This document shows positions 1 through 64,000 of a stretch of DNA of 64,000 nucleotides, piece by piece. Both the position numbers and the translations under genes were made by a program. The stretch is from Henricia sp. BOLD:AAB3569. Its lineage: Eukaryota; Echinodermata; Asteroidea; Spinulosida; Echinasteridae. The notes beneath the pieces are model-generated. The model saw nothing but the letters and a program-made list of their open reading frames with translations, was not told the DNA's origin and did no database searches. The stretch is from assembly GCA_037783545.1 (NCBI GenBank), contig JBBELK010000326.1, forward strand, positions 868,001 to 932,000. The letters run 5' to 3'. The stretch's first letter is position 1. Each line of letters starts with the position of its first letter.

Positions 1-2124
1 GAACAAAACAAAATATAATATTATTATTATTATTATTATTATTTATTCCGCCAATACATGAAAAACAAGCACACACAAATTACATGCAGTGAACAATTTA
101 AAAAGTTATTAAGAAAGCGCAATTTACGATGTAATACTGAATAATGCAGAGCAAAATAGACAGGAGTGAACTGGGACAAAACATTCCAAGCCGGCCAGGG
201 TTGAACTGTTCACATCATATGCAGCACGATATGTGGCAGAGAGACTCACCCCTACCATTGTTCCCCCGTTGTGTCTCAAACATGCAAGGAATTCCTTTCA
301 GTTTTTAGGGGGGATTGGTGCGTTAACAAAAGGGAAGAGTGTGTTGAGGTATAGGGGCGTTAGGGGGAGTCCCTTTGCCACATATCGTGCTGGGTATAGT
401 TCACATAAAGGACATAAACATATAAAACATATACATTTAACAAAACATTAGAGAAAATAAATATAATGGCAGATTAACTTGTGGATAAAAAAGGGTGTTA
501 CAGAAAAATGCAATTAAAATTATGTTTAGTAAGACAAAAAACAGGGACTACAATTTGACATTTCGTTAACCTCATTTTGTAGCTTTGTACTTTGCCTTTA
601 AATACTCAACAACTAGTCGAGAGAATCTATCAACATAAATAGCATAATGCAACATTCCTGAATGGTGAAAACATTACTCGGTCAAAAAACAACATTCCTT
701 CCTCATTTGAATAGGGTTGTAGCACATGTGCTGTGGAAAATACGATGGATAGCTGTTGGTAATAGCAACATATGAGTGGCTGTATTTCATAAAAAATAAC
801 TACAGCCGTGGAAAAATATCAATGTTTCAACATACCCACTGTTCCAACTAACCCAAATCTCCCATAAACAATACAGGTGTCATGAGTGTTGAATATGTAG
901 GCCAGAGTCAATGTTTTGTTAGGAGTTTGCTGAATGAATAGACCTTCCTTGATCCCTCTGGCCACAGTAAACCGTTCTTTGTCCAAGATTGCAGCACTGG
1001 TCCAGTTTATTGCATGGCTGGTGTTGATGAAATGTAAGGCAATGGCATTATTAATTCCGGTCTTTGTTTCTCACTGCTCCCTGGTGTTCCATAGTCTCAC
1101 ACTCGCATGGTATCGAGTAGATTACTCCATTGATTGTGTTATGGTTCTGTTTTGATCAAACTTGACGCTTCTGTGCGGTGTACTATAATTCCGTTAGACG
1201 CGGCACTGCGCGCAGGGAATTGTGGGGGAATCGCAAAGGCACATACAGTAACATGCCGGTCTGTATGTGTAAGTCCATTGCAGCAATTTAATTGTTGGGA
1301 AAACGGGCGTGTTCGTAACTGCACAGCTGCAGACCATGGGTAATAAAGAGGGGGGAAATTATAAGAAAAAGAAAATGTTCCTTGTCTATTCTGGTTTTTC
1401 TTCGGCGAAACTGAACTGACCCGAAAGTTGCAAACGCAAAACAGAAGCTTATCTAACTGAGCCGATTTATTAAATTCAGAAATAAAATAAAAATACCCTT
1501 TAAGGACAAAGATTTGGTATTTCCCAATAATGCATACCCTTCACTTGTTGTTTAACCATTGTTATGGACATGACTACAAAGGTAGTATTTTGTCACAACC
1601 TATCTCACGTGCCACCCTAAGTGTGGCATGTGATTTTCAGTTGACAATAACGCAGGCCTGTTTGTAACTTTCTGAAAATTTGTTAATATTTGCTATTTTG
1701 ACAGATTGCTGCATTGCTATATTATGCAGGTGCCACTGATCGGATATCTTGCAAGGGAAAGCTGTCATATGATGAATCTCTACTTGCCACTGTTGTAGTT
1801 GTACAGTGTTTGGCCAATCGGTTTTTCAAATTAGGTATAACTTACTAAGTATTTTGTGCCAAATGTGAGAATTTTTTTCTTCACTCTTATCTCTTTGTAT
1901 TGTTTGGACAATAGTTACTAAAATGTTTATAAATGCATAGCTAGTTCATATTGGAATGTATTTGGGTTAATATTTTGCACAATTTCGTATTTTGTTTGTT
2001 TCATAGAGCTGCTTAACAGCATATTTTCTCTTAACTGAGCGTCAGGTATTTCATAGACATCGTTAATGGTAAGCAACCGTACACGTGCCTGAACTGCAGA
2101 GCCAAACTTGATGACGCAACAATA
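1..2124. other. Noncoding flank with a short inverted repeat
   Basis: I see no credible gene here; open frames are short and have no recognisable motifs. An ATT microsatellite lies at about 24-46. An imperfect inverted repeat pairs roughly 198-246 with 366-405, both arms carrying the 15-mer GCACGATATGTGGCA or its complement, so this may be a degraded MITE of about 200 bp. A small palindrome built on CACGTGCCAC / GTGGCATGTG lies near 1608-1632. Nothing else is assignable. Confidence 0.5.
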
Positions 2125-3723
2125 AAGACAACGTTAATGATATTTCTAATAAAACGAGTAGTGGTGTAGATGGCATAAAATGTAGTAGTTATAAAAAAGA
2201 TAATTAATTCCGTCCTTGATCCTCTCACCTATATTGTCAATAGTTCTTTATCTACTGGAATTGTCCCATCCGATTTAAAAGCTGCAAAGGTTATTCCAAT
2301 TTATAAAAAAGAATGGAAATGATCTTGTAAAAAATTATAGACCTATATCAATCCTACCAAGTTTCTCAAAAATATTAGAAAAGATTGTCTATAACAGAAC
2401 TGTTGCTTTTATGCAACATAATGACGTCTTAACAAACTTCCAGTTTGGATTTCGGGCAAAACATTCAACATCCCATGCAATACTACATTTATGCCATACG
2501 ATAATATCTGGATTTGAAAAGGCTCAGCACACCCTAGGTATTTTTCTAGATTTTTCAAAAGCTTTTGACACATTAGACCATGACATACTTATTTATAAGC
2601 TAAATTATTATGGAATTAGAGGTACGCCATTACATAGGTTTAAAAGTTATTTATCTCACAGAAAACAGCATGTAGTAGTTAAAGGTTGTACTTCAACCTC
2701 TCGCACATTAACGTGCGGTGTCCCTCAATGCTCTATCCTTGGACCACTTCTATTTCTTATCTACATTAATTACTTTACTAAATCTGTAGGTGTATTGTCT
2801 TTTATTCTTTTTGCTGACGACTCTAATCTATTCTACAGTCATAAAAAATATTTTTTTACACTGATAGATACTGTCAATAAGGAATTGACCAATATATCTA
2901 ACTGGATAAAAGCAAACAAATTATCGCTCAATATTAATAAGACTTGCGGTATCTTATTTAGCAATTCGATTAACAAGTTACCAGTGGATAGTTATATTTA
3001 TATTGATGACCAAAAAATAAACGAGGTCAAAAGTACTAAATTTCTTAGAATATTTATTGACAGTAAACTTTCTTGGAAAACCCACAAAGATTACATATGT
3101 AAAATTATATCTAAGAATATTGGTATAATTAACAGAATGAAATCATTTCTGCCTTCAAACATCTGTATCTTATTGTATAATAGTTTAATTTTATCATATA
3201 TCAATTACGGAATTCTAGCATGGGGCAATGCATCAAAACAGCTCATCAATAGGATATTTCTTCTCCAGAAAAGAGCACTTCGCACGATTTCAGAGTCTGG
3301 GTTTTTGGCACACACTGATCCTCTATTCAAACAGTACGAAATTCTAAAAGTCGAGGACGTTCACTTTTTCAGCTGAGTATCTTCATGTTTCAAATATCCA
3401 ATAATATTGCGCCTAAATGTTTATGCGACCACTATCATACTTACCTTACAAGACAGGCCTATCATTATCACATTCCAGAAGTCAGGACAACATTAGCTAA
3501 AAGATTCATCACATTTAACGGTCCTAAACTGTGGAACTCTCTTACTCCTGAATTAAGGTCAGAAGTAAGATTGTCATCTTTTAAAAGAGAATACAAAGCT
3601 TCGATTTTTAGAAACTATGCAAATTTTAAAAAAAAACAACAACAACAAAAAACTACTGTCGTGCATGCATCTCTTCTTGCTAATATTTTAAATGCAAGTA
3701 TAAACACATTATGTAATAAGTAG
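2125..3723 (+). pseudogene. LINE reverse transcriptase, frameshifted relic
   Basis: The reading frame is split into at least four pieces. The N-terminal part (about 2125-2310) contains a stop near 2200 and shifts frame near 2310, the main palm segment is open from about 2330 to 3376, and the thumb or C-terminal part continues in another frame from 3385 to 3723 after a one-base slip in a run of T near 3365. The palm block has cysteine where the family has glycine (GVPQC instead of GVPQG), a further sign of decay. The two catalytic aspartates of FADD remain. The protein would have carried out target-primed reverse transcription. It is not a host gene. Confidence 0.85.
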
Positions 3724-3965
3724 GGAAATTCTGGTTTTATAGTAAACAAAAATGATACTCGTTACCCGGTAGTATACTCTATTTAGTTTACTTTCCATAA
3801 CAAACATATTATATGTACATGTACTTTTTAAAATGTGGGTTCCCAAACTCGACAAGCTCTGCTTTTTGTGGGATCCCTCCATACATTAAAAATCTGTATT
3901 TATAAATGTGTCAATTATTGTGTATGGAAATAAAGTGAACTGAACTGAACTAAACTGAACTGAAC
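2125..3965 (+). mobile_element. 5'-truncated non-LTR retrotransposon (CR1/Jockey-like LINE)
   Basis: The segment holds only the reverse transcriptase end of a LINE. The order is a finger motif reading NYRPISILP, a palm block GVPQ-SILGPLLFLIYIN, the catalytic FADD at about 2810-2821, and a C-terminal region ending in a run of lysine and glutamine. Downstream is an untranslated stretch ending in AATAAAG and a short (GAACT)n tail at about 3930-3965. Short-repeat tails are typical of CR1/L2/Daphne-like elements. The absence of ORF1 and endonuclease indicates 5' truncation, the usual fate of LINE copies. Frame damage shows that it is dead. Confidence 0.88.
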
Positions 3966-4811
3966 AATAGCCGTGCGCGCATGCTTAAACACACCGCGAC
4001 CATTAATCCGTCTGCTGCAGTAAGCACGACGTTACTGCTTGCGATTAAGCGGCTCTATGAAATTGGTCCCTGTGCACTAGTTTAATTGTTTACTTAAAGG
4101 CCTACTACATCGTTTTGCAGTGATCATTAGCAACGCTAATAAGCATGTCATGTGTTTTTTTCTGTCCAAGATGGAATACTAAAACAAAAATTGACTGCAG
4201 GTGGTTCAAAAAATGTGTATGAAAACACATTTTTGTACCATTCAGTTAACACACATGTGTGGTACACATTGATTTGGAATATTTTCTGAAGCATTGATGC
4301 ATCTATGTAGCTGATTAAATTTGTTTAAACTAGATTTACAAATTTCCTCTGCAGATATGTTATTCCCTTGTTCAAATCCAGGAATCCATAATTTTATTGT
4401 ATCTTCCAAATAATAATTGGAATTACCCCCAAACGTTATACGACCTGTGCATAAATACACATTGTAATGTAGGTTTTGCGTATTTTCTAAGAATAGGGAA
4501 ACTGTTTTTGTGCAAAAAGCGATTGGTGCAAATATACGACTTTTTTTTACAGGTTGACGTTACACTTAAGTTGTCTATTGTATTAGGAAGTATCGGGCAA
4601 TCGAAAAGGTATGATTTTTCATTAGCAAAACATCAGGGGCACATTGTTTTGGGGACAAATCACCAGTGTTAGTGGTTATGCTAGTTTTAGTGGTTATACA
4701 CATGCTTGTAAGGTACATGGTCTGTTTCAAATGTTTGCACACAATTCGAAATGGCCGAGTTTTAAAAAGTTTTATATTTATTAGAAAACAGACGTAGGCC
4801 TACATGTATAA
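3966..4811. other. Unassigned noncoding DNA
   Basis: No gene or clear repeat is visible between the LINE tail and the MITE. Short open frames on both strands near 4242-4672 overlap each other and carry no motif. Confidence 0.4.
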
Positions 4812-5234
4812 GGGTAATTCCCAAAATTAGGGGTCCAAAAGTGTGACATGCTTTTTAAGATTTCTAAGTGTTTTTAGTGATTGAAAGTGGTTTCACAGAT
4901 GCCACTTAAATTTAATGTTTGTGTGTATATATGGCATCAGTGTTAATGCAAACTATTTCCACAGCCAATTTTCATTGGCGTATGTAACCCGGGACACCAA
5001 ACTCCTATTTAATACCATGGAAAAAATTATAAGCCTTTATGGTCTTTTGTTTTGAATATTTATCAGGAATCAGAGAACAAAATATTGAAGAAAATGATGC
5101 TGCCCCCTATAATCACAGCAGGCCACAGTCCGTTACTGAGAATTTGTGATCATGGGTGGTGATTTTTGAAGCAGAGAGTGTCGTATGTAACTGGGACACC
5201 AAACATCTTGGACCCCTAATTTTGGGAATTACCC
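4812..5234. mobile_element. 423-bp MITE with 27-bp perfect inverted termini
   Basis: The left end 4812-4838 (starting GGGTAATTCCCAAAATTAGG) is the exact reverse complement of 5208-5234. Both sides are flanked by ATAA (4808-4811 and 5235-5238), a plausible 4-bp target duplication. An internal segment at about 4978-5008 resembles the subterminal segment at about 5180-5204 (GTATGTAAC, GGGACACCAAAC), so the element has internal repeats. It has no coding capacity and must be moved in trans. I do not recognise the superfamily. Confidence 0.82.
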
Positions 5235-6305
5235 ATAACACCAATTTGGGATTTCAGACGAGACCTCGTGCTTTGGTGCATGGTACAATTAAAAGGGAGC
5301 TGTTGTCGACGTGCTTGTACCAAATAATGGAAAGCTCCGTTGGTTTACAATTGCACTCGTATCACAAAATATGTTGTTTTTCACCAATTCACTGTTAGCA
5401 TTTACAATACATCATGATGTTTTATTATGCACAAGAGCGCTTTCTTGCCGTAGACTGGTAAAATCCGATCCCTGGCAGGTTTAGTGTTAAACCAGTAAAC
5501 CACTACTGTAACATTATTTGATACAAGGCGCAGACTGTAGTGACTCCATAGTGGTGTTCTCGTTTTTAGCATGTGACCGAATGGTGTATAGACAATGTGT
5601 CCTCTGTCACAGCAAACGGAAAACAAGCCCGGCATAATTTTACACGCATCAATTTGTTAACATAAATTGGTTTAGGAATGATGTTTCTTGACAAGTTCTC
5701 CGAATTACTCGTATGTGATGTTTGGCATCATTACCAAACCCAATTTATGCAAAACAGGATGCATGCACATATTGAAGACCAGCTATCAGCAAAGGGTGGT
5801 TTAACGTTAGATGTAACCAAAGCTCAGAGCACCCGATCGCCTGTTGAATGATTTTTGTTTGGCGGTGTTTTGTTGTCTAATGTAAACTACTAGCATAGCA
5901 CACTGTAAAAAATAGCTGTAGTAATTTACTGTAGATATGTTTAACAGTACATTACTGTAAAATCACAAACAAGGGTACATGTAACAAATATTGTAAATGT
6001 TACAGTACCTTACTGTAACCCATACAGTAATTTACTGCACAATGTTTTACAGTACATTATTGTAAAGTCCACGCCTCATTTACATAAACAAAATCATTCG
6101 AAATGATGTTGTACCGTTTGACTAAATTGTGATTTTGTAATTATGCAAGTTTTTGTAATTATGGTGTCGATTGTAGCTGTTTAATTTGGAGACTATAGTA
6201 CAAAACAAGTTCCTGTGTTCGTTTATTGTGAGCAGATGGCAAAAAAATAGTTTATTTCGATTCAACATTGGCAAAGACCATAAATGTTGTACTTCTGCCT
6301 AGACT
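5235..6305. repeat. Noncoding, with a cluster of ACAGTA / TACTGTAA words
   Basis: No gene is seen. From about 5900 to 6070 the words ACAGTA, TTTACTGTA and TACTGTAA recur at least eight times in both orientations. This looks like the subterminal repeats of an uncharacterised MITE, but no precise ends can be set. Confidence 0.4.
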
Positions 6306-8778
6306 ATAGTGAGCGCGGAGGGAGTCAAAACCAACCCTAAAATAGTGGAATCGGTGAAAAACTGGAAGGTGCCGACAAATCCGCGTCAAGTGCAACAGTT
6401 CTTAGGATTGTGCAATTATTATCGACGATTTGTGCCTCACTTTGGTGATATCGCCCATCCTTTCTACCTGCTGACAGAGAAAGGAACCCAGTTTGTGTGG
6501 ACGGATGAGTGCGAGAAAGCTTTCAATAAGTTGAAGGTACTACTGACCGATGCTCCAGTGCTTGCCTACCCTCAATTGAATGGAAGATATATCCTGGACA
6601 CGGATGCTTCAAATATTGGAATTGGTGCGGTATTGTCACAAGAACAGGACGGCGAAGAACGCGTCATTGCGTACGCTAGTATAAGCGACTAGACAAACGG
6701 AAGAGACGTTATTGTGTGACGAGACGCGAGTTACTGGCTGGTGTAACGTTTATACAGCAGTTTCGTCATTACTTACTTGGACAGGAGTTTGACTTACGCA
6801 CTGATCATAACTCACTGAGATGGCTGTTCGGATTCAAGGAACCCCAAGATCAGTTAGCCCGATGGCTGGAGGTGCTAGCTCAATATCGGTTCCGGATACT
6901 GCACCGAGCAGGCGTGAAACATGGAAATGCTGATGCATTGTCAAGAAAATATTGTGACCCGACGGAGTGTGATTGCTTCACAGGTGGATGTCGGATACAA
7001 TTATTACCATGCGGTGGATGTAGACATTGTCAGAGACAGCATGAAGCCTGGAGTAAATTTCATGCTGAGACTGATGATGTAATCCTGCTATCGACAAGAC
7101 GAGTTGCAGAAGGTGGAAGTAGCTCGTCTAACAACGACGCGACGCGTACGAAGAATTCCCAAGAGGAAGGGAATGTCGTGTTTTCTACATTGTGTCTAAT
7201 TGTGATGATGACGCTGGAGTTCATCATAAGTCAATGGAACAAACTGACGGTAACACCCAACGGAAACACACGGACTGCCACTGATGAGAAAGATAACTTA
7301 TCAGTGTGGACACGAAGAGTAGCTTCGACAACGTGGATTCGAAATTATCTACCGGATGAATTTGCCAAGTTACAGAAGAGCGACGCAGTTCTTCTGCACC
7401 GATGGATGGATCTCGGTGAACGCCCAGTGAGGAGTACTGCTGCAGCATTCTCTCCAGAGGTTAGGAGATACTGGCTGAATTGGGAGCTGTTGGAACGACA
7501 CCAGGGGGTACTGTATAAGCGCTGGACTTCACTTGACGGTGAACCGGATAAATTGCAGTTGTTAATCCCAAGAGTACTTCAAAAGAAAGTTCTGAATGAG
7601 TGTCATGATTCCATCATAGCGGCCCATATGGGAGTCGCTAAAACGACGGCAAAAGTGAAACAGAGATACTACTGGTACAAGATGTCAAAGGACATCAAGG
7701 AGTATATTCGACGTTGTAGTGTTTGTGGGATTAGAAAGAAATCTCACAGGAAGCCAAGAGCGCCTCTTCAGGATTATCATGTTGGAGCACCACTTGATCG
7801 TGTTTCTTTGGACGTTATGGGAACATTTCCACGGACAGAACGAGACAATCAGTATGTATGTGATCGGCGATAATTTCACGCGATGGATTGAAGCCTACCC
7901 CGTCCCAAACCAACAATCGGAAACGGTAGCAAAGCGTCTCGTGCATGATTTCATCAGTCGTTTTGGAACCCTGCTGGAAATACACACTGATCAAGGTCGT
8001 AACTTTGAGAGTGAGCTCTTCAAAGAAACTTGTCGGTTGTTAGATGTTGTGAAAACGAGAACGACCCCGTATCGCCCCTGTTCAAATGGGATTAGTGAAC
8101 GATTTAACGCTACGCTTTTTACTATGTTACGGAACTACGTGAATGAAAGTCAAAGGAATTGGGACGTGCACATTCCTTTGTTGACTGCAGCGTATCGCAG
8201 CACGGTGCACCCCGCGACTGGATACACACCGAACATGCTTATGCTGGGACGCGAGGTCAATCTTCCGATCGACGTGTTGTATCCTAAACCTGACTGTGAG
8301 GAGCGCGAGGAGATTGAGTACGTAGCTGAAATGCGGACGCAAATGTCATGATTTGGCCAGGACTAACCTTGGTCGTAGTGCGGAAAGACAGAAACGCAAC
8401 TACGATACGCGTATTTCGGAGAACAAGTACAACCCCGGTGACCTCGTGTACTATCTGGATACGAGCAGACGAAAAGGAAAGAGCCCCAAGCTACAAATCC
8501 CATGGAAAGGACCTTGTGTCGTGGTTGCGCGTTTAAGTGACTATATCTATAAGATCAGGTGCAAGAAAGGTGATAGAGTGATGCACCATGACAGACTAAC
8601 TCTGTGCACCTCAGATAATATACCCAAGTGGGTTAAACGGCAACAGAATGCAGTGAAGAACTCTCGCGGTACCAGTGTTCCTTCGGAAAATGTGAGTGAC
8701 ACAGCATCATGTTTGCGAGGGAGGAAAATACAGGACCTGTTACGCGTTCGAGAGCACGGACGCAAGAGCTTGTGGTGA
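6306..8778 (+). pseudogene. Ty3/Gypsy pol relic: RT end, RNase H, integrase
   Basis: This is the 3' two-thirds of a Gypsy polyprotein. In order it has the end of the reverse transcriptase (FLGLCNYYRRF), the RT-RNase H linker and RNase H (DTDAS, YCVTRREL, TDHNSLRWL), a cysteine-rich spacer, an HHCC zinc finger (His near 7600, CSVCG near 7720), an integrase core with D at 7811-7813, D in TDQG near 7986 and E near 8096, and a C-terminal chromatin-binding-like tail (about 8353-8778). Frameshifts occur near 6685, 7860 and 8345, and gag, protease and most of RT are missing. It is an inactive relic. The family reverse transcribes its RNA and integrates the cDNA. Confidence 0.9.
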
Positions 8779-8939
8779 ACTGACCAGCAGCCGATTTCAC
8801 GAAACTTTACGTAATTGCGCAAGTCCACTTACGCCATTACTTGCGCAAGTCCACTTACGCCATTACTTGCGCAATAACTTATGGCGTAAGTGGACTTGCG
8901 CAATTGCGTAAAGTTTCGTGAAATCGGCTGCTGGCCAGT
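8779..8939. mobile_element. Foldback MITE, about 160 bp, next to the Gypsy stop codon
   Basis: The arms from 8779 and back from 8939 are complementary over about 65 bp with few mismatches (ACTG at the tip, then CAGCAGCCGATTTCACG). The centre carries a direct repeat of a segment beginning TGCGCAAGTCCACTTACG. The DNA could form a long hairpin. No coding capacity and no certain target duplication. Confidence 0.8.
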
Positions 8940-9111
8940 AAACTTGGCTAGTCTATGTTCAACGCTGCGTGCATCGGCACTGAATAGTTTAAATCGGTTA
9001 CACACAAGTAGATTTAAGATGTTACGTACATTGTATCTTTCGGTATTTATCAGCTGAAATGGATGTAGAAGTTGCTGCATTTCATTATTGGACGGTTGAT
9101 ATTCCCCGTTC

Positions 9112-9128
9112 GAGAAGGGGAGGAAAGT
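9112..9128 (+). other. Possible polypurine tract of the Gypsy relic
   Basis: GAGAAGGGGAGGAAAG is followed at once by TTGATAATTGC. A purine tract in front of a TG start is what precedes a 3' LTR. No matching 5' LTR lies in the window, so the LTR itself cannot be delimited. Confidence 0.25.
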
Positions 9129-9385
9129 TGATAATTGCTGAAATTATCGCTTATAGATTCGCTTATTGCTGATTACTATTTATTTCGTTTGATGATTGAT
9201 GGTTGCCAACTGAATTTTCTGAAATGCTAAGTTAATATTTCGAATTGTTAAGCGAGTTTAATGAAATGTTTTAAGTTTTGGGCGTCTGGAATTTATATGA
9301 GATGATAAATAGGCGATGCCTTGTGTTGAATGTGCATAAATGTTTTAGAATTGCATCTGAATATTACGTCGCCGATGACTTGGTA

Positions 9386-9540
9386 GTCTTGGTGCAAGAC
9401 GATACTGCGTGATATTGGTCACTGACCGCCGCGCGCTAACCAACATTCACCGACATTCGCCAAGAGAGGGCGCCATACACTCTACTATGAGGACAGGGAA
9501 CCAGTCTACGTCCGTGCTCTGCAGTATCGTCTTGGGACAT
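9386..9540. repeat. Left arm of an inverted repeat paired with 11497-11627
   Basis: The segment carries AAGACGATACTG, a block GGCGAATGTCGGTGAATG-like on the complement, and GGCGCCATACAC. The reverse complement of the same order of blocks is found at 11497-11627. The two arms are about 2 kb apart and moderately diverged. The left arm has an extra insert resembling the GGGAACCAGTCTA foldback family found at 20700-21190. This could be an old inverted-repeat transposon of about 2.2 kb or two insertions of one element. Confidence 0.55.
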
Positions 9541-10015
9541 TTCCTGAATCCGCTCGGGAAATTCCGAGCGCATTCCAAGCATTGCTCATTATGCCATGCA
9601 TAGCTATGACGTAGGGCTTATTAACATATTTCAAGCCGAGCGCTGTGAAGTCTGGTACCTGTACGTACGTCTTAATTATCAAACAGGAAAAGCACACGTT
9701 ATCGCGTCAGACAAGTCCGTGCTTTATTTGTTTTTAAATTTAAAAATATGAAAATGTGGCAATGGGGCCAGTTTTTTTCCCAATGGATTTAACGAACTTC
9801 GGCTTTGGTTTGTCAGCCCGGCAACCGAAGCCGTTATTTGGCTGAACCCGTACGCTGCAGAAACGTGTCTTTATTATGATTTCACAGACTGCGAAAACCG
9901 TACGGCACTCGCTGGCTAGCTAGCGCTACGCGGACGAGACTGCCATGGGTCGTGTTTTCGAAGAAAAAACATAATTTGTTTTACTACTAAAATCACGTTT
10001 CATCGCCAAATTTAA

Positions 10016-10535
10016 AGATAGTATACATGATTGGTAAACTGTTGCAAATAGTTTTATCCCCCTGTGTGATTGAAGATATGCATGATTAAAACTAACCTGA
10101 GCAAAAACCAGTTCCGAACTTCGTCAAATAATGGTCTAACCATGGAGGAAGGAAAGTCTTTCCTTCCTCCATGGTCTAACTTTTGAGAAAACAGTCAAAA
10201 AAGGGTTTGCAGTCATTTCGCCCCAAAACCACTTCGCCCTGAACCTTTTCGCCAACCTCGGCCTGCATGTGCACAAAGTGGTTTTGGGGCGAAGTAGCAT
10301 GTGGGCGATGTAGTGTTTGGACGAAGTGATTTGGGGCGAAATGGCACTTGGGCGAAATGGTTTTGGGGCGAATTGAATTTTCGTCTCATGAGACGAAAAC
10401 TAATTGTTTTACTAATTTCTCAAAGACTAAAGCACTTCAGACAAAACCATTTCAGGGGAAGTTTTCTACGGTCATCGTGTTTATATTGTGTAAGTTAGGC
10501 GTAAATCTGTGAACATTTCTGATTTTCGAGAATTA
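10016..10535. mobile_element. Short relative of the TTAA (Kolobok-like) elements, one end decayed
   Basis: It starts after TTAA (10012-10015) with AGATAGTATACATGATTGG, a close match to the ends of the 12450 and 34661 elements. Its right part (about 10370-10530, CGTCTCATGAGACG through CTGATTTTCG) matches the right subterminal zone of those elements (20330-20475, 43880-44025). The final TIR is missing. The middle carries a run of TTTTGGGGCGAA units on both strands. No coding capacity. Confidence 0.7.
10131..10180. mobile_element. Micro-foldback insertion, site 1
   Basis: A palindrome of about 35 bp (CCATGGAGGAAGGAAAG and its complement, 10140-10174) is flanked by ATGGTCTAAC at 10131-10140 and again at 10171-10180. 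Related elements in this window have a single TCTAACTTTTGAG here (for example near 13495), which behaves as an empty site. Confidence 0.7.
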
Positions 10536-12449
10536 GTGTCTACAAATATTTTCTGATTTTTGTTTAAACAAAAGGTCATGCCTATTTGTTTCCGCAAATA
10601 TCGACGTCTCGCAGCAACTTCGGGAAAATCAAAAGTACAATGATGAAGAAAAATGATTCTCTAGCTACACACAAGTTACAACAGATTTTATAAATACTTT
10701 GGTTGCAAAAATTGACCAAGCGGTTGCTGTGTTATGCTTGGTACAGTTCGTCCATTTCCGTGTGGAATATACAGTGAATTTACCACTACAAATTATGACG
10801 CTGGCAAAGGCCAGGCTTTAATTTATGGGCGACAAACGGCACCCGCAGCACACGTTTATTAGAATACAATTTTAAACAAATAGTATCCCCATGAACAGTA
10901 GACAGTTTCACAAATCTGTCTCGCAAACACGAACCTGGACACGATCGAACTTCTTTTATTTCAGTATATTGAGCAGGCATCGCATTTTCATTATTCCCGG
11001 TCCGGCACGCACAGAAACGGTCTCGAAATCGGTCGGAAAATTGCACTTTCTTTAAGAATGTAAGTCAGTCATTGTACCCAGCTAAAACCCCGATAGGCTA
11101 CTCTTGTACCTCAGATGTATTTGTGGCAATTTTGAGGTTACAACAGTTGCTTTTTGGTGGCGTGTGTGGATCGGGAATTCCACCGCGGGGCGCGGGCCGC
11201 GCCAGGTATGTCTATAGCTCGGCAGCGGACAATCTGAGCCGTTCTTTTAAATTTTACGTTGATGATTCTCCCCAATTTGTAACACACTTGATTCAGGTAT
11301 AACGTATATACAAGTGGCTTTTTTTTTTTGGAGGATATATGGGACCATGATTTAGTAGGAAGGAATAACCCCAGCTGTGCAGGCACAGAAAGTTGCCAGG
11401 CTGGCATGCTCATTATGTGGAACTCTGTTGACCTCTATAATGCATATGTATAAGCTTAGGTTAGAGGTCACACAGTGTCACATACCAACGTTCGACAAAT
11501 GTCCCAAGACGATACTGGAGACTGGTGTGTATGGCGCCCTCTCTTGGCGATTGTCGGTGAGTGTTGGTTTTCGCGCGGCGGTCAGTGACAAATATCACGC
11601 AGTATCCTCTTGCATCAAGACTTGGTGGATATTAGGTCGCTCATTGAATTAGGCCTACATGAATGTATGCTCAAAGATTTATATTGTACATATTTCTCGG
11701 AAATTAGTGACCGCATGATTAATATAAATGTTAGTATAGGGATCAGTCGGATCACAAGTTGAGTTAAAGTACCATCGGTTCTTCTTGCTGAATGTGACTT
11801 GGACTGACAAATTTGCAGTTTTCGGAACATTTCCTAAGACATTACTTTTGGAAATATGTAAGATGCCAGGAGATTCGTACGTTCTCTTGAATGTCACATT
11901 TAGGAAACAGAAATTCCTATTTCGTAATGGATGATAAGTTATGTCATGTACATAAGTTGATTTGCGCACGTCTTGGCTGAGATTACTAGGAGGTCTTCAC
12001 CGAGACTTATCGAGTAGTAAAGATCACTTTCGCTTTATGAATTACAATTTGTGTATAGTTTAATTATTATTGGTTCTTCTTGAACTTGACAAGACACCCG
12101 TCAGGTTGATTTAAGTTTCTTCAATCTTGTATACTCGATGATGTTGTTCTCAGTCAGCCTGGAAGAGAAGAACGAGACAACTTTCGGTTAAAGATGTTTA
12201 GTTTAAATTTGAATATGTTCTTCAGGAAAACAGGCTGAAAAGTTTTCTTTGGGAAGCCAGTGAATAATTTGAGTTAATTTTTGGAAAATGTCCTTGTACA
12301 TATGGTGTATAATTTTAACGAATATAATATGTGTACTTACCTTTCTAGAAGACCGCGCTTAAGTTTACGAAGCGGGAAAGAGTGTTGTGAAATTACACCA
12401 CGTTCATTGGATATTCATTTGTAATTATCAGTAATTGATTTATTGTTAA
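10536..12449. other. Noncoding, with the right arm of the 9386/11497 inverted repeat
   Basis: Apart from the arm at 11497-11627, I see no gene and no repeat that can be bounded. Overlapping short frames on both strands have no motifs. Confidence 0.4.
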
Positions 12450-13656
12450 AGGCAGTATACATCATTGGTAAGCCCTTACAAACAGTGTCATATAGTGTCA
12501 TCTTCCTGTATGAATAAAGATATGCATTAATAAAACCAACCTCAGTAAAATTTAGCTTCATACCTCGTCAAACTTTTGAGAAAACAGTGAAAAAACGTGT
12601 CGTTTTTCTTCCGAAATTGTGTGAAACAAAATGTCGAGGCGAGTTTTTGTACTAGCGCCCTCTTGCGATAAAATACATTACTGCAGGGATAAGCAGGCAC
12701 TGTTTCATGTTTACGTTTCTTCTAATACAACAGCCGTTTGATATGTGCGCAAATCAAGTACTGGTAGTTGTAATCCGACACCATCTGTACGCGCGCGCTA
12801 GCTGGCCGGCAGCCGAGGTCAATTATATATACTGTATACAGTGTATATGGCATACATGCACAGTACTATACTAAACCGTATTCGTTGTACACGGTACGTG
12901 TTTTTTAGTAAATGTACGTGTGTGTCATTACAAAAAAAAAGGAAAATGCAGGATTTTTCTTTTATTTTCCGTATAAATACCATACACCCGCGCCACCAAT
13001 CCTTCATAATATGACATAACACCCCACTGAGAAAGTGTAAATATGGCGAGGAAACATGAATTTAGGGGTGAAAATGTAATGTTTTTCTTTGAATTTTTAT
13101 GCCATAGGCCTATGTTCCATAGATTTAGTGCATGAAGTCAATTTTCAATGGGATATGAGGAAATCAGCTGATCAACTGAAAAGTTTTGTGAATTTTTTAC
13201 AACTTTTGTGAAAACAAGGTGACGAGTTTGTTGAAAAATGCATGTTTTTGTGAATTTCAAACTTTCGGCCGGTTTTGTAGAATATTGGCAATTTTGGTAA
13301 CATTTTCACAAAAGTGGTAAATTAATTTCACAAAACACTTACATGTACTTCTGCACCGCTGACAAAAAGACAAAGACCAAAGACATTCTTTATTTTTCTT
13401 AAATTGTGTTTATTTCAAATAAAGGCAGTATACATGATTGGTCAAATAGTGTAATCTCCCTGTGTGATTGAAAAACAACCTGAGTAAAAAATCAGCTCTT
13501 TACTTAGTCTAACTTTTGAGAAAAGTCAAAAACCGGGCCGTATTGTCCTAAAATATTGCGTGGTTATTATAAATCTGAGAATTTCACATCAATATAGGCC
13601 TATGTACATGTACACTTTCGCTCACTTCTTGAATAAACACGCAACATTTTGATACA

Positions 13657-13764
13657 ACCACCCGATTTTTCCGAGCCGCATACGTTTCCCGTACGCGTAT
13701 CATGGTCCCTTGCGATGATGTTACGCGTACGGGAAACGTATGCGGCTCGGAAAAACTCGGTGGT
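13657..13764. repeat. GC-rich foldback, about 108 bp (copy 1)
   Basis: Arms 13666-13699 and 13722-13755 are perfect complements (TTTTTCCGAGCCGCATACG, then TTTCCCGTACGCGTA), and pairing continues with one gap to ACCACC / GGTGGT at the edges. The loop is about 22 bp. Confidence 0.8.
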
Positions 13765-14141
13765 AATAGACAGTTTCGGCAAGCTCAAAATCCGCACGCG
13801 TATAGCTATCTGCCATGCATTATCTAACCTACATACAAAGTGACTTGCATTCATATTTTTGATAGAAGGTTCACAATGTCTACTAAGCTCCATATGGGAC
13901 TAAACTTCAAGCTCGTGACAAAATCCCATTCCTGTGTAAAGTTTGTGCACTCCCAGTAGATTAGTGCACTGGAAATGTCGATTTAGTTTGTTTTGCGGAA
14001 AATAGGCCTAGTCACACCCGTCTATTGAGATAGGCATGATAGGTGCTTGTACATTTTTTAATATTAGTGGTTATTGATTGCAATCCAGATCATCAGTCCC
14101 AAGGAAACAACCAAACTTGAGATGAGAGAAAAATCGTGAGG

Positions 14142-14211
14142 GCCTAATCAGGATTTGAACCTGATACCTCTGACTCGCTAGACAGATGCTGTACTAGCTA
14201 AGCTATTAGGC
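14142..14211 (-). repeat. tRNA-like sequence (tRNA-derived relic), copy 1
   Basis: On the minus strand a 7-bp acceptor stem GCCTAAT / ATTAGGC encloses an A-box-like TAGCTTAGCTAGT and a perfect T arm (ATCAGG, loop TTCAAAT, CCTGAT). The anticodon stem is imperfect and no normal anticodon loop can be drawn. It is better read as a tRNA pseudogene or SINE head than as a tRNA gene. Confidence 0.55.
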
Positions 14212-14378
14212 ACAGTTAATATTAATTCTGAGGGGGTATTACCATATAGTATTTCATATCAATGGTGATCGGGCAACATACCACACATGTATGTTGTGTT
14301 CAGTCCCAAGTAAAAGAACGTATGATGTCAATTGCCATATTGATTAGCCGAAAATATGAAACACCAATTAGTATTATA

Positions 14379-14551
14379 CAGTCAACATGGTCAAACACTG
14401 ATAATAAGAGCACTGTTAAATACAAAGTAGTCATGCCTCTAACAAGGAAACATTTAGGTCCCAAGTCTTTGTTTTCGTTTGTTTTTAAGACTGATAATAC
14501 TTGATTACTCTTATAACAAAGTAATTTATCAGTGTTATCAGTGTTGGACTG
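14379..14551. mobile_element. MITE with CAGTC / GACTG ends (pogo or Tc1-like), copy 1
   Basis: The ends read CAGTCAA...AACACTGATAAT and TTATCAGTGTTGGACTG as inverted repeats with TA on each outer side. A diverged partner lies at about 15567-15704. Both recur in TTAA copy 2. Confidence 0.6.
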
Positions 14552-14880
14552 TATTTGGCAACACACAAAGGGTGGCGCTTTCACTTGAGTAGATTTATGC
14601 ACATATCAATTGCATCTGGACAATTGTATTGAATTATGTATAAATCTGCACCTATCTTGGCAGCCTGAAGGTGCTAAATCCGTCACTGGAAGGGGGAAGG
14701 GGGAGAGGTAGGCCTTCCAGAGGAAGGGGGCAAAAAGGCAGCCAGGGGAGGGCCAGAGAAGGCCTAGAGGCAGAAGAGCTGCTCTCCAACCTGTTAGATA
14801 AGGCCAACCAGTCATCGATTTACCAGATCAGCGACGGCAAAGACTAAGAGTATGCAAAACTTAGACTGGGTGAAATAACA

Positions 14881-15041
14881 CAGTAAACTCTCGTCATAAC
14901 ACCCCCGATATAAAGCTCTTCTTGATATAAAGCGCCCTGCCATTATTCTCCGCATCGTGTATGCATTGGTTATAGCACTCTCTGGATATAAAGCTCAATT
15001 TATTCCGGTCCCTTGAAGAAAGCTATAATGAGAGTTTACTG
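14881..15041. mobile_element. 161-bp pogo/Tigger-like MITE, copy 1
   Basis: CAGTAAACTCTC at the left is the exact complement of GAGAGTTTACTG at the right, and the inside repeats GATATAAAGC. CAGT-type ends with TA targets are typical of pogo-like MITEs. The same insertion is present at about 38139-38299. Confidence 0.65.
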
Positions 15042-15357
15042 TAACCCTAGAGCTCATTACCATGCACAGACACCCAGAATTTCCCATGTTATAACATATA
15101 TATACCATATATATACTCTCCAACAAAAGAAACTGTGCATGGTAAAAATTGCTGTATTTTTTCAAGAAGGTAGAAAATAAACACCAAATTCACAGACAAT
15201 ATTCTCTGACATTGTTAGAAAAAGGTTATGCACTCAAAACCTGCTCATGGCATAGTGCAGGACTTAGGCATGCCTAGGTGTTGATTTCACAATAGGGGTC
15301 CTACTGGTTGTTATGTAACAGAATTCCATAAAGTTCAGGTCTCGTTAGCAAGCCGCA

Positions 15358-15523
15358 TGTTTGGGATGAGATGGAGCGCCGATTATGTCAATTTCCTCAG
15401 CAGCCAACAAACCTGCAACAGCTTGGTAGAGATCTCGTCTAGGTGTGGAATGACATCCCACAAGACTTTCATGCGCGTGTCATTGGCTCCATGAGGCGAA
15501 GATGCACAGCAAAGATTTTGTAA
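15358..15523 (+). pseudogene. Tc1-like transposase C-terminal fragment, copy 1
   Basis: In one frame this reads [10 protein letters not shown], then LQQLGRDLV, a stop, and [20 protein letters not shown]. This is the end of a Tc1 (IS630-Tc1-mariner) transposase, downstream of the third catalytic residue. The upstream part is deleted here; TTAA copy 2 keeps about 107 bp more (from about 38612). In-frame stops at the same region in both copies show that it was dead before the copies separated. Confidence 0.75.
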
Positions 15524-15721
15524 GCATATGTTCATGTACTGTTATTGTGTAAAGGAAAAGAGATTATACAGTCAAACACTGATAATTAGAGCACTGTTAA
15601 TACAAAGTAATGCCTATAACAAGCAAAAGTTTAAGTCCAAAGTCTTTTGTTTTCAAGACTTATAATACAAGATTATTTCCAAGGACCTCGTATTATCAGT
15701 GTTCCATCGATATGAAGTTTG

Positions 15722-15950
15722 CAATTGATCACGTTCAAATGACATCACTTCCTACAAGATGTCATGGCATCAGGATTTTCAGCGTAATTTTTGGTGACGC
15801 GCTTCGGTTGCGCCGTGTTTCGAACAAATTTCGAGCAACACGCACGCATGTTTGGAACAATTTTCAGGGTGTGCGTGCGCGTTCTTGATGGCGTTTAATA
15901 CGCAGTAGCATTTTTCCTACGAAGATGGCATCTGTGAACGTGATCAATTA
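15722..15950. mobile_element. MITE of about 229 bp, copy 1
   Basis: CAATTGATCACGTTCAAATG at the left pairs with CTGTGAACGTGATCAATTA at the right. The interior is GC-richer and noncoding. The same insertion lies at about 39088-39316. Confidence 0.6.
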
Positions 15951-16052
15951 GTGGCCAGTTTGCATTAGAAGAGTTATGTTGCATTATGAAAATTATATAT
16001 TATGCTGTAAGAAAGATGCAGAAAAGTTGCGCAAACAAAATAGGCATCATAC

Positions 16053-16261
16053 CGGAAATTGACATAGTACTCCATGTTGTTCAAGAACCGCTTGTCCATG
16101 GTGATAGACATCAGTGCTGAATTGGGAGCTTCTCCTGGTGTCAGGTAGTCTTCCCGGGGCTTTTCCAGTGGCTCATGCTCACACTGACCTAACCCAACAG
16201 ACCCACCCAATGCCCATTCATGTTTTCCACACACATGGTGGAGTAGGCCCCTCCATTTCTC
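16053..16261 (-). CDS. Putative transposase exon of the TTAA element, copy 1
   Basis: The exon starts after a TTTCAG acceptor and ends before GTATGA, open throughout. It encodes about 69 residues with [16 protein letters not shown], then C-x-[12 protein letters not shown] and [15 protein letters not shown]. The order W-H-x-x-KHEW, CxH, DxRFL, YYxNFR recalls the region that precedes the FRHTG-type block of transposases I associate with Kolobok. That assignment is from memory of the family and is not certain. The next expected block is not found downstream, so the gene is probably incomplete. Copy 2 has the same exon with a single amino-acid change. Confidence 0.5.
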
Positions 16262-18112
16262 CTGAAAGGTACGGGAAAATTCACGTATTAACCCTCGTAG
16301 CAGGTGATCCTTGAGACTGTTTTGAACAGTCTGTTTGTATTACGTGTACGGTATACACATATAAGCTTGCCGTGGGTTAGGGCAGGCGCGGGCACACACC
16401 CCATAGGGGTGCAAAAACCATTTTCGTATCTGTATACAAATTGGAGGAACAAAAATCTGCATGATACATCTTGAATTCGGATTTTCAAGTAGTCCCATCG
16501 AGTTGTTACTGAACTTGTCTATCGACCGTGCCTGGATGAAGAGCTTTTCTTCTTCATTCAAAAAATTTGTTTTTCGTTATAAATTTAGCTTTGCGGTGCT
16601 TTAGAAGCCATTCCTTTGTTGGGAGAGCAAAAATATTCACGTGCGTAACTATATGATGTACGCCAGCGCAGCACGCGCTAACCCAGAGATTGCCTGTGAA
16701 CCCTTACATGTTACCCCTGGTTTCCCTCTACAATGCTAACCCTGGGGTTTTGGCTGTTAACCCCGAGATTGCCCTCCTTAATCCTGGTCACTGGCAGGGT
16801 TAACCAACCCCGGCGTAACGGTCTTATTTTGTCTTAACCCGGGGCGAAAAAACAGTAGTGGCCCCCGGGCATCTCGGGTTAAGGATTGCAAGTACCTTAC
16901 ATCCTGATTAAATTGGCCTTTGTAAGGGCCCGATTGCAGATTTTGTTTCTGCAGGGTGGCAAAGTGATGATGGGATGAAGAAGTGATGGGCATATTAGCA
17001 ATGGTGCAAAGTGGATGTGGGGTAAATTCACTCATACATTCCTGTATTTTTTGGCGGCATTCACTAATGACTGATGTGTCTCTGACAAATTTTGCAATGT
17101 GTTCACTGACTTGGAATGAAATGCATAGCACATGCATTCTACTCTTTATAACAACCCTAAATACAGTTTGCCCTTTGAGTTACATACCTGGCAGATGTCT
17201 TTTTTTCTCGGAAGGGTTCCACTCCAGACACCCCTGAGCTGTAAGAGGACAATCTATTTGTAAATACTCAGCTCTGGCAAATGGTAAAAGAACGAGAGAG
17301 CTTGGCTGAAGCATATACCTCATATAATTTTCTCAAATATAGTTAGAGGTCCAAGTGCTCGATAAAAGCCTACGAAACACAAATATACATCAGACAGTTT
17401 TTTTTAGACAAAGACTGGACAGTTTTAAACCCTTTTTAGCTTGGCACGTGCTCATGCCCAATTCAGCGAATATGGAACATACCCACATACAAACTACATG
17501 TACATGCCCCCATAAGCAAAACTGGAATAAACATGATACAATACAGACAAGACAATACCTGTCAGTAGAGTGGGCCATTTCTCCTCCATGTTGTTGGCTC
17601 TCAAAGGCGATACACCTATCATGGGACTACAAAGAAAAAACCCATAAATTTTTAATGAACTGTTGTCAGCTATGTGTTTCAATCACTGTAGCACAATCCC
17701 ACTCAATTAATTTAAATTATGCATACACCAACCAAAAAGGTGCATAGTGCAATGTGAACATGTAGACTTGTTAGAAAATAACCAATGATTCTTAATCTGT
17801 TTTCCTTATGTCCGCCCCAAAACAACTTTGTGCACAGGCAATCAGGAGTGCAGGCCGTGGTTTAGGATGAAGTACATGTAGTTCAGGGCGAAGTGGTTTT
17901 GGGGACGGTTAACCCTTATTTGACAGTTTTCTTAAAAGTTAGACGAAGTACAGAGCTTATTTTTGCTTAGGTTGGTTTTTATCATGAATATCTAATAACG
18001 ACACAGAGGGATAAAACTATTTGTAATGGTTTACCAATCATGTATACCGCCTTTAAGTGTTTACTGTGACAATTAAGGCATTATCTGATTTTCTTCAACT
18101 CATAGTCTTACC

Positions 18113-18207
18113 TGGGAGCTACACCGGATAGATGTGCAGGGGTGGATGTGGCAAATTTTAGTCCTGCAGATGAACTTGGTCCTGGAATGCTTGGTAAAGA
18201 ACTCCTA
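18113..18207 (-). CDS. Possible proline/serine-rich exon (weak)
   Basis: Between an ATTTAG acceptor-like site and CCAG|GTAAGA on the minus strand is an open exon-size stretch encoding serine, proline and alanine-rich sequence ([10 protein letters not shown]). It may be a linker exon of the transposase gene. It is conserved in copy 2 (about 41473-41567), but no domain is recognised. Confidence 0.25.
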
Positions 18208-18954
18208 AATGCACAGTAAAACATGTTAGCAAAAAGTTAAACCATGCAAGATTCCAACTTTGCCTTGTCCCATGTTTTTCAGAAAGACATCGATTTGGAG
18301 GTTAGAGCCACAGTCACAAACCAGTCACAATGTTATTTTTACAATATGACAGTTCCATTTTTCAACAGCCAAATTTAAATGCCTCAGACGTGTGGCTTAA
18401 CTTCCTCCTTGCCAGGGCTAAATATGGAAGTTCAGCAACAAGATCAAAATGTATTTTATTTGCCGTTAATTTCATTACTTTATGCCTTGGGTAAGACAAC
18501 AAAATACATGAAACAAAAGTACTGGTTTGTAATACTACATGCATATTTGTTTAACAAGACCTCCAACACTGTACCTTGTACCTGTAAACACACTAAATCA
18601 CTGCATTATGATATAGGGCGATATAACTGATAGATTAGAAGCATACAATGTCGCAAGGCAAACTCAAGATTCGGGTGCTTCATATTTTGGCGCATGAGGG
18701 CTATTCAAGGCTACTATTTCCGGTAGAAAATATAAATGTTCACCCATGATGCGGAAGACAGAGTTCCGCAGCCTTGGAAAGCCCCCTGCCAATGTGGAAT
18801 TCGCAGGAAACAGGACAAATCGTACCGGGGACAACTTGCAGCGACCTTTGTCAGGAATTTACCGGGACATTTTGTCGGGACATTCAGACTTTTGGCAAGA
18901 GTTTTAGTGCCACTTTTGCCGGTACTAAATTCTTATCAACGCTCCAGTTGGCAA

Positions 18955-19400
18955 ACGGTCGAGTTCATGACTCGACGGTATTTTTTTAGTTTATGCCACA
19001 ACTCGAATTTAAGTAAAATAATTATTGGAATCGATAACTTGGACGATTTTAAAATACCTTTTCCATTGGCATTTCCGTCGCAAATGTTGCGATTCCATGA
19101 AAATTCTGTGTTTTTGTCACGCCCGCCTCCATACAAAAGTGTGTAAAACTGCTGCCGGCCGAGCAGTGTGTAAAGAAATAGGGCGTGCGCGTGATGATCT
19201 GTTTGGTTTATGGCCGGCCGCTTTGCGTGCAATCATATGCAATATTTTTTTCCGTGATTTTTCTCTAAAACTAAGCTTTTGCGACGGAAATGCAACTTAT
19301 TCTAAAATTGTCAAAGCTATCGATTCCAATAGTTATTTTCCTTAAATTCGAGTTGTGGCATAAACTAACAAAATACCGACTCGACTGTGAAGTCGAGTTG
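18955..19400. mobile_element. Nested inverted-repeat element with ~110-bp arms, copy 1
   Basis: The stretch 18985-19083 (AGTTTATGCCACAACTCGAA ... TTTCCGTCGCAAA) is repeated as its complement at about 19280-19375. The tips continue into GACTCGAC / GTCGAGT on both sides. Noncoding. The same element is at about 42355-42800 in copy 2. Confidence 0.75.
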
Positions 19401-19550
19401 GTACGACGGTCGAGTTGGCAGGCAAACAGTCCAGTTGACTGTAAACCTTTCAATATAAGTGGAGACTAGCTAAGATAATCTCAGCTCTTGCTTTATCATT
19501 TTTCATTGGGATGTGGTCTTTTCACCAGTAGAGCTGAGGGATGTCAGACA

Positions 19551-19945
19551 AGTCGATCGTTGAGACAACTCGACTTGAGACAAGTCGACCGTTGAGACAA
19601 CTCGACCGTTGAGACATCTCGACCGTTGAGACAACTCGACTCGAGAAAAATCGACCGCTGAGACAACTCAGCGGACACACTTCAATTTTGAAATTAAAAT
19701 AACATTTTATTTTCAAACAATAAAAACATGTCGACCAGAACGGCCGTGTCACTGAATGGGTAAGCACCATCACCTCTCCCCTTTGACTTGTCTCAACGGT
19801 CGACTTGTCTCAACGGTCGACTTGTCTCAACGGTCGACTTGTCTTTCTATTTATCGCACATACGGTCGAGTTGTCTCAACGGTCGAGTTGTCTCAACGGT
19901 CGACTTGTCTCGAGTCGAGTTGTCTCAACGGTCGACTTGTCTGAC
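19551..19945. repeat. Inverted 17-bp minisatellite pair, copy 1
   Basis: A 17-bp unit TTGTCTCAACGGTCGAG/C is repeated head to tail on the plus strand at about 19786-19945 and, in the opposite orientation, at about 19551-19672. About 110 bp separate the arrays. The arms could fold into a long hairpin. Serine, arginine and leucine-rich frames through the arrays are by-products of the 17-bp period and not genes. Confidence 0.85.
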
Positions 19946-20497
19946 CCCCGAGCGCGAGCTGAGAAGCATTAAGAACATGAGTCATGAACACGCGCACGCC
20001 ATCACAAAAACAGGACAAAACAAATCATGTGTCATTTTCTCACCGTGACACACTAATTCCCCCTAAAACTCACCCAAACCTTGTCAGGCATAACCCCTAC
20101 GCAGGTCCTTGAGGGAAATAACCAGCCACGATGATTATTTTGCCAACAATTCTAACAAAACAAACCGGTATGCCCACAGCCTAACCGTTGTCATGTTGTG
20201 AAGTCTATCTGCCTAGTCTGTGTACAAAGGAATACCAATGCGCATTGGTTACCAGACTTGACCTTATCGCTATTATCGGTCGTGTGAGGGCAGCATTCAA
20301 CGAAATGTTTTTAAAAAACGGCTTTTTGTCTCATGAGACAAAAACTATTTCTTTTGCTCATTTCTCAAAGACTATAACACTTCAGACCAAATCATTTCAG
20401 GGGAAGTTTTCTACGGTCATCATGTTTATATTGTGTAAGTTAGGCGTAAATCTGTGAACATTTCTGATTTTCGAATTACCAATGATGTATACTGCCT

Positions 20498-21369
20498 TTA
20501 AAGATTACCATGTTGCGCGGCTGTTTGTGTGTCGCGTTCACGCGATGAGCGCCTGCATTGCATGCACTGCACTGATGATGCACCTTGCTTGCTGCGCGTG
20601 AAATAAGAACTGGCTGTTTGACTACGCTAGCGCCCTCTGTTGGCTCAGCGCGTGAGCTGTTTTTGCCACGCTACCAGGTATACGCTACGTGATATATGGG
20701 CGTGATCTTTCATAGATTGGTTCCCGATCCCTATAGATTGCTTCGCTTATTGCGAAAGTGTTGAATATGTGGACGGGAACCAGTCTAGATTGGTTCCCGA
20801 TCCCTATAGATTGGTTCGCTTATTGCGAAAACATAGGGATCGGTAAAGGGCAGCCATGACGGGCAGAATTCTGCCCGTCACGTGGTTATTATTATTTTTA
20901 TTTTTTAGTAAGTGCGCAGATTTTGCATTGACATTTGTAACTTGGACGTGCGTGTCAAACATATCCAAGTATGTAAATAAAGTACATTGCCTAAAGCAAA
21001 GGGCTTGGCCAATTTTTAAATATAAAAAACACAATGCGCACGCGCAAAGACGACCAATTACAGATCAAGATGAAGCGCCATTTACCTGTCCTTATATTCT
21101 CCTGTGTGGAATATGTGGACGGGAACCAGTCTAGAACCAGTCTAGATCTTTCATAGACTGGTTCCCGGTCCACATATTCCACATACAACGACTGAATATG
21201 AGGACAGGCTACTGTCGTGTTTAAAATAGCACTTTAAGCATTACGTCATGCATTTATTTTTAGGAGCACATAACCGTTAATTTTCAAATCGCGCTGCGCG
21301 CTATATGGCATGAGTGTACAACAATTTGAAAGGGGTTATTCCATATTTGACCAATACAAATTTTAATAC
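20498..21369. repeat. Foldback cluster with GGGAACCAGTCTAGA arms
   Basis: GATTGGTTCCCGATCCCTAT is repeated directly at about 20717 and 20790. A larger palindrome at about 21098-21188 pairs GTGGAATATGTGGACGGGAA with its complement. A 26-bp palindrome around GACGGGCAGAATTCTGCCCGTC lies near 20857. A related foldback, with CCCCCTGTC in place of TTCCCGTC, is at 31341-31437. No gene is seen. Confidence 0.65.
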
Positions 21370-22377
21370 ATTAAAGGCCCTGTAGATGATCTGTTTTTGA
21401 GCGATTCTGCGAATAAAACCATTATAACTCAAAAGAAAAACATCAACAAACTCATCCGAAGAAATTTAAGCTTTGTCAAATGTACCACGTTTAAAAAACC
21501 CATGAAAATCCATATGCATTTTCCTGGTCTTGGCGGGGTGTTTCAAATATTCGTTCTCAGTTGATCGGGTACTATGTGGCTTGCGTCATGCACTCTGTGG
21601 CGCATATAGTAGCGTGTGCGCGCGATCCATAAAAATGCATCGCGTTGGAACTAGACTTTCGGAAAGACTGCCTTTTTGCGCGCAATACACGATGTACATA
21701 GACTATTCACCATTGGCCGCCAGAGGGCGCACCTGAAATACAGTCGAAAAGACAGTCTTTCATATTCCGTATAAATCGCTCGCAAAATACCGAGCGAATT
21801 CCTGGCATACCTTTGTGTGACACGTTGAAATGCGTGACGTCATCTAATTTCCATAATTCACAACAGCTCTGGTCTGTCTGGTACCCAGAGTACACACTGG
21901 ACAGGACAGTGCATACAAATGTCGCTGCTTTTCCAGTCGCTGATCGATCGATCGATCAGCAGTCAGCAGGCATTATGAGGCAAACACGTTGTCCACGGAC
22001 AAAGCTATCTTGCGCGTTGCACTCAGTGGCTCGCCTGTACCGCGCGGCGCTTGCCGCTTGCCGGCCTGCGTTGCTCGTACGGCCGGGTTAGACCCGTGAA
22101 CGGGTCTACGGTCGGGTGTGATGATTGGGCGGCCAGTGAAGACGAAGCATTTCGTTCCAAGTTGGGAATCGAAAAGTTCAAAGGCTATCAAAGACTGGCA
22201 TTTAGAGATTTTCTTAGGGCATTTTCTGCTTGGTCACGATTTTTTTTTTTATCGCTTACGCATGGTAACTATAAAATACAGGGCCACCGTGAGCTACACC
22301 TTTTTGAAAGCAGCGGAGGCGAGGTGAGACGACATGACAGTTCAAACAAGGATTTGCCCGCGGAAAAATATTCCTCT
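21370..22377. other. Noncoding; diverged repeat shared with 33659-33880
   Basis: AAAGGCC...AACTCA/AACATCAA...GTCAAATGTACC...TTCTCAGT...TGTGGCT occurs in the same order at about 21373-21600 and 33660-33870, so both are copies of an old repeat. No gene is recognised in the rest of the stretch. Confidence 0.4.
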
Positions 22378-22795
22378 GACATCACAGCTACTCGTACGTC
22401 CCGTTGGAAAGTAACGCGAGATTATTTCGGTCCCGCGAGAAATTAGCCCGGGTGAGATTCGGGCGGGAGTTTCCTTTTTAAAAAACATCCTCCGAGATGA
22501 CAGGTACCCACCTCGGTGCATAGTCTCTAGTCGACGCAAAGTCACGCGAGAATTCTCGAGGATTTTACCGCGCCAACCAGACACTCTATCCTCGCCTCAG
22601 ATCTGTGAGGCGAGGTCATGCGAAGAGGTCATGTTCACTGAAGCATGCATGCGTGTACGCACGCATAGTCACGCCAGAATTGTCGAGGATTTGCCTTTGA
22701 AAAATTATTCCTCTGACATCACAGCTACCCGTACGTCCCGTTGGAAAGTAACGCGAGATTAATTCGGTCCCGCGAGAAATTAGCCCTGGTGAGAT
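22378..22795. repeat. Direct repeat, two copies of about 78 bp
   Basis: The segment CTGACATCACAGCTACTCGT through AGAAATTAGCCCGGGTGAGA at 22377-22453 recurs at 22714-22793 with few changes. Restriction-like GC-rich words (TCGCGTGAC, CTCGCC) recur between and beyond the copies. Noncoding. Confidence 0.7.
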
Positions 22796-22930
22796 GTAGG
22801 TATGACCATTGGGGTAGGATAGGGAACTAATCTAGGTATAGTGCACACGTACGTACACACACGTTCAGCTCAGTAAGCATGGTTCAGTGAGCATGACCTC
22901 GACGCATGACCTCGCCTCACAGCTCTAAGG

Positions 22931-23245
22931 CGAGGATGGTCTAGTGGGCGCGTTGGATTACTCGACAATTCTCGCGTGACTATGCGTGAACTCTAGTGGG
23001 CAGGCGAGGATGGAGTGTCTTGTGGGCGCGTTGGAGTTCTCGGCAATTCTCGCGTGACTATGCGTGAACTCTAGTGGGCCGGCGGCGAGGATGGAGTGTC
23101 TAGTGGGCGCGTTGGAGTTCTCGGCAATTCTCGCGTGACTATGCGTGAACTCTAGTGGGCCGTCGAGGATGGAGTGCCTTGTGGGCGCGTTGGAATTCTC
23201 GGCAATTCTCGCGTGACTATGCGTGAACTCTAGTGGGCAGGCGCA
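22931..23245. repeat. 78-bp minisatellite, four units
   Basis: The word GTGGGCGCGTTGGA recurs at a spacing of about 78 bp, each unit containing CAATTCTCGCGTGACTATGC and GTGAACTCTAGTGGGC. Because 78 is a multiple of three, the minus strand stays open and would read a 26-residue repeat containing LEFTHSHARIAE. I regard that frame as an accident of the period. Confidence 0.8.
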
Positions 23246-24183
23246 CCTTGCAGAGGGATATTTTTTGCAGAAGGATTGATTTTTTTTAAGGTAAACCATT
23301 GGGAATTCTCGCGTGACTTTGCGTGCGTTCGGTCAGCATGGTTCAGTGAGCATGACCTCGGCGCATGACCTCGCCTCACAGCTCTGAGGCGAGGATGGAG
23401 TGTCCAGTGGCCCTGTATTCTATAGTAAGTGCTAAACGATTTCAGAGAAGTTATCCACTACTATTGTTCCCTAAAATGACTTGCAAGCATCAGTTAGTTC
23501 AGATATGATAGAAAAAAAACCAAAATTTAGGAGTGAATTAATCTGAGCTGAGTGAAGAACCACCCACTTTCTTAAAAACTACTAATTTCACTCACTATCA
23601 CATGCTTTGTACACAATGTTTGAAGTATTATTATAAATTGTTGGGCAGATTTTTAAAAATTTCAAAATGCCCTTATTAAATTTTTGTAAGTTTAATGTTG
23701 AAAGGAGTCTCTCAAAGCCACATGGTTTTACAAAAGTAATTGTACATTTTCTAAAGTCAAATATGACCCATTTGATGTTCATTTAGGCCAACAAAAAATA
23801 AGGCAAATTGTTGTGACCCAAGGATCGACCTTTTACGGCCTATTTAAAACAATACTTTGTTTCTGATTCTTCGTGCATGTTTTTGTTTTTACAGCAAGCA
23901 GAATTGCAGAAAATTAATTAGAGCAACTTGCTAGCATAAGCCTCCGAAAATATACTGGAATAACGTTTAATGGAACAAATTTAAATTTGATGTTTATTAG
24001 TTTACTAAATGTTTAGAATTTCACCCTTTTCAGTGATTTGAGGAGAATGCTTTGAGAAGGCCCATTAATTATGTGGATATGAAGCTGTTTTTACGAATTC
24101 CAGGGAACAACAGCAAACTACTTTGTAGATAGGACAGAAGCCCTTGAAGGAAATTTGCACAGTTTGGTTAACTTTTAAAAAAA
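23246..24183. other. AT-rich noncoding DNA
   Basis: No gene or bounded repeat is seen between the minisatellite and the 316-bp duplication, apart from another copy of the CATGACCTCG...GAGGCGAGGATGGAGTGTC segment near 23338-23405. Confidence 0.4.
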
Positions 24184-24700
24184 ATGGAAATGTTCGTCAA
24201 CATTGTCTGATTCATTAGTTCAATATTTGACTTCAAGTGCAGCAATAATTTGAATGTTTAGGTTGAATTCCATATCCGACCACTATAAACGTCTTTATTC
24301 TGTAAATGAAAAATAAACAATGCATGTTAGAACAATTTTGATGATAAAAATGAGAAATAAAATTATGACATGTCTGATTTTAGGTCCCCAGCCTGGATTT
24401 CCATTGTTATAAAACCATGTAAAATTTTAGTTTAGTTGTAAAAACTAAGAGAGAAATTTTCATGATTTTTAAATTTTTTCCCACTGCTGTCCAACATTGT
24501 CCAAGGAAATGTTCGTCAACATTGTCTGATTCATTAGTTCAATATTTCTCTTCAAATGCAGAAATAATTTGAATTTTTAGGTTGAATTCCATATCCGACC
24601 ACTGTAAACGTCTTTATTTTGTATTGAATGAAAAATAAACAATGCATGTTAGAACAACTTGGTCTGATGATAAAAATGAGAAATACAATTCTGTTATAGC
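24184..24700. repeat. Direct repeat, about 170 bp, offset near 320 bp
   Basis: GGAAATGTTCGTCAACATTG at 24186 starts a block through AACAATGCATGTTAGAACAA that recurs from 24506. It adjoins the satellite array but is not the same unit. Confidence 0.7.
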
Positions 24701-24777
24701 ATTGGTTTTGGTGCATATTTTGACGGGAAATGGATGCAAGGTCGTTGGTCCTCTGAATTAATGACGAACCCACCATC

Positions 24778-27700
24778 CAAGTCATTTCTAAGACATTTTA
24801 AAAAACGTCAATTTTTGGCCAATTTTGATAAAAATTGATGGACTAACCCCTTGTGATTTTTTTAATTTTTGGCCAAAAATGTTATGATTTAGATTTTCCT
24901 TAAAATTGCAGGAAATGTTGCTTAGGACCCATAGATGATATTCCTTGAATTTAACATTGACTGGTCATCTAGAAAATAAAATATGAAATTTGGAAAATTT
25001 GAAAATTTGTTGAATATTTGCCAAATTGTCCATTTTTCTTAGAAATAAGGTTCCAGACAGTCTAAGTTTTCAATATGAGTCATTTCTAAGACATTTAAAA
25101 AAACGTCAATTTTTGGCCAATTTTGATAAAAATTGATGGACTAACCCCTTGTGATTTTTTAATTTTTGGCCGAAAATGTTATGATTTAGATTTTCCTTAA
25201 AATTGCAGGAAATGTTGCTTAGGACCCATATATGATATTCCTTGAATTTAACATTGACTGGTCATCCAGAAAATAAAATATGAAATTTGGAAAATGTTTA
25301 GATTTTGAGAAAATTTGTTGAATATTTGCCAAATTGTCCATTTTTCTTAGAAATAAGGTTCCAGACAGGCTAAGTTTTCATTATGAGTCATTTCTAAGAC
25401 ATTTTCAAAAACGTCAACTTTTGGCCAATTTTGATAAAAATTGATGGACTAACCCCTTGTAATTTTTTTAATTTTTTGCCAAAAATGTTATGATTTAGAT
25501 TTACCTTAAAATTGCAGGAAATGTTGCTTAGGACCCATAGATGATATTCCTTGAATTTAACATTGACTGGTCATCCAGAAAATAAAATATGAAATTTGGA
25601 AAATGTTTATATTTTGAGAAAATTTGTTGAAAATTTGCCAAATTGTCCATTTTTCTTAGAAATAAGGTTCCAGACAGGCTAAGTTTTTAATATGAGTCAT
25701 TTCTAAGACATTTTAAAAAACGTCAATTTTTGGCCAATTTTGATAAAAGTTGATGGACTAACCCCTTGTGATTTTTAAAATGTTTGGCCAAAAATGTTGC
25801 TTAGGACCCATAGATGATATTCCTTGAATTTAACATTGACTGGTCATCCAGAAAATAAAATATGAAATTTGGAAAATGTTTAGATTTTGAGAAAATTTGT
25901 TGAATATTTGCCAAATTGTCAATTTTTCCTAGAAATAAGGTTTCAGACAGTCTAAGTTTTCAATATGAGTCATTTCTAAGACATTTTAAAAAACGTCAAT
26001 TTTTGGCCAATTTTGATAAAAATTGATGGACTAACCCCTTGTAATTTTTTTAATTTTTGGCCAAAAATGTTATGATTTAGATTTTCCTTAAAATTGCAGG
26101 AAATGTTGCTTAGGACCCATAGATGATATTCCTTGAATTTAACATTGACTGGTCATCCAGAAAATAAAATATGAAATTTGGAAAATGTTTATATTTTGAG
26201 AAAATTTGTTGAAAATTTGCCAAATTGTCCATTTTTCTTAGAAATAAGGTTCCAGACAGGCTAAGTTTTTAATATGAGTCATTTCTAAGACATTTTAAAA
26301 AACGTCAATTTTTGGCCAATTTTGATAAAAGTTGATGGACTAACCCCTTGTGATTTTTAAAATGTTTGGCCAAAAATGTTGCTTAGGACCCATAGATGAT
26401 ATTCCTTGAATTTAACATTGACTGGTCATCCAGAAAATAAAATATGAAATTTGGAAAATGTTTAGATTTTGAGAAAATTTGTTGAATATTTGCCAAATTG
26501 TCAATTTTTCCTAGAAATAAGGTTTCAGACAGTCTAAGTTTTCAATATGAGTCATTTCTAAGACATTTTAAAAAACGTCAATTTTTGGCCAATTTTGATA
26601 AAAATTGATGGACTAACCCCTTGTGATTTTTTTAATTTTTGGCCAAAAATGTTATGATTTAGATTTTCCTTAAAATTGCAGGAAATGTTGCTTAGGACCC
26701 ATAGATGATATTCCTTGAATTTAACATTGACTGGTCATCCAGAAAATAAAATATGAAATTTGGAAAATGTTTAGATTTTGAGAAAATTTGTTGAAAATTT
26801 GCCAAATTGTCAATTTTTCTTAGAAATAAGGTTCCAGACAGGCTAAGTTTTTAATATGAGTCATTTCTAAGACATTTTAAAAAACGTCAATTTTTGGCCA
26901 ATTTTGATAAAAATTGATGGACTAACCCCTTGTGATTTTTTTAAATTTTTGGCCAAAAATGTTATGATTTAGATTTTCCTTAAAATTGCAGGAAATGTTG
27001 CTTAGGACCCATATATGATATTCCTTGAATTTAACATTGACTGGTCATCCAGAAAATAAAATATGAAATTTGGAAAATGTTTATATTTTGAGAAAATTTG
27101 TTGAAAATTTGCCAAATTGTCCATTTTTCTTAGAAATAAGGTTCCAGACAGGCTAAGTTTTTAATATGAGTCATTTCTAAGACATTTTAAAAAACGTCAA
27201 TTTTTGGCCAATTTTGATAAAAGTTGATGGACTAACCCCTTGTGATTTTTAAAATGTTTGGCCAAAAATGTTGCTTAGGACCCATAGATGATATTCCTTG
27301 AATTTAACATTGACTGGTCATCCAGAAAATAAAATATGAAATTTGGAAAATGTTTAGATTTTGAGAAAATTTGTTGAATATTTGCCAAATTGTCCATTTT
27401 TCCTAGAAATAAGGTTCCAGACAGGCTAAGTTTTTAATATGAGTCATTTCTAAGACATTTTAAAAAACGTCAATTTTTGGCCAATTTTGATAAAAATTTA
27501 TGGACTAACCCCTTGTGATTTTTTTAAATTTTTGGCCAAAAATGTTATGATTTAGATTTACCTTAAAATTGCAGGAAATGTTGCTTAGGACCCATAGATG
27601 ATATTCCTTGAATTTAACATTGACTGGTCATCCAGAAAATAAAATATGAAATTTGGAAAATGTTTATATTTTGAGAAAATTTGTTGAAAATTTGCCAAAT

Positions 27701-29152
27701 TGTCCATTTTTCTTAGAAATAAGGTTCCAGACAGGCTAAGTTTTTAATATGAGTCATTTCTAAGACATTTTAACAAACGTCAATTTTTGGCAAATTTTGA
27801 TAAAAGTTGATGGACTAACCCCTTGTGATTTTTAAAATGTTTGGCCAAAAATGTTGCTTAGGACCCATAGATGATATTCCTTGAATTTAACATTGACTGG
27901 TCATCCAGAAAATAAAATATGAAATTTGGAAAATGTTTAGATTTTGAGAAAATTTGTTGAATATTTGCCAAATTGTCCATTTTTCCTAGAAATAAGGTTC
28001 CAGACAGTCTAAGTTTTCAATATGAGTCATTTCTAAGACATTTTAAAAAACGTCAATTTTTGGCCAATTTTGATAAAAATTTATGGACTAACCCCTTGTG
28101 ATTTTTTTAATTTTTGGCCAAAAATGTTATGATTTAGATTTTCCATAAAATTGCAGGAAATGTTGCTTAGGACCCATAGATGATATTCCTTGAATTTAAC
28201 ATTGACTGGTCATCCAGAAAATAAAATATGAAATTTGGAAAATGTTTAGATTTTGAGAAAATTTGTTGAAAATTTGCCAAATTGTCAATTTTTCTTAGAA
28301 ATAAGGTTCCAGACAGGCTAAGTTTTTAATACGAGTCATTTCTAAGACATTTTAAAAAACGTCAATTTTTGGCCAATTTTGATAAAAGTTGATGGACTAA
28401 CCTCTTGTGATTTTAAAAATTTTTGGCCAAAAATGTTATGATTTAGATTTTCCTTAAAATTGCAGGAAATGTTGCTTAGGACCCATAGATGATATTCCTT
28501 GAATTTAACATTGACTGGTCATCCAGAAAATAAAATATGAAATTTTGAAAATGTTTAGATTTTGAGAAAATTTGTTGAATATTTGCCAAATTGTCCATTT
28601 TTCCTAGAAATAAGGTTCCAGACAGTCTAAGTTTTCAATATGAGTCATTTCTAAGACATTTTAAAAAACGTCAATTTTTGGCCAAAAATGTTATGATTTA
28701 GATTTTCCTTAAAATTGCAGGAAATGTTGCTTAGGACCCATAGATGATATTCCTTGAATTTAACATTGACTGGTCATCCAGAAAATAAAATATGAAATTT
28801 GGAAAATGTTTAGATTTTGAGAAAATTTGTTGAAAATTTGCCAAATTGTCCATTTTTCTTAGAAATAAGGTTCCAGACAGGCTAAGTTTTCAATATGAGT
28901 CATTTCTAAGACATTTTAAAAAACGTCAATTTTTGGCCAATTTTAATTTTTGGCCAAAAATGTTATGATTTAGATTTTCCTTAAAATTGCAGGAAATGTT
29001 GCTTAGGACCCATAGATGATATTCCTTGAATTTAACATTGACTGGTCATCCAGAAAATAAAATATGAAATTTGGAAAATGTTTATATTTTGAGAAAATTT
29101 GTTGAAAATTTGCCAAATTGTCCATTTTTCTTAGAAATAAGGTTCCAGACAG
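24778..29152. repeat. Satellite array with ~309- and ~273-bp monomers
   Basis: The word GAGTCATTTCTAAGACATTT recurs about 15 times. Spacing is mainly about 309 bp or about 273 bp. The short form lacks roughly 36 bp (TTATGATTTAGATTTTCCTT and the following bases) and is linked to GATAAAAGTTGATGG. Long and short monomers are ordered in dimers and trimers, a higher-order repeat. The last two units carry further internal deletions. The array stops abruptly inside a monomer after CCAGACAG, where the terminal repeat of the giant element begins at 29153. Noncoding. Confidence 0.93.
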
Positions 29153-29522
29153 AAACAAAGAACAAAGCCACAAGAGGACAAATTTACGAAAAGACAAACT
29201 CCAAATCAAAGGACAAAACGGCAAGAGGACAAATTTACGAAAAGACATAGTAAAAATCAACCAAAAGACAAATCGACATAAGGACAAAGTTACAAAAGGG
29301 TCGTTTTCACAAAAGGACGCCCTCACACGCAAAGGACGTTTTCACAAAAGGACGTCAACACACACGCAAAGGTCGTTTTCACAAGAGGACGTCAACACAC
29401 ACACGCAAAGGTCGTTTTCACAAGAGGACGTCCACAAACACGCAAAGAACGTTTTCATAAAAGGACAAATTTTTGATAACTTAACTATTGTCGAACGCTG
29501 GGGGCGCTTGTTCAGATATCCA
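29153..29522. repeat. Left terminal inverted repeat of the giant transposon
   Basis: Outer part: irregular 9-14-bp modules such as AAGAGGACAAATTTACG and AAAGGACAAA. Middle: three to four units of about 40 bp containing CGTTTTCACAAGAGGACGTC and ACACGCAAAGG. Inner end: TCGAACGCTGGGGGCGCTTG, followed within 20 bp by the integrase start codon. The whole is the reverse complement of 62808-63345 with few substitutions, but lacks the outermost ~90 bp and an inner ~120-bp module of the right copy. The modules are likely transposase-binding sites, and the repeat may contain the promoter. Confidence 0.9.
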
Positions 29523-29531
29523 CGGCCAGTA

Positions 29532-32500
29532 ATGGCGGCGCTGGATGTTGGTGGTGTTGTATGCCGGAACATACGAAACCGAGTTTATCGACTGCACACG
29601 GCCATTGAAAATGGCGACAATACTGTAGGCAGTATTCAGTATAGGTTAGACAGTTTGTGCAGAGATGTTCTTCAATATCGGGAACATCTTCCAGATTATG
29701 AGGAAGTGTCGAATTGTTTGGTGTATGCGAAGAATATCGTTGATAATGTTTTAGTTGATGACGACGCACACGACATCGATGCCGACGGCCTACGTCATGT
29801 ACCGCAACAAGCTGAACGTCGTTGTCCTCGATCTACTGTGGGTGGTGTTGGTCGACCGAAATATATTATTACCGACGAGCAACTTCGTTTTTTTATAGGT
29901 GAGTAAAAGTCTTCAATGTAGTCTGTACTCTATCTGGTACTAGTCCGAGTGGGTAACCGTCCGAGTAATACGTACCTGTCAATTGTAATCCCGGCCCTGG
30001 GGAGTGAGGGGACCCGGGACTAGCGAGGACTGGGCCGAGGATGTCCAAGACCAAGTGGCCCAGCGTGATGCTCCCGCAACGTCCCCGCTACGTGCCTGGC
30101 CGTGTGGGGCACTTGATTTTGTACATCCCGGCTAACCCCGGCCCCAGTATGCGGGGCATTATTGTACAACCCCCGCACAATCCCGGCCCTGACATGATTG
30201 ATGTGGGGCATTTCGGACAACCCCCAACATGCGGAGCACCCCACATGCATGGCATTTGTCACAAATTTTCCATTGCCTACCTACTTTGTGTAAAAAAATC
30301 TGGCACTGCATGCAGTATATTAACTATAGGTGGTACAACCCCAGCAAGTCCCCGCTATTGCCACAGTAGGGCGGGGCAGCAATTCCGGATATATGTCCCC
30401 GCTATTGTTCCGGTAGAGCGGGGAAACACAATTGTACAACCCGGCACAGTAGTCGACTTTTCCCGATGATTCTTTTAAACAGCAAAAAACTTGTCTAACG
30501 TAATTTTTCCTTGCATTTTCTCTATACTCGTGGCTGCTTTAACCAATGTGCCGTCGAGGCCCATACATCATAATTCTGCAAACATGGCAAACGATACAAT
30601 ACCACAAGAGGGCAGGATTGCTATGCGCTGATTGGCTGTGAACTGTAGCCGGCTGTGACCCCACAACCCGCCCTCTTGTAGTATTGTATTGTTTGCAGAA
30701 TTATGGGCCTCCACGAAAAATTGGTTAAGCAGCCATGAGTACGGAGAAAATGCAAAGAAAAATTATGTTGGACGTATTTTTTGAATCATCGGGAAAAGTC
30801 GACCACTGTGCAGAATTTCAGACATTCCAAGGACCTCCAAAGGACCATGGTATGTTTTTTAAAGTTTAATTTTGACTAAGGTGAAATTTCCAGATTCATA
30901 AACAGGTCTATCTTGGTCATGCAGTCATGGCCAAGATGGCGCCGTGGTACTTTTAGAAGGCTAAAAGTGTTGTTTTTGACGTTTATATTGGGACGTTATC
31001 ATTTTCTATATAACACTTTTAGCCCTTAACATTTTAACCCCCTTCGTCGTGTGGAACATTCGAGCACGCCCTCAATAGTCCAAATACCCGTGTGAAAATT
31101 CTTACCGTAAATTCCAAATCAGACATTTAAAAGCACACCATGGAGGTCCTTGTAATCTCAAGACTTCTGTACCCTTGTCGTTCATTGTCCATGATGACTC
31201 AAACATCAAAAAAGGATAAAAGGGAGCAAAATTTGGCGTAAAATCGACAAATCTGGACAGACGGGAGACTTGACCATGTTGACTTCGCTACTATCGCGTC
31301 AAAAGAAAAGTAGTCCCACCAACGCGGCTGGATTTTGTTTAGCCTAGACTGGCCCCCTGTCTATGTGCGCTACGCTGCTCTTGCTCATATACAACGCGTG
31401 GGGAAGTAAATATGTGGACAGGGGGCCAGTCTAGGCTAAACAAAATCCATCCGCGTTGGTGGGACTACTTTCCTTTTGACGCGGCCTAGCATGAAGTCTG
31501 TGGTACCACGCTGACTGAAAATTTTTGATTTTACCCCAAATTTTGCTCCCTTTTACCTTTTTTTATGTTTGAGTCATCATGGACAATGAACGACAAGGGT
31601 ACAGAAGTCTTGAGATTACAAGGACCTCCATGGTGTGCTTTTTAAATGTCTGATTTGGAATTTACGGTAATAATTTTCACACAGGTATTTCGACTCTTGA
31701 GGGCATGCTCGAATGTTCCACACAACGAAGGGGGTTAAAATGTTAAGGGGCTAAAAGTGTTATATAGAAAATGATAACGTCCCAATATAAACGTCAAAAA
31801 CAACACTTTTAGCCTTCTAAAAGTAGCGCCGTGGAGAATAAAACTTTATCAACTAAAAGTGATTCATCACGTCCCAATGTAAACGTCAGAAAATCACTTA
31901 TAGCCTTCTAAAAGTAGAACATCCCATAGGTTTTGTGCAAGGGGTTCTTGGCAGCTGTCATGGATTGTTCAAGTTTTTTATATATTTGTGAGCTATGTTC
32001 ATTCTAATGTTTTATGTACATTGCTTCTTTACTACCCGGTTTACAGGTCAGTTGAATTGTTCTGTGAAAGACACAGCCAGGTGTTTCTCTGTCAGTGAGA
32101 GAACTATAAAGAGGCGTCTTCAAGAATATGGCATCTTAATTCGCAACCTGTACAGTGAAATAGAAGACGGTGAACTAGATGATCGAGTGGACTTTGTTTT
32201 GAATCATATGCCAAGGGCAGGTAAGTACCCAACCACCTCTTTCTCAATAGTGTTCACCTACATGTAATGCACCCAGTGTTAATGTTCTCCACTGCTAAAA
32301 GTCAGTATATGATTGGGTTTTGAGTTGCTTCACTTGTTTAAGTCATTAGATTGATATATATATAAGGCCACCTCTTTATAAGGGGCCATCTGCCTAAAGT
32401 GCCCACATCAGTTTGGTCAACATCAGTTTGTACATATTCATATTGGGGACTGGGCCTCGGTCTAATAATGGGGCCAGTAGCCAGGTATACTCCTTTTATA

Positions 32501-35500
32501 GTAACCATAAACATACAGTGTACATGTACATGTACAGTATCATGATGTGAACTTTCTTAACGGTACATATACTTCAGTGTCATTTGGATTCTGTGCTGTT
32601 GTGTTATACTATAGGATACAAAACTGTTGACGGCTACCTCATTTCTCAAGGTGTGAGAGTGCAGAGGCAGCGAATCAGGGATAGTCTTTATCGATTAGAG
32701 CCCCATAGACAGGAATTGAGGACTATTAGTGTTATACACAGAAGGCACTACTCTGTCCCATCTCCATTGTCTCTTTGGCATATAGATGGCCACCATAAGC
32801 TCATCAGGTAAGCAAACTATTTTTCTTTTTCAATTTTTGAAAGCCTGTATTCCAAATGTCTGAACTATTTATGCATTTTTCCCCCTCAACAAGCCCAATG
32901 TTGTAATATTCTACTTCAGTTATTGATGTGATATCATGGACAATTTAAAGTTGTACTGGTCTGGGTTCATCTTGTTGAATTTCATTTTATACAGTATATT
33001 GTTTTTATATTCATTGGTTTTTCTCGTATGTGTATTTCAGATGGCGTTTTGTGACACATGGCGGCATTGATGGATACAGTCGTGCTATCGTATATCTGAA
33101 GTGCAGCACAAACAACAAGGCATCAACCGTATGTCAGCTCTTTCAAGAAGCAGTGTTAAATTGGGGTCTGCCTTCAAGGGTACGTTCAGACCATGGAGGG
33201 GAAAACACACAAGTTGCAGCACTCATGCTTCTGCATCCCTTAAGAGGACCAGGACGGGGATCTTTCATTACAGGTCGCAGTGTTCACAACACCAGGATAG
33301 AGCGTCTCTGGCGTGACTTACATGAGCAAGTTATGAAGAGTTTCTACAAACTGTTCATGAGCTTTGAGAGGAGAGGCATTTTTGATCCTGATAATGACCT
33401 ACACATGTCCTGCCTACATGCTGTTTTTTTACCACGTATCAACCACAGCATCGAGTGTTTTGTTGACATGTGGAATAACCATAAGATGAGAACTGCTGGA
33501 AACAGAACCCCACTCCAACTGTTTGTGACAGGGCTTCACACCAACAGAGGATCATCACTCTCTAATGAGTACTTTGACAACATGAATGAGGTACATGTAG
33601 GGTTTAAGGCATTTGATGACATACGTGTAGCATGTATTGCCTAATAATAAATTTGATTTTAAAGGCCTTATCAGTGGTTTTTTTGTTGAGCAACTCTACA
33701 AACAAACCGGTATACATGTAAATCGAAGGACATCAAAAACCTTTCTGTAGACATTTTACTTTCATCAAATGTACCTGTTTTCCAAAAACAAGACTTGGCT
33801 TAATATTCTAAATTCATCTCATCATTCTCAGTCAGTCGCGTACGTACGTGTCCACTTTGTGGCTCGTGTCATACTGGTTGTGTGTCCCGACCAGTCAGTA
33901 GTCTACCTACAGAAAGTGTGCAAAGCCTGAATCGTGCGGGTTCCTAACTTCTAAGTAAATAATTTGCAACTGATCTAAACAAATTTCATCTATTATTCTC
34001 TGGGAAAAATATATTATCTCGTGCAGAAAAATTTCAATGCATAGTTGCTAACAATGGCAGCGTCGCTAGACCATTTTGATGGGGGTGGGTGTGACCAAAA
34101 TGTTGGTGTGACTGAAATTTTCCGGGCCTTCGCGGAGTCGCTCAGTGGGGAAGGGGGGAAGGGCCACATGCCAACACACATGTAATACTAACCTTAACTC
34201 CCTAGGATGTATACAGTATGTAAAATCATATTTTGGAGGATTATGAGGAGTGTTAGGGTTAACGAATTGTATTTCCAGCGCTGTAATGCCACTGCTGACA
34301 TAGTCGGTAATATACTTGTTATTCTTCTTTTATTTTTCCCCCTGACAGAACCATGGATTTGCCAACAGTACCATGATTTTGCCGACAAAAAATGATTAAT
34401 GAGGGGGGAGGTAGAGGTAGGGGTAGGGGTAGGGGTAGGGGTAGGGGGGGTCATATCCCCGACACCCACCCTGCCCCCCTCCCTTAGCGATTCAATTTTT
34501 ACTTTAAATGTTTTCGTAGTGAACTCGTTGATTACTACATTTTGGGTTATTGCAAATAAAACAGTGGGCCTTTACATTGCAATTACTTTAGTACAGAGAT
34601 TTTATTTTAAACTTCAAATTAGTTTCTGACAGGCCCCAGTGACTACAGTTTTGTAGTTAAAGGCAGTATACATCATTGGTAAGCCCTTACAAACAGTGTC
34701 ATATAGTGTCATCTTCCTGTATGAATAAAGATATGCATTATTAAAACCAACCTCAGTAAAATCTAGCTCCATACCTCGTCAAACTTTTGAGAAAACAGTG
34801 AAAAACCGTGTCGTTTTTCTTCCGAAATTGTGTGAAACAAAATGTCGAGGCGAGTTTTTGTACTAGCGCCCTCTTGCGATAAAATACATTACTGCAGGGA
34901 TAAGCAGGCACTGTTTCATGTTTACGTAGTTTCTTCTAATACAACAGCCGTTTGATGTGCGCAAATCAAGTAATCCGACACCGTCTGTACGCGCGCTAGT
35001 TGGCCGGCTGGTTGGCAGCCGAGGTCAATTATATATGTATTTATATACCTCATACATTGAGTCTCGTTAACTGATTGGTTAAAAGCAGATCACCTGACAT
35101 GGAATAGTTTAACCATTTCCGACGGCAACTAAAAAAAGTACTATTGTTTGACCTTTGCGTCATAGGTCAAAGGATAGTACAATTTTGGGCAACTGAAAAA
35201 GTACTATTGTTTGACCTCTGCGTCATAGGTCAAAAATACCAATAATTTTGACACATAAAATCAATGTATGAGGTATATAAAACAAATATTGACTGCTCTT
35301 TATTCGGGTTATGGAGCAAACTATCGTCCCTCGGTTATTTTGAGACGGCAGGCCTGCTATTTTCCCTCGGCCTACGGCCTCGGGAAAATAGCCCTCGGCC
35401 TACGGCCTCGGGAAAATAGCAGGCCTGCCGTCTCAAAATAACCTCGGGACGATAGTTTGCACCATCACCCTCATGAGCAGTCAATATTTGTATAACAGTG

Positions 35501-38500
35501 TACTAGTATATGGCACATGCACAGTATAGTAAACCGTATTCGTTGTACACGGTACGTGTTTTGTAGTAAATGTGTGTGTGTCATTACAAAAAAAGAGGAA
35601 AATGCAGATTTTTTTATTTATTTTCCGTATAAATACCATACACCCGCGCCACTAATGCTTCATAATATGACATAACACCCAACTGAGAAAGTGTAAATAT
35701 GGCGAGGAAACATGATTTTAGGGGTGAAAATGTAATGTTTTTCTTTGAATTTTTATGCCATATGTTCCATAGATTTAGTGCATGAAGTCAATTTTCAATG
35801 GGATATGAGGAAACAAGAGGAAATCAGCTGATCAACTGAAAAGTTTTGTGAATTTTTTACAACTTTTGTGAAAACAAGGTGACGAGTTTGTTGAAAAACG
35901 CATGTTTTTGTGAATTTCAAACTCTCGGCCGGTTTTGTAGAATATTGGCAATTTTTGTGACATTTTCACAAAAGTGGTAAATTAATTTCACAAAACACTT
36001 ACATGTACTTCTGCACCGCTAACAAAAAGAGACAAAGACCAAAGACATTCTTTATTTTTCTTAAATTGTGTTTATTTCAAATAAAGGCAGTATACATCAT
36101 AGGTGAAAATTTGGGGTTGCAGGTTCGAACCTTCCCACGGCTACGGTACCTGTGCCCTTGGGCAAGGCACTCAACCACACTTGCTCCATCCTTCGGAAGG
36201 GATATAAAGCCGTTGGTCCAGTGTGTTAGGTAATGGAAACGCACTCTAAAGATCCCAGAGCATTCTTTCGTGAAGAGCAAGGGGGATCATCCCCGGTGTC
36301 TCTGGCCATTTCTAATTCTAATTCTTCATGGTTTCCTCACGCTTGCGAGTGACAGTGCAATGAGCACTATTGAGGAATCCTTGGTATGAATACCAGAAAG
36401 AAATAATAATAATAATAATTAGTCAAATAGTGTTATCTCCCTGTGTGATTGAAAAACAACCCGAGTAAAAAAATCAGCTCTTTACTTCGTCTAACTTTTG
36501 AGAAAAGTCAAAAACCGGGCCGTTATTGTCCTAAAATATTGCGTGGTTATTAATCTGAGAATTTCACATCAATATAGGCCTATGTACATCTACACTTTCG
36601 CTCACTTCTTGAATAAACACGCAACATTTTGATACAACCACCCGATTTTTCCGAGCTGCATACGTTTCCCGTACGCGTATCATGGTCCCTTGCGATGATG
36701 TCACGCGTACGGGAAACGTATGCGGCTCGGAAAAACTCGGTGGTAATAGACAGTTTCGGCAAGCTCAAAATCCACGCGCGTATAGCTATCTGTATACAAA
36801 GTGACTTGCATTCATATTTTTGATAGAAGGTTCACAATGTCTACTAAGCTCCATATGGGACTAAACTTCAAGCTCGTGACAAAATCCCATTCCTGTGTAA
36901 AGTTTGTGCACTCCCAGTAGATTAGTGCACTGGAAATGTCGATTTAGTTTGTTTTGCGGAAAATAGGCCTAGTCACACCCGTCTATTGAGATAGGTGCTT
37001 GTACATTTTTTAATATTAGTGGTTATTGATTGCAATCCAGATCATCAGTCCCAAGGAAACAACCAAACTTGAGATGAGAGAAAAATCGTGAGGGCCTAAT
37101 CAGGATTTGAACCTGATACCTCTGACTCGCTAGACAGATGCTGTACTAGCCGAGCTATAAGGCACAGTTAATATTAATCCTGAGGGGGTATTACCATATA
37201 GTATTTTATATCAATGGTGATCGGGCAACATACCACACATGTATGTTGTGTTCAGTCCCAAGTAAAAGAACGTATGATGTCAATTGCCATATTGATTAGC
37301 CGAAAATATGAAACACCAATTAGTATTATACAGTCAACATGGTCAAACACTAATAATAAGAGCACTGTTAAATACAAAGTAGTCATGCCTCTAACAAGGA
37401 AACATTTAGGTCCCAAGTCTTTGTTTTCGTTTGTTTTTAAGACTGATAATACTTGATTACTCTTATAACAAAGTAATTTATCAGTGTTATACTGTATTTG
37501 GTAACACACAAAGGGTGGCGCTTTCACTTGAGTAGATTTATGCACATATCAATTGCATCTGGAAAATTGTATTGAATTATGTATAAATCTGTACCTATCT
37601 TGGCAGCCTGAAGGTGCTAAATCCGTCACTGGAAGGGGAAGGGGGAAGGGGGAGAGGTAGGCCTTCCAGAGGAAGGGGTCAAAAAGGCAGCCAGGGGAGG
37701 GCCAGAGAAGGCCTAGAGGCAGAAGAGCTGCTCTCCAACCTGTTAGACAAGGCCAACCAGTCATCGATTTACCAGATCAGCGACGGCAAAGACTTAAGGG
37801 GCGTTCACACTATCGCGGAAAATTCACACTTTCGCGCTGCGCTCACCGCATTGCATGAGTTCCTAATCGCCGATTATTCCAAAATAGAAAATTCCACTCT
37901 GGTAACTTGGGGCTTCTTTGATACCTCACTGGCTGCGCGTTGGAAAGGTCAGCGCACCGCGGTCAAAGTTCAACAAATTTGAACTTTGACCCAGCTCAAA
38001 ACGTTTTGCGCATCGCGATAGGCCGCGCACAAGCGGCAAACCAGTTTGTGTACAAACCAATGGAACAGTGTGATTTTTCCGCGATAGTGTGAACGCCCCT
38101 TAAGAGTATGCAAAACTTAGACTGGGTGAAATAACACAGTAAACTCTTGTCATAACACCCCTGATATAAAGCTCTTCTTGATATAAAGCGCCCTGCCATT
38201 ATTCTCCGCATCGTGTATGCATTGGTTATAGCACTCTCTGGATATAAAGCTCAAATTATTCCGGTCTCTTGAAGAAAGCTATAATGAGAGTTTACTGTAA
38301 CCCCAGAGCACATTACCATGCACGGACACCCAGAATTTCCCATGTTATAACATATATATACCATATATATACTCTCTAACAAAAGAAACTGTGCATGGTA
38401 AAAATTAATGTATTTTTTCAAGAAGGTAGAAAATAAACACCAAATTCACAGACAATATTCTCCGACATTGTTAGAAAAAGGTTATGCACTCAAAACCTGC

Positions 38501-41500
38501 TCATGGCATAGTGCAGGACTTAGGCATGCCTGGGTGTTGATTTTACAATAGGGGTCCTACAGGTTGTTATGTAACAGAATTCCATAAAGTTCAGGTCTCG
38601 TTAGCAAGCCGTATAAAAGGACTACCCAAATGCCAGAAGAGCATTTTGCAAGATTGTGTCCAGTACTTAAAACGTCATGCCGCGTCTGTCCTTAGCTGAC
38701 GGTCATCAGGCCATTGAGCATGTTTGGGATGAGATGGAGCGCCGATTATGTCATCTTCCTCAGCAGCCAACAAACCTGCAACAGCTTGGTAGAGATCTCG
38801 TCCAGGTGTGAAATGACATCCCACAAGACTTTCATGCGCGTGTCATTGGCTCCATGAGGCGAAGATGCACAGCAAAGATTTTGTAAGCATATGTTCATGT
38901 ACTGTTACTGTGTAAAGGAAAAGAGATTATACAGTCAAACACTGATAATTAGAGCACTGTTAATACAAAGTAATGCCTATAACAAGCAAAAGTTTAAGTC
39001 CAAAGTCTTTTGTTTTCAAGACTTATAATACAAGATTATTTCCAAGGACCTCGTATTATCAGTGTTCCATCGATATGAAGTTTGCAATTGATCACGTTCA
39101 AATGACATCACTTCCTACAAGATGTCATGGCATCAGGATTTTCAGCGTAATTTTTGGTGACGCGCTTCGGTTGCGCCGTGTTTCGAACAAATTTCGAGCA
39201 ACACGCACGCATGTTTGGAACAATTTTCAGGGTGTGCGTGCGCGTACTTGATGGCGTTTAATACGCAGTAGCATTTTTCCTACGAAGATGGCATCTGTGA
39301 ACGTGATCAATTAGTGGCCAGTTTGCATTAGAAGAGTTATGTTGCATTATGAAAATTATATATTATGCTGTAAGAAAGATTCAGAAAAGTTGCGCAAACA
39401 AAATAGGCATCATACCGGAAATTGACATAGTACTCCATGTTGTTCAAGAACCGCTTGTCCATGGTGATAGACATCAGTGCTGAATGGGGAGCTTCTCCTG
39501 GTGTCAGGTAGTCTTCCCGGGGCTTTTCCAGTGGCTCATGCTCACACTGACCTAACCCAACAGACCCACCCAATGCCCATTCATGTTTTCCACACACATG
39601 GTGGAGTAGGCCCCTCCATTTCTCCTGAAAGGTACGGGAAAATTAACTTATTAACCCTCGTAGCAGGTGATCCTTGGGACTGTTTTGAACAGTCTGTTTG
39701 TATTACGTGTACGGTATACACATATAAGCTTGCCGTGGGTTAGCGCAGGCGCGGGCACACACCCCATAGGGGTGCAAAAACCATTTTCGTATCTGTATAC
39801 AAATTGGAGGAACAAAAATCTGCATGATACATCTTGAATTCGGATTTTCGAGTAGTCCCATCGAGTTGTTACTGAACTTGTCTATCGACCGTGCCTGGAT
39901 GAAGAGCTTTTCTTCTTCATTCAAAAAATTTGTTTTTCGTTATAAATTTAGCTTTGCGGTGCTTTAGAAGCCATGCCTTTGTTAGGAGAGCAAAAATATT
40001 CACGTGCGTAACTATATGATGTACGCCAGCGCAGCACGCGCTAACCCAGAGATTGCCTGTGAACCCTTACATGTTACCCCTGGTTTCCCTCTACAATGCT
40101 AACCCTGGGGTTTTGGCCGTTAACCCCGAGATTGCCCTCCTTAATCCTGGTCACTGGCAGGGTTAACCAACCCCGGCGTAACCGTCTTATTTTGTCTTAA
40201 CCCGGGGCGGAAAAAACAGTAGTGGCCCCCGGGCATCTCGGGGTTAAGGATTGCAAGTACCTTACATCCTGATTAAATTGGCCTTTGTAAGGGCCCGATT
40301 GCAGATTTTGTTTCGGCAGGGTGGCAAAGTGATGATGGGATGAAGAAGTGATGGGCATATTAGCAATGGTGCAAAGTGGATGTGGGGTAAATTCACTCAT
40401 ACATTCCTGTATTTTTTGGCGGCATTCACTAATGACTGATGTGTCTCTGACAAATTTTGCAATGTGTTCACTGACTTGGAATGAAATGCATAGCACATGC
40501 ATTCTACTCTTTATAACAACCCTAAATACAGTTTGCCTTTTGAGTTACATACCTGGCAGATGTCTTTTTTTCTCGGAAGGGTTCCACTCCAGACACCCCT
40601 GAGCTGTAAGAGGACAATATATTTGGAAATACTCAGCTCTGGCAAATGGTAAAAGAACGAGAGAGCTTGGCTGAAGCATACCTCATATAATTTTCTCAAA
40701 TATAGTTAGAGGTCCAAGTGCTCGATAAAAGCCTACGAAACACAAATATACATCAGACAGTTTTTTTAAGACAAAGACTGGACAGTTTTAAACCCTTTTT
40801 AGCTTGGCACGTGCTCATGCCCAATTCAGCGAATATGGAACATGCCCACATACAAACTACATGTACATGCCCCCATAAGCAAAACTGGAATAAACATGAT
40901 ACAATACAGACAAGACAATACCTGTCAGTAGAGTGGGCCATTTCTCCTCCATGTTATTGGCTCTCAAAGGCGATACACCTATCATGGGACTACAAAGAAA
41001 AAACCCATAAATTTTTAATGAACTGTTGTCAGCTATGTGTTTCAATCACTGCAGCACAATCCCACTCAATTAATTTAAATTATGCATACACCAACCAAAA
41101 AGGTGCATAGTGCAATGTGAACATGTAGACTTGTTAGAAAATAACCAATGATTCTTAATCTGTTTTCCTTATGTCCGCCCCAAAACAACTTTGTGCACAG
41201 GCAATCAGGAGTGCAGGCCGTGGTTTAGGATGAAGTACATGTAGTTCAGGGCGAAGTGGTTTTGGGGACGGTTAACCCTTATTTGACAGTTTTCTTAAAA
41301 GTTAGACGAAGTACAGAGCTTATTTTTGCTTAGGTTGGTTTTTATCATGAATATCTAATAACGACACAGAGGGATAAAACTATTTGTAATGGTTTACCAA
41401 TCATGTATACCGCCTTTAAGTGTTTACTGAGAAAAGGCATTATCTGATTTTCTTCAACTCATAGTCTTACCTGGGAGCTACACCGGATAGATGTGCAGGG

Positions 41501-44500
41501 GTGGATGTGGCAAATTTTAGTCCTGCAGATGAACTTGGTCCTGGAATGCTTGGTGAAGAACTCCTAAATGCACAGTAAAACATGTTAGCAAAAAGTTAAA
41601 CCATGCAAGATTCCAACTTTGCCTTGTCCCATGTTTTTCAGAAAGACATCGATTTGGAGGTTAGAGCCACAGTCACAAACCATTCTGCACCAAAACAGAA
41701 TGAGTTGACATATTATTACAGTCAGAATACCCTAAATGTTATTTTTACAATATGACAGTTCCATTTTTCAACAGCCAAATTTAAATGCCTCAGACGTGTG
41801 GCTTAACTTCCTCCTTGCCAGGGCTAAATATGGAAGTTCAGCAACAAGATCAAAATGTATTTTATTTGCCGTTAATTTCATTACTTTATGCCTTGGGTAA
41901 GACAACAAAATACATGAAACAAAAGTACTGGTTTGTAATACTACATGCATATTTGTTTAACAAGACCTCCAACACTGTACCTTGTACCTGTACACACACA
42001 CTGCATCATGATATAGGGCGATATAACTGATAGATTAGAAGCATACAATGTCGCAAGGCAAACTCAAGATTCGGGTGCTTCATATTTTGGCGCATGAGGG
42101 CTATTCAAGGCTACTATTTCCGGTAGAAAATATAAATGTTCACCCATGATGCGGAAGACAGAGTTCCGCAGCCTTGGAAAGCCCCCTGCCAATGTGGAAT
42201 TCGCAGGAAACAGGACAAATCGTACCGGGGACAACTTGCAGCGACCTTTGTCAGGAAATTACCGGGACATTTTGTCGGGACATCCAGACTTTTGGCAAGA
42301 GTTTTAGTGCCACTTTTGCCGGTACTAAATTCTTATCAACGCTCCAGTTGGCAAACGGTCGAGTTCATGACTCGACGGTATTTGTTTAGTTTATGCCACA
42401 ACTCGAATTTAAGGAAAATAATTATTGGAATCGATAACTTGGACGATTTTAAAATACCTTTTCCATTGGCATTTCCGTCGCAAATGTTGCGTTTCCATGA
42501 AAATTCTGTGTTTTTGTCACGCCCGCCTCCATACAAAAGTGTGTGAAACTGCTGCCGGCCGAGCAGTGTGTAAAGAAATAGGGCGTACGCGTGATGATCT
42601 GTTTGGTTTATGGCCGGCCGCTTTGCGTGCAATCATATGCAATTTTTTTTCCCGTGATTTTTCTCTAAAACTAAGCTTTTGCGACGGAAATGCAACTTAT
42701 TCTAAAATTGTCAAAGCTATCGATTCCAATAGTTATTTTCCTTAAATTCGAGTTGTGGCATAAACTAACAAAATACCGACTCGACTGTGAAGTCGAGTAG
42801 GTACGACGGTCGAGTTGGTACGACGGTCGAGTTGGCAGGCAAACGGTCCACTGTAAACCTTTCAATATAAGTGGAGACTAGCTAAGATAATCTCAGCTCT
42901 TGCTTTATCATTTTTCATTGGGATGTGGTCTTTTCACCAGTAGAGCTGAGGGATGACATGTCAGACAAGTCGACCGTTGAGACAACTCGACTTGAGACAA
43001 GTCGACCGTTGAGACAACTCGACCGTTGAGACAACTCGACTTGAGACATCTCGACCGTTGAGACAACTCGACTCGAGACATCTCGACCGTTGAGACAACT
43101 CGACTCGAGACAAGTCGACCGCTGAGACAACTCAGCGGACACACTTAAATTTTGAAATTAAAATAACATATTTTATTTTCAAACAATAAAAACATGTCGA
43201 CCAGAACGGCCGTGTCACTGAATGGGTAAGCACCATCACCTCTCCCCTTTGACTTGTCTCAACGGTCGACTTGTCTCAACGGTCGACTTGTCTCAACGGT
43301 CGACTTGTCTTTCTATTTATCGCACATACGGTTGAGTTGTCTCAACGGTCGAGTTGTCTCAACGGTCGAGTTGTCTCAACGGTCGAGTTGTCTCAACGGT
43401 CGAGTTGTCTCAACGGTCGAGTTGTCTCAACGGTCGAGTTGTCTCAACGGTCGACTTGTCTCGAGTCGAGTTGTCTCAACGGTCGACTTGTCTGACCCCC
43501 GAGCTGAGAAGCATTAAGAACATGAACACGCGCACGCCATCACAAAAACAGGACAAAACAAATCATGTCATTTTCTCACCGTGACACACTAATTCCCCCT
43601 AAAACTCACCCAAACCTTGTCAGGCATAACCCCTACGCAGGTCCTTGAGGGAAATAACCAGCCACGATGATTATTTTGCCAACAATTCTAGCAAAACAAA
43701 CCGGTATGCTCACTCTATGCTCACAGCCTAACCAGCTAACCGTTGTCATGTTGTGAAGTCTATCTGCCTAGTCTGTGTACAAAGGAATACCAATGCGCAT
43801 TGGTTACCAGACTTGACCTTATCGCAATTATCGGTCGTGTGAGGGCAGCATTCAACGAAATGTTTAAAAAAAACGGCTTTTTGTCTCATGAGACAAAAAC
43901 TATTTCTTTTGCTCATTTCTCAAAGACTATAACACTTCAGACCAAATCATTTCAGGGGAAGTTTTCTACGGTCATCATGTTTATATTGTGTAAGTTAGGC
44001 GTAAATCTGTGAACATTTCTGATTTTCGAATTACCAATGATGTATACTGCCTTTAAGACTCACCTGTACCATAGTTACATATACATGTAGCACATACGCA
44101 CAATTGGTGAAAATTTGTAAATATGCATCTGTAAGCACATGATTTTCTCTGATTCACCCATGGGGCTAATCCTCAAGGCTGTAAGCCTGACATTGCCATA
44201 GTGAACACAGTTTGTGCTATACATTTTTCTTATGCACACATTCACCATGTATTTTAGTGGTACACATTTTAAAGAGGAAGAATCCCCCTTGACGAAAGTC
44301 CAGCATTTAGGCTTTTTTCGATAGTACACCGCCATGATAAACAGAAAAACCAAAAAATTGTGGAAGGGGGGATTCTAGCTGTTTAAAAGATACATGTACA
44401 GTACTAGTGTAAGGCCAAAATGTAGGGCAGCTGTATTTCCATTTGGAGATTCAGTTAATTGAATTGAAATTAGCCTAAATGTTGTAATATCAGTTCATAA

Positions 44501-45036
44501 TTGTTGAAAAGTGTGAGTTGCAAATGCTGTGATGCGTTTGATGTGGCTTTTTGTGCCTTTGGCCTCGAGGTACATGTACATGTATATATATGGGACACAG
44601 ACTCGCTACAGATAAGTTTGCCGTATTCCACTTGCGCTATCGCGCTCGTGGGATAAGTAATATTGTTTCTTGGGTATACTCTTGTTTTCTCGAGTCCGAT
44701 ACATGCAAGTAATAAACCATAATGAAGAACTCTGTATTTTAAAAGTTTTAAATATGCATGACATAAACAAGTATTTTGAAAGAGTTTGTTTCACTTTTCT
44801 TTTAACAGGAAGAGGCTCAGGACTATGGCATTGATCCTCATGGGCCATTTCCAGTGGATGATGACAATGCCAGTGTCATGGTTCCAGACACGGTATGCCC
44901 ACTGTCTGCTGACCAGCTAGACTACTTCAACCAACAAGTGAGGTTCAGGCATGATCAAAACCAATGTGATGTGTTTGATGAGACAGCTTATTTAACAGGG
45001 TTAGAAATCCTTCAAGACCTCATTCAACCAGTCTGA
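29532..45036 (+). CDS. DDE (rve-type) integrase of the giant transposon, five exons, about 503 aa
   Basis: Exons are 29532-29898, 32047-32220, 32615-32807, 33041-33590 and 44809-45036. All introns are GT-AG and the phases match (1, 1, 2, 0), giving one open frame from ATG to TGA. Exon 1 encodes a coiled or helical N-terminus. Exon 2 encodes a helix-turn-helix ([20 protein letters not shown], residues about 128-147). Exons 3-4 encode the integrase core: D238 in WHIDGHHK, D295 in RSDHGGEN and E332 in RIERLWRD, a DD36E arrangement. Exon 5 adds an acidic tail ([15 protein letters not shown]) that I associate with the C-terminus of this family. It would cut and join the element ends in the nucleus. 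Intron 4 is 11.2 kb because it holds TTAA copy 2. No inactivating change is seen. Confidence in the exact exon 5 join is lower than for the rest. Confidence 0.88.
29899..30443. repeat. Integrase intron 1, GC-rich CCCCGC block
   Basis: From about 29990 to 30440 the DNA is much richer in C and G than its surroundings. Words such as TGTACA(A/T)CCC, CCCGGC, CCCCGCTA and TGCGGGGCA recur at irregular spacing. Open frames through it have no motif. I see an uncharacterised repeat and no gene. Confidence 0.45.
30444..30811. mobile_element. Foldback element, 368 bp, in integrase intron 1
   Basis: Arms of about 140 bp (GCACAGT, GTCGACTTTTCCCGATGATTC ... AATTCTGCAAAC) are inverted around a centre near 30600-30660. 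Pairing is interrupted by small gaps. Noncoding. Confidence 0.75.
30948..31825. mobile_element. 878-bp long-armed foldback with 9-bp target duplication (MULE-like)
   Basis: TACTTTTAGAAGGCTAAAAG at 30948 is complemented at the right end (31825), and the arms extend about 390 bp each. GCGCCGTGG flanks both sides (30939-30947 and 31826-31834), a 9-bp target duplication typical of Mutator-like elements with long inverted repeats. The centre is filled by a second foldback (31341-31437). A solitary diverged end of the same family follows at about 31870-31917. No transposase is encoded. Confidence 0.85.
31341..31437. mobile_element. Small foldback nested at the centre of the 878-bp element
   Basis: TTTAGCCTAGACTGGCCCCC pairs with its complement at the right end, and both arms share TATGTG / CACATA spacing. 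It is a relative of the GGGAACCAGTCTAG foldbacks at 20700-21190 and in the 9386 repeat. Confidence 0.7.
33591..34656. other. Start of integrase intron 4
   Basis: It holds the diverged repeat shared with 21373-21600 (33659-33880) and a short (GGGGTA)n microsatellite at about 34408-34447. No gene is seen. A stop codon at 33642-33644 would end the integrase only if intron 4 were retained. Confidence 0.45.
35036..35489. mobile_element. Two adjacent foldback insertions, only in TTAA copy 2
   Basis: The first (about 35040-35279) has TATATACCTCATACATTGA and its complement as ends and a repeated CTATTGTTTGACCT segment inside. The second (about 35283-35489) has AACAAATATTGACTGCTC ends and a perfect core palindrome around two copies of CCTCGGCCTACGGCCTCGGG. 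Neither is present at the matching site of copy 1 (about 12836). Confidence 0.75.
36102..36418 (+). mobile_element. SINE, 5'-truncated, inside TTAA copy 2
   Basis: It begins at the B-box (GGTTGCAGGTTCGAACC), continues through GTGCCCTTGGGCAAGGCACT and the body shared with 56183-56525, and ends in (AAT)n. The matching site in copy 1 (about 13441) is empty. The A-box half is missing. Confidence 0.8.
36637..36744. repeat. GC-rich foldback, copy 2
   Basis: The counterpart of 13657-13764, with one change in an arm (GCTGCA for GCCGCA). It was in the TTAA element before the copies separated. Confidence 0.75.
37094..37163 (-). repeat. tRNA-like sequence, copy 2
   Basis: The counterpart of 14142-14211. 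Here the A-box-like part reads TAGCTCGGCTAGT, closer to a functional A box, and the T arm is unchanged. Confidence 0.5.
37798..38099. mobile_element. 302-bp TTAA MITE with GGGGCGTTCACAC ends, only in copy 2
   Basis: TTAA (37794-37797 and 38100-38103) flanks inverted ends GGGGCGTTCACACTATCGCGG. Copy 1 has the empty site AAAGACTAAGAG at 14840-14851, one base short of GACTTAAGAG, which supports a TTAA target. Noncoding. It is a piggyBac-type or similar MITE whose ends differ from those of its host. Confidence 0.85.
38139..38299. mobile_element. Pogo/Tigger-like MITE, copy 2
   Basis: The counterpart of 14881-15041: CAGTAAACTCTTG at the left and GAGAGTTTACTG at the right. Confidence 0.6.
38612..38886 (+). 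pseudogene. Tc1-like transposase C-terminal fragment, copy 2
   Basis: The counterpart of 15358-15523, with about 107 bp more at the 5' side. It reads [21 protein letters not shown], a stop, [19 protein letters not shown]. The stop falls one codon later than the stop in copy 1, so each copy has its own nonsense change here. Confidence 0.75.
39088..39316. mobile_element. MITE of about 229 bp, copy 2
   Basis: The counterpart of 15722-15950, with GATCACGTTCA / TGAACGTGATC ends. Confidence 0.55.
39416..39624 (-). CDS. Putative transposase exon of the TTAA element, copy 2
   Basis: The counterpart of 16053-16261, open throughout with the same splice-like borders (TTTCAG acceptor, GTATGA donor). 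It differs by one residue (APHSAL for APNSAL). Retention of an open exon in both copies fits a recent origin. It is only one exon of what must have been a longer gene. Confidence 0.5.
42355..42850. mobile_element. Nested inverted-repeat element, copy 2
   Basis: The counterpart of 18955-19400. The right edge carries an extra GTACGACGGTCGAGTTG unit compared with copy 1. Confidence 0.7.
42964..43492. repeat. Inverted 17-bp minisatellite pair, copy 2 (expanded)
   Basis: The same inverted arrays as at 19551-19945. After the CGCACATACGG interruption, seven TTGTCTCAACGGTCGAG units stand in a row here, against two in copy 1. The left, opposite-orientation array is also longer (about 170 bp against 120 bp). 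Confidence 0.85.
44057..44808. other. Last part of integrase intron 4
   Basis: No gene or bounded repeat. The intron ends with a pyrimidine-rich tract and TTTAACAG at 44801-44808. Confidence 0.45.
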
Positions 45037-45084
45037 CCAATCAACCAAAGCGTACAAAGGGGTAAGGGGTTGAAGCCCACCTAG

Positions 45085-45868
45085 GACTTTCATTAAAGAG
45101 GTTTACATGCACGTAAAACGCGAATGTGAACATGAAATGAACCTTGTCAACATTCTCAATGCATAATTGGATTATATGACAAAATTGCATGCCGAATTGT
45201 GCATAAACCTACAAGGCCAATGCCAACTCAGCAACTTTTTCACTCATTTTCACAAAAATCAAAAAGAGTTCAATAATCAATCTTTTATGACACCTTCTTT
45301 GACACATACGGACCATCACACATACGGACCAACCCGAAACAGAAATGTAGCAAATGTAAGAAATCATCGGGGATACGAGGTGGGAAAGTCCGTGTACATG
45401 GACTCAAGTCGCATTGTAGGCACACCAATCAAACCACGCCGTGCCAACTTAGGCGTGTGTTGCATTGCGCATACTGAGCTGCGAGCGCGGTATTTGGACT
45501 TCCCACTACGAGGGGAATCCTCAATGTTTTCTTTTTGCTACATTTGTTTTGGGATAAGTTATGTTTCAAAGAAGGTGTCCTGAAAGATCGATTCCTGAAC
45601 TGTTTTTGGTGTTCGTGAAAATGAGTGAAAAACTTTGTCATCCAGTCCCATGATGCATTGAGAACGTCGATAAGGTTTATTCTTTCAACACTGGTCCTAT
45701 TATGAGGAGGCTCATAACTTGATAAGGATGCCTTACATCGACAAAGTTATCTTGCCACAGAAGTGGGTTTTGATTTGAATCTGTTGCGAGATCTCTTCAG
45801 AATAACGATATTTTTTCATGTTCACGTCGCATTTTTTGTGCATTTAAACCTCAATGTAATGACAGAAA
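45085..45868. mobile_element. Inverted-repeat element just downstream of the integrase
   Basis: The left arm (TTTCATTAAAGAGGTTTAC, TGTGAACATGAAA, ATTCTCAATGCAT, TTTTTCACTCATTTTCAC, GACACCTTCTTTGA) is matched in order by the complement of 45562-45868, with gaps. The arms are about 200-300 bp and diverged. The tandem duplication that follows starts within its right arm. Confidence 0.6.
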
Positions 45869-48800
45869 AATGTTCATAAGTATTAGTTTGGACTGTGTAC
45901 TAATAACATGCACATTTTGAACAGCATAAACAAAATATAGAATTAGAGTCGGCCTTATTTCTGTAAAGCTATTAAATAGACAGGTGAAATAGACACATTT
46001 GCGATCATCGTAATGGATAGTACCGGTAAGTTGCAATGGATTTTAGCAATAGTGATCATCATGAACTTGCGTTAGTGAAATCAACTAACAGTTATATTAA
46101 GCATTGCAGTAATTTAAATACAACCATTTCGCTTCCACATTTAAGTTAGGGATTACAAATTTTCTTACAGTGGATTTCTTTGTATGTACATGTACATTTT
46201 GAACCTTGATTACATGTACATCATTTTTTTCTTCCAACACACCAACCATTGTGCATTACAACTTCAATTAAGTGAAATATGCAATTATAAGGTCTGAATT
46301 TCTTTATTCAACACAAATTATGAGTGAAAAGCAATATAGTACGGCCCACCAGACCCAACATAAAGAACATACCAGATTTGCCACATACAGGTCAAAACAT
46401 TCCCTGTAATGAAATATAATTTAAAATGCATAGGCATAGCGAGCTCTTCAAAGTGGGGGTGCACACAGCTGGTCGTCCCGGTGTTGGGGAGTGGGCGGCG
46501 GAGAGCAACAGCTTGTACAGACATACATGTAATATAATGTAATAATTACATAGCCATGAGCGGTGTGATATTAGTTTCATTAACTTTGTTATTTTTGCCG
46601 ACAGTTCCATGACTTTGCTGACAAAATATGAATTACATCATACATAACATGGGAGGCAAAAAGTGACATCTTTGCTTCCCCCCCCCCCTTTCAAAAATGG
46701 GGGGTGGGGGTAACCAGCTCCCCTTTACCCCCCGTTTTCTACGCCTATGAAATGGCAATACCAGACAGCATAATTTATAAAAAGTAGAAAATAGAAAATA
46801 ATGAAACAATACAATGAATACCAAAAATGAAGCACAGTAATATGTGTGACGTCAAGATGATGTCATCAGCTACCTCATTGTAATGATTTGAAAATTAGGC
46901 TGGATCCGAATGTGGCTTTGGCTGTTGCTATGCTGTTTCTAAGGACTGTCATTGTCTGCCCGTAGCCACAGCACAGCAAAACCCATAGCTACAGCCAAAG
47001 CCACTAATTCGGATACAGCCTTAATACCTGCTTGAATGGACAGTCAGTGTATCTTATTAATGGAACAAGGTGTGAACTTTATACGTGGTACAGTTTTGTA
47101 CCCGAGTCTGTCCGGCTTGTAATTTGTTTGGTCTCATAATGACATAGCTATGTCGCCGTTCTCTAGAGAAATCGCTTAGGTTGACAATGATTAATTAATC
47201 GTCGTTAGTTAATGAAGCGTGCATTTGCACCTCACTTAACGGAGATCAAACAAAGCAGTGCGATCTCCAAATCGCTTCGTCAAACGAAGGTTTATTCTTT
47301 CAACACTGGTCCTATTATGAGGAGGCTCATAACTTGATAAGGATGCCTTACATCGACAAAGTTATCTTGCCACAGAAGTGGGTTTTGATTTGAATCTGTT
47401 GCGAGATCTCTTCAGAATAACGATATTTTTTCATGTTCACGTCGCATTTTTTGTGCATTTAAACCTCAATGTAATGACAGAAAAATGTTCATAAGTATTA
47501 GTTTGGACTGTGTACTAATAACATGCACATTTTGAACAGCATAAACAAAATATAGAATTAGAGTCGGCCTTATTTCTGTAAAGCTATTAAATAGACAGGT
47601 GAAATAGACACATTTGCGATCATCGTAATGGATAGTACCGGTAAGTTGCAATGGATTTTAGCAATAGTGATCATCATGAACTTGCGTTAGGGAAATCAAC
47701 TAACAGTTATATTAAGCATTGCAGTAATTTAAATACAACCATTTCGCTTCCACATTTAAGTTAGGGATTACAAATTTTCTTAGTGGATTTCTTTGTATGT
47801 ACATGTACATTTTGAACCTTGATTACATGTACATCATTTTTGTCTTCCAACACACCAACCATTGTGCATTACAACTTCAATTAAGTGAAAAATGCAATTA
47901 TAAGGTCTGAATTTCTTTATTCAACACAAATTATGAGTGAAAAGCAATATAGTACGGCCCACCAGACCCAACATAAAGAACATACCAGATTTGCCACATA
48001 CAGGTCAAAACATTCCCTGTAATGAAATATAATTTAAAATGCATAGGCATAGCGAGCTCTTCAAAGTGGGGGTGCACACAGCTGGTCGTCCCGGTGTTGG
48101 GGAGTGGGCGGCGGAGAGCAACAGCTTGTACAGACATACATGTAATATAATGTAATAACATAGCCATGAGCGGTGTGATATTAGTTTCATTAACTTTGTT
48201 ATTTTTGCCGACAGTTCCATGACTTTGCTGACAAAATATGAATTACATCATACATAACATGGGAGGCAAAAAGTGACATCTTTGCTCCCCCCCCCCCCTT
48301 TCAAAAATGGGGGGTGGGGGTAACCAGCTCCCCTTTACCCCCCGTTTTCTACGCCTATGAAATGGCAATACCAGACAGCATAATTTATAAAAAGTAGAAA
48401 ATAGAAAATAATGAAACAATACAATGAATACCAAAAATGAAGCACAGTAATATGTGTGACGTCAAGATGATGTCATCAGCTACCTCATTGTAATGATTTG
48501 AAAATTAGGCTGGATCCGAATGTGGCTTTGGCTGTTGCTATGCTGTTTCTAAGGACTGTCATTGTCTGCCCGTAGCCACAGCACAGCAAAACCCATAGCT
48601 ACAGCCAAAGCCACTAATTCGGATACAGCCTTAATACCTGCTTGAATGGACAGTCAGTGTATCTTATTAATGGAACAAGGTGTGAACTTTATACGTGGTA
48701 CAGTTTTGTACCCGAGTCTGTCCGGCTTGTAATTTGTTTGGTCTCATAATGACATAGCTATGTCGCCGTTCTCTAGAGAAATCGCTTAGGTTGACAATAA

Positions 48801-48896
48801 TTAATTAATCGTCGTTAGTTAATGAAGCGTGCATTTGCACCTCACTTAACGGAGATCAAACAAAGCAGTGCGATCCCCAAATCGCTTCGTCAAACG
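45672..48896. repeat. 1.6-kb tandem duplication
   Basis: The unit 45672-47286 is repeated at 47287-48896 with few differences (a shortened ACAG near 47770, a three-base loss near 48157). The junction is at CGAAGG/TTTATTC with AAGG microhomology. Each unit includes a foldback with AGGCTGGATCCGAA ends (46897-47021 and 48507-48631), a poly-C/poly-G stretch and part of a CTCTAGAGAAATCGCTT-ended element that is complete only at the right side (about 48771-49045). Noncoding. The high identity means a recent event or an assembly artefact. Confidence 0.9.
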
Positions 48897-49045
48897 AAGG
48901 GAGCATTCTCACTACAATTTTGCTTCGTCGAATGAAGGGATTTTAACCACCATCGAATGAAAAGGCGTGCCTTCATGTCAGGAAATCTCTTTAATAAATC
49001 ATCAGTGCATCTTCGTCGAACGAAGCGATTTCTCTAGTGAGAGCG
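48771..49045. mobile_element. MITE with CTCTAGAGAAATCGCTT ends
   Basis: The left end CTCTAGAGAAATCGCTTAGG pairs with GAAGCGATTTCTCTAGTGAG at the right, and GCTTCGTC(G/A)AA(C/T)GAAG is repeated inside. The first tandem unit keeps only the left half. Confidence 0.6.
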
Positions 49046-50364
49046 GGGTTAAATTCACCTTATTGTAATAATTTGAAAAACTTAAAATGGTCATTTTGGA
49101 CAAAAAAGTATGCAATGACCTCTGCCTTATTCTTCCCCTTTGTGAAATCAATGCTACCTGTTCAATTACGGGTACATGTAGATGAGCAAAGAATTTTGGT
49201 CATTGTTCCATTATGTACGCACTTTAAAAGGTTTATAGTATGTAAATAGGTTTACAATACAAACAATATATCTGTTATAATCGTATTAAAATATAAAGAC
49301 GTGAACAATTGTAAAGTAAAGAATCTTGATGCGTTACCGTACATATTTTGGTGATGTGATCATAACAATTTATTTCAACATCTTTCAAAACTATAACTAA
49401 CCTCTTTCCTATACCAGTACTTGTTTAGTTTCTGTCGGGGCATTCAATATGCTTACACCATGTAACAGGGGGTTTACACCGGGGGAAGCCCCCAGAAGAT
49501 GCAAAACGAACGACACGGGGATTCGCTTTGAAATCTGGGAACACAGGTCAAAAGTTGTTGCTGGGTGGGGCTTTGTAAACCAGGCGTGGATCCAGGTTCA
49601 TTAAAATACAGGAATACAATGGATTTAGGGGGCGTACGCCCCCTAAATCAATTGTGTTTCTGTATTTTAATGTGGCTGGATCCGCCCCTGTAAACGGCGT
49701 TATCGTTTGACTCACGATGAAAAATGAAGCCAGCGCCACACAAAATAGTTGCCCACAGACATCTACTGATTAAGCAAAGTGTATTTACAGCCCTATTCCT
49801 TCCTATTTTGTATCATAAATCTGTGTTTTTCTTCGTACCACATGATTCCAAACTGTCCGCCATGTTTTACAGCTCACGGTTACTAGGTGACGTCATTACA
49901 CTGAGTTTACACCACAGACCCCCTCTCGACCTCGGGTAGTGGTGGCTGCCACTGGGGCAGACTCGTGTATCATGGTGTAAGCATCTCGAATGCCCCTTGT
50001 GTGAGGTTTTTGCAGCTTTTCCCCACTGCCTATCTACATGGTTAACCCTCAGAACAGCTTTTCCAATAGCCACACATGGTTGATCCAAGTGACTGTTTTG
50101 TTTTACATGTACAGTCTTCGTAACAGTTTGCAAATGTTGTTTGCATACAGGGCAGGATTGAGAAAGCATGGGTAAATGACTGTGGCATCATAAAAATCAA
50201 GTTTTGCACACAGTTCAATGGGGATTCCATGAAGGTCCGGCCTTCACGGTTCACCGTGGCTGAAAGGTAAACCCTGTATTAAAGGAATACCCAGGGTTTG
50301 AGTTGTATTGGCCAGTAACTTGGCTACTCGGAGGGTTAATGTGCGGAGAAAAGAAAATGGTTGA
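49046..50364. other. Noncoding stretch between integrase and HECT genes
   Basis: It holds a foldback at about 49578-49692 with CAGGGGCGGATCCAG / CCAGGCGTGGATCC ends and a perfect GGGGGCGTACGCCCCC centre, which is hAT-like. A 100-residue open frame on the minus strand (49867-50169) begins near SCPVCKQHL and is cysteine and histidine-bearing, but I do not recognise it and see no start or splice support. Confidence 0.45.
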
Positions 50365-53300
50365 CTATGCTTTTCCAAAAAACTCGTCAGCAATAGATTT
50401 GTTAAATAAATCAAACAATATGTTTCTTGATGGCATGGGATCAGTGGCATTGTGTGGAACTGGTAGCTGGAGGTGATGAGTGCAAGTGGAAGAACCTAAT
50501 CCCATTATACCAACGTCTTGCTTGCCCTTACCAAAATTTCCAATTCATTCCAATTGGAAATCCAATTGGAATGAATTGGGTTTAATTGGTTTTAAGTTGG
50601 TTTCAGTTGGTTTGAATTGGAGTGCTCAGTTCCAATTGGAAAAAAATCAATGGCCAACTCAATTCTTCTGGAAACCCAATTGGTCTGAATTGGTGTTTAA
50701 TTGGTTTTAGTTGGAAACTGTTGGAATTGGGTTTTACCAATTGGAATCCCGTCTATCGTTCCATTTCCAATTGGAATCATAGCAATTCATTTCATTCCCA
50801 ATTGGAATCTTCTCAAATGGTTTCATTCCCAATTGGAATCTCGTCAAATGGTTTCATTCCTAATTGGAATCTCGTCAAATGGTTTCATTCCCAATTGGAA
50901 TCTCGTCAAATGGTTTCATTCCCAATTGGAATCTCGTCAAATGGTTTCATTTCCAATTGGAATTCCATCTATCATTTCATTTCCAATTGGAAGCTGCAAT
51001 TGGAAGCTGCAATTGGAAGCTGCAAATGGAAGCTGCAATTGGAAGCTGCAATTGGAAGCTGCAAAACCAATTGCAACTTCCAATTGGTAATGAATTGGAA
51101 ATGTTGGTTAAAAATGCAATGCATTGTGGGATTCATGTAACTGAACAGATTTACTGTGTAAAAAAAGTAAATTGCTTCAGTTTTGGCAGTTGTTTTAATT
51201 TTTGTAAATGGGTTGTTACTTTGATAATAGGCAAATTGGCAATTGTCGGGAATGAACAAACTCAAAGTGGCGAGAGATTAAAATTAAATTAGTTAATTTT
51301 AGTTAATCGGTTAGTAGGTGTGTGCCAACCATGGGTTACAGGGTTCAGGTTTTTGTGGAGCATAAATAGAAGTCGCGCATAAAGATAGTGTATGAGTAGT
51401 GTATAAGTAGTGTATCAGTAGTGTATGATGTGTATCAGTGGTTTATTTATAGTAGTGTATGAGTAATGTAAGTAATGTATGAATAAGTAATGTATACGAC
51501 CGAAATAAGACGTCTTTTTCCCAATTGGTTCCAATTGGTTTTTTCCAATTGGTTCCAATTGGTTTTTTTCCAATTGGTTCCAATTGGTTAGTGCCAAAAC
51601 TCAATTGGTAAAATTCCCAATTGGTTCCAATTGGAAATTCCAATTGGAAATTTTGGTAAGGGTGGTGAAGGTGATTGACAGTGGTGGATTCCACCCACAC
51701 ACCGGCATTTTCTCCAGCCCAGTTACAAACTTGTAGATATCATGCAGGCGAATGCCATCACCGTCACTATCACTGTCAACCCTGTGTTGTCCAGCTGCAC
51801 AAGAAAATGAACAATTTTTTAACATAATGTATTTCTTCATGCAAAACAAGATACTCCTGCAGTTGCATCACTCTAGATTTGCAATAAACCGGTTGCAATT
51901 CTTCACGGGTTGTTTTAACGTATTAACCGTTCGATCGACACTAAAGAATGTTGCTGGTGTTTATACATGTAGATGCATGTGCAATGTACACAATACCCCT
52001 AGGCCCCCAAACTAATAACTGAACCTTTATCTGGTCAAAATTTTACTATAACCCATATAAACTTATTTCATTTTCATGAAGTCATTACAAATGACCTTTA
52101 AAAATTCTTTAAAATTTAATTTCGTTTAAACGTCCGGCAAAACCAGTTTGTCATTTTATTTTTTCGATTAAACAATAAACTGGTTAAACATTCTATTCCT
52201 AAACAAACAATTTCGTTAAATATCAGAAACCCGATTTGCTTTAATCATATAATTATCGTATTGCATTCATGGGCAGAAACGTGTAAAATAATGGTAGCTT
52301 ATCATTTTTGAGAACTTCACAAAACTACATTAATACTTTTTAAATGTTAGTTCATTTGCAAATGAACTCTAACAAAGGCATTCTGTTGTGCGTGTTCATC
52401 CTTTGATTATTGTTACTGGACTTGTGACGGACTTGTGCGGGACTTGTCACGGACTTGTGATTTTATCGACTCTGGATTTGTGAAACACTTGTGATGGACT
52501 CGACTACAACCCTGTTACAAATTTACATTAAAAGGCAGAGGCTCGTCAGCAATACGCACGCGCCAAATTCGTGCCACGAAATATGCAGCTCCATGCCTTT
52601 GCTGTAGAGCTGCATATTTCGTGGCACAAAATTGGCGCGTACGCATTGCTGACGAGCCTGTGCCGTTACTACTTCAATTAAAGACACATACATGTATTAA
52701 GTCCAGTAACCAGAAGCAAAACAATGCCTTTCGTCGAGTTCATTCGAATAGCTTGTGATTTGAATTAAGACCTTGGGACTTGTGATAGGGCTTGACTACA
52801 ACCGGCCTTTTTACCTTCGACTTCACGAAGATAGCGAACAAAGTGTCTGTACACCAACTCTTGGTGGATCCGGTCATTGGATCCACCTTCGGCAAACTCT
52901 ACATTGAAAGACGAAATAACAGCATTAGCTGTTATTGGCGCTGGTGTCCCTTCCTCTTGTAAGATACGCCGGCATTGAGGGAACGCCGTAATCAGCTGAA
53001 GTTTAAAAAGTCAGGAATAAACATTTTAGTTAGCATCGAACAATTCTGCACTGTCCCACTCTTCATTACAAATCAAAATATTCTCTAAAGTTATTACTAA
53101 ATAGACAACCTGCAGCACGGCTGCTTTGCAACCATTGCAAGGTGCCTTAAAAAGTCCACATTTGTTGAAATTATTTTTAAGAATTATAAGAGTACTTATT
53201 ATATGAATATGGGTTATTCTATCTCAAATTTTACAATACCCTATTTATTTTGGAAAAATAGGGGCATAACTGCCTACCTTGTATCTTATGAACTACCAAG

Positions 53301-56300
53301 CGAATATTCACACAATTGGTATTGTTGGAAGAGGGATTAGTCATCAAAATCTTAGATGGCCAGGTTTAAAACTTTTTTGGGGGGTCGGGGGGGGGGGGGG
53401 GGGGGGTGCACATGGAATGTCCTGTATATATTTGAAATAGCCCTAGTAACCCTGCACCACTATTTCTTTGCAGCACTTTCTAAATAAAATGATCATTAAA
53501 ATAGACCAAGCTTACATCGAGAACTCCCGTTTGCAGAAGACCGTCGGCAAACTGGGCTTCAGCTGGATTGTCTCTGCTGCCCAATAGCAAGCGGTCAATC
53601 AGGGTAGGCGAGAGAAAGTTTGGGGTGGGGCCATCTTGCATGATGCACTGACCTACATGTACAAGGACAATGTCTCGTAATAATAAAAACTAGCGAATGC
53701 TATGAAGTTCAAAGTAAAGCATTTACTATGAAGTATAAGCATTTAGAATGAGCAAATGCTTCAATTTACACGAATAAAGGTTTCTTGTACTGTCCAGCAT
53801 CTACTTGTCGAAATTGTAGTAATACATGTAATGCGCAATACTTGTGGTTGCCTAGTGCCTAGTATTATGAAATTGATTAGTTCTTATTCATACAAACACG
53901 AGTAAATGCTTATAAAAATGGTAGTAAAAGCGAATGCTGGTTTTTTTTACGACCCAATATTTTGAACAAATTTGGTTAGGACAAAATAAACAAATATACA
54001 TCATCCAAATACTAACCAGCATGTAATCATAAAATGTGAACTTTACAACAATTTCTTTAACTTAATATGCACTTATTTGTACAAATGCAAACAATGTAAA
54101 TGCTTGAGGTAGCCACTTCAATGTAAAATGGCCACCATACCATTGGGTTAGGCGAGACTAAGTTTGATTAAAATTAGAGGTCGTTTTAAATCCACTTTGC
54201 CTGTTAAAAAAAAGTATGTATGCAAATTCAATTTGGTGTCTTTGATGTTGCTGTTGCTATGAACAAAGTAAATCAAAACAACAAGCAATGGCAGTACATG
54301 TACTGGAAGGCATATCAGAGTATACTGCATGAGTCATGAAAATACTCAACGAGCCAAGAGCGAGATCAGTATTTTGATGACTTGTGCGGTAGCTTCTCAA
54401 ATCACCTAAAAGACCCCCAATATTGTTATTGTAATAAAATGAAGCTTAAATACTTTCTTTGTTTTGGAACATTTCTGCAAGGTTTTTGTCTGTTTGGTGT
54501 CGAAAACTTCAGTTGGTTTTCAATGTTTATAACTGCATGCCATTTTTTTTCCTGTTTTACATTATCTGTTACTGTACTCACGCGTGTGTTGCGCGCACAC
54601 CCACAGTACATTCACTTGATGCATGATACTTGCGTACGCTTTGCTGTGGACTGACAATAATTTGATTGGGCTCTATCTGCGCTACATGTACACAGTATGC
54701 AAAGTCAATTTGGTGGATGATACTGATTATCCAAAAACTACACGTAATTCTGTACTTTTAATGGCCTTTTATGCATGTGCATATTGTGCAACACAAACTT
54801 ACCGATAACGATCCCAGCAACGAAATACACCATCCTATCAAGAAAGCCTGCTTGGTCTGGTGCAAGCTCTCTTGACTTCGCTGGCCCAATCGTCACTCGG
54901 TCATATAGGGAGGCCAAACCGAGGCGTAGAAACTCCCTCCGAGGGCCTCCCAAGTCTTGGCCTTTCTCGCCCATAAATGCCACCCGCAAGGGAAGACGGG
55001 CATTATATGAAGGTGCAGACAGCTCGTCCACCATGCTGTTAAATATGTCCAGTCTGGACACTGTGACATCATAGGTGTCCCCCTCAATAAAATCATCCAC
55101 CCCTTCAGGAATATTGAGGGATCTCCCTTGAAGGTGGAGTTGGCGGAATGCCTCAATGATGTCTTTCATGGTGGAGTTGCTGTCGCTATGAACAAAGTAA
55201 AACAAAAAGCAAATATTAATGTGGTAGGGAATTTGACCATAGTTTTACGGAACGAAATGTTCCCACACATGTGCACTTTATGACTATAGCAATGACATCA
55301 CCACGTGCACGGTGGTTACGTAATATTATCTCAAATTATAAAATCTTGAGAACTCCAACAGATATTGGAAAGATTCTTTCACCACATATACATGTAAGAA
55401 TTGTTGAACAATTTGTGCACACAATAGTGACGTAATGATGAGATTGACTGTGCCAATAATGAAATGATAAAATCTTGAGAACTCTAACAGATAATGGAAA
55501 GATTCTTTCACCACATATACATGTAAGAATTGTTCTTCAGTACAACCTTGAACAATTTGTGCACACAATAGTGACCTAATGATGAGATTGACTGTGCCAA
55601 TAATGACGTCATCAGATTCACAATTTTAGCGTTGAATAGTAAAAGAGTCATGTCTTGAGAATTCCAATACTGGCAATCGATATGTGAATGTTTCTTTTGC
55701 AACATCGACCAACTCAAGTTTTCAACCAATTTCAAAAGTGTGATGTCACCTGATCACCTTGCGTTTGTAAAAAAAACCCGCTCAGTTCTAGTTATTGTTG
55801 CAATATAACTCGGCTCAGTTTGTGAGACATCCGACTCGTTTTTGCAGAGTGGGTCACATTAAAAATACTGTTTAATCATGTAAAACCCATAATAATCGGA
55901 CAGAAATAGTCTTGGTATTACTCACTATCCTTCCTTGAGCAGATGCAAAATTTCTTGTATTTCTTCATGGTTGGGTGTGGTTCCTGCATCTGTTGGTTCC
56001 TGCCAATTCAGTGCCATACAATTTAAGAACCAAACTTGCTAATCAATTGGTAAGATAGTGTTTAAACATTTATTAGGTGTGTATTTATCAGTAATGTGCA
56101 ATGACCTCCGATTTTTTTACAATAGCCTAGAAAATACCATAAAAATTCAGAATGCTTATGAGAAAAAAATATATATATTCGTGGGGTACCGTGGCCGAGT
56201 GGTTAGGGCCATTGACTCGCAATCATGGGTGAAAACTTGGGGTTGCGGGTTAGAATCCGGCCGCGGTACCTGTGCCCTTGGGCAAGGCACTTAACCACAC

Positions 56301-58843
56301 TTGCTCCATCCTTCGGAAGGGATGTAAAGCCGTTGGTCTAGTGTGTTAGGTAATGGTAACGCATTCTAAAGATCCCAGAGCATTCAAGGGGATATTCCCC
56401 GGTGTCTCTGGCCATTTCTAATCCTAATTCTTCATGGGTTTCCTCACGCTTAGGAGTGACAGTGCAATGAGCACTATTGAGGAATCCTTGGTATGAATAC
56501 CAGAAAGAAATAATAATAATAATAACATACATGTACATGTATTGTACAGTATCGGTGTATGATACGGTTTTTGCCTCGCTTGCATTCAGGCCAATGGTGG
56601 ACACACAGTTTTGACTGTTTTTCTGTCTTTTCTTTTCTGCATTTTGAAAATGTGGGTTATGTCAGTCCGAGCTCAAAATCTTGCTGTTGGGATAATTTGT
56701 TTTTTTCTTCAATGACATTTGTTGATAATGTTTGATTTAAAGGCACATGCTCGTCAGCAATGTGCGCGCGCCAAATTCGTGTCACGAAATACGCAGCTCC
56801 ATGCCTTTGCTTTGGAGCTGCGTATTTCTTGCCACGAATTTGGCGCGCGCGCATTGCTGACGATCCTGTGCCTTTAATATAGAAATGTTCTGATTCATTG
56901 CTATTGTCCGTCTGTGTTTTGGCACGAAACCGTGAGTGACTATATAACTGACCTTTCAATTGTTTTGAGCAGTATATTCTACATTACATGTATGATGTAT
57001 ATATTTAGAAATTGCACATAAATTTGTTTCAACAACTTGAAAAGACCATTTTTACAAATGCATCAAAATGTCACACTTTGGCTCCTGTTTTTATTTTAAA
57101 AAATCCATTAACAAAATGTCTACTCACTTTGTCTGTTTGTCTGTCTGCAGTGTCAGTTGAGAGTTGGACTTCAGGTGGTGAGAATGGATCATCATTTGGT
57201 GAGACTGGATCTGGGTCATCATTTGGTGCGGCTGGGTCATGATTTGGTGCGGCTGGGTCATTTGATGGGGCGGAGTCCTATACAGTATATATATATTTAT
57301 GTTAATATCACTATAAAACATCAAGTTGTAATTATTCATGTAATTATTAGGTTTTTAGGGTCTAGAAAATTAGGTAAATGCTACACATACAATGTACAAG
57401 CATTTTTGTGTGTGAAGCAAAAATATCTGCAACAGGCAAAACACAACACAAGAAGAAATTTGTCTTTGCTTATTAAAATACAAAACATAAAGGAAATTCA
57501 AGGCAATTACAGGGACTTTCCAGACCGTATCTGGAAACTGCCAGGTATTTCCAGTGTGTTTTTGAAATTATAATGAGCGTGGATTTGTCGCAGATTTCTT
57601 CTCATGGTTGCAAAAGGTACATTATTCTAGCCCGTACGACTTATGCATGTCTTTTCCAGAGCGAGTCACATATAAAAATTGTCCCGTTTAATATTTTCTG
57701 TACTTAACTTACCATTTCTTTACACTGGCTCACGTGGTCTCTCATGACACTTGTCAAAAAGGTATCACCGCAGTAACAGCAGGTTAGTACTGCCTGCGAT
57801 GATGGTGTGCAGTTCTCTGTTATTTGAATGTTTTGTTGCATTGGTCGGATGTACATTCGCTGACTACTCAGCAACTTTAACTCTTTTGCTGAGTAAGGCC
57901 CAGAATGAACAACTTCCAGTTTAGAACGTGACCTGGATTTCATAACCATCAACTCAAAACCATTCTCCAGTTCAGTCTTGTTGAAGGTACTGAAAATGAG
58001 ATAAAAATAACAAATTTTCACAACTACAGTTTGTGGTGTGAAACCCAGACTCATTATATAATGGGTGAGTTTTGTATGTATAGACATGGAAACTCAAACT
58101 ACTAACAATGACATATCACCCAAACTACTAATGGTTTGGGTTATTATTATTATTATTATTATTTCTTTCTGGTATTCATACCAAGGATTCCTCAATAGTG
58201 CTCATTGCACTGTCACTTGTAAGCGTGAGGAAACCCATGAAGGTTGTTGACTTGCAATACTTGGGCAAAAATGTTGGCTTGGGGGTTCGATGCCCGGCCA
58301 TATGGTGCCTGTGCCCTTGAGCAAAGCATCTAACCACAGGGGGAGAGGGGCGGGGGTTTGATTTGACAAAATGATATGGTACAGATATGCCGAACACCTG
58401 AAAATTAGATACCGATGACTTTACCCTCTTTTTTGCATGGCATTTAGAAAAAAGTATTACAAGTGTTACTTTATAATACCTCAATATCTGGTCCTGAACA
58501 TGCTGTGGAGTCCCATCCACTTCAAAGTCGATGGTGCTTTCACCAATACCATTGGCTTTCAGGGTAATTTTCTCCTCAATGAGAGGAGCAATGTCGTCGT
58601 CACACCCCGCAAGGCACACAAATATTCGAGAGAATACCTTCTTTTTTTCTGTCAAATAAAAGGCCATACATTGTACTGTGCCAAAAACACGGCGACGCCC
58701 TGTTTGGGTTCGGTGGGGGGAGGGGGGTGGAAGTCAAGACAATTTGGAAATGTAGGTGCTTTAATTCTCATGCAACCTGGCCTAGGGGATTTTTAAAGGT
58801 TTAAGAAAAGGATTTTTAATGCAATTAAAGGGAGGTAGGGGGT

Positions 58844-58876
<33 letters not shown>

Positions 58877-60953
58877 CGGGGGGTTGGCATTGTAACCCCC
58901 ATAACAACAGCCCAACCCCCTCCATATTCGCCACTGTGTGGATATTGGGCCTAAATACAATTTAATTGTACATTTTGTATGTAATATGAACAACTTTAAA
59001 CTCTTTGCAAATTCAGCAGTAATAAGAAATGACTGAAACACTGTCTTGTCAGTTTTTACTTGAACATGGATGTCCAATTAATATACAAACATGTATTCTC
59101 ATATATTGCCTGGCATCAATAATTTCATTAAATACGGTTGCATTTGTTGGGGGAAAAATCATTGTTTAAAAATCAGACATATGTAGTTCAAAATATTGTG
59201 GAATGTTTTCTGTCAATGCTTAAATTTATTTATTTTTATTTGTTTTAATTTTTATATGTATATATTACTGTGAATATTGGCTTTGAAAAGATGAAATACA
59301 GTTATCCTTGGAAAAGGTTTTAAAAAAAAAATTTATTTATTTATTTCATTTATTTTGATGTCCACTACATTGGTATCTTCCTAAACAGGCTTTGTTGTCT
59401 GACTCACAAATTTTAATTCAGTTTTTATTTTAAAATAAAGATTTACTTTTTGTAAAAGGAAATGGCAATATGTGTATCTTCACATTACAACCTACAGTAG
59501 CATGGAAGGAATAACCATGGAGGAAGGGAATAACCTAGCTGGCAGTGTCATTCCTTGTCTACTTGTACAGTATTATATGTACAACACACAGTCACCAACA
59601 AACACAAGGTTAATGTGTTGAGTGAAAAGTCCTTGTGCCTTACATTCCTGGTCAAACCACATAGGGATTAGAAATAAACAGAGGATGATAAAACAGAGAA
59701 TCCATTGTGTAGTGCCAATTGATATATGGAGGTAATCACTTCAGCAGACAATTGGAATGTGCATAATCTCTTGATGAGGACTACAACTATTGATTTTCCC
59801 ACAGTGGGTCTGTTTACAACTGTTTTTGATACTTTTTGGATCTTATAAATAGTATCGGTTTAATAAATTGTTAAAATAAAGTTTAGTATCATGCATATAC
59901 TCACTTTTCTTTGGTGGATGAGATGATGGGGTGTACTGTGACAGAAACAAAAACAATTTTGTTTCAATAATACATAAAAATACAGATATGATCATCGAGC
60001 ATACATCTGCTCTATGGTACGACCATTGAGCTATAAAAAGCTCCATGGTATGACCATGGAGCTATAAGGTATGACACAGGCCTACCATGAAAACTTAATG
60101 CTGCAGTACTGACGAATCAAATCAATGTGGAAGCTCAAATACAAAACATCACAATAAACATACAGTGATCAATGATTCAAGAAACTGAACAATTCATTCG
60201 TCCCTGTCATCTTATTGTTACCTTTCTGTTAATTAAATACAGAAAAGAAATGAGTCATTCATAAACATTTTCTTCTCACCCCAAACACTCGAGCGTGTTC
60301 TTGAAGGGCCATCGATCTGTAAAAAGAATAAAATAAACATATTAATTATATTTATGGCACCTCAACATTTCTGCATAAAACTAATTGTAGGCCTATATCC
60401 GTCCAATTTCCTGACATTGTATCTATAGGCCTAATCAATCTTAACACCCATGGGAAAAATGAGGGGTTCAATAATGTATTCTGGACACACTCCTTAAATA
60501 TGTTCCTTGCTCTATGCTTAAACTCAGTCTGAGCATGGAGCTATATGGTCTGGGTAAATTATTGATATTCACTTTCAAACAAACAAACAAACACACCAAC
60601 ACCCTAACAAACAAAGAACAAAAAACAAAAACGGTAAGTACATCTTCTTTTATTACCTGCGGTTCCCGGGTCTGGGGAGGATGGGAGTCCGGCCGGGAGG
60701 AGGGGGGAGAGGAGGGCTAGGGACGGGTGTTGCGACGGTAGGCACATGTCTCCTTGGTGTAACCATGGAGGAAGAACTTCCTCCATGGTGTAACGTTGTC
60801 GTTTGGCCTAGCTGGCTGTGGCGCTGACGCCGCCGAAACAACCGAAGGTGTCGAACTTGATAAGCTTGATGAAGACGGAATCGCCTCCAACACTCTCTCC
60901 AAGGTACTTATTAAGCGCCTTGCGGTGTTTTCCGTTACTGGCAGATTTGACAT
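50365..60953 (-). CDS. UBZ-HECT ubiquitin ligase of the giant transposon, eleven exons, disrupted
   Basis: Exons in order: 60953-60657, 60316-60280, 59935-59905, 58648-58480, 57989-57713, 57277-57128, 55999-55926, 55185-54803, 53652-53516, 52995-52815 and 51794-50365. All introns are GT-AG with matching phases. Discounting two insertions, about 665 residues result. The N-terminus is Ser/Pro-rich. Exons 4-5 encode a globular region (IFVCLAGCDDD ... MYIRPMQQ) that I associate with transposon-linked HECT proteins, ending in a UBZ-like finger C238-x2-C241-x11-H253-x3-C257. Exon 6 has NDDP-rich repeats. Exons 8-11 are the HECT domain (FMGEKGQDLGGPRREF, GQCIMQDGPTPNF) with catalytic Cys627 in SSTCTHHLQLP (codon 50482-50484). 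A 31-bp net insertion in exon 1 shifts frame, and a 1.14-kb element splits exon 11. HECT proteins pass ubiquitin from E2 to substrate through this cysteine. Confidence 0.88.
50525..51662. mobile_element. 1.14-kb CCAATTGG-rich element inside the last HECT exon
   Basis: CCCTTACCAAAATTTCCAATT at 50525 is complemented by the right end at 51662. Most of the interior is built from CCAATTGGAA words on both strands (palindromic hexamer CAATTG), including tandem AAGCTGCAATTGG units (50990-51065) and TTCCAATTGGTTTTT units (51515-51590). A 42-bp module TCTCGTCAAATGGTTTCATT is repeated about five times at 50810-50950. It separates the HECT codons for SITFTT from those for KQDVG. Reading-frame continuity across the site requires a net insertion divisible by three (for example 1137). 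Long frames within it are repeat artefacts. Confidence 0.85.
52419..52505. repeat. GGACTTGTG minisatellite
   Basis: GGACTTGTG or close variants (GGATTTGTG, ACACTTGTG) recur about seven times in a HECT intron. Echoes are seen near 52750-52790. Confidence 0.5.
52532..52664. mobile_element. TTAA foldback MITE family, copy A
   Basis: Near-palindromic over about 133 bp: ends AAGGCAGAGGCTCGTCAGCA and GCTGACGAGCCTGTGCC, with a centre CTCCATGCCTTTGCTGTAGAG. The left flank is TTAA (52528-52531) and the right flank has decayed to GTTA. It lies in the HECT intron between exons 10 and 11. Confidence 0.85.
53382..53407 (+). repeat. Poly-G tract in a HECT intron
   Basis: A run of G broken only by TC and T. 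It could form G-quadruplexes on the plus strand and C-rich RNA in the HECT transcript. Confidence 0.7.
53653..54802. other. HECT intron 8, no gene seen
   Basis: Noncoding between exons 9 and 8. Only short frames without motifs. Confidence 0.45.
55340..55609. repeat. Direct duplication of about 130 bp in a HECT intron
   Basis: The block AAATCTTGAGAACTC(C/T)AACA through GACTGTGCCAATAATGA occurs at 55340-55463 and 55469-55604. The second copy has a 12-bp insertion (CTTCAGTACAAC). A weaker third copy follows near 55650-55700. Confidence 0.8.
56183..56525 (+). mobile_element. tRNA-derived SINE, near full length
   Basis: The head has an A box (GTGGCCGAGTGGTTAGGGC, tRNA-Leu-like) and a B box (GGTTAGAATCC). 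The body contains GTGCCCTTGGGCAAGGCACT and CACTATTGAGGAATCCTTGG, and the tail is (AAT)n. Further copies are at 36102-36418 and, rearranged, at 58141-58345. It lies in the HECT intron between exons 7 and 6, opposite to the gene. Confidence 0.85.
56741..56873. mobile_element. TTAA foldback MITE family, copy B
   Basis: Ends AGGCACATGCTCGTCAGCAA and its near-complement ATTGCTGACGATCCTGTGCCT, flanked on both sides by TTAA (56737-56740 and 56874-56877). The centre is GCAGCTCCATGCCTTTGC. The best-preserved copy at the ends. Confidence 0.9.
58141..58345. mobile_element. Rearranged SINE: inverted tail joined to head
   Basis: 58141-58245 is the reverse complement of the SINE tail ((ATT)n, then CCAAGGATTCCTCAATAGTG). 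It is joined directly to 58246-58345, a plus-strand SINE head fragment with GGTTCGATGCC and GTGCCTGTGCCCTTGAGCAA. The middle of the SINE is missing. It lies in the HECT intron between exons 5 and 4. Confidence 0.8.
58837..58880 (+). repeat. Poly-G tract, about 40 bp
   Basis: Nearly uninterrupted G in the intron between HECT exons 4 and 3. It is a strong G-quadruplex candidate and a likely sequencing weak spot. Confidence 0.85.
59507..59535. mobile_element. Micro-insertion, site 3 (half-palindrome)
   Basis: GGAATAACC at 59508-59516 is repeated at 59527-59535. Between the copies is ATGGAGGAAG, the same word as in the palindromes at 10140 and 60763. Only one arm is present. Confidence 0.55.
60755..60794. 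mobile_element. Micro-foldback insertion, site 2, in HECT exon 1
   Basis: CCATGGAGGAAG, AA, CTTCCTCCATGG forms a 26-bp palindrome (60763-60788) with TGGTGTAAC on both sides (60755-60763 and 60786-60794). Removing one TGGTGTAAC and the palindrome (31 bp net) puts the Ser-rich and Pro-rich halves of exon 1 into one frame that ends in the correct splice phase. That is direct evidence for insertion with a 9-bp target duplication. Confidence 0.85.
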
Positions 60954-62127
60954 TTTCCTGACACACGTACGCGTATTATCGGTAACTTGCACGGCTCGGT
61001 CGGCCTCTCATCTGCTCGATCGTCGGGCAATTTCGAGCGATCGCGCGCGTACTTGGCTAGCTCACGCCTGTCCAGTTGTCATAGAGATAACGAGCATAGA
61101 ACTATAATTGGTTCCCAGAAGAAAAGGGTCTGAATATTTTGCAGACGGCAGTCCGTTTTTTCGCTAGCAGACGACGCTAGCGGTTCGAAAAATAAAACTG
61201 GACCAAGAATTCAAATGAAATTCTGGGTCCTAGATCATGAGTGGGTTTTTTGGGGGGTGCAAATCCAGTTTGGAGAACATGTATGAGACGTGGTTAAGGG
61301 CGCGGCCTTTTTGGCGAAAATCATTCACATATTTTGGAATAAACTGCAATTTTAGGCCATCTTGTGGATTTTCAAAACGCACAAAATATTTTTTTTCATC
61401 AAAATTTTCAGAGCAATTTCTCCAAAACCATCATTGTCCCCATCCTCTTGCAACAGTGCCCCTTTAAAGCACTCCCTAACTCCTGCGTACAGTGGACCTG
61501 TTGAAAAGGGCCCCATTTGGCGGTGGGACCAGCGACAGAAATCTCGTCGCCTCTGCTGGACCAATCAGGACGCTTGCAGTGCATTATGCAGCACGATTGC
61601 AGGCATTCAAAATGTAACGCGCGCAGATTGTAAACACCGTGCATGCATGTGATACAATACTCGGTAATGCTGGCCGTTGTCCGCGTCGGCGATTGGCTGC
61701 AATTTAAAGAATACTGGGGAATCCGTTCCATTACATTTGTCAGCATGCATCCCTGTTATTATTTTAAAAAACTGCGGAGTAAATAAAGTTCGTCGTTTGA
61801 AAGTTTGGTAGGAATGGGACAGTCATAAGGAACGGAACCCAATACAATTTCTGGAAAGTATAGAAATTGTTTCTTTTCGGCATAACATGACCGAATTGAT
61901 TAAATTACATCAAAATGACTCGGGCGTGAGTTGGCTCAAGACAACAGCCGGCTCGCTCCACATATTTGCGTGTATTTCCTCAGGGTATTGTCACGTCGCT
62001 TTGCAGTATGGAAATTCCCTGAGATCTCAGGACCAATATATGTCGAATATTATAAAGCCAGAGTATTAAACAAAATAGAACAAACTTATTCGGCAATTAA
62101 AATAGTTCGACTGTAATTTGAATTTAA
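60954..62127. other. HECT upstream region
   Basis: Between the HECT start codon and the MITE at 62128 I see no gene. Small inverted words such as GCTAGC...GCTAGC near 61160-61190 occur. It should contain the HECT promoter, but no element can be pointed out. Confidence 0.4.
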
Positions 62128-62259
62128 AGGCAAAGGCTCGTAAGCAATGCGCGCGCGCCACATTCGTGCCGCGAAATACGCAGTTCTATAGCAAAGGCAT
62201 GGAGCTACGAATTTCGTGGCACGAATTTGGCGCGCGCGCATTGCTGACGAGCCTTGCCT
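62128..62259. mobile_element. TTAA foldback MITE family, copy C
   Basis: Ends AGGCAAAGGCTCGTAAGCAA and TTGCTGACGAGCCTTGCCT, flanked by TTAA on both sides (62124-62127 and 62260-62263). The interior GCGCGCGCCACATTCGTGCC arm is paired with GGCACGAATTTGGCGCGCGC. In this copy the central ATGCCTTTGCTATAG lies in the opposite orientation to that in copies A and B. Confidence 0.9.
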
Positions 62260-62807
62260 TTAAATACACGCATCGCAACGTAAAGTCAACACGATTTGCT
62301 CGTTCTCATATGCAGACACCCCTTACACAGGGTGCTACAAGGTAATTTTGCGCCAAATTTCAAAATTTGTGAACACATATAAAAAAAAACAAATAGGCCT
62401 ATCCGCCTTTATTGCCACGTTCAAATCAAATTTAGACACTAAAATTGTTCATCGTACTAGCAAACATCTCAATGTAGTAATGATATTTTGCGAGCAGTAA
62501 GACGCATTGTAAAGTATGTTTTCAAAAAAATATTGGTAACAAATCAAAGTGAGCACTCTGAGACATATCTGCTTTGTTAAAGACTTGTTTGGCATGGAAT
62601 TATTTGAAGTACGTCTTCAAAAGTCATTCTACATATTTTTACTGGTTGTTTGTTGCTTATTTTTGCCAAACATTGCGTAGGATAACACCCATATATATAC
62701 TCTTTGATCGACACCAAAAACCGCGCCAAATGTAAAACGCCTACGGCCGTTAAAAGTTTGCACGTGCGCAGTACTCTGTGTTACCCACGGACATGCGTGG
62801 GCTAGTA

Positions 62808-63345
62808 GCGGACATCTTAACAAGCGCCCCCAGCGTTCGACAATAGTTAAGTTATCAAAAATTTGTCCTTTTGTGAAAACGTTCTTTGCGTGTTTGTGGA
62901 CGTCCTCTTGTGAAAACGACCTTTGCGTGTGTGTGTTGACGTCCTCTTGTGAAAACGACCTTTGCGTGTGTGTTGACGTCCTTTTGTTAAAACGTCCTTT
63001 GCGTGTGAGGGCGTCCTTTTGTGAAAACGACCCTTTTGTAGGTTTGTCCTTTGTTTGATTTTTTACTCTGTCTTTTTGTAACTTTGTCCTTATGTCGATT
63101 TGTCTTTTGTTTGAAATTTATTATGTCTTTTTGTAACTTTGTCCTTATGTCGATTTGTCTTTTGGTTTATTTTTACTATGTCTTTTCGTAAATTTGTCCT
63201 CTTGCAGTTTTGTCCTTTGATTTGGAGTTTGTCTTTTCGTAAATTTGTCCTCTTGTGGCTTTGTTCTTTGTTTGATTGTACTTTTGTCTTTCTGTAAATT
63301 TGTACTCTTGCCATTTTGTCCTTTTGCTGTTGGTTTGTCCTTTGT
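62808..63345. repeat. Right terminal inverted repeat of the giant transposon
   Basis: Inner end AACAAGCGCCCCCAGCG at 62819, then CGTTCTTTGCGTGT / CGTCCTCTTGTGAAAACG units, then an array of TTTGTCC, TTTGTCTTTT and GTAAATTTGTCCTC modules running to about 63345. It is the complement of 29153-29522. It also carries about 120 bp of extra modules (around 63040-63160, a duplicated CTTATGTCGATTTGTCTTTT) and about 90 bp more at its outer end. The outer border is set where the modules stop (TTTGTCCTTTGTG). Confidence 0.88.
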
Positions 63346-64000
63346 GAAGATTTTATTAATTTTGGCCCTTATGGCCGCCCATAGAACTGCACAATCTGTA
63401 GCAGCATATGCAATGGCGTTTTGAACACTACAGTACTACATGTACATGTAAAGCAGATTGGCAAAATGTCCTCAAACCACAGGGAGAACAGGAGTATGTG
63501 TACATGTGTATGCCTAACAGTTAAAGGAACACACCTTCTTTGTTGGGCTATTTTGGGCTCGAAAAAGACCCATACATTATTCTGAAGCGCATTCGAGAGT
63601 AAATTATATATATCCTGAAAGGACGCCGTCAAATTTTGCCGTTTTTGAGCACTTTTGAAAAATCCAAGGTCACGTGACTTTTCGGAACCAAATTACGGTT
63701 CCGAAAAGTCACGTGGTCTTGTGAGTTAGTTGTATTTCCAGCCGTATCAAAGTTTGTTACTGCAGAACTGCACCAAATTCAACTCTGATTTCCCCCCAAT
63801 ATTTATAAGTAATTGACAAAAGAGAGACTATTTATACAGACTGTATGAAACCAAGTTAAACATAAGTATGAAAATTCGAACATAATTGTTTGTTTCGAGA
63901 GTCCGGAGAACGGGAGCGAGCGCGTGCTACGGCAGGCTACCGTTGAGTGTAGAAATTTGCCCCGCGCAGCATGCACGGCCAAGTGCACACACACGTACAT
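63346..64000. other. Right flank of the giant element
   Basis: No gene is seen. A small palindrome at about 63666-63720 pairs AAGGTCACGTGACTTTTCGG with its complement around AAATTAC. Confidence 0.5.

Follow-up and report, generated by a model that had tools for sequence, protein, structure and literature searches.

An IS3EU/GingerRoot-like DNA transposon with an integrase gene and a predicted HECT ubiquitin ligase gene in the sea star Henricia

A window of 64,000 nucleotides from the sea star Henricia sp. BOLD:AAB3569 (contig JBBELK010000326.1, positions 868,001 to 932,000) holds an integrase gene and a HECT-like gene between long inverted repeats, which raises the question of whether the two genes move as one unit and, if so, what a ubiquitin ligase would contribute to a transposon. 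The reading that we favor, and consider probable, is that of a single IS3EU/GingerRoot-like unit with an integrase and a predicted HECT E3 that likely acts on host factors restraining the element.

The damaged element in the window

The element, a DNA transposon copy that has suffered damage, occupies 29153-63383 of the window. Its inverted repeats are real and lie far above chance expectation, with one pair (29270-29521 / 62810-63061) matching over 252 nt at 96% and a second (29153-29297 / 63129-63273) over 145 nt at 99%. Both repeats are built of tandem modules. The original prediction had placed the arms at 29153-29522 and 62808-63345; their inverted design holds, but the right arm reaches 63383. 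Of the proposed size of about 34 kb, about 9.4 kb is a nested insertion that the sister copy C2045 does not have. The features are listed below, with identities to the corresponding parts of other loci that carry the gene pair (C2045, C290, and C129).

29153..29521, + strand: left terminal inverted repeat, truncated (110 bp lost at the outer end, together with an inner module)
29532..29898, + strand: integrase exon 1, open frame with GT donor; 98% in C2045, 46% in C290
32047..32220, + strand: integrase exon 2, helix-turn-helix region
32615..32807, + strand: integrase exon 3, first catalytic D
33041..33590, + strand: integrase exon 4, DDE core (PF24764)
34660..44053 (approx.), no strand: ~9.4-kb nested insertion, located in the final intron of the integrase gene; not present in C2045 and foreign to the original element
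44809..45035, + strand: integrase exon 5, AG acceptor and C-terminal tail; 55% to the S. purpuratus integrase tail
50368..50525, - strand: 3' part of the HECT last exon, including the putative catalytic Cys (SSTCTHHLQLP); 65% to C290
50526..51665 (approx.), no strand: ~1.1-kb insertion, not present in C2045, that interrupts the C-lobe exon of HECT
51666..51795 (approx. boundary), - strand: HECT last exon, 5' part; 63% to C290
52814..52998 (approx.), - strand: HECT exon block, N-lobe end; 48% to C290, 40% to C129
53516..53653 (approx.), - strand: HECT exon block, N-lobe; 58% to C290, 38% to C129
54802..55185 (approx.), - strand: HECT exon block, N-lobe start; 58% to C290, 35% to C129
57711..57997 (approx.), - strand: exon block with a weak C2HC finger match (PF13913, E 0.0016, below cut-off); 47% to the S. 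purpuratus homologue
58485..58643 (approx.), - strand: exon block upstream of HECT; 58% to C290, 42% to C129
60657..60953, - strand: first coding exon of HECT, rich in Pro; a 31-bp insertion breaks its frame, which is open in C2045
62810..63383, - strand: right terminal inverted repeat, complete; element end GGCCGCCCATA

A 273/310-bp satellite array ending at 29152 adjoins the truncated left arm; since this array lies there and the outermost 110 bp are absent, the window copy is without its left terminus and its target duplication is not assessable. The copy is broken in several places (its left repeat is incomplete, two of its HECT exons are interrupted, and it contains 9.4 kb of nested insertion), and it is probably dead as a source of ligase.

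The integrase gene (29532-45035, + strand) comprises five exons with an open frame of 503 aa, and its ATG at 29532 agrees with the predicted spliced gene starting 10 bp inside the left repeat. An earlier model of 445 aa, ending in exon 4, was replaced when the S. purpuratus homologue revealed the fifth exon; the protein search and the Pfam scan used this 445-aa model (i.e., without exon 5) as the query, and the scan matched PF24764 at E 2.6e-85. The DDE residues are D238, D295, and E332, the first D thus lying 238 residues from the start, and the region N-terminal to the core contains no HHCC pattern and no CxxC. Judged by its substitution pattern, the integrase is under purifying selection (dN/dS 0.086, C290 versus C2045); the C2045 copy itself has a frame break.

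Joint insertion of the two genes

At least three further insertions in the same genome hold the integrase and HECT genes between inverted repeats with perfect 6-bp target duplications:

C2045: 22,985 bp, duplication TCTTTG, blocks 90-98% identical to the window
C290: 18,774 bp, duplication GGAATG, exact empty site on contig C305
C899: 38,020 bp, duplication GTACCA

The flanks of C2045 (about 20 kb per side) gave no match of at least 150 bp at 90% identity to those of the window, and C2045 was rejected as an allele of the window because these flanks are unrelated. On contig C305 the C290 site is empty and has a single copy of GGAATG (99.7% identity over 366 bp). Relative to the window, the integrase is 78% identical in C290 and 59% in C899, and HECT, in one exon, 59% and 36%, respectively; given this divergence of both genes, their pairing is old. 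With likely allelic pairs entered once, perfect 6-bp duplications flank 12 of 13 distinct repeat pairs, the exception being C109, with 2 mismatches. The inverted repeats of the unit measure about 550-690 bp, and TATGGG..CCCATA occurs at both ends of C2045, C290, C899, and ten distinct shorter elements, and at the right end only of the window copy. At the level of sequence, these copies show the integrase and HECT genes inserting together as one unit, in line with the original prediction, which had looked to further loci with the pair between matching repeats and a short duplication for its support.

Each of the ten smaller elements has both ends, and nine have a perfect 6-bp duplication; no match to the integrase core or to HECT was found in any of them, and they look like non-autonomous relatives. 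Weak matches resembling integrase exon 1 (42-45% over 31-65 aa) in C109, C326:652k, and C229 blur the split between carriers and short elements. Two of the loci, C127 and C135, were considered as alleles and instead counted as two insertions, since their duplications differ (GATTAG and GAGCAA). The idea that the window repeats belong to two separate smaller elements was rejected, since the short elements are two-ended and nine of the ten distinct ones have a perfect duplication. The outcome named at the outset as refuting a joint unit, in which the two genes or the two repeats never occur together or every repeat belongs to a smaller element of its own, was not encountered.

Ten loci hold a piece of related integrase core with 43% or more identity to that of the window, and six of these have HECT exons nearby, convergent in all six cases. 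No HECT match was found near the integrase loci C899:561k, C430, C122, and C674, and no integrase match near several HECT-like loci (the C229 cluster, C702/C756, C10, C409, and others), so the association is not absolute. The pair is also present at C129, where no inverted repeats were found within the 21.5 kb examined, and in Lytechinus variegatus an integrase and a HECT gene have consecutive gene numbers (LOC121406606 and LOC121406605). Compared by sequence identity, these loci show both genes to be conserved together across diverged families.

The predicted ligase

In the window, the HECT gene runs from about 60953 to 50368 on the - strand, spliced and convergent with the integrase. It thus runs inward from the right as foreseen, with the first exon of this copy frameshifted and the C-lobe exon split. 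PF00632 was matched at E 1.6e-4 by the C290 exon blocks and at 1.6e-9 and 1.2e-10 by the relatives P0126 and P0127. These two relatives exceed the curated cut-off of 23.9 bits; the C290 blocks (21.9), the S. purpuratus homologue (22.7), and the L. pictus protein (18.4) all fall below it, and the Pfam scan of the truncated L. variegatus protein gave no PF00632 match. In a Foldseek search with a low-confidence model of the S. purpuratus homologue (mean pLDDT 55, C-lobe <50), the best 50 matches listed were all HECT ligases (best E 8.2e-6), and a sequence search of solved structures with the HECT protein gave a weak match to E6AP (E 0.036). By profile and by model, the product of the second gene can be assigned the HECT fold.

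A TC motif is aligned in five of eight HECT proteins, the remaining three ending or having a gap before it, and is also present in C290, C2045, and C129. Its position in the C-lobe is that which we take to be the catalytic cysteine of HECT ligases, and the second gene is predicted to encode a HECT E3 ubiquitin ligase. Between C290 and C2045, dN is 0.33 with synonymous sites saturated (pS 0.81), and the gene, by this comparison, is under purifying selection.

Known transposons and the possible role of the ligase

Polinton/Maverick elements are recognized by genes for DNA polymerase B, a packaging ATPase, and capsid proteins; inspection by eye of the open frames listed for the present element revealed no long polymerase-like frame. 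Its termini, 6-bp duplications, and DDE core without an HHCC finger fit the IS3EU/GingerRoot superfamily of Repbase, and the integrase tree comprised 25 sequences, all from animals. In the passages cited, this superfamily is defined by a DDD/E integrase-like core without an N-terminal HHCC and with the first D at a distance of 100-300 residues from the start (PMC10045372); the element has TA..TA termini, a 6-bp duplication, an integrase-like core without HHCC, and D238. The same sources describe fungal members with TAYGG..CCRTA ends, which TATGGG..CCCATA fits, 6-bp duplications, an HHCC-less DDE integrase-like transposase, and, in TET-carrying elements, a second gene opposed to the transposase, there an alpha-kinase (PMC10045372, PMC12730594). 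As far as those descriptions go, the present element differs in that its second gene is HECT rather than alpha-kinase or TET/JBP, in the several introns of both genes, in its tandem-module repeats, and in having three intact-ended copies of 19-38 kb that carry the pair.

RAG1 bears a RING domain with E3 activity. RAG-like (RAGL) transposons also place convergent transposase and partner genes within one element, with a RAG1-like transposase and a RAG2-like partner, unlike the integrase and HECT genes described here, in the portion of the source cited (PMC7204232). Ginger1, as portrayed in the cited sections, likewise has TIRs and a transposase of the integrase type, and its OTU or Ulp1 protease domains connect it with the ubiquitin system; however, its duplications are 4-bp CCGG/CCGT and it has a zinc finger, and its ubiquitin/SUMO-removing domains are fused to the transposase, whereas here a separate gene encodes a predicted ubiquitin-adding enzyme (PMC2836005). 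Membership in Ginger1 was rejected, since the present duplications are 6-bp and varied and HHCC is absent.

How might the two genes act? The integrase would cut the element out at its TATGGG..CCCATA ends, paste it at a staggered 6-bp target, and mobilize the shorter same-ended elements in trans. With less certainty, the HECT protein, whose predicted catalytic cysteine is conserved, may be an active E3 that targets a host protein of chromatin, repair, or defence for turnover, and this turnover might allow the element to be expressed or its insertion to be completed. Ligase activity and target alike are predictions.

That an integrase element and a host HECT gene came to lie by chance between similar repeats would suit the window alone, which has no left terminus or duplication; three further insertions of the pair with perfect duplications stand against this, the C305 empty site, missing both genes at once, refutes it, and we give it practically no credence. 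Two other readings accept the same mobile unit. The HECT protein could ubiquitylate the integrase or the integrase-DNA complex, limiting its level or dismantling the complex after strand transfer. The two genes are together and convergent in all six pairs, and both are under purifying selection, as partner proteins would be; a ubiquitin pathway role in transposition was also suggested by the Ginger authors in the passage cited (PMC2836005). Against such self-targeting, which we regard as possible but rather unlikely, same-ended short elements move without a HECT gene of their own, though HECT could act in trans. Finally, HECT may be a captured host gene, a passive cargo useless to the transposon, as HECT-like exons without a nearby integrase match in this genome and relatives of the protein in fish and molluscs might suggest. 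Passive cargo would be expected to decay or vary, however, and HECT has been kept in three diverged TIR-bounded families, at the same place and in the same orientation, with low non-synonymous change; this retention makes the passive reading improbable.

Beyond action on host factors, which remains our preferred reading, we propose more tentatively, and with somewhat less than even confidence, that in an animal IS3EU-type lineage the HECT E3 has been a lasting, selected second gene since before the echinoderm families of this transposon diverged, reprogramming host protein turnover (silencing or repair factors) for movement; such a gene would make it an E3 directed against the host, or serving transposition, that a DNA transposon encodes. 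Transposons bringing demethylases, proteases, or kinases are already in print; among the matches listed in the open-licence literature, no transposon carrying its own HECT ubiquitin ligase was found, nor a HECT gene in IS3EU/GingerRoot. Should movement, or escape from silencing, depend on the ligase, this enzyme would offer a genetically separable handle on transposon control of host proteins, and some of the anonymous integrase and HECT genes in echinoderm genome annotations would be explained.

Relatives of the HECT protein were not found in the viral contigs searched. A profile search with the HECT alignment returned seven proteins, four already known and three new, including two from fish, and related HECT proteins occur in fish and molluscs. 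Those of Sinanodonta (P0127) and Perca (P0130) are ~30% identical over the aligned part; the Sinanodonta protein shares the conserved TC motif near its C-terminus and differs in an extra SAM domain.

Two convergent genes between inverted repeats

Both inverted repeats on which the original prediction of a transposon was based proved real when the window was re-examined, and the two spliced genes assigned to it were also recovered. The integrase gene lies just inside the left repeat, starts at an ATG at 29532, and consists of five exons with GT-AG splice sites:

29532-29898, + strand, integrase exon 1
32047-32220, + strand, integrase exon 2
32615-32807, + strand, integrase exon 3
33041-33590, + strand, integrase exon 4
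44809-45035, + strand, integrase exon 5

Its frame, open over 503 aa, encodes an integrase of the DDE type, and the GT-AG sites are also present at matching positions in a related copy on contig C290. A Pfam scan of a 445-aa model assigned the core to PF24764 (rva_4; E 2.6e-85) and gave a weak helix-turn-helix match upstream of it. Catalysis is predicted to depend on D238, D295, and E332, with spacings of 56 and 36, and no HHCC motif was found in the window integrase. Between C290 and the window element's sister copy on contig C2045, integrase dN/dS was 0.086 over 427 codons, with dS (2.7) near saturation.

The HECT gene runs inward from the right repeat on the minus strand, with at least seven conserved exon blocks from 60953 to 50368 (block bounds approximate). 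Its 3′ end encodes a C-lobe containing SSTCTHHLQLP, in which the cysteine is the predicted catalytic residue. The Pfam HECT match was just below the curated cut-off for the C290 exon blocks (E 1.6e-4) and reached E 1.6e-9 and 1.2e-10 in the database relatives P0126 and P0127 (the latter from Sinanodonta). Searching PDB by sequence returned E6AP-type matches only (best E 0.036), and a weak structure model of the Strongylocentrotus (S. purpuratus) homologue (mean pLDDT 55) matched HECT ligases exclusively among the best 50 of 425 PDB matches (best E 8.2e-6 for this low-confidence model). A C2HC-finger match in the protein was weak. Non-synonymous differences between C290 and C2045 amounted to 0.26 per site versus 0.81 (saturated) for synonymous ones, measured over 397 aligned codons in five exon blocks (a sixth, the Pro-rich first exon, failed to align); judged from these sequences, the HECT gene is maintained by selection.

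Other copies, an empty site, and damage in the window

The genome (G000, 740.7 Mb, 2104 contigs) contains the window at C326:868001-932000 and has at least 76 matches to its left repeat, many of them as inverted pairs. The expectation that the gene pair would recur between inverted repeats with a short target duplication was borne out at three loci:

C2045:27497-50481, 22,985 bp, 578-bp repeats 99% identical, TCTTTG on both sides
C290:209411-228184, 18,774 bp, 554-bp repeats 99.8% identical, duplication GGAATG
C899:1067316-1105335, 38,020 bp, repeats of ~690 bp 91% identical, GTACCA on both flanks

All nine exon pieces tried from the integrase and HECT genes are present in the C2045 copy, which matches the window element in blocks of 90-98% identity; its flanks (~20 kb each way) share no match of at least 150 bp at 90% identity with those of the window. 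Identity to the window at integrase exon 4 and one HECT exon was 78% and 59% for C290, and 59% and 36% for C899. Across families, the repeats are alignable over the outer 24-30 bp only, the remainder differing and being made of tandem modules.

An uninterrupted counterpart of the C290 insertion point lies at C305:403700-404300 (L049), where a single GGAATG is found and 366 bp align at 99.7%. This site lacks both genes, and therefore one event brought them in together, in line with the predicted single mobile unit. The 500-bp left flank of the C290 element is repetitive, with 1348 candidate matches, of which 40 were scored; because C305 was the only other place matching at 100% over all 500 bases among those scored, it is likely the other haplotype, and the element is likely an insertion polymorphism between haplotypes.

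Shorter relatives share these ends. Both ends were seen at 12 of 17 loci examined, ten of them distinct (C793 and C104 are likely alleles of C1488 and C860, because the duplications are the same); C611, C258, C361, C715, and C1111 showed a single end or only a weak one. At each locus, one to six candidate end pairs were ranked by duplication match and the top one was taken; the ends so chosen differ from the 20-base terminus by 0 to 4 mismatches. Perfect 6-bp duplications flank nine of the ten (C109 has two mismatches), or 12 of 13 distinct elements when C2045, C290, and C899 are included. None of the ten, which are 0.8-8.5 kb long, matched any of six integrase and HECT proteins at E 0.01, and so they were probably mobilised in trans.

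The window copy is damaged. Its right repeat is complete, ending at 63383 in GGCCGCCCATA, and its left repeat lacks the outermost 110 bp. Compared with C2045, a 31-bp insertion shifts the frame of the first HECT exon, and two larger stretches are additional:

34660-44053, 9.4 kb within the last integrase intron, missing in C2045
50526-51665, insertion of ~1.1 kb splitting the HECT C-lobe exon

Much of the former recurs at 12439-20501, the two copies being 93-99% identical in blocks; the latter is rich in CCAATTGG tandem repeats and ends in inverted CTTACCAAAATTTCC. In the C2045 copy, integrase exon 4 has a frame break of its own, seen as two overlapping matches that lie in different frames. 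Several further features were observed: a satellite array of 273/310-bp units (24780-29152) directly against the truncated left end; an inverted AAAGGCAGTATACATCATTGGTAA motif at the two ends of the nested repeat copy in the last integrase intron; a ~1.6-kb tandem duplication at ~45.8-48.9 kb, apparently single in C2045; and, outside the element, reverse-transcriptase-like and Gypsy-like pol frames (2279-3723 and 6303-8778, judged by eye).

Classification and possible role of the HECT protein

By its termini, duplication length, and core type, the transposon fits IS3EU/GingerRoot as presented in the accessible text of PMC10045372 and PMC12730594. According to the latter, TET-carrying fungal IS3EU elements have an alpha-kinase gene opposite the transposase, with a TET/JBP gene between them; an opposed second gene therefore has precedent, although here it encodes HECT rather than an alpha-kinase. 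Literature searches, with subscription papers and Repbase Reports outside their scope, found no paper on IS3EU together with HECT, and none on a HECT domain with a DNA transposon and terminal inverted repeats; the titles listed by further searches included none of relevance. HECT as the opposed second gene is new to the literature searched; a Repbase Reports or subscription entry may exist.

Given its family and the duplications, the integrase would bind the ends, cut, and join the element to a target with a 6-bp stagger. For the HECT protein, with its predicted catalytic cysteine, the likely ubiquitylation substrate is a host protein that keeps the element in check; under the main rival reading, its target would be the integrase complex. 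OTU or Ulp1 protease domains are found in Ginger1 elements, and the authors describing these proposed a part for the ubiquitin pathway in transposition (PMC2836005, accessible text), whereas the Henricia transposon encodes a predicted enzyme that would add ubiquitin. The mobile unit is near-certain; joined with a HECT ligase predicted to act on a restraining host protein, the combined reading is one we favour by a modest degree.

Constancy of the pairing and echinoderm relatives

Integrase exon 4 has 38 matches in the genome, and the pairing survey covered the ten loci at which a piece reaches 43% identity or more. HECT exons lie within ~26 kb at six (C326, the window's contig; C2045; C290; C899:1096k; C1129; C129:711k), convergent in all six. 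C1129, which is supported by one HECT exon, probably represents the second haplotype of C899:1096k, so that five of these six pairs are independent. Searches with one window HECT exon and the S. purpuratus homologue found no HECT exons near C899:561k, C430, C122, or C674. Conversely, HECT-like exons occur away from any integrase match at the C229 cluster, C702/C756, C10, C409, C129:1.37 Mb, C326:2.13 Mb/C329, and C8/C258, and as some single exons. At C229:1.03-1.60 Mb, more than 10 HECT exon pieces are 67-95% identical to those of the window, several with stops, and the integrase exon 4 search gave no match on the contig; the locus may be an amplified fragment or else a cluster on the host side.

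For both proteins, the nearest named relatives come from echinoderms. The best integrase relative outside the Henricia genome is LOC121406606 of Lytechinus variegatus (68%), and the fourth-best HECT relative is LOC121406605 of the same sea urchin; both are on a contig of 96,709,854 bases, and their consecutive LOC numbers suggest that they are neighbours. In a 25-sequence tree, the window, C290, L. variegatus, and S. purpuratus cluster (99/97), C899 groups with C129 (100/99), and a seven-row echinoderm group spans both clusters with weak support (86/74).
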